In this document: positions 1 to 37,596 of the stretch, in pieces
Layout of the letters: each line of letters opens with the position of its first letter
How positions within the stretch are numbered: the stretch's first letter is position 1
Virus record (IMG/VR): IMGVR_UViG_3300037493_005672
Location: 1-37,596 of that record
Direction: 5' to 3' (one strand)
DNA length: 37,596 nucleotides
Origin: a virus
Made by a program: the position numbers and the translations under genes
Notes under the pieces: model-generated
What the model was told of the DNA's origin: nothing
The model's input: the letters and a program-made list of their open reading frames with translations, nothing else
Databases searched by the model: none

Positions 1-508
1 TAATATCTGGATGTTCTAAAGGTAAGTACGGTGAGAATCTTCCTCTACGAGTTGACCCTTGTGAAATGTTATCGACAACACTCTGAAACAAGTTCATAAA
101 ATGAACTGAACCAGGTGCGTGTCCGTTGTCCGTAATTGTCGCGCCACGACCACGAATGTTACCAAAGTAACCTGAGGTACCACCACCCATCTTACTCATC
201 TGTCCGACCTCTGCCTGAGTGTATAAGATTGATTCAATGTTATCTCCGATGTTCGATCCGAAACAACTTACTGGTAATCCCCTTTTCTTACCGAAGTTTG
301 CCCAAACTGGTGACGATAAGGAATACCATCCTCTACCCATATAGTCATAGAATTTATCGGCGAATCCTTCGATCCCTAAGATTTTCTCTGCGTGGTCAGC
401 AATGACTCTAACTCTTTCGGTGGGGTTTTCACCCTCACTCAAATATCCACGACGAAGAAATACGATTGATTCTTCATTGATCCAATCGAATGGTTTTACA
501 TTTTCCAT
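1..508 (-). CDS. nrdA: Ribonucleoside-diphosphate reductase alpha subunit, N-terminal part (cut by window edge)
   Basis: The large catalytic subunit of class Ia ribonucleotide reductase reduces NDPs to dNDPs for phage DNA synthesis. About 169 codons are visible, from an ATG at 508 to the left edge, where the frame is still open. The peptide starts MENVKPFDWINEES and soon reaches catalytic-domain blocks: SSPVWANFG, PVSCFGSNIGD (the Cys of this block corresponds to the first redox Cys of NrdA) and KMGGGTSGYFG. There is no N-terminal ATP-cone; the protein begins directly in the barrel-adjacent region. It lies 17 bp downstream of nrdB, so the two are probably co-transcribed in the order nrdB-nrdA, the reverse of many hosts. 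The leader is A/T-rich with no Shine-Dalgarno. The family is certain; the missing C-terminus leaves the subclass details unchecked. Confidence 0.93.
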   Translation of the reverse strand, partial: MENVKPFDWINEESIVFLRRGYLSEGENPTERVRVIADHAEKILGIEGFADKFYDYMGRGWYSLSSPVWANFGKKRGLPVSCFGSNIGDNIESILYTQAEVGQMSKMGGGTSGYFGNIRGRGATITDNGHAPGSVHFMNLFQSVVDNISQGSTRRGRFSPYLPLEHPDI

Positions 509-525
509 GTTGTTTTTTTATAAAT

Positions 526-1806
526 TTAAAATAAGTCGTTGAGTGTAATTGATTTTTGTTTTTTACTGTAATTGATACTTCTTTTGTTAAAGAAATCAGT
601 GTGTTTTGTTGTGAGAATCTCATCATCAAACCACTCTGTAGTACTCAACACCTTTTTATCGATGTTGAATGCATTTTCGATACCAATAGAATTTAAAGAT
701 AAGTTGAATCTGTGTTTGATAAACTCTAAAGTTTCTTGTTTTGATAGAAAATCTAAATCCCCTTTTTCGAAGATCCAATTGATTACTTCAATTTCTGACT
801 CACAAGCTTCGTGGGTCGCATCGATTAGGTCTTCAACTAAATCTTTAGTCCACCAAGTTGGGTTTTCTTTTTTGATAAGGTTGACCAAATCAAATCCAAA
901 ACCTGCGTGGATGTTTTCTTCTTTAGAGGTTGCCTCCACAGCGTTACTAATACCTTTCAACATATTTTTATGTTTGTTAAATGACATAATAATTAGAAAT
1001 TGTGAAAACAAGGATACATTCTCGATAAACATAGAAAACAATATTACTGATTCAAAGTAATCTTGATTGTCAACTGACTTGGAACTCAAAATAGATTTTT
1101 CAAGATATTTGATTCTTCTTCTAATTGCAGGAACCTCCAATAGATTTTCGAATTCTTTGTTGAGTCCGAGCAATTGAATCAGGTGAGAATATGCGTCAGC
1201 ATGTCTTACTTCAGATTCCGCGAATGTTGCACCAACATTACCGATTTCAGGTTTTGGTAATCTTTTATAGATGTCACCCCAAAACGATTTTACCGCAATT
1301 TCGATTTGAGAGATCGCCAACATAGCACGTTGTAATGCTGTTTGTTCCTTTTCATCCAAATGTACCTTGAAGTCTTGAATGTCAGATGTGAAGTTGAATT
1401 CTGTATGTACCCAATATGAATGTCGGATAGCGTCAACATACTCCAATAGGTCAGGATACTCATAGGGTTTCAAATTTGTTCTTTTGGTAAAGATATTTGG
1501 TTGGTGTTTAGATCGGTAGATAATATATTCTTTTGCAACATCATTCAAACCATTATCCATAAGTTTGTTCTCCACCATATCGTGAATTTCATCTACGTGA
1601 GGTAGATGAAGTTTGTTTCCCCGAAACACACTTTTTTTGGTAAGACGAGCGATCTTCTCAGCCATCTCAACATCTACCCTACCTGCACTTTCCATTGCCT
1701 TTACGACCGCGTTTTTTATCTTATCGATTTCGAATGGGACTCGGTCACCACTTCTCTTAGTTACGAATCGTTGATCCGTTCCAATCATATCTATTAAATC
1801 ATTCAT
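526..1806 (-). CDS. nrdB: Ribonucleotide reductase beta subunit with N-terminal ATP-cone
   Basis: This is the radical-generating small subunit of class Ia RNR (426 aa, longer than the usual 320-390). Residues ~14-105 form an ATP-cone (VTKRSGDRVPFEIDKIKNAV, then a helical HLPHVDEIHDMVE segment), a regulatory domain normally found on NrdA. The ferritin-like domain follows. EVRHADAY (~199-206) supplies Glu and His metal ligands and a Tyr at the position of the E. coli radical Tyr122. EENIHAGF (~295-302) is the second ExxH. The radical Tyr is therefore kept. The ATP-cone probably lets dATP inhibit through NrdB, as described for Leeuwenhoekiella blandensis NrdB. It precedes nrdA directly and follows gp41 by 37 bp in the same operon. 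Confidence 0.95.
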   Translation of the reverse strand: MNDLIDMIGTDQRFVTKRSGDRVPFEIDKIKNAVVKAMESAGRVDVEMAEKIARLTKKSVFRGNKLHLPHVDEIHDMVENKLMDNGLNDVAKEYIIYRSKHQPNIFTKRTNLKPYEYPDLLEYVDAIRHSYWVHTEFNFTSDIQDFKVHLDEKEQTALQRAMLAISQIEIAVKSFWGDIYKRLPKPEIGNVGATFAESEVRHADAYSHLIQLLGLNKEFENLLEVPAIRRRIKYLEKSILSSKSVDNQDYFESVILFSMFIENVSLFSQFLIIMSFNKHKNMLKGISNAVEATSKEENIHAGFGFDLVNLIKKENPTWWTKDLVEDLIDATHEACESEIEVINWIFEKGDLDFLSKQETLEFIKHRFNLSLNSIGIENAFNIDKKVLSTTEWFDDEILTTKHTDFFNKRSINYSKKQKSITLNDLF

Positions 1807-1843
1807 TATCTATTCTTTTATTTTGTGTTTATAATTAACAAGA

Positions 1844-3223
1844 TTAAACCAAAGGTTTTTCTCTTTGTTGTCTTTTTTCCATAAGTTCCTTGATACGATC
1901 TCTTTTTTGATCATCTCTCTTTTCCTCGAATCCGAGGAAGGTTACAGAACTATCGGTATCGATTTGCAATAACTCATTATTGAATTTACAGTTTTCGAAA
2001 ATCACACCATCTTTACCAACTCGGGACTTGGTGATAGCAATTGTCGCCAAGTTCATTTCCTTTTGTTGAAGGGTCTTTGCTATGGAAATAATAACGTGAC
2101 CTACCTGAGCCTTCTTGATACTACCACCCATTTGGTCGTTGGTTACAACGTCAGATGATATTGAACTTCTGTTACCCTGCGTTGCCGTCCAACCGACAAC
2201 ACTTAACTCGTGACATAGAGCCTCGAATCCTCTCATTACAGAACCTTCGCTTTTCCATTCGTCACCCAAGTTTTTATCAGGAACAATACAGTCAATGTAA
2301 TCAACAAGAATCATATCGATCTTGTGACCATCGGCAATCATTTTACGGATCATATTCTTAATTTGAGTCATAGTATGAGTGTCTGATGCTAATTTTTTTA
2401 AATATAACCTGTTGGTCATTTCTTCCTTTACTTGACGAGCTTTTTCGAGAACTTCTTCACGATGAAAAGGCAACTCATCAGGTACAATACCCGTCCACAT
2501 GGTGAAGTGTTTTCTCTGAATAACTTTAGGGTTGTCTTCAAAAAACAATTGAAGAACATTATATCCGTGGTTAAAAGCACTATTAGCAATTTTTGATAAT
2601 ACAGTTGTCTTACCAACACCAGTTGGTGCCAGTATAACTCCGATTTCACCCTTAGCCAATCCACCTTTTAGTAACTTGTCGAGACCACTAATCCCCATCG
2701 GGATCGGGTGACGGAAGTCCTCATCGAGCACGTCATCCAAATTGGTGAACACATCTTCAACTTTGTTGTTGTTTTCTCCGATTTGAATGGCCGCCCTAAA
2801 AAGTTCTTCTAACTTCTCATAGTTTTCGAACTCACCACTATCAAGGATTTTTTGAGACCTGACAATAGCCTTTTGTAGTTCTTGTTGTTTACAAAACTTC
2901 AGAGCCTTGTCCTGAACAAAATCACCACCATCGATAGGAGAATCCTGAACTTGTTTGATTGTATCATTGAGAACCTTGAGCATTATCTCCTGTGGGAACT
3001 CACTTTTTACAACCTGATATAACGTCTCGAATGAAGGGGAACAATCGTATTTTACATAGTATTCTTTCAGTAACTGAATTATTGTTTTGAAGTATTTGTT
3101 CTCGAAATGTGAGGGTTCGATAACATCAATAATTGAATGCGCGAACTCCTTGTGTAAAATGATTTGATTTATTAGTTGTATTTGAAATGTGTTTCCGAGA
3201 TATTCGAAGTTCCTATTTGACAT
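1844..3223 (-). CDS. 41: Replicative DNA helicase, DnaB/T4 gp41-like
   Basis: This hexameric 5'-3' helicase unwinds the phage fork ahead of the polymerase; at 459 aa it is close to T4 gp41 (475 aa). An N-terminal helical domain (~1-150) contains the DnaB-N-like helices. The RecA-fold motor follows, with Walker A APTGVGKTT (~199-207), Walker B MILVDYIDC (~304-312) and a Gln-containing H3-type segment TQGNRSS. The C-terminal tail is basic and charged (EKRDDQKRDRIKELMEKRQ). A TATTTAT element lies 26 bp upstream of the ATG, and the leader has no Shine-Dalgarno. It sits between an unknown 149-aa gene and nrdB. Assignment to the family is secure; no primase (gp61) or loader (gp59) homologue is recognisable next to it. 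Confidence 0.92.
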   Translation of the reverse strand: MSNRNFEYLGNTFQIQLINQIILHKEFAHSIIDVIEPSHFENKYFKTIIQLLKEYYVKYDCSPSFETLYQVVKSEFPQEIMLKVLNDTIKQVQDSPIDGGDFVQDKALKFCKQQELQKAIVRSQKILDSGEFENYEKLEELFRAAIQIGENNNKVEDVFTNLDDVLDEDFRHPIPMGISGLDKLLKGGLAKGEIGVILAPTGVGKTTVLSKIANSAFNHGYNVLQLFFEDNPKVIQRKHFTMWTGIVPDELPFHREEVLEKARQVKEEMTNRLYLKKLASDTHTMTQIKNMIRKMIADGHKIDMILVDYIDCIVPDKNLGDEWKSEGSVMRGFEALCHELSVVGWTATQGNRSSISSDVVTNDQMGGSIKKAQVGHVIISIAKTLQQKEMNLATIAITKSRVGKDGVIFENCKFNNELLQIDTDSSVTFLGFEEKRDDQKRDRIKELMEKRQQREKPLV

Positions 3224-3249
3224 AATTTATTTTTCGTTTTCTGTAAAGA

Positions 3250-3256
3250 ATAAATA
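3250..3256 (-). promoter_or_regulatory. TATTTAT upstream element of the gp41-like helicase gene
   Basis: Sense-strand TATTTAT (followed by T) ends 26 bp before the helicase ATG. The same 7-mer recurs ahead of many starts in this window. This is the only replication gene carrying it; the others with it are mainly virion genes. Its role as a promoter is inferred from recurrence alone. Confidence 0.4.
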
Positions 3257-3259
3257 CAC

Positions 3260-3709
3260 TCAAGCGAGGGTATAATTCATATAGTTAGTAATAAAATTTT
3301 GAGCTGAAAATATGTCAGTTAAGTGTCGAAGTACGTTTTTTGCTTGCTGACGTATGTCTACGGTGTATCTTATCTTAGGTGGGAAAAGTTTTGCATCCAA
3401 GATCCTATGACAAATTGTCTGCTCCCCAATTCTCACATAAAAATTGAAATATTCTGTGTTGTTGGTATTGTCAGTGTCTAAAATTGTGGGATCTTCAGAA
3501 ATGTAAAATTGATTATCCATCATGTAGATAACTGTTTTCATTTTTTGGGTTTGCTCGAAAGCATCAACCAAATCCCTCATATAATCGTACAACTCAATAG
3601 AAGCACGAGCTTTGGGATTATAACCCCTTACATTAAAATACCTTTGGATTACAATGTTGTTATTCAAAGTGATGAGAAATTCCATCTTGACGATATCTTG
3701 TTCTTTCAT
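3260..3709 (-). CDS. Hypothetical protein between exonuclease and helicase genes
   Basis: I do not recognise this 149-aa protein. It reads as a mixed alpha/beta soluble protein with no signal peptide, membrane segment or cysteine cluster (one Cys, in GEQTICHR). The N-terminal half contains a strand-rich start (MEFLITLNNNIVIQRYFNVR) and a helix (ASIELYDYMRDLVDAFEQTQ). The C-terminus is helical and hydrophobic with many Tyr and Asn. It lies 5 bp after the exonuclease stop side and 36 bp upstream of the helicase gene in one operon, so a replication-accessory role (for example in the slot occupied by helicase loader or recombination mediator genes in other phages) is possible, but nothing in the sequence demonstrates it. 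It is shorter than T4 gp59 (217 aa). Confidence 0.75.
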   Translation of the reverse strand: MKEQDIVKMEFLITLNNNIVIQRYFNVRGYNPKARASIELYDYMRDLVDAFEQTQKMKTVIYMMDNQFYISEDPTILDTDNTNNTEYFNFYVRIGEQTICHRILDAKLFPPKIRYTVDIRQQAKNVLRHLTDIFSAQNFITNYMNYTLA

Positions 3710-3714
3710 AAAAA

Positions 3715-4719
3715 TTAGTTTGATTGTTTAAATTTTCTTTTTTCTTTTCTTGTTAGTTTCATAAATGGTTGGACAAAGTCTAAAAAGGCTTCGTCCGTTT
3801 TGGGAAGAAACTTAAAGAACCCATCATTAGTCATCATTCTGATAAGGTTCTTCGACCCCCTTCCCTCAGGGTCCATCGATTCTCGATAATAAAGTTCTAC
3901 TAGCTCCCTACTTTCTTCGGTAATCATCGGGTTGGATAGATCAACAATTTTGGTGTTGATCTCAAAAAATAGTTTTCCGAGTTCACCATTCTTTGATTTT
4001 CCCTTTGACAAATTATGTAGTGCTTTGTTGGTTTCATTACCTTGTATAAGTTGGTTGGTCTTCAACAAAATATCATCAACAGAAACGATGCTATCAAGTA
4101 CCTCGGGGAAAAACTTCAGAAAAGTTTTCTCTCCTAATCTTTCGATCCCATCGATGTTATCACTCTTGTCACCCATAATCACCTTGACAGTCAGAATGTT
4201 TTGGTGGGGGATTTTATTACCCATAATAGGTACTTTATCTCCCATCTTATACATCTCTTTGACCATGGGGGAGTAGATGGATGTTGTCGAGTCGATAAGC
4301 TGTAAGAGGTCTTTGTCTGCTGTGAAAACAACTTTGTCTTCATCGGTTGCCACCTGACAGTAATAAGCGATAAGATCATCGGATTCATTGCCATCGACAC
4401 GCAGTTGGCGTACGAAGCATTCCTCCAAATATTCTTTGACCCTTTGTTTCTGTATAAGATATGACTCGAATTTGAATTCGTTCATATCTTGTCTGCGATT
4501 TAGTTTGTAATTGGGATATATTTCACGTCGTTGACTTGAGTTGCCGTCACCGTCCCAAAAGACGATAATTTTGTCATAGTTGTATTCATCCAATTGTTTC
4601 CTGAGGGTATTGAGAAAGTGGAAGACCCCGCCGATGTGATGACCATCGACAAAGAATTCTCGCACTCCATGGAACCCGATCTTAAATAAGTTATCTCCAT
4701 CTACTAATAAAGTTTTCAA
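3715..4719 (-). CDS. rnh: 5'-3' exonuclease / RNase H, FEN-1 family (T4 Rnh-like)
   Basis: This structure-specific 5' nuclease removes RNA primers and flaps from lagging-strand fragments; at 334 aa it is near T4 RNase H (305 aa). Acidic active-site motifs of the FEN/PIN fold are visible: LVDGDNL (~5-11), FWDGDG (~54-59), VDGNESDDLIAYY (~108-120), TADKDLLQL and the helix-3-turn-helix block MGDKSDNIDGI. The basic tail KLTRKEKRKFKQSN fits DNA binding. The start is a TTG at 4719 (the codons read Met-Lys-Thr-Leu-Leu-Val-Asp); no in-frame ATG lies closer to the first motif. It sits 35 bp downstream of uvsX and 5 bp upstream of the next gene, so it is part of the replication operon. Confidence 0.9.
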   Translation of the reverse strand: MKTLLVDGDNLFKIGFHGVREFFVDGHHIGGVFHFLNTLRKQLDEYNYDKIIVFWDGDGNSSQRREIYPNYKLNRRQDMNEFKFESYLIQKQRVKEYLEECFVRQLRVDGNESDDLIAYYCQVATDEDKVVFTADKDLLQLIDSTTSIYSPMVKEMYKMGDKVPIMGNKIPHQNILTVKVIMGDKSDNIDGIERLGEKTFLKFFPEVLDSIVSVDDILLKTNQLIQGNETNKALHNLSKGKSKNGELGKLFFEINTKIVDLSNPMITEESRELVELYYRESMDPEGRGSKNLIRMMTNDGFFKFLPKTDEAFLDFVQPFMKLTRKEKRKFKQSN

Positions 4720-4754
4720 TCTTTATAATCTAATTGATTTGACAAATAGGGACA

Positions 4755-5768
4755 CTATCGAAGGATGTCAGGGTCTTTCTCATCGACAAGGGAAAAGTCC
4801 CCGTCTGATCCGATGATCTCCTTCCAGTAGTCAGAATGTTCTTTCTTGTACGCCTCGATCGATGCCTTTTCTTCTACGGTTTCCTTACCCGCCAAAAAAC
4901 CGTGGGGAGTGACAATAATCTTTCCATCTTCGTAACCCAATCCGTTGATGTGGTTTTTCATAACCGATATTTTAGAACGTGTTGCGAACTTCACGGTTCT
5001 TTTATCTTTCGTTGCAGTAATCTTCGTTGTGCCAGCACCTTTCTGATTTCCAAACAAAAATACCAATGAAGAATTCAACCAAACTGATTCACCACCTTTA
5101 GCTTTGATTTTCGGTTGACCAAAAGGATTGTCAGGTAATTCTACCCAAGGTTGATTCACAATCACGAGGGTGTTTTCAAACTTTGAGTCTGCTTTACGAG
5201 ACCCTGAAATTCTTTGATTGATACCCATACCGATTTTATCGGCTAAAGTTGCTGCGTTGTGCTGCTTACCACCTTTTCCCTCGTAAGTCATTTTCGAAGG
5301 AACTGAACCGATAGAATCCCATAGGAACAACAGATCGTATTCTAACTCTCCTTTTTCTTGAGCATCTAACAAATCATTGATGTATTGTGTTATCTGTTCG
5401 ATATAGTTAAAATTATTATTAAAGATAAAAAATCCGTCCCAATCGATTTCACCAGTTTCGGGATCTACCGCTTCTTGACATTCGAATCCCATCAACTGAG
5501 CGTGATCAAAACTCCATTTTTGTTCTGTAATAATAAATACAGGAAGAACGTTTTGCTTCTGAGCGCTCACCGCGGATTTGATAAGAGCGGTTGTCTTACC
5601 TGTATCACTATGTCCTAAGAACATATTGATGTGCCCAATTGCGGGACCCGGTAGTCCGACTGCTTCCAAGAATTCTTTTCCTAAATCAAAAAAACGTTGT
5701 GGTTTATATTTTGCCGAAGTTGAGAACTTCTTCTTTAGCGTTGTGAAATCAGTTTTTTTAAGTGCCAT
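4755..5768 (-). CDS. uvsX: RecA-like recombinase UvsX
   Basis: This ATP-dependent strand-exchange protein drives recombination-dependent replication and repair in T4-like phages. Its 337 aa is slightly short against T4 UvsX (391 aa). The core contains Walker A GHSDTGKTT (~52-60), a Walker B-like LLFLWDSIGSVPSK and RecA-type L1/L2-region segments (GKGGKQHNAATLADKIGMGI; KAKGGESVWLNSS). The C-terminus is acidic (SDGDFSLVDEKDPDILR), as in many RecA proteins. The gene follows gp32 with a terminator-like hairpin in between (5812-5857), so it is probably transcribed at a lower level than gp32. No sigma70-like promoter is evident directly ahead of it. The start is ATG with the A-rich leader AAGATAAAAAACATG and no Shine-Dalgarno. 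Confidence 0.93.
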   Translation of the reverse strand: MALKKTDFTTLKKKFSTSAKYKPQRFFDLGKEFLEAVGLPGPAIGHINMFLGHSDTGKTTALIKSAVSAQKQNVLPVFIITEQKWSFDHAQLMGFECQEAVDPETGEIDWDGFFIFNNNFNYIEQITQYINDLLDAQEKGELEYDLLFLWDSIGSVPSKMTYEGKGGKQHNAATLADKIGMGINQRISGSRKADSKFENTLVIVNQPWVELPDNPFGQPKIKAKGGESVWLNSSLVFLFGNQKGAGTTKITATKDKRTVKFATRSKISVMKNHINGLGYEDGKIIVTPHGFLAGKETVEEKASIEAYKKEHSDYWKEIIGSDGDFSLVDEKDPDILR

Positions 5769-5811
5769 GTTTTTTATCTTAGGATGTAATTATTTTATTA
5801 TTTTTTTGGTT

Positions 5812-5857
5812 AAAAAAAAGGACACTCTCACAGACAAAGAAGTCGGTAAGAATGTCC
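5812..5857 (-). terminator. Intrinsic terminator or attenuator between gp32 and uvsX
   Basis: On the minus strand GGACATTCT pairs with AGAGTGTCC (nine pairs, one G-U) across a loop of about 20 nt, and eight T follow at once. It lies 14 bp after the gp32 stop and 44 bp before the uvsX ATG, so it would limit read-through from the abundant gp32 message. Confidence 0.7.
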
Positions 5858-5871
5858 CGTTAGTTATTAGA

Positions 5872-6714
5872 TCAGAATGGTAGATCTTCATCAGGATCTG
5901 CTCCTGTTTGTGGATCCATAACATTAGATGACTTACCTCCACCCATAGATAAAAGTGCATCGTCTCCGTATACATACTTACCTGTTTCAGAGTTCCAACG
6001 TGGTTCTTCACCACGAGCAATTGCTTCCAAAAACTCTACGGGTTTTTTCGAATACACATCTTGCCAAGTCATCTCATCTGCCAACCACTCTTTCATAGTT
6101 GGTTCAATCGTGTGGAGAATTGATGGATCATCGTGCATGATGGTTTGAATTGCGGTGTAATCTTTTCCGCCAGGTGTTTTTTGTTTCACCAATTGGATGA
6201 TAAGATCACGACCTTTTTCAGGATCGGTAATATCACCTTTTTGTCTCCAAATTGGAATGATCTTATCGAGAATACCCTCGTTTTTGTAGTTGTGTTTGAA
6301 TCTCCAAAATTTAACACCCTCTTCTTCAGCGTCACGATCAACAACCTTTACAATGTAAAATTTACGTGACTTGTATTGACGGGCAAGTTCTTTATCAGAT
6401 TCTTTTCCCGTTGACATAAGTTCTTCGTGAACTTCATTCAAAGGTGATCTTTCGTTATCGTTCTTTCCTGGATCATAGAACTTCTGCCATTTACCTCCTA
6501 CTTGGAGTTCGTGGTAAAAAACTTCTACGAAGGGTGATGAACCATCTTTAGTTGGGAGAATTCGGACTCTTCTTTGACCTTGAGCCTGACCTTGCGGTAG
6601 AATACAAGCGAAGTATTTCTTCATTCTTTCTTCCTGAGACATTCGGTTAGAATTGTCGAAGGATTGGGTGTTTTTCTCGTACTGAGCGAGAACTGCGTCA
6701 AGTGGACTGGACAT
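5872..6714 (-). CDS. 32: Single-stranded DNA-binding protein, gp32-like
   Basis: This 280-aa protein (T4 gp32 is 301 aa) coats ssDNA at the fork and coordinates polymerase, helicase and UvsX. It has a basic N-terminal arm region, then an OB-fold-type core with aromatic and basic strands (QRRVRILPT, VFYHELQVGGKWQKFYDP, SRKFYIVKVVDRD, VKFWRFKHN). A Gly/Ser-rich linker leads to an acidic tail ending GADPDEDLPF, the typical protein-interaction tail of phage SSBs. Only one Cys (in KYFACILP) is present, so the His-Cys3 zinc site of T4 gp32 is absent. A sigma70-like promoter lies directly upstream, and terminator-like hairpins flank the gene, making it a probable monocistronic, highly expressed unit. 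Confidence 0.9.
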   Translation of the reverse strand: MSSPLDAVLAQYEKNTQSFDNSNRMSQEERMKKYFACILPQGQAQGQRRVRILPTKDGSSPFVEVFYHELQVGGKWQKFYDPGKNDNERSPLNEVHEELMSTGKESDKELARQYKSRKFYIVKVVDRDAEEEGVKFWRFKHNYKNEGILDKIIPIWRQKGDITDPEKGRDLIIQLVKQKTPGGKDYTAIQTIMHDDPSILHTIEPTMKEWLADEMTWQDVYSKKPVEFLEAIARGEEPRWNSETGKYVYGDDALLSMGGGKSSNVMDPQTGADPDEDLPF

Positions 6715-6747
6715 ATTTGTAAAAAAATTTAATTATTAGATATAGGA

Positions 6748-6776
6748 ATTATATGCGAAATTTATTGTTAAGTCAA
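6748..6776 (-). promoter_or_regulatory. Sigma70-like promoter of gp32
   Basis: On the minus strand TTGACT and TATAAT are separated by exactly 17 bp. The -10 ends about 33 bp before the gp32 ATG. It sits just after a terminator, in an otherwise gene-free interval, which strengthens the call. Confidence 0.75.
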
Positions 6777-6790
6777 ATTGTTCACCAAAT

Positions 6791-6815
6791 AAAAAAGGAT
6801 CACAACGTGACCCTT
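6791..6815 (-). terminator. Intrinsic terminator ending the tail-block transcript
   Basis: On the minus strand AAGGGTCAC pairs with GTGATCCTT around a 3-nt GTT loop, followed by a T-run. One pair is G-U only when transcribed from the minus strand (the other strand would have an A-C mismatch), which fixes the direction. It lies 26 bp past the stop of the gene at 6842. Confidence 0.8.
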
Positions 6816-6841
6816 ATAATATAATAAAATATTTTCATTTA

Positions 6842-7483
6842 TCAACGCATACCGAACCTATTATCTGTAGGTTCAGGAACTCGTGAATTAAAGGACTTCT
6901 TAATATCACTCGGAACAATTTGTTCTACTTCATCAGATGTGAGGACATATTCGTTCTTTCCTGACTTTTCCATGTCTTGTTGTTTGTCATCAAAAAAATC
7001 GGTCAACTTTTGATGGAATGGACCTGAGTCTAAACTACGAAGTTCTAATTTTTCTTGCGGTGACTTAGGTCTGTATTTCTCAATCTTTTCTTCAATGTCA
7101 TTTAGTTTTGTAACTAAATTTTCCATTTCCGATAATTTACCTTGAAGTCCTTCGAGTTGTTTGAACATCATATCGAAATATTCGGTCTGCTTAGATTCCA
7201 TACCTTTTTGTGAGTTGACCAAATCGGTAATGTCTAACTCTTCAGATCCTCCTTGTGTTTCTGTTTCCTGATTGTTATCACCAATTTTTTCGACCTCAGT
7301 ATCTTGGGACACATCGATTACCTCAGGTTTAGGAGTCTCAGCGGGTTCTAACATCGGATCCTCAGTTGGAATCTCGGTGTCCATCGTTTGATCTTGAGCA
7401 TCAACAGCTTCCTGCTCTGTAATATATTTATTGATTGAGTTGTGTCTTTTCAACTCCTCTAAAATTGTTTTGTCAATTTTCAT
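6842..7483 (-). CDS. Hypothetical acidic coiled-coil protein, possible virion or core protein
   Basis: This 213-aa protein is unrecognised. A short basic/hydrophobic N-terminus (MKIDKTILEELKRHNSINK) ends in YITEQ. Next comes a long acidic, low-complexity stretch rich in Glu, Thr, Pro and Asp (~25-90), then a heptad-rich coiled coil (~95-145, FKQLEGLQGKLSEMENLVTK and following), then a more structured C-terminus with GKNEYVLTSDEVE. The ITE-Q junction matches the (L/I)-x-E consensus cut by T4-type prohead protease gp21, and together with the acidic body this is reminiscent of capsid-targeted internal or scaffold proteins; that reading is inference. It is the last gene of the tail block, 3 bp after the 74-aa gene, and is followed by an intrinsic terminator. 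Confidence 0.75.
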   Translation of the reverse strand: MKIDKTILEELKRHNSINKYITEQEAVDAQDQTMDTEIPTEDPMLEPAETPKPEVIDVSQDTEVEKIGDNNQETETQGGSEELDITDLVNSQKGMESKQTEYFDMMFKQLEGLQGKLSEMENLVTKLNDIEEKIEKYRPKSPQEKLELRSLDSGPFHQKLTDFFDDKQQDMEKSGKNEYVLTSDEVEQIVPSDIKKSFNSRVPEPTDNRFGMR

Positions 7484-7486
7484 GTC

Positions 7487-7711
7487 TTATCCGTTTAATA
7501 ATTGTTTAACACCTTGTTGAGTCTCTACTCGTACTTTTCTATTTGTTCTGATAGTATTATCAACTCTTTCAATCAATCCATCACGATCCCTTACAGTATA
7601 ACAATCCCCTGTGTCTAAATCACAGACCTCGGTGTAACCGTTGTTAGAAGTTTTTTCACTATATCTTGAGTTTTTACCAAGATACATATCCAAGTTATCT
7701 TTAATATTCAT
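7487..7711 (-). CDS. Small hypothetical protein (74 aa)
   Basis: This is a short, hydrophilic, charged protein that I do not recognise. It contains VCDLDTGDCYTVRDRDG, a Cys pair separated by six residues within a probable beta-hairpin, followed by a basic segment (RTNRKVRVETQQGVKQL). It has no signal peptide or membrane segment. The ATG has a TATTTAT element 12 bp upstream, and the gene is followed after 3 bp by the 213-aa coiled-coil gene, so the two probably form a transcription unit distal to the giant baseplate gene, whose stop lies 22 bp before this start. Coding status rests on spacing, the upstream element and the intact frame. Confidence 0.65.
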   Translation of the reverse strand: MNIKDNLDMYLGKNSRYSEKTSNNGYTEVCDLDTGDCYTVRDRDGLIERVDNTIRTNRKVRVETQQGVKQLLNG

Positions 7712-7723
7712 AATATTTTCTCT

Positions 7724-7730
7724 ATAAATA
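7724..7730 (-). promoter_or_regulatory. TATTTAT upstream element of the 74-aa gene
   Basis: Sense-strand GATATTTATAG; the 7-mer ends 12 bp before the ATG at 7711, in the 22-bp gap after the giant baseplate gene. Confidence 0.45.
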
Positions 7731-7733
7731 TCA

Positions 7734-10700
7734 TCAAAAAGTAATAAGTCCTAAAGAAATACATTTCTCAACACTTTCCGATGCTTGTTTTCTTATTGTT
7801 TGAACAGATTGTGCGTTTGCTAAGATCCAATTATTTCTTTGTTGTGTTGTTTGAAAACTTTTAGTTGGCCACCATTCAATCCATAACAAGACTAAACTTT
7901 CAATAAATAAATCCTTAGTATTCCATTTGTATTCAGGGTCGGAATTGTATAATTTTTTTCCATTTATCGGATTCGAATAGTAAGTTGAGATAAAATCTAC
8001 TGACTTATCAAAATCCGAAAACACCGCATACGGAACTGATACGCCATTCGATGTTGTTCTACAACCAAATGATTCGTTGAAGAACTTTCTTCGTTCACCA
8101 TAAGTAATTCCTGAGTAAACGGTTCCTCCGAATGGGGTACCACCCAAATCAAAGTCATAAGTGATGAACTTGTTATCATCATGACCATTTGCATATGCTG
8201 TGAAGAATATCAAACCTTTCAATATTTGATTATAACCTTTATCCTTAAGCAACTTTGACAAATCACCAAATGTAATTTCACGTTTTGATGATTCTACACC
8301 AACATAGTTTCTGTATTTTTGATTTGCGACTTGCATGTCCGAAATACATCTAACAGGATCTGCTGGAGTAAAGGTTTGATTTGTTTGTATGGAGTTTCCA
8401 ACTGAAATAACATTTTTTGTAACAACTTGTGATTCAGTATCTTTTAGTCTCTGTACACCCAACACCAATTCACTCAACAAACTCTGATTTAAACTGAGAA
8501 TTTGTTTAGTAATTTTTGGTATCGATACAACTGGCATTCTGAGTCCTGTAAAAAAAGTTTTGAAGTCTCCACCATCGATGACGTGTTCCACCGATTGTAT
8601 CATATAAGGCCCATAAAACATCGGAACATGTTGAAGATTAAAATACATAGTAGGTTGTATCATAACATTACCCAATGATTCTACTCTACATTCGTAACTT
8701 CTTGTTTTATAGTAATTGTATAGACCAAGACTTTGTCCGACAGCTCGTTTACCACCAGCTTGTAGAGCTATACCCGTAATCACCCTATTTGATTCAGTCG
8801 TGGCTGCAGCAGAATTTTGATCCAATTGTATAGAATAAAATATACCTTGATTTCTATTACCAAAGTCGACATTAAATCCAACAACTTTATTGGATAAGGC
8901 GAAATTTACTTCTTCACCTGTTGATCTCGATAACGAATTCCTTCCCCCACATTCGAAGGTAAAGGCATCGGTCTTAAATCGGTAATCTTGATTTTCCTTT
9001 AAGTTAAGATGTTCGGAAGGTTTTCCTACAAAGTAACAAACTAACTTGGGTGATGATTCGCGGTAATCAACCTCAAGATAAGTTCCAAATAATGAATTTG
9101 CTAAATCCTGAGATGTTTCTGTCCTTGGTCTCTGCCCATCAACAGACTCACCTATACCCCAAAAATTAACGTATGCCGGCATTGGCATCATTTGGAATTT
9201 GTTGTCGGCAAATATCTTACTCACAAAATCAATAATACGAGCGTTGGTTTGAGCAGTGCTTGATAAAAAATTCTTAAGTTTCAATACATCTAAAAGAACC
9301 TCATTTCCTATATCTCTATTTGCACGATCTAAAAATAGAACATCTTGAAAAAGGGTTCTATTTTGGAATTCACCACCTGATATCCATTTGTCGTTGAAGG
9401 CTTTGAATGTTTCCCATAGTTCTAATTTCTGTTCATCTCCGTCTAAACCGGAAAGAATTGGTTTTTCATTAGATTGTTCTACGTTTGGTAATTGTTTTTG
9501 TAGACTAAAAAATAACTGTGTTAAAATTTGACTTACTAAGGTATCTTTATCGGTATAATATGTGTTGATGTTCTCAATAAATTGTGTTGACCCATAGTTT
9601 CCATCCGCCAACAATTTTTGTGTACCATAAATCTTAATAAGGGGTGCAAATGTTTGAACATTTGCAACGGTAAACTGAACATTCATATCAATAAAGAAGT
9701 CTGTAAAATAACTCCCTGTATTAGAATAAATCATGTCAGGTGTCGTTGCAAAACCTACATAGGTATACATCGAATTCCACTCTTGTGGAAACGCGGCTAT
9801 TGATTGTGCAAGAGTAATAGTTCCACTACTCGATGGTAAAGTATTTTGTACATATGGATTATACGTAAAGGGATCAAAGACCCTATTGGATGGTAAGGTA
9901 GTAAATGAACCCCATAATTTTCTATCAAAATTACTTGGATTACCGTAACGAAATACCACATCATAATTCAAGAAAGTCTCGATTGTGTCAGTAATTTTAA
10001 TAGCCTGCTTTTCCGATACTTTTTTGACATAATCCTCTGACGAGATTTGGTTGTCGGGAGTATCAATAGTCAAAAGTTCTTGCATCAAAAATTGAAAGTT
10101 CTTATTGACAGAACTTGGTCCTGATACGACATCTTTTTCTACGTCTTTTGTACTCACCGAAAACTTTAAGAATTCTTGTTCAAACTCATCCAATATTTCC
10201 GTTTTAAATACCCCAAATATCTCCTCAATAAACGAATACTCTGACCCTAAACTAAAAGCCTCTGAATTTTTTGTGTTGGGTTTTATTAACTTGAAATACT
10301 GATCATATTGTGGTTTTTCGATACTTGGTAGTTCGAAGTATCCGAAATTCGGTGCTTGCCAAAAAGTTCGGAAACTACCGTTGAATACTGCGGTGTTGTT
10401 CAATACCTCTTGAGTAATGAATTCTCCAGTTGGACTATCCTCAAAACATTCTGATAATACCTGATTTGTATTGGAACCAAAACAAGGCATTACAATTGTT
10501 TGATTCTGCAGGGATGGGATAAACTTAGTTGAATCCTTTGTGTCAAAAGATGTAAACCAAGTTCTTAAGGTTAGAAGTCTACTTGGGTCGTTTGCATCAA
10601 AACCTAATGGTAATTCAATATTACTATTACTAATATTTCCTACGTTTAAACCCTCTGAGATGGCCGCATTCATTTCCGTATCACTATAGGTGGTAAACAA

Positions 10701-13700
10701 ATCCTGACCTGTCATAAGAAAATAAATGTTATTTATCATACCGGGATAAAAACCAAGGTTCATAATCGAGTTCGTAAATGATCCAAGGGGTAAAAAGTTA
10801 TTTTGGTTGGTAATTTGAATTACAAGATTGTTTTGACCAACAATCTCGAGTGGTATATTTTTCTGATTATTAAACTTATAGGTTTTATCTGGGTCATCAG
10901 TAATCGGATCGTAAAGATTTAAATAATCAATATTGTTCCAAACCGAATCTAATATATCAACGTTAGTTTCAATATATGTTTTATATCTATGCCATATAGA
11001 TCCGTACCTTAAGATCCATGCGTATGGTAGTTTGTGAACGCCTCCGAACTTGGTGAGTGTAGAAAACATAAAATCTAACTCCTCAACAATTGTTGGTTCA
11101 ACATTCTTGTACCTTTCTCTCAATGTGATCAGTGGAAGAGAGTTTAAAAATAAATAAGCTGGTTTTACATACGGATATAATGAACCTCCATTCCTATCTA
11201 ACTCAACACCTTCGTTTATAGCATTTATAAAAAATGGTGTATTAAACATCGATGTGGTTTGGTCTCCTGCTAAATTACCAGTCTTGTTCTGATAAGTAAG
11301 TGGACCCTCTGTAACAAATAACTTTTCAGAACGACGTTCAGTGTAAAATGTATTCAAATCTTTTGTTTGACCGTTTGAGTCGTCAAGATTTGGTGTGTTT
11401 ACACTTAAAAAATCGGAGTTTGTAAACGGCCGATTATTATTTTGGTTGAAATTTGTCTGATAATTAGTTATAAACTTTTTGGTATCATTTACAAATAAAC
11501 TATGTGTTGTATCGAAGGGATTGTCATTCCCGGCAGAACTTCCCAAATTTGTAGTTGTCCAAGGCGAGTAGACAAACGGATAAAGATCCGCTATATCAGT
11601 TTGATTCGATTTTGTTAATCTTACAAACTCAGTTAGTTTACTATAAGATTCGACAGTCTGTGCGGTCGATTCGGAAGCATTCGATATGCTCGTGTTAGAC
11701 AAAATTGAAAAATCTTTTGTAGTAATTGCCCTTAGATAATCAGATGTGAATTCACCTCTAATTAATTGCTGATAACTTGGTCCTTGTCCATCATTCGATG
11801 CACTTCTAAGAACTTCTAAATAATTTGCAGAAGTGAATGCAAGATTTTTTAAGGTTTTGGTCAGACTTGGACTTGATCCTAATAAAGATGTTTGGATATT
11901 GATATTTTCAATATCCGATAATGTTTTGTATAACTCTAAATCTTGCGGAATTCCTTTAGAAAATCTATCCCAATATGAAGCTAAGAAAACTCTTTCGTAA
12001 ATTTCATAGAGGAATTTAACAACCTGATAGTCCGAATATGGAATATTGGTCATCGGAAATTCGATACCATTTGCCGATAATCTAAGAATAGTTCGAGACA
12101 AGTTAGCATTCCCATTTGGTGCTGGTGGGTTATCAGCAGTTCTTGATATTCCTTTGATGTATTCTTCAACAAACTCAACTTCGGGCCATGATTGGAAATC
12201 ATTCGCACCAGTTCTTGATATTTCTGATTTATCTCCAGGATATCTTAACTCAAATGGCTCATCGTCTTCCGAATTAGTATCGACAAAATATTGTGGCCAA
12301 GGATAAACAGGTATTTCAGATAAACTCTGAATTTCAAGTGTGGGCGTATTATCTTTAGTGTCAGAACTCGCTGAACTCAATGTATTATTGAAAATTGCTT
12401 GTTTTCTTTTTGGATTAGTTCGTTGACTCCAAGCTGAACTATGTACGTCATCCATCATCAAATAAAATGCCTCGACAGAGGCAAAAATCATTGCCATAAT
12501 ATTTTTTATCGTAGGCCTGAATCCTAAACCATTTGGTCCTTCAATTTTTTTATTCAAAAAAACTGTGAGAGCTAAAACAACTTTTTCTTTTTGTTTAGAT
12601 ATATCACCAATAATTTGATTGTATAAACCATCAAAATTGTTTTCACCGTCAAATACAAAATTATACGTCGGATAGGTAGCAACTTCATTACCAACACGAA
12701 TTGCCGTTGGTCTAAAAAACTTTAGGTTTTCAGATTCAAACTGTATTAATTCTGTTTGAGTTGGTTTTCTTTTGTTTCTTTGTTCGAAAGTTTTCTCGAA
12801 ATCAATTTCTTTTGATGTAATTGCTTTTCTGAAAGTATCCTCAATTAGAACATTATCGTTGTTGACACTTTTTGAAGGATTATTAATTATAATTTTATCA
12901 ATAGTGGTGATCTTTGTTGTACTATCAGTAATATTATCGATTGTAAAAGAACCATTTAATCCTAAGGTGGGGTTTTTTGCTAAAGCACTTTTATAGTTTG
13001 TTACAAGTTGTACTAACTGACTGTAAGCATCTAACTGAGCTTGAGTGTTGTTGATATTGTTCTTGAAAACATATGTCTGTAAAACTTCAGGTTCTGTATT
13101 TTCTGCGGTGTCTTCTTTCCTTCCTTTGTATACAAATACCAGTGTTCGATCGATATATCTCGAGAACCAAGATGTGTCATCATTACCATAAACATCATTA
13201 TAAAAATCGTTAATTAATTTTATGTAATTCTGTATATCTGATAAAGGTGTAAAATCTGTTTGTCCAAATCCCTGCAAAATATTTTTTTCTAATAATTCTA
13301 ATCGTGCTAATAAAGATGGAACTGAAAGTTCAGGTAAATCAGGTGATATTAATCCCAATCGTTTATATTTTGCATACATGTTATTGATATTGGACTGACC
13401 TTTTGTTGTTCTTACATTAGATGTTAAGGTCAAATCGTTACCAACACTTGCTCTTGCGGCTTGAATCGCGGGTGGTTCCTGTCCACTAGATTGTACTCTG
13501 AAATCAGAAGTGTACATAAATGGTGTCGCAAACAAGGCACCAACCTGTGTTTCGGCTAAAATGGTATATTTGTAAGAATAAAACTTTAAACTTATTCTGT
13601 AGTTCCCAGAATTACCCTCGAAAGCCGCAGAAAAGTTTGTCATTACAAGTTGATACTTTATAGCCTTTCCGTAAAATCCTTTTAGTGTCAAAAAGAATAT

Positions 13701-14264
13701 TGGGTATGGAAGATTAAAAAATGCGGCATATTCTGAGTTTTCACCTTTTTCAAATAAAGCTCTACCCTGTGTATCAATCAAAACGATGTCAACAGTTGGT
13801 GTGGCACTTCTTGTGTTTTTTATCCTTATTGACTCAATTCCAAGTAAACCAGTGTCCAAAGAATTTATAACATTTTGACTAAAATAAAATTCGTCTGTTT
13901 TGTTTTCTTGAGTGATTTTTGTTCTACTTGGTTGATTAGTACCTTTACCATTGACGGTATTGAGACCTGTAATTTCATCTAAGTAATCATTCCTGAGTGT
14001 GGTACGTCCTCCCGGTCTCAAGAAGTTCATAGTCGCCAACTGAACATTTTGAATAGCATCACTAATTGGGGATCCGACAGCTAACTTCGTACGAGGAATG
14101 ACCCTTGCCTCCAAATTAGCATACATTACCAAATTCTCATGAGCTAGTTTCCTCTCTGATACAGAACCATTTATATTCTGTGTTTTATTGGGATCTACTA
14201 ATATAATGTTTTGACAGTCAAAGTCGACAAAAATATTGTCATTAGTCGTTATGTTATCTGCCAT
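7734..14264 (-). CDS. Giant baseplate hub-like structural protein (2176 aa)
   Basis: This is the largest gene in the window. Most of it is Asn/Thr/Ser/Tyr-rich, as in phage baseplate and fibre proteins, with no signal peptide or membrane helix. Near ~1855-1910 the block SYECRVESLGNVMIQPTMYF...GPYMIQSVEHVIDGGDF resembles the hub (gpD/gp27-type) fold of contractile tails, in which such a strand pattern precedes the central spike. The last ~180 residues (from ITFGDLSKLLKDKGYNQIL) look like a separate globular domain with FSDFDKSVDFISTYY, reminiscent of glucosaminidase-type segments, but no catalytic residue can be assigned. The ATG at 14264 overlaps the stop of the gp53-like gene by 11 bp, indicating translational coupling. 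A baseplate role is well supported by context; fine homology is not. Confidence 0.8.
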   Translation of the reverse strand: MADNITTNDNIFVDFDCQNIILVDPNKTQNINGSVSERKLAHENLVMYANLEARVIPRTKLAVGSPISDAIQNVQLATMNFLRPGGRTTLRNDYLDEITGLNTVNGKGTNQPSRTKITQENKTDEFYFSQNVINSLDTGLLGIESIRIKNTRSATPTVDIVLIDTQGRALFEKGENSEYAAFFNLPYPIFFLTLKGFYGKAIKYQLVMTNFSAAFEGNSGNYRISLKFYSYKYTILAETQVGALFATPFMYTSDFRVQSSGQEPPAIQAARASVGNDLTLTSNVRTTKGQSNINNMYAKYKRLGLISPDLPELSVPSLLARLELLEKNILQGFGQTDFTPLSDIQNYIKLINDFYNDVYGNDDTSWFSRYIDRTLVFVYKGRKEDTAENTEPEVLQTYVFKNNINNTQAQLDAYSQLVQLVTNYKSALAKNPTLGLNGSFTIDNITDSTTKITTIDKIIINNPSKSVNNDNVLIEDTFRKAITSKEIDFEKTFEQRNKRKPTQTELIQFESENLKFFRPTAIRVGNEVATYPTYNFVFDGENNFDGLYNQIIGDISKQKEKVVLALTVFLNKKIEGPNGLGFRPTIKNIMAMIFASVEAFYLMMDDVHSSAWSQRTNPKRKQAIFNNTLSSASSDTKDNTPTLEIQSLSEIPVYPWPQYFVDTNSEDDEPFELRYPGDKSEISRTGANDFQSWPEVEFVEEYIKGISRTADNPPAPNGNANLSRTILRLSANGIEFPMTNIPYSDYQVVKFLYEIYERVFLASYWDRFSKGIPQDLELYKTLSDIENINIQTSLLGSSPSLTKTLKNLAFTSANYLEVLRSASNDGQGPSYQQLIRGEFTSDYLRAITTKDFSILSNTSISNASESTAQTVESYSKLTEFVRLTKSNQTDIADLYPFVYSPWTTTNLGSSAGNDNPFDTTHSLFVNDTKKFITNYQTNFNQNNNRPFTNSDFLSVNTPNLDDSNGQTKDLNTFYTERRSEKLFVTEGPLTYQNKTGNLAGDQTTSMFNTPFFINAINEGVELDRNGGSLYPYVKPAYLFLNSLPLITLRERYKNVEPTIVEELDFMFSTLTKFGGVHKLPYAWILRYGSIWHRYKTYIETNVDILDSVWNNIDYLNLYDPITDDPDKTYKFNNQKNIPLEIVGQNNLVIQITNQNNFLPLGSFTNSIMNLGFYPGMINNIYFLMTGQDLFTTYSDTEMNAAISEGLNVGNISNSNIELPLGFDANDPSRLLTLRTWFTSFDTKDSTKFIPSLQNQTIVMPCFGSNTNQVLSECFEDSPTGEFITQEVLNNTAVFNGSFRTFWQAPNFGYFELPSIEKPQYDQYFKLIKPNTKNSEAFSLGSEYSFIEEIFGVFKTEILDEFEQEFLKFSVSTKDVEKDVVSGPSSVNKNFQFLMQELLTIDTPDNQISSEDYVKKVSEKQAIKITDTIETFLNYDVVFRYGNPSNFDRKLWGSFTTLPSNRVFDPFTYNPYVQNTLPSSSGTITLAQSIAAFPQEWNSMYTYVGFATTPDMIYSNTGSYFTDFFIDMNVQFTVANVQTFAPLIKIYGTQKLLADGNYGSTQFIENINTYYTDKDTLVSQILTQLFFSLQKQLPNVEQSNEKPILSGLDGDEQKLELWETFKAFNDKWISGGEFQNRTLFQDVLFLDRANRDIGNEVLLDVLKLKNFLSSTAQTNARIIDFVSKIFADNKFQMMPMPAYVNFWGIGESVDGQRPRTETSQDLANSLFGTYLEVDYRESSPKLVCYFVGKPSEHLNLKENQDYRFKTDAFTFECGGRNSLSRSTGEEVNFALSNKVVGFNVDFGNRNQGIFYSIQLDQNSAAATTESNRVITGIALQAGGKRAVGQSLGLYNYYKTRSYECRVESLGNVMIQPTMYFNLQHVPMFYGPYMIQSVEHVIDGGDFKTFFTGLRMPVVSIPKITKQILSLNQSLLSELVLGVQRLKDTESQVVTKNVISVGNSIQTNQTFTPADPVRCISDMQVANQKYRNYVGVESSKREITFGDLSKLLKDKGYNQILKGLIFFTAYANGHDDNKFITYDFDLGGTPFGGTVYSGITYGERRKFFNESFGCRTTSNGVSVPYAVFSDFDKSVDFISTYYSNPINGKKLYNSDPEYKWNTKDLFIESLVLLWIEWWPTKSFQTTQQRNNWILANAQSVQTIRKQASESVEKCISLGLITF

Positions 14265-14574
14265 AGTAGAGGAAGTAGTTGTCTATACCATTTTTATAGT
14301 CCTGTAATGAAGATATGAGAGGGTAAGGAATTGTCAAGATAGAATTGTTGGGTATGTTCCACTCCAATCCACCGTACTGAGGGTTTGCCTGTAAAATTAA
14401 CCAACTAAAAAAAGGAGTACCATAAAACTCTTGTGATACCTTGTCCAACCTACTTATACCTGTTCGGTAAATAAATCTTTGGTCTGATGTCTTACTAGGA
14501 AGTGGTACAAAAGGCACAACCGTTTGTTCTCCGTTCACAAAAAATTGTTGGTATCTATTATAATAAGCGTCCAT
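14254..14574 (-). CDS. 53: Baseplate wedge protein, gp53/LysM-like
   Basis: This 106-aa protein combines YRTGISRLDKVSQEFYGTPF, WLILQANPQ and NIPNNSILTIPYPL. That is the order of a LysM-like module (time-of-assembly domain, 'D.IS..fYG...w.Il..N.....p..i..G..l.IP'), as in T4 gp53 and short tail X-type proteins that clamp wedge subunits to the hub. T4 gp53 is longer (196 aa), so this would be a minimal version. Its ATG overlaps the stop of the upstream 1657-aa gene by one base (TAATG), and its own stop overlaps the start of the giant hub-like gene, so the three are translated as a coupled set. The assignment rests on motif order and neighbourhood. Confidence 0.7.
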   Translation of the reverse strand: MDAYYNRYQQFFVNGEQTVVPFVPLPSKTSDQRFIYRTGISRLDKVSQEFYGTPFFSWLILQANPQYGGLEWNIPNNSILTIPYPLISSLQDYKNGIDNYFLYYGR

Positions 14575-17500
14575 TAGTTAAATTTTCGTTTGAAGTTATA
14601 CGGGTTTGTCTGTGCCGTGTTATTTTTGGGGGCATAAATGTCCTGAAGTGTTTTCTTAGTTTGATTTGTTGCGGATAGATCAGTAGAAAATAAAACCAAT
14701 CTTTCTTGTGATGTTCCAAATGTTGGTGTGTATTTGTCATAAATCAAGCCAGTAGTACTCGTTCTGTATGTTTGTAAGATTGCTTTGTTATTGTCATTGA
14801 TTTTTTTCCATATATTAAAACGTGAATCTACATTATTTAAACCATTATAGTAAAAATCAATTGCATTACTCGTAGCCAAATCCAAACCCACTTTCAATGC
14901 GTCTATAAACCCTTGTCTATTGGAATCAATAAGTAAGGCTCTTGACATCATCATGTATTCTAACTTACCATCGTCGGTAGGAAGTAAGGTGTTTGTTATC
15001 GTATCAGATGCTGATGGTGTATATGATCCTGTGTTTTTATCATAGGAACCACCCACATACAAATTAGCGGCAGTTAGATCTGTTAAGAAACTACCAATAT
15101 TAGTTGCCAACAAAGTTGCATCTACACCCAATTTAGTATAGGAGTTAACCGAAACTTGATTTACCACTTCAGTGGTTCCTGTAGTTGTAAATATTTCAGA
15201 TATATTCTGTGTGTTTATCTTACCATCATACCCATTTGTACCAACAGTAGGTCCGTTGAGAACAAAGTTAATTCTATCGATATTGAAAACCAATTGTTGT
15301 TCAATTTGAACTAACGTTGTAATATTTTCACTTACTCCATTTAGGAAACCACTCTTATAGGTCAATACATAATCGTTGTAGTTTTTCTTGAACAACCTTT
15401 TTTGTGCATTTGTAATCTGAGGGTTTTGAAACGAAGAATCTAAAAAAATTGGTATATCATTATCATTGATTGCTTTCAATAATTTAGTAAATGAGTTATC
15501 AATATATGTTTGATATTGTAAAGGTTTACCATAAATTGCCGTTGTAGTGGTGTTAATAGTTCCTGTATTATATCCTTGATTGTTTCGTAAATTACTATTT
15601 AAAAGTGATAAGATACCATAGTTGTAATTACCCAAAATGTTTTCAAAATAAGTGAATGTTCCACTGAAATAAGCTTGGGTTTGTTCAACTAACTTATTCA
15701 TTAAATTTTTATACGCAATAGTTCCTGTTGATCCCGAGGCTGTTTGACCTGTTATTGATTGGATACCGATGGTATTTCCCCCATCTGTCGTTACTTCTGT
15801 TGATACATTTGATGCTCCAACAACAGGATTTTGTCGATTCAGTGCATCAACAATTTCTTTGTCTAACCTACTTGTATCTTCAGTTGCTTCTGCCCTTTCA
15901 TCATACATTTCGGTGTTGGCATAATAGTTAAAGGATAAAGCGTTTTGTAAGGTGTCGATAGGGTTTCTCAATCCATTTCCACCAACCATATTGAATGATA
16001 AACTAACATCAACAATCATAGGTTGGAACCCGATACCTTCAGGATTTAGATCAAAGGTTTTATCATAATTAAAACTTAAACCTTTTGGTATTATCTTGGT
16101 ATTATAAAAATCACCAACCCTCAAAACCAACACTGGTGGTGCTCCGAATGATGTGTTTATAGCATCGTTATACTTTTTTTCAGCAACACCATTCGGACCT
16201 GTTTCAATTGTTGGGATTGTATCACCGGGTCTCATACATTGTTGTAAGAAGGTAAGTCGAGCGTTCAATCCTTCAGGTGTCATAGAGTGAAACGATGGTT
16301 GGAAATACTTTATCTTTTCTTTTATCGAATCGTATATCATTGGATTATCCACCTTCATTACTTCAAAATAGTCACACTCACTTAACAAAAACCTCAAAAG
16401 TTTTTTCGAAGCTCCTTTGTATAAAGATTGAGTTGGTTGAACCACTTCTACTAACTTTTCACTACCAGGTTTTATAGGTTGTTCTTTTAAACCATCTTTC
16501 GCCAAATTAGCCTGAACACCAATATTGTTTGGTTGAGGTTGTGGTGCTATTGGATTGATCGTTACGTCCGTTACTGTTACAGCTCTACAAGCCATTGCTT
16601 GAGGTGAATAGATTTTATCACTGCCCGTCAATTCTGAAGTACAGTTGAAAGGACCTAGTGAAAATCCTCTAATAGAGTTTCCACCTGAGGATATTACTCT
16701 TGGATTGGCTCGACTGACTTCTCCCTGAGCATCTTCCTGAAAAATTACCTTTCCTTCATCAATAAATTTTGTTAAACTTTTACCACCAGGAAAACTAAAA
16801 GTTTTGAAGAAATTTTCTACACTACTAATTCTTCTTGAGGAAAGTTTGTCGTTATAACCAACTGATTGTGGTGCTGATGCTGAACCTACAAGTTTTACAG
16901 AAATACTTTCAGCCTGTTTTTGTTGTAGTATGTCAAATATTTTAGATCCAAACTCCTGTAATTGAGTGAAGTTGGGTTCTATCGTATCACTGAAAAACAA
17001 TTCAACCCCCGTCTTATTACTACTATTTGCCTGATTTACGTAATTTGATTTATTAGATGTTGAAGTATAAGTGCCATATAAATCCTGATAATTCGCAGAA
17101 GTTGTCAAACTTGGATTTGTTCCAGGAATGTCGTTATCGAAATAAAAGGCGAAATTCTTAAATTGGTCTAAAGTGTCGACAGGTGTTGCTTCAGTAGCAC
17201 TTGATCCCGCTCCACCACCCGTTGGTGCAACACCCTGCTCTGTATTGATACTCTGTTCTGCGGTTTGTTGCTGTTCATTCGATATATTTGGATTATTAAT
17301 AATTTCTTGCCACGCTTGAAGTTCGGTAAGGGGAACGGTGTTATATATTTTAGCCAACTCATAGAGATCGTATTTTTTACATCCAGCAAAAAACGAGTTT
17401 ACTATAGAGTCCACTTTTTGACGATCTCCCTCGTTAGCCAACACCTTATTGACGATCAAATTAAGGATAGAAGGATGATCAACAATAATCTTCCATTTTA

Positions 17501-23886: not shown

Positions 23887-26800
23887 TTAGATATTCTCAA
23901 AAGATGCACCCGTCGGAGTAATCAAGAATTCGATATCGATGAATTCAAGAGCTCTTGTTGGTTTTAGGTAGATCTTTCCTGACATGGTATTTCTATCCAA
24001 ATCTTCAGGGGAGCTACTTACGGTCACACGGAAGTCATAAAGACCACGGTCTCTTCTGATTCCATCAAGGATCGGATTGACCGAGTCAAGGAAATCCTGA
24101 CGAACCTTAGCGTCATTTTGTTCGAACAACAATCTGACAGCCACCGCAGAGATCAACTTACGTGCTTGTAGTAATAATCTTCTTACATTTATTCTGTTGA
24201 GTGCCGTATCGGCAATCTGTAGAGTCTTGTTACCGAAGATAACAGTACCGACATCAGAGAACGTAGCAATCGGGTTGATACGACCCTGATAAAGGGTGTC
24301 TCTTTGGTCTTGTGTTAGTTTGATACGAGCCTTTACAGCGTTTACCAAACCACGTGTGTAACCCGCAGCTGCGAACCAAGGGAAGGAAATATTGTCCGTT
24401 AGAGCCAAGTTTCTACATACCTCATTGGTGGGGGGGATATAGATTTGAGTGTTATTGACAGTATCCCTAACTAAAATCCAAGGATAGTAAGTTGCCGTAT
24501 AGTTGGAGTCTAAACCGATTTGATCGAGTCTATCAACAGCCGTTGTTGGTGGTACGATATTATCTGTCTGTGTTGGAAGATACAAATTACTATCAGGTGT
24601 TGTCACGATGTAGATCGCGTCTGCCCTTTGGAATGTAATCATATCAACAGCTTCTTCAACCAAGTTACTATTGTTGATGTAATCAATACCAGGAGTAGCA
24701 AAAACGTTGATGTTTACCGCTTCAGGATTTTGGAATGTTGCGATACCCAAATAGTATGCGTAATAATCAGTGTTAGAGAATTCAGCGAACCCTTCTTGAG
24801 TGGTTGTTTTGAATGCTCCCCATCCTGTTGCGAGTGGGTAACGAGTTGTTGGACAAGCTCCTTTCTGCCACAAACTTCCACCAATTACGTATCGGTCGTC
24901 ATTTGTTCTATTTTCACGATAGATATCCCATCCATCAAAACCACCTTGAAGAAGGAATGAGTACTTTCTTGCTTGAATGGTGTAGTATGGGTTAGTAGGA
25001 TTGGTAGGATCTGATTGGAAGGAAGCATCACCACAATCGAATGCTGGTGTTCCAGCAGTCGGTCCCGTAGTAATAGTCACGACTGTTGCTCCTGAGTCCA
25101 TATGGAATCCTTTAGTTATATAGTTCCAACGAAGTGGATCGGTCTCGATACACAAATTGCTAGGAACTTGTTTTCCTTTGTATAAATAGAAATCGGGGTC
25201 ATAACCAATTTGTGAAGATATACCTAAGAAGGTACGTCTCACATTATCTCCTGGGGAAATAATTGGGTTAGGACCAGCAGGAATATTAAAAGGTGGATTA
25301 CCGATAACCTCACCAGGAAAGTCATACGAAGTTTTATATACTGGATAAGGGGGTTGAGCATTTCCATAATCACGGATAACATACCCTTCAAAACCACACG
25401 GGAGTGAATCAATCGGTGCTGTTACGTTTAGTTCCAACATAATATATTTGGAATTCAATGCGTATTCACCGTCAGATGTGCCAATTTGTACACCAACATA
25501 ACTATTATTACCTGGATCCATACTACAACCTACATACTTTTCTAAGTAGACAGGATTAGAGTCGGTATCGAAGAAACTTCTTACCCCTAAGTCAAATGTT
25601 CCATTATTGAATGAAATATTTTGAATTGAAATTTTAACCTGTGTGTTTGCGGTGTCACCATCAGCAATAGAAATAATTCTAAATAGTTTATCAACTGAAG
25701 TACCACGAAGTTCAGAAACAACCCAAGGTGACTCAGCACTTTGGTATTTATCTAAGTAATATGCAATTGTGTCTGTATTAGGAGAATATCTCAGACCGGG
25801 TAGTGATATCAAGGAAGCGTTTAGTCCCCTAATTAACCCTTTATTGTAACCGAGGTTCAACATGTTTTGGAATGTTTCTTCAACAAACAAAGGTACCTCA
25901 TTTCTCGGTTTTCCAAAGTTTGTACCGCCAAAGACCTTTGTAATGTAATTCTGATCCGAACTATTCATAGAAGTGGTAAAAGCAAAGTCAGTACCATCTG
26001 TAGTTACACCCGAAATATTGAATGTTGCGTAAGGACTTGTACTAATACCTGAATAGATACCACTATTATCGATAATGACATCTGTAAGTCCCGATACAGT
26101 GTAAATCGGTCCTGAGTTAGCTCCACCGTACAATGAAATACCTCTCGAACGTAAAGTTGCTACAACCAAGTTGTTATAGTCATTGAATGCTGTTCCTGAA
26201 TAAGTGTATATAAAACCTGATACGGTTCCTGAGTAACAACCACTTCCTAAATCATCAAGTGCACTTACTATACTATAGAAAGAATATCCGGTGTAATTGT
26301 TACCTGTAGATATGTCAAAGTTAGAATAATACCAAGCATCGTTATTAGGTGAAGTATAGTCAGCATTACTTTGAGAAAGTCCCGATACCTGAAACACATT
26401 TGTTTCAGCTGTATAAACAGGTGATAGTGAAGTGTAAGCAGCATCCGTAATTGTTCCGAAGTATGAAATAGTAGATCCTGAATCAAGACCTCCGGTAGCA
26501 ATTAATTCCAACAACTGATCATTTATGTCATCAGACAGGGTAGTTTGTGAACCATTCAATTGTGTATATGGTAAATTCAAATTATTATTAATAATTGATG
26601 GGAATGAAGTTAAGAATGAAACCGAGGTGTCACCAGTACAAGCCGAAAAATTCACTGACCAAGCAATAGGGGAACTTGAGAAACCAACGGTTGAACCATC
26701 AACGTTAGCAATTGTTGTGATAGACCAAGAAGGACCCGCATCATAACCTGATAGACCCAAAACCCGTGTTACAAATAATTGGTTTGATTGTTGCAAATAA

Positions 26801-27048
26801 GATTTAGCAATATATGCTAATTCATATTTTGGAATTTGTGTATTAACAAATTTCTCGGGTAATGTCCCTCCGAAAAATGCCTCGAATTCATCATAATTAG
26901 TGATGAAAATAGGTTCGAAAGCTGGTCCTGTAATTGTTTCACCAACTAATCCCAAGGTTGTTACACCAACACTCTGAGAAACGAAACTTAGGTCTCTCTC
27001 TGAGGTGTATACACCTGGAGAAACGAATATTTTATTTGATACTGCCAT
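23887..27048 (-). CDS. 18: Tail sheath protein, gp18-like, enlarged
   Basis: This is the contractile sheath subunit, 1053 aa against 659 in T4 gp18. The N-terminus (FVSPGVYTSERDLSFVSQSV, then GLVGETITGPAFEPIFITNY) and C-terminus (LFEQNDAKVRQDFLDSVNPI, then GLYDFRVTVSSSPEDLDRNT and IYLKPTRALEFIDIEFLITP) are typical sheath blocks forming the inner, polymerising domain. Between them, roughly residues 110-600, lies a long Ser/Thr/Tyr/Gly/Asn-rich region with recurring strand-turn patterns such as SGCYSGTVSGFIYTYSGTAF and YTVSGLTDVIIDNSGIYSGI. It is probably an extra surface-exposed beta domain set inserted in the sheath. A TATTTAT element lies 34 bp upstream, and the ATG is preceded by TAATAAA with no Shine-Dalgarno. 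Confidence 0.93.
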   Translation of the reverse strand: MAVSNKIFVSPGVYTSERDLSFVSQSVGVTTLGLVGETITGPAFEPIFITNYDEFEAFFGGTLPEKFVNTQIPKYELAYIAKSYLQQSNQLFVTRVLGLSGYDAGPSWSITTIANVDGSTVGFSSSPIAWSVNFSACTGDTSVSFLTSFPSIINNNLNLPYTQLNGSQTTLSDDINDQLLELIATGGLDSGSTISYFGTITDAAYTSLSPVYTAETNVFQVSGLSQSNADYTSPNNDAWYYSNFDISTGNNYTGYSFYSIVSALDDLGSGCYSGTVSGFIYTYSGTAFNDYNNLVVATLRSRGISLYGGANSGPIYTVSGLTDVIIDNSGIYSGISTSPYATFNISGVTTDGTDFAFTTSMNSSDQNYITKVFGGTNFGKPRNEVPLFVEETFQNMLNLGYNKGLIRGLNASLISLPGLRYSPNTDTIAYYLDKYQSAESPWVVSELRGTSVDKLFRIISIADGDTANTQVKISIQNISFNNGTFDLGVRSFFDTDSNPVYLEKYVGCSMDPGNNSYVGVQIGTSDGEYALNSKYIMLELNVTAPIDSLPCGFEGYVIRDYGNAQPPYPVYKTSYDFPGEVIGNPPFNIPAGPNPIISPGDNVRRTFLGISSQIGYDPDFYLYKGKQVPSNLCIETDPLRWNYITKGFHMDSGATVVTITTGPTAGTPAFDCGDASFQSDPTNPTNPYYTIQARKYSFLLQGGFDGWDIYRENRTNDDRYVIGGSLWQKGACPTTRYPLATGWGAFKTTTQEGFAEFSNTDYYAYYLGIATFQNPEAVNINVFATPGIDYINNSNLVEEAVDMITFQRADAIYIVTTPDSNLYLPTQTDNIVPPTTAVDRLDQIGLDSNYTATYYPWILVRDTVNNTQIYIPPTNEVCRNLALTDNISFPWFAAAGYTRGLVNAVKARIKLTQDQRDTLYQGRINPIATFSDVGTVIFGNKTLQIADTALNRINVRRLLLQARKLISAVAVRLLFEQNDAKVRQDFLDSVNPILDGIRRDRGLYDFRVTVSSSPEDLDRNTMSGKIYLKPTRALEFIDIEFLITPTGASFENI

Positions 27049-27082
27049 TTTATTATATGTTCAAAAAACTTTATTTTATTAC

Positions 27083-27089
27083 ATAAATA
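27083..27089 (-). promoter_or_regulatory. TATTTAT upstream element of the sheath gene
   Basis: Sense-strand GATATTTATG ends 34 bp before the sheath ATG at 27048, in the gap that separates it from the small plus-strand gene. Confidence 0.45.
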
Positions 27090-27125
27090 TCTGCAGATAA
27101 AACAAAAACTTTACTTTGCTTAATC

Positions 27126-27132
27126 TATTTAT
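27126..27132 (+). promoter_or_regulatory. TATTTAT element on the plus strand ahead of the 51-aa gene
   Basis: The plus-strand 7-mer lies within the perfect inverted repeat CTATTT-ATA-AAATAG (27125-27139). It ends 36 bp before the ATG at 27169, and a terminator-like hairpin lies in between. Confidence 0.35.
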
Positions 27133-27138
27133 AAAATA

Positions 27139-27162
27139 GGCAGATTTTATTCTGCCTTTTTT
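27139..27162 (+). terminator. Terminator-like hairpin in the leader of the 51-aa gene
   Basis: GGCAGA and TCTGCC pair around TTTTAT, followed by six T on the plus strand. It lies 6 bp before the small gene's ATG and downstream of the plus-strand TATTTAT element, so it may attenuate that gene. On the minus strand the same stem is followed only by TATTTTAT and could weakly end the completion-gene transcript. Confidence 0.6.
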
Positions 27163-27168
27163 CTACCT

Positions 27169-27324
27169 ATGGACAAAAAAATAAAGAATTTGAAGATATC
27201 GATCGAGTCACACCAAGTCTTAAAAAACTATTGTGACAAGAAGGGTGTAAAAATGTACCGGTTCTTAGAAACACTTATATTAGAAAATTGTAAGGACAAA
27301 AAAGATATATACGGAGAATCATAA
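27169..27324 (+). CDS. Small ribbon-helix-helix-like protein (51 aa), possible repressor
   Basis: The ORF runs ATG to TAA and starts MDKKIKNLKISIESHQVLKN. The layout is a short basic strand (IKNLKISIE), a helix (SHQVLKNYCDKKG), a turn and a second helix (MYRFLETLILENC), which fits the MetJ/Arc/CopG ribbon-helix-helix fold in which a strand pair reads DNA. It is the only plus-strand gene within the minus-strand tail block. It overlaps the 3' end of the gene at 27319 by 6 bp, tail to tail, and its leader carries an inverted repeat and a terminator-like hairpin. A DNA-binding regulatory role is inferred from the fold pattern alone; the protein is too short for certainty. Confidence 0.6.
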   Translation: MDKKIKNLKISIESHQVLKNYCDKKGVKMYRFLETLILENCKDKKDIYGES

Positions 27325-28362
27325 TAACTTGATTCCGTATTCTAAGACAGATTGTAAATTTGGAATTGTGGATTCTATATCAATTCGTAATATATCATTT
27401 GTATTTACTTGAATGAAATTGACATCAGTACCATAAAAATTCTCATTAATAAACACATCCCAAGTTGTAACATTGTCATTTCCCACCAAGAAAAAATCAC
27501 CAGTATAATCTACTACTAAAGAAGATGTTGTTACTCCACTTGGGAAAAAAATATTTTTTTGGATTTCATCGGGATTTTCGGGAAATTGGTTTCGTCTTGA
27601 TTTTTTTTGAGTTAAATTTACTTCGAAAGAATTAAATATACGGGATACTGCGGGAGCCACTTCAAACTCATCTTCATCCAACAAAAATGCCAACATAGTA
27701 AACTCGTAATTTTGAATGTAAAATCTTCTCCGATTTATATCCATTACAGACTCATCGGAAATGTTGTTCATAATAATCGGAATATAGTGTCCGTTTATTT
27801 TTCTATAGGCTTGTCTTGACGCAAAAGTTTGTATAACATTTTTGTTAAATTCATTCAACTCTCTCATTCTATTACTCAATATTTTTACGTTGTATGTAAT
27901 ATCAATAGGAACAGGTTGTGGGATCTTGTAGATGTCAATTCCTTTTATATTTCCGTTCCAAGTCGGAACCGCGGAGTAAAAGTATTCTTTCCTGTTAGGT
28001 ATATTATAAATAATAGCTGGATTAGTACCATATTTAACATCAGGATTTCTGACGGTTGTAATAAATGGTAACTCAGGATTACCGTTCAAATCTTGGAAAT
28101 CCCAAGTCTGAGTAAATTGAGACCAATTTTGTGTTGTGATAATAATATCAACAGGTTGAATTATTTTACCTTCTACAATAGTTTCCAAATCTTCTTTTAC
28201 AAAATCCAAAAAACCACGATCCAAATCCGCATGTAACAATGATTTTGGAAGAAAAGTTCCATCCTCGGTTATAAAACTTAATAACTCTTCTCTTCTTTGG
28301 AAAAGAATTTTTTCAGGGGTAAGATTTATATCGGGTATAACCTGTTTACGTGGAAGAGCCAT
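27319..28362 (-). CDS. Probable tail completion / sheath-stabilising structural protein
   Basis: This 347-aa soluble protein contains a central block PVPIDITYNVKILSNRMREL, then NEFNKNVIQTFASRQ, YIPIIMNNISDESVMDINRR and YIQNYEFTMLAFLLDEDEFE. This resembles the conserved core of phage tail-terminator and sheath-stabiliser proteins (T4 gp15/gp3-type), in which an amphipathic helix and strands form the ring capping the tail. The C-terminal ~90 residues look like a separate beta domain. Its ATG overlaps the stop of the 171-aa gene by one base (TAATG), so the two are coupled. It lies immediately upstream of the sheath gene, consistent with a neck-proximal tail function. The exact T4 equivalent is not established. 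Confidence 0.65.
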   Translation of the reverse strand: MALPRKQVIPDINLTPEKILFQRREELLSFITEDGTFLPKSLLHADLDRGFLDFVKEDLETIVEGKIIQPVDIIITTQNWSQFTQTWDFQDLNGNPELPFITTVRNPDVKYGTNPAIIYNIPNRKEYFYSAVPTWNGNIKGIDIYKIPQPVPIDITYNVKILSNRMRELNEFNKNVIQTFASRQAYRKINGHYIPIIMNNISDESVMDINRRRFYIQNYEFTMLAFLLDEDEFEVAPAVSRIFNSFEVNLTQKKSRRNQFPENPDEIQKNIFFPSGVTTSSLVVDYTGDFFLVGNDNVTTWDVFINENFYGTDVNFIQVNTNDILRIDIESTIPNLQSVLEYGIKLL

Positions 28363-28877
28363 TACAATCCTCTAAATTCATTATCACTAACAGGTGTTGC
28401 TGTGTAGGAGAAATAGAATCCCTTATAACCACCGTAGGTATGTTTATTATCCCAATCAGGGATACCAGCATCAACAATTGAATAATATCTAACTTGGTTT
28501 TCAGTTATCCAGTAACCAATATAATCACCAACCTCAATATTAATTTCAAGATCTTCCAATTCTTTTTTATAAACACTGAATTTTAATAGACCAGGTTCAT
28601 TTTGAATAATTTTAGAATTACCTAAAAATTGTTCCGTTGCTTCTTCAATTTTCAAGTAAACATTTATCGAAACAGGTGCTAAGAATTGAATACCGTCTTT
28701 TACTGCTTCACCATAAACGTCATCATTGACGGTCTTAGTTCTATCGACCTTATACAAAACCACTTGAAAGTTCATATCACCCTCGAGCCATTCACGACCC
28801 ATGTTAATATCCAAATCAAAATCTTCACCACCGAAGAATTTACCCAATCTTGTTATAGGAACTTGTCTCTGTGCCAT
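28362..28877 (-). CDS. Hypothetical structural protein upstream of the tail genes
   Basis: This 171-aa protein is not firmly recognised. It starts MAQRQVPITRLGKFFGGEDF and has an acidic, Trp/Tyr-containing body (GREWLEGDMNFQVVLYKVDR, EVGDYIGYWITENQVRYYSI) ending YFSYTATPVSDNEFRGL. The alternation of strands and aromatic residues suggests an all-beta virion protein. It is the first gene of the tail block and is translationally coupled to the putative tail-completion gene, so it could be a neck or tail-connector component. A TATTTAT element ends just 8 bp upstream of the ATG, the shortest spacing in the set. The divergent SNF2 helicase gene starts 42 bp away on the other strand. Confidence 0.65.
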   Translation of the reverse strand: MAQRQVPITRLGKFFGGEDFDLDINMGREWLEGDMNFQVVLYKVDRTKTVNDDVYGEAVKDGIQFLAPVSINVYLKIEEATEQFLGNSKIIQNEPGLLKFSVYKKELEDLEINIEVGDYIGYWITENQVRYYSIVDAGIPDWDNKHTYGGYKGFYFSYTATPVSDNEFRGL

Positions 28878-28882
28878 ATTAC

Positions 28883-28911
28883 TTGATAAATATTACAAAG
28901 TTCATTATCTT
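28883..28911 (+). promoter_or_regulatory. Weak sigma70-like promoter for the SNF2 helicase gene
   Basis: TTGATA and TATCTT are separated by 17 bp on the plus strand, ending 8 bp before the TTG start at 28920. If real, the 5' leader would be only a few bases. The -10 is a poor match. Confidence 0.3.
28886..28892 (-). promoter_or_regulatory. TATTTAT upstream element of the 171-aa gene
   Basis: Sense-strand AATATTTATC ends 8 bp before the ATG at 28877, in the 42-bp divergent gap shared with the helicase gene. Confidence 0.4.
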
Positions 28912-28919
28912 TTTACGTA

Positions 28920-30686
28920 TTGGAGAATCTTGATAACATAACCGATGTCGGAGTATTGGAAAGAAAGGCCCTTTATATTTTGGAACAATATGAAGGTGCT
29001 AATAACTATATCTTGCGTCTGAAAGTAAAAATGTTGGATAATCCAAAATTCTATCCTACACGATCTCAATCAGAATACATTATGAACTTTCATTCGAGAG
29101 TTCCTAAAATTGCAAAAAAATGGGTTGACTTAGACCCATATTTTGCTCAAAAAATTGCTGATGACAAATTATTTACCAAAGTACCAACAAACATCTACGT
29201 TGAAAAACTTTTGGTAGAAAAAGATACATCATACCATATTTGGGGTAAATTTTTTGAAAAAGAAGTTTGTTCTGATTTATGGTTACCAAAGGTAGCTCTA
29301 ATCAAGGATAACACCGTAAAGAATGTAGATATAGATTATTTACCATATTCACATCGTCCTCCACTTGATCATCAAAAGGAAGCAATTCAAAAACTTTGTG
29401 AAAACAAAAAAATGATTTTAGCCGATGACATGGGTTTGGGCAAGACAACCAGCACAATCATAGCGGCGTTGGAGACCAAAGTAAAAAAAATAATGATTAT
29501 TTGTCCGGCATCCTTAAAGATCAACTGGCAAAGAGAAATAGAAAATTATACAGACAGATCAACATCTATAATCGAAGGAAAAAAATGGGAAGATGCCGAT
29601 TTTGTAATTATAAATTATGACATTATAAAAAACTTCCACGATGAAAAAAACAAAAAGGATTCAATTATTCTAAATTCCAAGTTTGACTTAGTGGTAATTG
29701 ATGAAGCTCACTATGTACAGAATAAACAAGCACAGAGAACCAAACTTATAAATGATTTTGCATTGAAAGTGGATCGACTATGGCTTCTCACGGGTACCCC
29801 CATCACAAGTCGTCCTATCAATTACTACAACCTTCTAAATTTAATTGATTCACCCGTTGCCGTAAATTGGATGGCATATGTCAGAAGATACTGTAATGGA
29901 TTTCAGTTTAGAGCCGGTAAAAGAAAAGTATGGAATGTCAGCGGATCCTCCAACTTGGAAGAACTCCGTGATAGGACAAAACCATTGGTTCTCAGAAGGC
30001 TCAAAGAAAATGTCCTTGACCTACCCGATAAGATCATCACACCAGTGTATCTAAGACTTCGTTCACGGGTATATGAAGAGATGATGGGTGACTATTATGA
30101 TTGGTACGATAAAAGTGGTGACGGGGACTCTTTGACCCTTCAGTTTAGTAAGTTGACACAGGTACGTCAGTGTATCGCACAGGAGAAGGTATCATCAACG
30201 ATAGAAATTTGTGAGAATATTATCGAACAGGAAAAAAAGGTAATTGTTTTTACCAACTTCACAAAATCGTTGGAGATGATATTGGAACATTTCGGCAAGA
30301 AGGCGGTAAGGCTCGATGGATCGATGAACCAACGTCAAAGACAAGAGTCGGTAGATAAGTTTCAAAACGATGATAGTGTCAGGGTATTTGTGGGAAATAT
30401 AAAAGCGGCAGGAACTGGTATTACCTTAACCGCTGGCGAAGCGGTGGTGATGAACGATTTATCATTCCTTCCGTCAGACCACTCCCAATCAGAAGATCGG
30501 GCATATCGTTATGGACAAAAAAATAATGTTTTGGTTTATTACCCCATTTTTGATAACACCATCGAAGGGATTATCTATGACATCCTAAGAAAGAAAAAAG
30601 ACATATTCGAAACAATTATGGGAGACAAAGAATCCACGGGAGAGTTCGTTGAAGAAATTCTCAAGTCGATCAACAGTAGAAGATAA
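28920..30686 (+). CDS. SNF2-family DNA helicase/translocase (SMARCAL1-like; UvsW-type role)
   Basis: This 588-aa superfamily 2 protein has an N-terminal ~130-residue region (YILRLKVKMLDNPKFYPTRS), then the Swi2/Snf2 motor. Motifs include PPLDHQKEAIQKL (Q region), DDMGLGKTT (Walker A, ~169-177), IICPASLKINWQRE (Ia), VVIDEAHYVQN (II, ~258-268), WLLTGTPI (III), VIVFTNFTKSLEMI, VRLDGSMNQRQRQESVDKF and SQSEDRAYRYGQ (VI). SMARCAL1-type enzymes anneal ssDNA and remodel stalled forks, a task performed by the related UvsW in T4, so a role in fork restart or recombination is likely. The frame opens with TTG; no ATG lies near the N-terminus. It begins the plus-strand group. Confidence 0.9.
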   Translation: MENLDNITDVGVLERKALYILEQYEGANNYILRLKVKMLDNPKFYPTRSQSEYIMNFHSRVPKIAKKWVDLDPYFAQKIADDKLFTKVPTNIYVEKLLVEKDTSYHIWGKFFEKEVCSDLWLPKVALIKDNTVKNVDIDYLPYSHRPPLDHQKEAIQKLCENKKMILADDMGLGKTTSTIIAALETKVKKIMIICPASLKINWQREIENYTDRSTSIIEGKKWEDADFVIINYDIIKNFHDEKNKKDSIILNSKFDLVVIDEAHYVQNKQAQRTKLINDFALKVDRLWLLTGTPITSRPINYYNLLNLIDSPVAVNWMAYVRRYCNGFQFRAGKRKVWNVSGSSNLEELRDRTKPLVLRRLKENVLDLPDKIITPVYLRLRSRVYEEMMGDYYDWYDKSGDGDSLTLQFSKLTQVRQCIAQEKVSSTIEICENIIEQEKKVIVFTNFTKSLEMILEHFGKKAVRLDGSMNQRQRQESVDKFQNDDSVRVFVGNIKAAGTGITLTAGEAVVMNDLSFLPSDHSQSEDRAYRYGQKNNVLVYYPIFDNTIEGIIYDILRKKKDIFETIMGDKESTGEFVEEILKSINSRR

Positions 30687-30696
30687 TGTGTCAAGG

Positions 30697-30703
30697 TATT
30701 TAT
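30697..30703 (+). promoter_or_regulatory. TATTTAT upstream element of the SOD-fusion gene
   Basis: Sense-strand GTATTTATTA ends 27 bp before the ATG at 30731, in the short gap after the helicase gene. Confidence 0.45.
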
Positions 30704-30730
30704 TATCTATAAACCCATATAATAAAAAAT

Positions 30731-32260
30731 ATGAGAAACCTAAAAAAACAGATTCACGAGATTGAAGAAAATCTCAGAAACAAACAAATTGTAAAAGAAG
30801 AATCCCTTCAAGAAGCCAAGAGAATCAGAGCCGAGAAATTACCATACGCGTATTCATCACTTCGTCAGTTCATTGACCCTGAAACGATGGAGATCCACTA
30901 CAACAAACACTACAAAGGTTATATTACAAAACTCAACGATGCGTTGGAAGGAAAAAACTTGGGTGACATCTCACTTGAGGAAATAATAAGGGGTATCGAA
31001 AGATACTCCAAAGTTGTACGTGACAACGCAGGGGGCGCATACAACCACGGTATCTTTTGGAAGATGTTATCCCCCACCGAAACAAAGGTAGGTGAGGAAA
31101 CAATGAAGAAGATCAACTCGAGCTTTGGTTCGTTTATAAACTTCAAAAAGAAATTTGAAGAAGAATCCAAAAAAAGATTCGGATCAGGGTGGTCGTGGCT
31201 TGTTCTTACCAAAAGGGGAACAATGAAGATTATGACAACTGCAAACCAAGATAACCCCCTGATGGATATTATCAAAGAAGGTGGGTATCCCCTTCTCGGG
31301 TTGGACTTATGGGAACATGCTTATTATCTGAAATACAGAAACAAAAGGGATGAATACATCAAAAACTTTTGGAAGGTGGTGAATTGGGACTTTGTAGAAT
31401 CGGAACTACAGAGGATCGAAGGGAAAAACGTCAAAGAAAGTTTGACGGCAAAAAAATTCCTTACAGAACAGAAAATGTCAAACCCTTGTACCAAGGACGA
31501 TAAAAGAAAGATCAGGGAAATGTTCAATAACAATCCACAGATACTGCAGATTTATAGACAAGGAGTAGAAAAAATTTTAGAAAAGGTATATCCCGACAAG
31601 TGGTATAAAAATAACGAATATCAAAAGGGGATGTCCTCAGGGGTCTATGACTTGGAAAAACCAGGTAGATCAATTATTAATTATTTGAATACCAACTACA
31701 GCGCATTTTGTCCGTTACTAAAAGACCTAAATAAGGTTTTAATTGCCAATGGAAAAAACCCGATCGAATTTGAAGGATTGTCGAAAGAAGATCAAATCAA
31801 TGAGATGTACGATATGTTGCAGGTTATCTTTCAACTAAAAGACAGAATATTTGACGAAAAATCCAAAACATTTCAAAATATATTTCAGATTTTGAATACC
31901 ACATCTACAATGGGTTCGAAGACGGAAGATTTCGTGGAGAACAAATTTCAGGAAAAGTTTGGTCCTGAGAACGTAAAAAGAATCGGAGCTTTGGGAAGCA
32001 AAGAAGATATGATGGGTGTGGATCTCAAAGTTTTTACAAACGGAAAACTACACACCGCACAGGTAAAACCATATGACTCTGTCGAAGAAATTGATGATAT
32101 GATACGAGTATCAGGTACCGCTAACGTAAAGTCATATAACACCGATTGGATGGTATTTGTCCGTAGAGGAAAAGATTTTATAGTCTTTGATAACACCAAT
32201 TCTCAGATTATCGACGGAACTTATAATTTTCCTGTAGACTCTTTGTTGTACCAATTCTAA
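30731..32260 (+). CDS. Mn-type superoxide dismutase fused to a PD-(D/E)XK nuclease-like domain
   Basis: This 509-aa protein has three parts. Residues 1-35 are a charged helix. Residues ~36-232 form a complete Fe/Mn superoxide dismutase: LPYAYSSLRQFIDP, EIHYNKHYKGY (His ligand and gateway Tyr), YNHGIFW (His), GSGWSWLV, TANQDNPL and GLDLWEHAYYLKY (Asp, His), so all four metal ligands are kept. Gly in AGGAYNH together with Gln in ANQD fits the Mn-type rather than the Fe-type. After the linker LTAKKFLTEQKM, residues ~249-509 hold a second region. There, GSKTEDFVENKFQEKFG, GVDLKVFTNG and LHTAQVKPYD give the E...D...QxK pattern of PD-(D/E)XK nucleases. The SOD part is secure; the nuclease-like part is a motif reading. 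A function linking the two is unknown. Confidence 0.85.
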   Translation: MRNLKKQIHEIEENLRNKQIVKEESLQEAKRIRAEKLPYAYSSLRQFIDPETMEIHYNKHYKGYITKLNDALEGKNLGDISLEEIIRGIERYSKVVRDNAGGAYNHGIFWKMLSPTETKVGEETMKKINSSFGSFINFKKKFEEESKKRFGSGWSWLVLTKRGTMKIMTTANQDNPLMDIIKEGGYPLLGLDLWEHAYYLKYRNKRDEYIKNFWKVVNWDFVESELQRIEGKNVKESLTAKKFLTEQKMSNPCTKDDKRKIREMFNNNPQILQIYRQGVEKILEKVYPDKWYKNNEYQKGMSSGVYDLEKPGRSIINYLNTNYSAFCPLLKDLNKVLIANGKNPIEFEGLSKEDQINEMYDMLQVIFQLKDRIFDEKSKTFQNIFQILNTTSTMGSKTEDFVENKFQEKFGPENVKRIGALGSKEDMMGVDLKVFTNGKLHTAQVKPYDSVEEIDDMIRVSGTANVKSYNTDWMVFVRRGKDFIVFDNTNSQIIDGTYNFPVDSLLYQF

Positions 32261-32268
32261 TAATTGGA

Positions 32269-32275
32269 TATTTAT
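32269..32275 (+). promoter_or_regulatory. TATTTAT upstream element of the neck-like gene
   Basis: Sense-strand GATATTTATTAG ends 15 bp before the ATG at 32291, in the 30-bp gap after the SOD fusion gene. Confidence 0.5.
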
Positions 32276-32290
32276 TAGAAAAATAGTCTA

Positions 32291-33409
32291 ATGGCAGTTA
32301 TTCCCGAACCAGAAAGAAGTAAATTTTACAACAGGATTCTCAATTTGTTGGGGGCTCCCCTAAGAGCCGTGGAGTTAGAATACGAAATGATGGATTCCCT
32401 TTTGGAACTGTCAATCCAAGACTACTCAGAATACGTTCAAGATTGGTTGATTGAATCCCAATGGACAAGTCTTTATGGTCTAAATTTGGACACACAATCT
32501 GTTGCCAACGCCTTGGTAAGGAGAAGTTTAGATTGGGAAACACAATACACCTACGCATACTCCAAGATCGCTGGTCTTCAAAATGCGGGTCCATGGGTGC
32601 TAAAACGAGATTATATCTCATTGGTTCCAAACCAACAAATCTACGAGATTCCTGCATGTAGGGAAATCAACCAACTTTTGTTTTACTCACCAAGTGAGAT
32701 GACCAATCTTTTATTTGACCCTTTTTCCTTCGGAGCTATCGGAGGGGGTGGAGGTCTTGGTGGACCTGGTGGATTTGCTCAGACCGGATACGGGGGTGGT
32801 GGATATTTTTTCTTCTCCTCCTACGATGTGATGTCAAGACTACAAGATGTCAACGTCAAACGAAGGTTGATACAACCTGACCTACAATATCAAGTTACAG
32901 CCCTTCCTGATGGAAAACACGCTATTTGGTTATTCAACACCCCTGGTGGTAGATTTGACTTCGGAGATTCAGAATTGATGAGAGGTCAAGTATGGTATTG
33001 GTATTATGAAGTATGTGAAGACGAAAGAGATTTATGTCTGAAAGACAACCCCGATATTGTACGTCTTCCATCAGACATTCCTTTGGATACCATCGAGTGG
33101 GTTGATTTGAATGAACCAGCAAGAACATGGGTTAGAAGATGGTTTACATCTTATTGTAAAGAAACATTAGCACGTGTCCGTGGTAAATTTAGTGGTAACC
33201 TAAAAACACCCGATAGCGAGGTACAAATGGATTATCAATCTTTACAAACGGAAGCTAAAGATGAAAAAGTAACTTTATTGACCGAGTTACAACTAAGATT
33301 AGAAAGACTAAGACCTGAGAATCAAATGAAAAAAGAATCTGAGATCGCCACAAATTTGAACACACAACTAAAGTATCGACCGATGACAATTCCAATAACT
33401 GTAGTCTAA
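32291..33409 (+). CDS. Probable neck/connector structural protein (gp13/gp14-like)
   Basis: This 372-aa protein opens with ERSKFYNRILNLLGAPLRAV and ELSIQDYSEYVQDWLIESQW, followed by a beta-rich body with YISLVPNQQIYEIP. Near the C-terminus, KETLARVRGKFSGNLKTPDS, then EVQMDYQSLQTEAKDEKVTL and LQLRLERL, form a helical tail typical of a family of T4-type virion (neck) proteins that sit between portal and tail. T4 gp13 and gp14 are 309 and 256 aa, so this version is longer. Part of the excess is a glycine-rich loop (~150-178, GAIGGGGGLGGPGGFAQTG then GGGG) followed by an aromatic patch. The stop precedes the next ATG by one base (TAACATG), so the two are coupled. Confidence 0.6.
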   Translation: MAVIPEPERSKFYNRILNLLGAPLRAVELEYEMMDSLLELSIQDYSEYVQDWLIESQWTSLYGLNLDTQSVANALVRRSLDWETQYTYAYSKIAGLQNAGPWVLKRDYISLVPNQQIYEIPACREINQLLFYSPSEMTNLLFDPFSFGAIGGGGGLGGPGGFAQTGYGGGGYFFFSSYDVMSRLQDVNVKRRLIQPDLQYQVTALPDGKHAIWLFNTPGGRFDFGDSELMRGQVWYWYYEVCEDERDLCLKDNPDIVRLPSDIPLDTIEWVDLNEPARTWVRRWFTSYCKETLARVRGKFSGNLKTPDSEVQMDYQSLQTEAKDEKVTLLTELQLRLERLRPENQMKKESEIATNLNTQLKYRPMTIPITVV

Positions 33410-33410
33410 C

Positions 33411-33746
33411 ATGGCGATAATAAAAACACACCCCGTAGAGAAAATTATAAACGGAAACAGAGTTCGAACATCAGAATCGGCAATAGTCTCAGAAAAAAGA
33501 TATACCACAAACGGAGAATACTCCATTATTGTTCGTGATGTCGAACATTGTGATTTGTTCTTAAACTCAAAGACCACCGATAAAATTAAGATAAAGGCAA
33601 TGACCAATATCTTAATAAAACCAGACAATGGTAAGATTGACGAAGAGTGGGATGATATAGAATTGGATCGTGGTTCTTGTATCGAACTAGTCAATATCAA
33701 TCAAGGATGGTATATTCTTTCCTCTGATGGTGTCAAATTGTGGTAA
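33411..33746 (+). CDS. Small hypothetical beta-rich protein (111 aa)
   Basis: I do not recognise a named family. The sequence alternates short strands: ESAIVSEKRYTTNGEYSIIV, CDLFLNSKTTDKIKIKAMTN and SCIELVNINQGWYILSSDGV. The last block, a Gly-Trp-Tyr strand followed by SSDG, is common at the end of small phage virion or decoration proteins and suggests a compact beta sandwich. The ATG is separated by one base from the stop of the neck-like gene, so the two are translationally coupled and a structural role is likely. Its last 60 bp overlap, tail to tail, the 3' end of the DNA polymerase gene on the other strand, so both transcripts end within each other's coding region. Confidence 0.7.
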   Translation: MAIIKTHPVEKIINGNRVRTSESAIVSEKRYTTNGEYSIIVRDVEHCDLFLNSKTTDKIKIKAMTNILIKPDNGKIDEEWDDIELDRGSCIELVNINQGWYILSSDGVKLW

Positions 33747-36533
33747 TTCCACAACAGAATTTTCCCAACCTTCTTCAGCAATATCGTAGATATAGGTAGG
33801 GTTCAAACCTCGTTTACTCCAATATATCATTTCTTGATCAGATATCTTCAAAACGTCATCCAATTCATCTTGGTCACCATTACTAAGTGGATGTCCGTTG
33901 ATCAACTCACACTGTTTAGTGGTAAAAATACCCCTGTCTTTGGGATCCATAACCAACATATCTTTTCTTATTTCTCCTTGGAATACAACCAATAAAGGCT
34001 CGATTCTTTTGTTAAAGGTATTCATCGCTCGGGCAACATTGTAATCACCCTTTAGATTTGGATCATTAGCGAGTTGTTCTTGGTCAATGAGGTAACAATT
34101 CAACTGAACATAAGATTCGGTATCCTGAAGTACTGCACCCGTTTTATCCAAATATTTTTTTCTTTGTAAATCACTATATCTTTTAGCCGGTACCTTCTGT
34201 ACATCACCATGTGAGGATTTTTCACCGTTATTTACATACATTATGACATCACCAAGATTCAAATTCAGATTGTTTCTAAGGGCAAGCTCCATATGTGCTT
34301 GACGTGACATCAGTGAACCCGCTTTAGTCTTTTGAGTACAACGGGTATTGTAGTCATCCAAACTTTGTTTCACCTTCGCCCTCTGAGCAATCTTGATAAG
34401 GGGAATATCCTTCGTAAAGATTCTATCAATATATTCATAGTAATATTCAATAAATTCTTTACCCTTACCATTCAACAACATTTTTATTCCCTTGTCCAAG
34501 AAGTCTTCGATATATCCAGGTAATCTTTTGGACTTGATGGTATTACCAACCAATTTTATTTTACCTGAATCTGTCATCAGAGCATAGTTCTTACGAGCTA
34601 GATTGATACACGAAGGCCAAACACCATCGTTATCGAGAGCCATTTCTCCCCTCATAAAGATATCGTTGTATTCTGCAATATCTGCCGAAGCTCCCGTGTA
34701 TTCTTGACCTTCTTTTACCTTCCAGTTCAGTCCACGACCAATATATTTTCTTTTTGAAATATCAGGAGGTGCCGAGAAGTTTACACCATCAGTATCCATT
34801 ACCAAGGGTTCATAACCTCTTTTGATAAAATAAGAAATCATTTGACGAAGATACTGACGACCAGTACAGGTAATTTGTTCACCCATATACATGTCACCCC
34901 AATGAAAGACCTGAGGAGCGGATAACGCACCAAACATCGAGTTGATAAAGATCTTAATCGGTAATTGTTTTCTGTCGTAAGACTGCGATTTCTTAGGGTC
35001 ACTTTCAGAGAATTCCTCAGCAAGTTGTTTATAGGAAATACGAGAATCACGGAAGTATTTCAGAAGTCCCTTCATCGCACCTGTGACATCACACTTTGGG
35101 AATACATCGTGTACAAGTTGAATGGAAGGATATAGTGATGAAAAGTCGAGTTTCAAAACATTGGTAGAATACCCGACCTTAATAAGACGAGATAGTCCAC
35201 CAACAAAGTCCGTCTTAGATTGTTTTGAAGGGATTGCCAAATTGTACTTATACGACCATGCCAACATAATCATCTTCCATAGAGTTGCGGTACCCATCGT
35301 GCTAACACGTTCGTAGGTGGTGGGAACCAAAGACGCAAGAAGGAATGAACCTTGATTGAATTCATCATCTACCCGTAAGGTTTCATCCAAGTCATCATCG
35401 AGATATTGTTCCACAATCTTATCACCTGTGACCTTCTTATATACATCAGGGAACTTCATATCCAAATCAAGAAACTTAGGGTCACTACATTTTTTGTACT
35501 TACCATTTTTGATGTTGAGCCAATACTCTTCTTTCTTTTGGTACATAGACCCAATTTCGGTGTGGTCGATATATACACGATCCTCGTCTTCGATCTGCAG
35601 ATATTGTGTAATATACTTCAATCCAGCACTCTTGATGTTAGAATTGATAGCCTGAGCCCTTCTGACAGAGTGAAGAATGTCAATAACGTTGTAACCCCAA
35701 ATAGAGACCTGTGGGTACCTTTCTACCTCATTAGCCAATTTCAACATCTGTTCCTTTTGTGTGATAGTCCTTTGAGGATTCAAAGACTTACAAACCTTTT
35801 TTACATCCAACCCAAGAGCCTTACTCCTTTCAAAGATCCAATTCCAGTCAAAGTTGAATGAGTTATAACCACCAATAATAGAAGGCTTCAACTCGTTTAT
35901 AATATCGAAAAATTTGATAATCCCAAGACGTTCTTTTTCCTCCGTGTCACACTCAATGACCTCGTGGAATCCCTTGTTGGTTTTCATACCAATCATAAAA
36001 ATACGACCATCTTTAGGTTCCAAAGAAGTTGTTTCCAAGTCAAATACAATACGAGTGATGTCGTTGTATTCCTCATAACCCTTAAACAATCTCTTTTCCT
36101 TCTGAATAAGATATTGTTCAACGGGTGGTAACATCAAAAATAAATCACGAACCTTTTCACCCCAAGGGTCAATCCCACCATCTCGGAAGAACTGAATCAA
36201 AGATCGATAACCCGATAAAGACTTCACCATAAAGGATAACCCGGTCTCCAAACGTTCATCACCATGAGTATCGAGTTTGTCAATTACAATCTTGTATTTT
36301 GACATAGCCTCCTTTTGAAGCGCCTTGGATCCCTGATAAAAGTTTTGGTTTCTTAGGTCTCCAACCCAAGCGAAAGGGATAAAATTGTCTTTTATAATTG
36401 CCTTACCCTTTCCTGGTATTTCCTTGATCTTGTAAATAGAATCCGAAACATAATCAAACTCTATTGATACAATGAATTGTTCGGGGTCGTTACCCTCCAA
36501 AAATGTTCTTATTTCCTCCGTTGATATCATCAA
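33687..36533 (-). CDS. 43: DNA polymerase, family B, T4 gp43-like
   Basis: This is the replicative polymerase with proofreading, 948 aa against 898 in T4. The 3'-5' exonuclease motifs are FDLETTSLEP (~164-173), GYNSFNFDW (~222-230) and YNVIDILHS (~281-289). Polymerase motifs are KLDFSSLYPSI (A, ~460-470), KIFINSMFGALSAP (B, ~527-540) and VMDTDGVNF (C, ~578-586), with all catalytic Asp present. The polypeptide is uninterrupted: no intein or intron, unlike many T4-like polymerases. A sigma70-like promoter lies ~70 bp upstream, overlapping the end of the preceding gene, and the leader has no Shine-Dalgarno. The last 60 bp overlap the convergent 111-aa gene. It is encoded apart from the other replication genes of the window. 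Confidence 0.97.
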   Translation of the reverse strand: MMISTEEIRTFLEGNDPEQFIVSIEFDYVSDSIYKIKEIPGKGKAIIKDNFIPFAWVGDLRNQNFYQGSKALQKEAMSKYKIVIDKLDTHGDERLETGLSFMVKSLSGYRSLIQFFRDGGIDPWGEKVRDLFLMLPPVEQYLIQKEKRLFKGYEEYNDITRIVFDLETTSLEPKDGRIFMIGMKTNKGFHEVIECDTEEKERLGIIKFFDIINELKPSIIGGYNSFNFDWNWIFERSKALGLDVKKVCKSLNPQRTITQKEQMLKLANEVERYPQVSIWGYNVIDILHSVRRAQAINSNIKSAGLKYITQYLQIEDEDRVYIDHTEIGSMYQKKEEYWLNIKNGKYKKCSDPKFLDLDMKFPDVYKKVTGDKIVEQYLDDDLDETLRVDDEFNQGSFLLASLVPTTYERVSTMGTATLWKMIMLAWSYKYNLAIPSKQSKTDFVGGLSRLIKVGYSTNVLKLDFSSLYPSIQLVHDVFPKCDVTGAMKGLLKYFRDSRISYKQLAEEFSESDPKKSQSYDRKQLPIKIFINSMFGALSAPQVFHWGDMYMGEQITCTGRQYLRQMISYFIKRGYEPLVMDTDGVNFSAPPDISKRKYIGRGLNWKVKEGQEYTGASADIAEYNDIFMRGEMALDNDGVWPSCINLARKNYALMTDSGKIKLVGNTIKSKRLPGYIEDFLDKGIKMLLNGKGKEFIEYYYEYIDRIFTKDIPLIKIAQRAKVKQSLDDYNTRCTQKTKAGSLMSRQAHMELALRNNLNLNLGDVIMYVNNGEKSSHGDVQKVPAKRYSDLQRKKYLDKTGAVLQDTESYVQLNCYLIDQEQLANDPNLKGDYNVARAMNTFNKRIEPLLVVFQGEIRKDMLVMDPKDRGIFTTKQCELINGHPLSNGDQDELDDVLKISDQEMIYWSKRGLNPTYIYDIAEEGWENSVVELPQFDTIRGKNIPSLIDID

Positions 36534-36598
36534 TTATATTATTACCGAGTGACATATTATCTTCCATGTATAATGGAGTTCGTCTTCTCATTCAGTTT

Positions 36599-36629
36599 CA
36601 AATATAGATAAAAATCAATCGGTCGTCAA
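36599..36629 (-). promoter_or_regulatory. Sigma70-like / Bacteroidota-type promoter of the DNA polymerase gene
   Basis: On the minus strand TTGACG and TATATT are separated by 17 bp. The -10 reads TATATTTG, which also matches the Bacteroidota -7 consensus TAnnTTTG. It lies ~65 bp before the ATG, and the -35 overlaps the stop of the upstream gene. Confidence 0.65.
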
Positions 36630-37027
36630 CAACAGGGGGTGTCAGCAATAAAACTATCTTGGATATTGATATACAGTTCATCTCGGATCGGAACAATCAA
36701 ATCACCCTGAGGGCCACCCAATAACGCTGAGTTATACTTTATAAGGAATTGACCCAAATACCTACCCGGTGTGTTTGTATCCCTTTTAGTAAATCTGTAA
36801 AATACATAATACTCAGGATCGGCATTTACATCTAATCCTGTTAACTCAACAATATAAGCGGGTCTTGATACTATCTTTGGAATACCTGTTTCAGAATTTA
36901 TCATTGTAAAGGAAATGACAGCATCGGCCAAAGAATCCATAAAAGTTTGAAAATCACTTCTACCATCACGTACCACTTGCATTTTTAACAAGGGTAGGGT
37001 TGCATTTTTCATTATATAAAAATCCAT
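36626..37027 (-). CDS. Small conserved structural-type protein (133 aa)
   Basis: The sequence starts MDFYIMKNATLPLLKMQVVR (an internal Met6 is an alternative start). It continues with SLADAVISFTMINSETGIPK, EYYVFYRFTKRDTNTPGRYL, GQFLIKYN and GDLIVPIRDELYINIQDSFI. That layout, a beta sandwich with a 'fTM.d..TG' strand and a 'GrY.G.F.I' strand, resembles the N-terminal domain of baseplate upper (BppU-type) proteins that attach fibres or receptor-binding parts. The protein ends in DTPCC; paired C-terminal cysteines may matter for cross-linking or metal binding. A TATTTAT element is 14 bp upstream. It lies between polymerase and a glycosyltransferase-like gene. The structural role is inferred from fold resemblance and the upstream element. 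Confidence 0.65.
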   Translation of the reverse strand: MDFYIMKNATLPLLKMQVVRDGRSDFQTFMDSLADAVISFTMINSETGIPKIVSRPAYIVELTGLDVNADPEYYVFYRFTKRDTNTPGRYLGQFLIKYNSALLGGPQGDLIVPIRDELYINIQDSFIADTPCC

Positions 37028-37041
37028 AGATAGTTTTTATA

Positions 37042-37048
37042 ATAAATA
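37042..37048 (-). promoter_or_regulatory. TATTTAT upstream element of the 133-aa gene
   Basis: Sense-strand GGTATTTATTA ends 14 bp before the ATG at 37027, in the 25-bp gap after the glycosyltransferase-like gene. Confidence 0.5.
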
Positions 37049-37052
37049 CCAA

Positions 37053-37596
37053 CTAAGATTCTTTTCTCAGTTTTCCATCATAAAATTCGAATCTATTGTG
37101 CTCCGTGGGTGTCATCAATAACATAGCAGGTTTAATATTACCTTTTACTGTTTCTTGATAAATGTAACTCATCCATGTTTGTTCAAAGGGATGAGCCCAC
37201 TTATCAGTCAAAAACATTTTTCTGTTTCCATCTTTTGAAACAATTTGGGGCCAATTACAATAATATATCTCACCATCAATAAACGGTATTCCTCGATAAG
37301 ATCTAATATTATTAAACTTTGTTCTTGGAGCATTCGGATCTTGACCCTGAACAGGTAGATTGGGTTTTTCAGGCCATCGTTCTTTTCTGAAAGATTGTGG
37401 GACATTATACCAAGACCATTGGATTCCATTGTCACCAAAGAATTCTGTATAATTAAGTTTTAAAAAATCATAACCATAGTTTTTTACAATATCTAAAGTA
37501 TGACGATACATATTTTTTTCATATCTGTTAAAACCATTTTTACATACTTCACCCTTTTTAGGAAAGAAAAACATATCGTCCTCGAAGAATAAATAA
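37053..37596 (-). CDS. Probable glycosyltransferase-like protein, C-terminal part (runs off right edge)
   Basis: The frame is open from the window edge. An ATG at 37574 would give 173 aa, but the codons before it read LFFEDDMFFFPKKG, an acidic EDD motif like the metal-binding DxD of glycosyltransferases, so the gene probably starts outside the window. Following blocks are CKNGFNRYEKNMYRHTLDIV, DFLKLNYTEFFGDNGIQWSW, GIPFIDGEIYYCNWPQIVS, KWAHPFEQTWMSYIYQE and LLMTPTEHNRFEFYDGKLRK, suggesting a soluble sugar-transferring enzyme of the kind used to modify host surface or virion glycans. No membrane segment is visible. A TATTTAT occurs 14 bp before the inner ATG (37589-37595), so a shorter product from 37574 cannot be excluded. 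Confidence 0.6.
   Translation of the reverse strand, partial: YLFFEDDMFFFPKKGEVCKNGFNRYEKNMYRHTLDIVKNYGYDFLKLNYTEFFGDNGIQWSWYNVPQSFRKERWPEKPNLPVQGQDPNAPRTKFNNIRSYRGIPFIDGEIYYCNWPQIVSKDGNRKMFLTDKWAHPFEQTWMSYIYQETVKGNIKPAMLLMTPTEHNRFEFYDGKLRKES

Follow-up and report, generated by a model that had tools for sequence, protein, structure and literature searches.

The heptamer TATTTAT, which recurs just upstream of start codons in an uncultured phage and its relatives, is very likely the late promoter of a clade of the T4 superfamily, in which a phage-encoded, gp55-like sigma factor would read it and transcription is predicted to start 4–6 nt further on. The window, meaning the whole stretch of DNA that was analysed, is the 37,596-base IMG/VR record IMGVR_UViG_3300037493_005672, a genome fragment without the sigma gene. 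Its gene content is that of a T4-superfamily myovirus module, including genes for a DnaB-like helicase, UvsX, gp32, a family B DNA polymerase (Pfam), a UvsW-like helicase, tail sheath, tail tube, baseplate hub and head-tail adaptor. By tail tube comparison, the closest annotated isolates are Microcystis phage Mel-JY01 (44% identity), Rhodothermus phage RM378 (36%) and Flavobacterium phage immuto (34%), and IMG/VR holds hundreds of close relatives. Because two of the five matches found in bacterial assemblies lie in Bacteroidales bins, the host is likely a member of the Bacteroidota.

Genes preceded by TATTTAT

A preliminary description of the window listed twelve TATTTAT sites ahead of start codons, and all of these are present. 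The gaps to the ATG span 8–38 nt, as had been reported, although a recount places six of them, not seven, at 12–17 nt. Nine sites lie on the minus strand. These precede the genes for the DnaB/gp41-like helicase (start 3223; site 3250–3256, kept in 31 of 49 relatives), a 74-aa ORF (start 7711; 7724–7730, 48/48 relatives), a 1657-aa tail protein (start 19547; 19565–19571, 34/34), a 615-aa protein (start 21440; 21458–21464, 22/24), the tail tube (start 22921; 22960–22966, found within 60 nt in 60/64 and within 200 nt in 68/68 relatives), the tail sheath (start 27048; 27083–27089, 38/40), a 171-aa protein (start 28877; 28886–28892, 60/66, with a gap of mostly 4–5 nt), a 133-aa ORF (start 37027; 37042–37048, 45/45) and, at the window end, a 173-aa ORF (start 37574; 37589–37595), for which the site is kept in only 4 of 38 relatives. 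On the plus strand, sites precede the genes for a 509-aa superoxide dismutase-domain protein (Pfam Sod; start 30731; 30697–30703, 51/54 relatives) and a head-tail adaptor-like 372-aa protein (phrog_211; start 32291; 32269–32275, 60/62). The twelfth site (27126–27132, plus strand) stands ahead of a divergent 51-aa ORF (27169–27324) that is conserved among relatives and is followed by a terminator-like hairpin. The 171-aa protein appears neck-like, as judged by genome position only.

Counting both strands, the window contains 24 copies of TATTTAT versus 15.2 ± 4.0 in dinucleotide shuffles, which is a modest raw enrichment. Sense-strand copies within 60 nt of a start precede 11 of the 25 main window genes versus 0.83 expected, and none of 2000 shuffles reaches 11. 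Across 611 gene starts from 81 sequences (80 relatives plus the window), no heptamer is more strongly enriched in the upstream region than TATTTAT, which is present ahead of 48% of starts compared with 0.6% of coding 50-mers. The enrichment over shuffled and coding controls that the preliminary description anticipated is thus borne out. In this survey, orthologous sites are not independent of one another, most loci were fetched via virion genes, and gene starts in the uncultured genomes are mostly longest-ATG calls. The top heptamer upstream of immuto genes is likewise TATTTAT.

The element is present in 91–100% of orthologues at the heads of virion operons. It is essentially absent from gp32 (0/52 orthologues), UvsX (1/62) and ribonucleotide reductase (RNR, 0/13), and genes internal to operons lack it, such as those for a 2176-aa protein (0/29) and for proteins of 106 and 111 aa. 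The DNA polymerase gene was also tried as a TATTTAT-free contrast gene. No copies were found in 54 orthologues with a 60-nt search window, but 42 of 58 have one when 200 nt are searched, and this gene was dropped from the contrast set. The polymerase copies mostly lie 40–80 nt ahead of the ATG, upstream of a structured leader. Thus, the class of genes carrying TATTTAT consists of virion genes plus some replication genes (helicase, polymerase), and the latter may be active in the early phase of infection as well as the late one.

Orientation, specificity and predicted transcription start

TATTTAT is its own mirror image, so reading it backward provides no control, and its complement, its letter permutations and its one-mismatch variants were used instead. 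Between co-directional genes in five large relatives, sense copies occur at 5.0–7.7 per kb versus 0.5–2.3 per kb for antisense copies; the corresponding values for immuto are 3.5 and 1.2 per kb. Overall, antisense copies in co-directional gaps are 3–15 times rarer than sense copies. Divergent gaps of the five relatives carry about equal numbers on the two strands (42 and 38 sites), convergent gaps contain one copy per strand in about 2.5 kb, and coding sequence contains 0.14–0.28 sense copies per kb. This orientation pattern is that of a promoter, not of an A/T-rich spacer.

The heptamer is enriched 23.5-fold, whereas no one-mismatch variant exceeds 3.6-fold, and therefore all seven core positions matter. 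Letter permutations are far less frequent than the core, as is TATAAAT upstream of genes in the relatives and in immuto. No fixed base follows the core at the eighth position (A 138, T 76, C 27, G 15). These results do not agree with the earlier proposal that TATTTAT is a reverse form of the T4 late element, since the heptamer works in a single orientation and since reversal of TATAAATA to give TATTTATA would need a specific eighth base. Such a reversal is also unnecessary because replacing AA by TT in TATAAAT gives TATTTAT without any change of strand.

A logo of 176 TATTTAT sites reveals no -35 element, and the -35 region is flat except for a tract composed only of A and T (W-only) located 14–17 nt upstream of the first T and nearly free of G and C (4% G+C at position -16). 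Downstream, A peaks at 11–13 nt from the first T, which is 4–6 nt past the core. The gap between core and ATG is bimodal, with 72 genes at 4–6 nt, only 6 at 7–9 nt, and a broad mode at 13–18 nt. In 72 of 278 genes the ATG is located exactly at the position of the A-peak. Among 87 cases in which an intergenic TATTTAT is followed by ATG at 4–6 nt, 78 open a reading frame of at least 50 codons. Both gap modes are used within single families, namely those of the 372-aa, 133-aa, 615-aa and superoxide dismutase-domain proteins.

The simplest reading is that transcription starts at the A located 4–6 nt after the core, with the AUG either at +1 or behind a leader of sufficient length for ordinary initiation. 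Many late mRNAs are probably leaderless, judging by the A-peak, the 72 of 278 ATGs located there and the trough at 7–9 nt; for about one promoter in four, the 5' end of the mRNA seems to coincide exactly with the start codon. Shine-Dalgarno (SD)-like motifs occur at shuffled level in six phage genomes, compared with 33 of 47 genes (9 when shuffled) in a T4 control. The suggestion in the preliminary description that the host does not use SD sequences is therefore supported as far as the phage genes are concerned.

A second promoter class and a candidate phage sigma factor

The gp32 gene, which had been described as lacking TATTTAT and having a sigma70-type promoter, indeed carries TTGACT-N17-TATAAT at 6748–6776 (minus strand). 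Its orthologues carry TTGAC in 54 of 55 relatives, and a -10 element is spaced 17–18 nt away in 47 of these. In contrast, TTGAC occurs at 0–2 sites per virion gene family of 31–69 TATTTAT sites, and at 10 of 246 TATTTAT sites overall.

The same description had placed the polymerase gene with gp32, which is correct for the window and not for most relatives. In the window, the polymerase promoter (36598–36629, minus strand) has the form TTGAC-N18-TATATTTGA; there is no exact TATTTAT, and TATTTGA is present at the same place as the -10 hexamer of TTGAC-N18-TATATT. Among the 42 of 58 relatives with an exact copy, 23 have a composite, TTGAC-N18-TATATTTAT. Phage AR9 genes that combine an early with a late promoter are expressed continuously (PMC5312081), and the polymerase composite may, by analogy, serve continuous expression.

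Promoters for the housekeeping sigma factor of Bacteroidota consist of TTTG at -33 and TAnnTTTG at -7. The late sites do not match this pattern, as they have no conserved upstream TTTG and their core is TATTTAT. The gp32 promoters are nearer to it than the late sites are.

When the T4 gp55 family was used as a query, a single protein gave weak matches in immuto and in five large relatives, in keeping with the earlier suggestion that a gp55-like sigma factor might be encoded outside the window. A profile of this candidate finds homologues in 14 of 15 IMG/VR contigs of at least 86 kb, including G007 (86.6 kb); the sole exception, the 95.6-kb contig G006, gave no match to the profile, and neither did eight contigs of 56–77 kb, which are fragments. 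Homologues were also found by profile search in immuto (KNV73_gp118), Mel-JY01 and the 484-kb phage LR756508. When compared with T4, the profile matches only gp55 (E = 5e-4). The best match in a PDB sequence search is again T4 gp55 (E = 0.08, colinear), all 24 members match phrog_234 (the gp55 PHROG), and profile-profile comparison with gp55 by hhalign gives P = 1.3e-4. Although each single match to gp55 is weak, these data suggest that the candidate, a protein of ~235–250 aa, is a distant homologue of gp55. Another probe, phrog_12791, matched only T4.

Foldseek searches with a structural model of the candidate (pLDDT 75, pTM 0.43) returned almost only sigma factors, although this low-confidence full-length model superposes poorly on whole sigma factors (TM 0.2–0.3). 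The C-terminal third is predicted well as a four-helix domain (pLDDT 86). Foldseek full-length alignments cover the C-terminus, and its assignment as sigma region 4 was considered and rejected, as the domain modelled alone matched no sigma factor in the PDB.

The sigma gene itself is not preceded by TATTTAT (0/40), whereas the gene after it is in 38 of 40 cases, always 4–6 nt ahead of the ATG. A sigma homologue in RM378 (Rm378p020; E = 6e-7) is detectable only via the immuto/Mel-JY01 profile, and the element of this phage is the variant TATTTAA, found at 39 of 141 starts with the same geometry as TATTTAT. Enrichment of TATTTAT is weak in Mel-JY01 (10% versus 2.2%), and no copies were found in the 50 kb of LR756508 that were tested. 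For the sliding clamp, no match to PF02916 or PF00712 above cut-off was found in 11 relatives, immuto, Mel-JY01 and RM378 in a search for which the T4 control was positive for PF02916 and which a very divergent clamp could escape.

Relation to known late systems and alternative explanations

Directionality, gene class and the signature of a start site lend strong support to the proposal that TATTTAT acts as a late promoter, and relatives encode a gp55-like sigma factor of the kind that the preliminary description suggested looking for. T4 late promoters lack a -35 element and consist of a TATA box of 8 bp that lies roughly one helical turn ahead of the start, and late transcription in T4 requires gp55, gp33 and the gp45 clamp; variant late cores are known (PMC2988020). 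The present phages similarly have a single -10-like A/T box without a -35 element and with A/T-rich downstream DNA ahead of phage late genes, as well as a phage-encoded sigma region 2 homologue, and the spacing to the predicted start would agree with that of T4 within about 1 nt (PMC2988020). However, the core is TATTTAT instead of TATAAATA, there is no SD sequence, many mRNAs are probably leaderless, a W-only tract lies about 15 nt upstream, and the clamp search revealed neither a T4-type nor a beta clamp. Moreover, gp55 proper is about 185 aa in length with no further domain and ends in a clamp-binding peptide, whereas the candidate has a C-terminal helical domain. Thus, the system shares the logic of T4 late transcription, yet its element is not the T4 late promoter itself. 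In a T4 late-region control, TATTTAT precedes 6 of 47 genes, which is high by ratio, compared with 12 for TATAAAT and 13 for ATAAATA; this is perhaps due to head-to-head T4 late promoters.

An altered late consensus has a precedent in the T4-like Aeromonas phage Aeh1, which has a/gC at -13/-12 (PMC2988020), although those changes are at other positions and in a phage of Gammaproteobacteria. Phages phiKZ and AR9 also have a short late consensus near the start and stack early and late promoters before continuously expressed genes (PMC5312081), but their late promoters have other sequences and are read by a phage multisubunit RNA polymerase, and AR9 leaders are long (26–491 nt). RM378 has the same geometry and a sigma homologue; its own element differs by a core that ends in A, and its annotated starts are most often 6 nt past this core. 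We found no earlier description of TATTTAT or of RM378 or immuto promoters in open-licence papers.

Recognition of this late promoter by some other phage protein, such as an activator or polymerase subunit, with the gp55-like protein doing something else, appears unlikely. The sigma factor and motif are linked by co-occurrence, and LR756508 has the homologue with a motif-free 50 kb, but no conserved -35 element or upstream operator accompanies the core save for the W-only tract, and the variant element of RM378 accompanies a divergent sigma homologue. That a host sigma factor instead reads TATTTAT as a -10 element, the phage sigma playing no part, is quite improbable. The merger of TTGAC-N18 with TATATTTAT in polymerase promoters indicates that the core can fit a host-type -10, but late sites lack TTGAC or any other -35, the gp32, UvsX and RNR genes lack the element, and the phage sigma homologue is conserved.

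The preliminary description also considered a leader signal, and an RNA-level role in translation or mRNA stability in a non-SD host would fit the absence of SD motifs and the location of most copies within 60 nt of the ATG. We regard this role as highly improbable, given that the distance to the ATG ranges from 4 to about 80 nt, that polymerase copies stand upstream of structured leaders, that the bimodal gap with its trough is as expected for a start site, and that the internal operon genes noted above must be translated without the element. A mere composition effect is next to negligible: spacers are A/T-rich and the raw count in the window is only 24 versus 15, but this explanation is refuted by the rarity of permutations and one-mismatch variants, by the antisense deficit in co-directional gaps and by the near absence of TATTTAT from convergent gaps.

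In the late-promoter model that we prefer, TATTTAT would serve as a -10-like core in a large clade of T4-superfamily phages whose hosts are probably Bacteroidota. The gp55-like sigma factor, with its extra C-terminal helical domain, would bind the host core RNA polymerase and guide it to TATTTAT with no need of a -35 element, recognition that we infer from co-occurrence. Transcription would begin at an A 4–6 nt past the core. Where the ATG coincides exactly with this start, the mRNA would be leaderless; otherwise the leader would usually be about 8–13 nt long and would have no SD sequence. In early genes, the host sigma factor would act at TTGAC-N17/18-TATAAT-type promoters, with the polymerase promoter a composite of both types, and genes with TATTTAT would be expressed late, a timing that we likewise infer. 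Whether these features form a clamp-free late system fitted to non-SD hosts, with a two-domain gp55-like sigma factor, TATTTAT (TATTTAA in the RM378 branch) and about a quarter of mRNAs leaderless, we judge to be an evenly balanced question.

This promoter code and its candidate sigma factor would make late operons predictable from sequence alone in very common, almost uncultured phages. The promoter code of the gp55 family appears changeable (TATAAATA, TATTTAA, TATTTAT), and the change apparently comes without the coupling to a sliding clamp by which late transcription in T4 is defined. Finally, owing to the sharp gap rule (4–6 nt, or about 10 nt and more), the existence of leaderless phage mRNA can be tested directly in cultured immuto.

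Sequence context of TATTTAT and its counterparts in relatives

In the five loci from Rhodothermus phage RM378 (L406, L428-L431), 39 of 141 genes are preceded by TATTTAA, a 64-fold enrichment. This motif is directional, and the gap separating it from the ATG is most commonly 6 nt. The 484-kb uncultured phage LR756508.1 encodes a clear homologue of sigma, the distant relative of T4 gp55 (positions 100324-100986, E 9e-61), and within the 50 kb surrounding its tail tube gene none of the 43 genes is preceded by TATTTAT.

Sites in five large relatives also exhibit a tract nearly devoid of G and C that lies 14-17 nt upstream of TATTTAT. G/C content falls to 4% at -16 (P about 1e-14), with neither A nor T preferred. 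This tract was not seen at the TATTTAT sites of Flavobacterium phage immuto (n=27).

Genes preceded by the predicted late promoter

The plus-strand gene at 30731-32260 encodes a 509-amino-acid protein that begins with an Fe/Mn superoxide dismutase domain at its N-terminus (E 1e-39) and continues into a long C-terminal part of unknown type. Its predicted late promoter is conserved (51/54), and the product is perhaps a virion protein. Directly 3' of the sigma gene in relatives (e.g. L151, a locus from one of these, at 3776-4150) is a gene for a protein of ~124 amino acids (MGRPQKKEIN...), with TATTTAT located 4-6 nt ahead of it in 38 of 40 cases. Searches of PHROG and Pfam with this protein yielded no match at E<=0.01; it is a possible late transcription co-factor.

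On the plus strand, a conserved 51-amino-acid ORF, whose product is possibly a ribbon-helix-helix protein, has its ATG at 27169, and a terminator-like hairpin (GGCAGA-TTTTAT-TCTGCC-TTTTTT; 27137-27171, z -4.9) separates this start codon from the TATTTAT at 27126. Relatives carry similar hairpins, and this structure might serve as an attenuator.

A structured RNA element in the DNA polymerase leader

A set of 18 sequences shares a two-helix RNA element at 36551-36584 (minus strand), between the promoter and the polymerase start, comprising a GAC/GUC outer stem and a 5-bp hairpin. All 144 pair cells (144/144) in these sequences are intact, with double-sided compensatory changes at 7 of the 8 pairs. 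An Rfam search of the window returned no match to this element. T4 gp43 is regulated through an autogenous translational operator. By analogy, the leader element is a candidate for an operator of this kind, although it is positioned some 25-60 nt upstream of the polymerase start.

Follow-up and report, generated by a model that had tools for sequence, protein, structure and literature searches.

A superoxide dismutase-nuclease fusion gene of T4-like jumbo phages, a candidate head-packaged cargo polyprotein

Introduction

In bacteriophage T4, the protease gp21 cleaves after L/I-X-E, and a capsid-targeting sequence (CTS) alone packages foreign proteins, including nucleases (PMC9026906; PMC3012670). 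Giant phages follow the same Glu rule with different residues at P3 (PMC5694885). Packaged, protease-processed internal proteins and phage-encoded superoxide dismutases (SODs) are already known, as is a virus-packaged SOD, namely the Cu/Zn enzyme that chlorovirus PBCV-1 encodes in a late gene and carries in its virion (PMC7019647). Here we describe a phage gene in which an Mn-type SOD is fused to a predicted nuclease. No description of the combination of SOD and nuclease, of the two-site linker between them or of the nuclease family was found in the open-access literature searched, where a search for phage SOD fusions also returned nothing relevant.

Results and Discussion

A recurrent SOD-nuclease fusion

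The window, i.e., the whole stretch of 37,596 nucleotides of viral DNA analysed here, carries a fusion gene composed, in this order, of a leader, an Mn-type SOD, a linker, a region of helices and, at the C-terminus, a PD-(D/E)XK nuclease domain:

30731..32260, plus strand: SOD-nuclease fusion ORF, 509 aa, ATG start (open frame throughout; full-length homologues)
30836..31411, plus strand: Fe/Mn superoxide dismutase domain, aa 36-227 (Pfam, PDB and NCBIfam matches; invariant ligands)
31487..31903, plus strand: conserved helical region, aa 253-391 (motif GVYDLExxGRSxINxxNTNYxxFC; invariant alignment columns)
31904..32257, plus strand: PD-(D/E)XK nuclease domain, aa ~392-509 (Foldseek and VIA-align matches; E399, D431, Q444-x-K446)

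The original prediction, made from the DNA sequence, was of an SOD that continues without any stop into a C-terminal region, and we indeed found a single 509-aa ORF with the quoted motifs in place. It had also proposed searching for the same domain pair in other phages. A scan of viral contigs yielded 225 relatives, and the best 80 of these 225, which were retained, matched nearly all over approximately the full length and at 46-75% identity. Further scans raised the number of distinct full fusions to at least 107 IMG/VR sequences from many separate metagenome assemblies, from which we drew a nonredundant set of 37 with mutual identity below 80%. As the same fusion recurs in more than 100 distinct sequences from many separate assemblies, we reject an assembly error or chimera. 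H56, H60, Y64, H106, Q173, D192 and H196 in the SOD domain, as well as E399, D426, D431, Q444 and K446 in the C-terminal half, are identical in all 107 fusions; such invariance of SOD ligands and nuclease residues places the domain pairing and its motifs far beyond chance. The fusion family is widespread among T4-like jumbo phages and apparently undescribed. One fused protein, A0A6J5L953, is present in BFVD, so the fusion sequence itself has already been deposited; common as the fusion is in public data, its nuclease half has been overlooked under the label 'superoxide dismutase', the only one that this entry bears.

The SOD domain is of the Mn type

Over aa 36-224, Pfam detected both Sod_Fe_N (E 3e-20; 72.9 bits, curated cut-off 27) and Sod_Fe_C (E 1e-39; 134.7 bits, cut-off 20.9). 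The four metal ligands that had been predicted correspond to H56, H106, D192 and H196, and these, like the second-sphere residues H60, Y64 and Q173, are kept in 107/107 fusions. The closest PDB relatives of the domain are MnSODs (6gsc, E 6e-61), the NCBIfam model for SOD[Mn] outscores that for SOD[Fe], and the Mn-type residues G102 and Q173 are invariant in the fusions. From these residues and the best PDB and NCBIfam matches, we infer that the predicted SOD prefers Mn. Its nearest relatives in the PDB and in cellular genomes share 45-51% identity, and matches to the SOD half in named phage genomes are all stand-alone SODs. The nearest cellular SODs belong mainly to Bacteroidota in a scan reporting exact peptide matches only, which weakly suggests Bacteroidota as hosts of this phage group.

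The C-terminal half carries a PD-(D/E)XK nuclease fold

Between the linker and the nuclease lie ~140 conserved helical residues that the original prediction did not mention. An AlphaFold2 model from the 37-sequence alignment had a mean pLDDT of 85.7, with values mostly of 80-95 in the helical region and of ~90 in the nuclease domain. The leading Foldseek matches in the PDB were I-Ssp6803I (rank 1, E 5e-3, probability 1.00), Hjc and NhoI. PD-(D/E)XK enzymes also dominate the VIA-align list over model residues 172-290, in which archaeal Hjc Holliday-junction resolvases rank first (Z 8.9, 3.5 A, 102 residues aligned), effectively tied with NhoI (Z 8.1) and I-Ssp6803I (Z 7.6); with Z below ~9 and 9% identity, Hjc is not separable from other PD-(D/E)XK enzymes. 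After the QxK strand, the model continues with strands, in the place that the second core helix takes in many enzymes of the superfamily. These fold scores are modest. Nevertheless, their consistency, together with the invariant E-D-QxK, identifies the last ~120 residues as a PD-(D/E)XK nuclease by fold, in line with what had been read from the motifs alone, and argues against a chance motif. The predicted nuclease may cut DNA in a metal-dependent manner.

Searched against the Pfam, PHROG and NCBIfam profiles and against the sequences in the PDB, residues ~228-509 gave no significant match. As no described nuclease family in these collections matches, the domain would count as a new PD-(D/E)XK family. 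A tail-tube PHROG match to the C-terminal half (E 0.02-0.06) was weak and taken as chance. One low-power pattern scan found no cellular homologue of this half, and among named phage genomes the only one to match, weakly, was LR745206, of 634 kb. This distant relative (L170:5740-6495, 251 aa) is a stand-alone protein encoded beside a DNA polymerase-like ORF, and its neighbours have a common MxxxKxFNE-type N-terminus; a search started from it likewise found no cellular homologue. A marine-phage protein of 1113 aa, A0A8D9CCA0, carries the same C-terminal half.

The first Foldseek rank of I-Ssp6803I, an enzyme in which QxK replaces ExK just as it does here, might point to a selfish gene of the homing-endonuclease type that captured an SOD. 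We consider this most improbable: the gene occupies one syntenic slot in SOD-bearing and SOD-less loci alike, is inherited within deep clades and has no intron or intein border.

Genomic context and a TATTTAT box

The surroundings of the fusion gene comprise the following features:

28920..30686, plus strand: SNF2-type helicase, upstream neighbour (Pfam SNF2-rel_dom, E 1e-30)
30697..30703, plus strand: TATTTAT box, promoter-like, 34 nt upstream of the fusion start codon
32291..33409, plus strand: neck/head-tail adaptor-like protein, downstream neighbour (phrog_211, head-tail adaptor Ad2, E 1e-9)

Genes for a tail sheath, a tail tube, a baseplate hub and a neck protein mark the window as a fragment of a T4-like myovirus without its head gene cluster. 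The tail sheath is unusually long (1053 aa, 23887-27048), and two giant ORFs of 2176 aa (7734-14264) and 1657 aa (14574-19547) are present, the latter without a PHROG match. The gene is constantly preceded by that for the SNF2 helicase, SOD-less loci included. In one relative, the helicase gene (L150:5078-7957) has an intein-like insertion exactly at Walker A (DDMGLGK^C...HN^TTS), and an HNH-like ORF lies near it (10401-11117).

TATTTAT occurs 11-41 nt upstream of 101 of the 107 fusion genes, as against 1.6% of random 60-nt stretches from the same loci. In the window, it stands 15-45 nt upstream of 10 genes (at positions including 30697, 32269, 27089, 22966, 21464, 19571 and 28892), mostly virion genes: those for the tail sheath, the tail tube and the neck protein, the 1657-aa ORF, a 615-aa ORF and others. 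On the opposite strand, TATTTAT reads as a stretch of the T4 late promoter box, and it is a candidate, probably late, promoter of this phage group.

Two of these observations count against a head-packaged product. On its upstream side, the gene adjoins a helicase of DNA metabolism rather than a head gene, and the box also precedes a DnaB-like helicase gene in the window, whereas none was seen immediately before the capsid gene in relatives. The helicase neighbour would suit a bifunctional or moonlighting recombination enzyme that is made in the infected cell and stays unpackaged, e.g., an Hjc-like resolvase or debranching nuclease working with the SNF2 helicase, while the SOD guards DNA or metal balance during replication. 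The top VIA-align matches to Hjc, the constant helicase neighbour and the UvsX-, SSB- and DnaB-like genes in the window all favour such an enzyme. Nevertheless, we judge it unlikely, albeit the strongest of the alternatives, as Hjc does not stand apart from other PD-(D/E)XK enzymes, the gene has its own box in common with tail genes, and the conserved sites described below are left unexplained. A role in recombination and packaging can also be combined, for instance in a packaged resolvase.

Conserved (L/I/V)-x-E sites at the part boundaries

The remaining parts of the protein are a leader and three candidate cleavage sites (the slash follows the Glu):

30731..30814, plus strand: leader at the N-terminus, aa 1-28 (predicted to be helical; a candidate propeptide for capsid targeting)
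30806..30814, plus strand: putative prohead-protease site 1, LQE/A, aa 26-28 ([LIV]xE in 37/37 nonredundant fusions)
31430..31438, plus strand: putative prohead-protease site 2, VKE/S, aa 234-236 ([LIV]xE in 37/37)
31460..31468, plus strand: putative prohead-protease site 3, LTE/Q, aa 244-246 ([LI]xE in 36/37)

The leader varies in sequence and, with 28 aa in the window, differs in length among relatives in either direction, yet it ends in [LIV]xE in 100/100 fusions, with V at P3 in three of the 37 nonredundant ones. Across this set, only five positions hold [LIV]xE at 90% or more (26-28, 193-195 at the SOD metal site, 234-236, 244-246 and 356-358), and three of the five coincide with part boundaries, i.e., the junction of leader and SOD (E28) and the linker between SOD and nuclease (E236 and E246). 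Of the 25 linker columns, whose mean identity is 0.49, only E236 and E246 reach 0.97 or more, and E28 stands out in the leader in the same way. The linker is predicted to be disordered (pLDDT 42-47). The LTE-Q noticed originally as a match to the T4 gp21 consensus is thus conserved; it is not a single site, however, but one of three conserved (L/I/V)-x-E at part boundaries, which strengthens it as a candidate for prohead cleavage. L/I-x-E is a short motif, and the conserved Glu could serve another purpose. An unpackaged recombination enzyme accounts neither for a variable leader with an invariant LxE nor for two such sites in the linker.

The guess of cleavage in the prohead gains further support from relatives that encode the T4-type machinery. 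Both genes are missing from the window; among 15 long relatives (up to 322 kb), nine have a prohead protease (PF03420), and ten have a gp23-type capsid protein (PF07068) above the cut-off. The capsid protein itself bears INE/A at residues 58-60 in 8/8 aligned sequences, in the fuller form LINE/A, at a place equivalent to residue 65, where T4 gp23 is cut (PMC5694885).

SOD-less lineages and paralogues

Three lineages lack the SOD, L151/L155 (309 aa), L150 (298 aa) and L269-L291 (294 aa), their genes occupying the slot of the fusion or being the same reduced gene. Each keeps an N-terminal leader (full length in one, shortened in the others), an LxE just before the nuclease half (ISE or LSE as the counterpart of site 3) and the nuclease with E399, D431, Q444 and K446. 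The tree demands at least three changes between the SOD-bearing and SOD-less states. L150 and L151 are nested among SOD-bearing sequences and thus represent at least two losses; the third lineage is either another loss, under midpoint rooting, or the position of the root, followed by one gain. The SOD was therefore lost at least twice, probably three times, as far as the tree tells, and is an optional module of the gene. Besides these lineages, the gene is split by a frameshift in L122, possibly a sequencing error.

C253 (31487-31489) and C327 (31709-31711) are invariant in SOD-bearing and SOD-less proteins alike. The original prediction had offered a redox-gated nuclease among its readings, which is disfavoured, as the nuclease survives with the same invariant residues where the SOD is gone and both cysteines also persist there. 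The dispensability of the SOD also speaks against a structural reading, in which the protein stays uncut in the head or neck and is required for completing the head or for packaging, the SOD being a passenger or serving dimerisation. In favour of this reading, MnSODs form stable dimers, and the gene adjoins that for the neck/head-tail adaptor. A purely structural role, however, does not predict that the SOD and the nuclease each keep their catalytic residues unchanged in 107 fusions, and we regard this reading as quite improbable.

Divergent paralogues of the helical and PD-(D/E)XK half were found in a 322-kb and a 295-kb phage (L195:2360-3313 and L303:1441-2520). Their leaders, MKITISEGQYKILSE in L195 and MGFKFLKILKTIITE in L303, end in IxE. 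The L195 paralogue adjoins the prohead protease gene, and L303:1-825 is an ORF of IEDTIQNGVKET-type repeats. Dozens of small, otherwise unlike ORFs open with a common leader, MK(I/V/L)(I/V)I(T/N)E(S/N)Q..., in many cases with LLE after it (L272, minus strand, at 10236, 10622 and 11011; L155/L243, L274, L279 and many others). The leader looks like a genome-wide head-targeting tag; if it is one, a large set of packaged proteins is predicted.

A probable packaged and processed cargo polyprotein

With the competing readings weighed, we consider it probable from sequence comparison that the gene product is a cargo polyprotein targeted to the head, that cleavage in the prohead separates its SOD from its nuclease, and that both enter the bacterium together with the genome. 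This is the simplest account of the combined evidence: LxE sites at the part boundaries, a disordered linker, protease and gp23 genes in relatives, LxE- or IxE-ended leaders kept by SOD-less forms and paralogues, and a TATTTAT box common to virion genes. The polyprotein would be expressed late from the gene's own TATTTAT-box promoter and be carried by its leader into the prohead core, as are IPI-III and Alt of T4 by their capsid-targeting sequences. A T4-gp21-like prohead protease would then cleave after E28, E236 and E246. The leader and a linker peptide of 10 residues would thereby be cut away, and SOD and nuclease would be set free inside the head. Both enzymes would stay with the DNA and be injected at infection; the nuclease would then act on DNA of the host or of a competitor, or on branched DNA of the phage itself, while the SOD would remove superoxide. 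More tentatively, we propose the full scenario, that T4-like jumbo phages, probably of Bacteroidota, carry this polyprotein in the head and cut it into two separately injected enzymes.

If the cargo polyprotein is genuine, a tailed phage delivers an antioxidant enzyme along with its genome, which would link superoxide with the opening minutes of infection. The polyprotein would, moreover, be a natural case of head-packaged multi-enzyme cargo split by a maturation protease, previously achieved through T4 engineering only. The idea can be tested directly by way of the three motif positions and the sister lineages that lack the SOD.

Comparison with known systems

The SOD half resembles Fe/Mn superoxide dismutases (PF00081/PF02777) in its full domain, all ligands and the Mn-type Gln in NQD, and differs from them by the attached leader and nuclease. 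Stand-alone phage SODs, those of PA5oct-like jumbo phages and Vibrio phage 2.275.O, are far remoter (27-32% identity). With Hjc, I-Ssp6803I and NhoI, the protein has in common the fold of aa ~392-509 and the E-D-QxK order; it differs in matching no nuclease profile of Pfam, PHROGs or NCBIfam and in its extra conserved helical region. The SOD of PBCV-1 is likewise virus-encoded, and its late expression and packaging are established (PMC7019647); it belongs to an unrelated SOD family, serves a virus of an algal host and is unfused, without proteolytic release. Phage polyvalent proteins, too, are effectors of several domains for which packaging and injection are predicted, and the paper describing them does not contain the word 'superoxide' (PMC5512222).

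A further parallel is the T4 system of IPI-III, Alt and gp21, which shares the LxE site after an N-terminal leader and the late-type gene context; a T4-type protease and a gp23 capsid protein are also present in fusion-bearing phages, as seen in the long relatives. The T4 CTS comprises 10-20 residues as against 28 in the candidate targeting leader described here. Unlike the T4 internal proteins, the fusion is a single chain in which a linker with two sites joins SOD and nuclease, and whereas the packaging of nucleases in T4 was engineered (PMC9026906), the phages described here may have arrived at it naturally.
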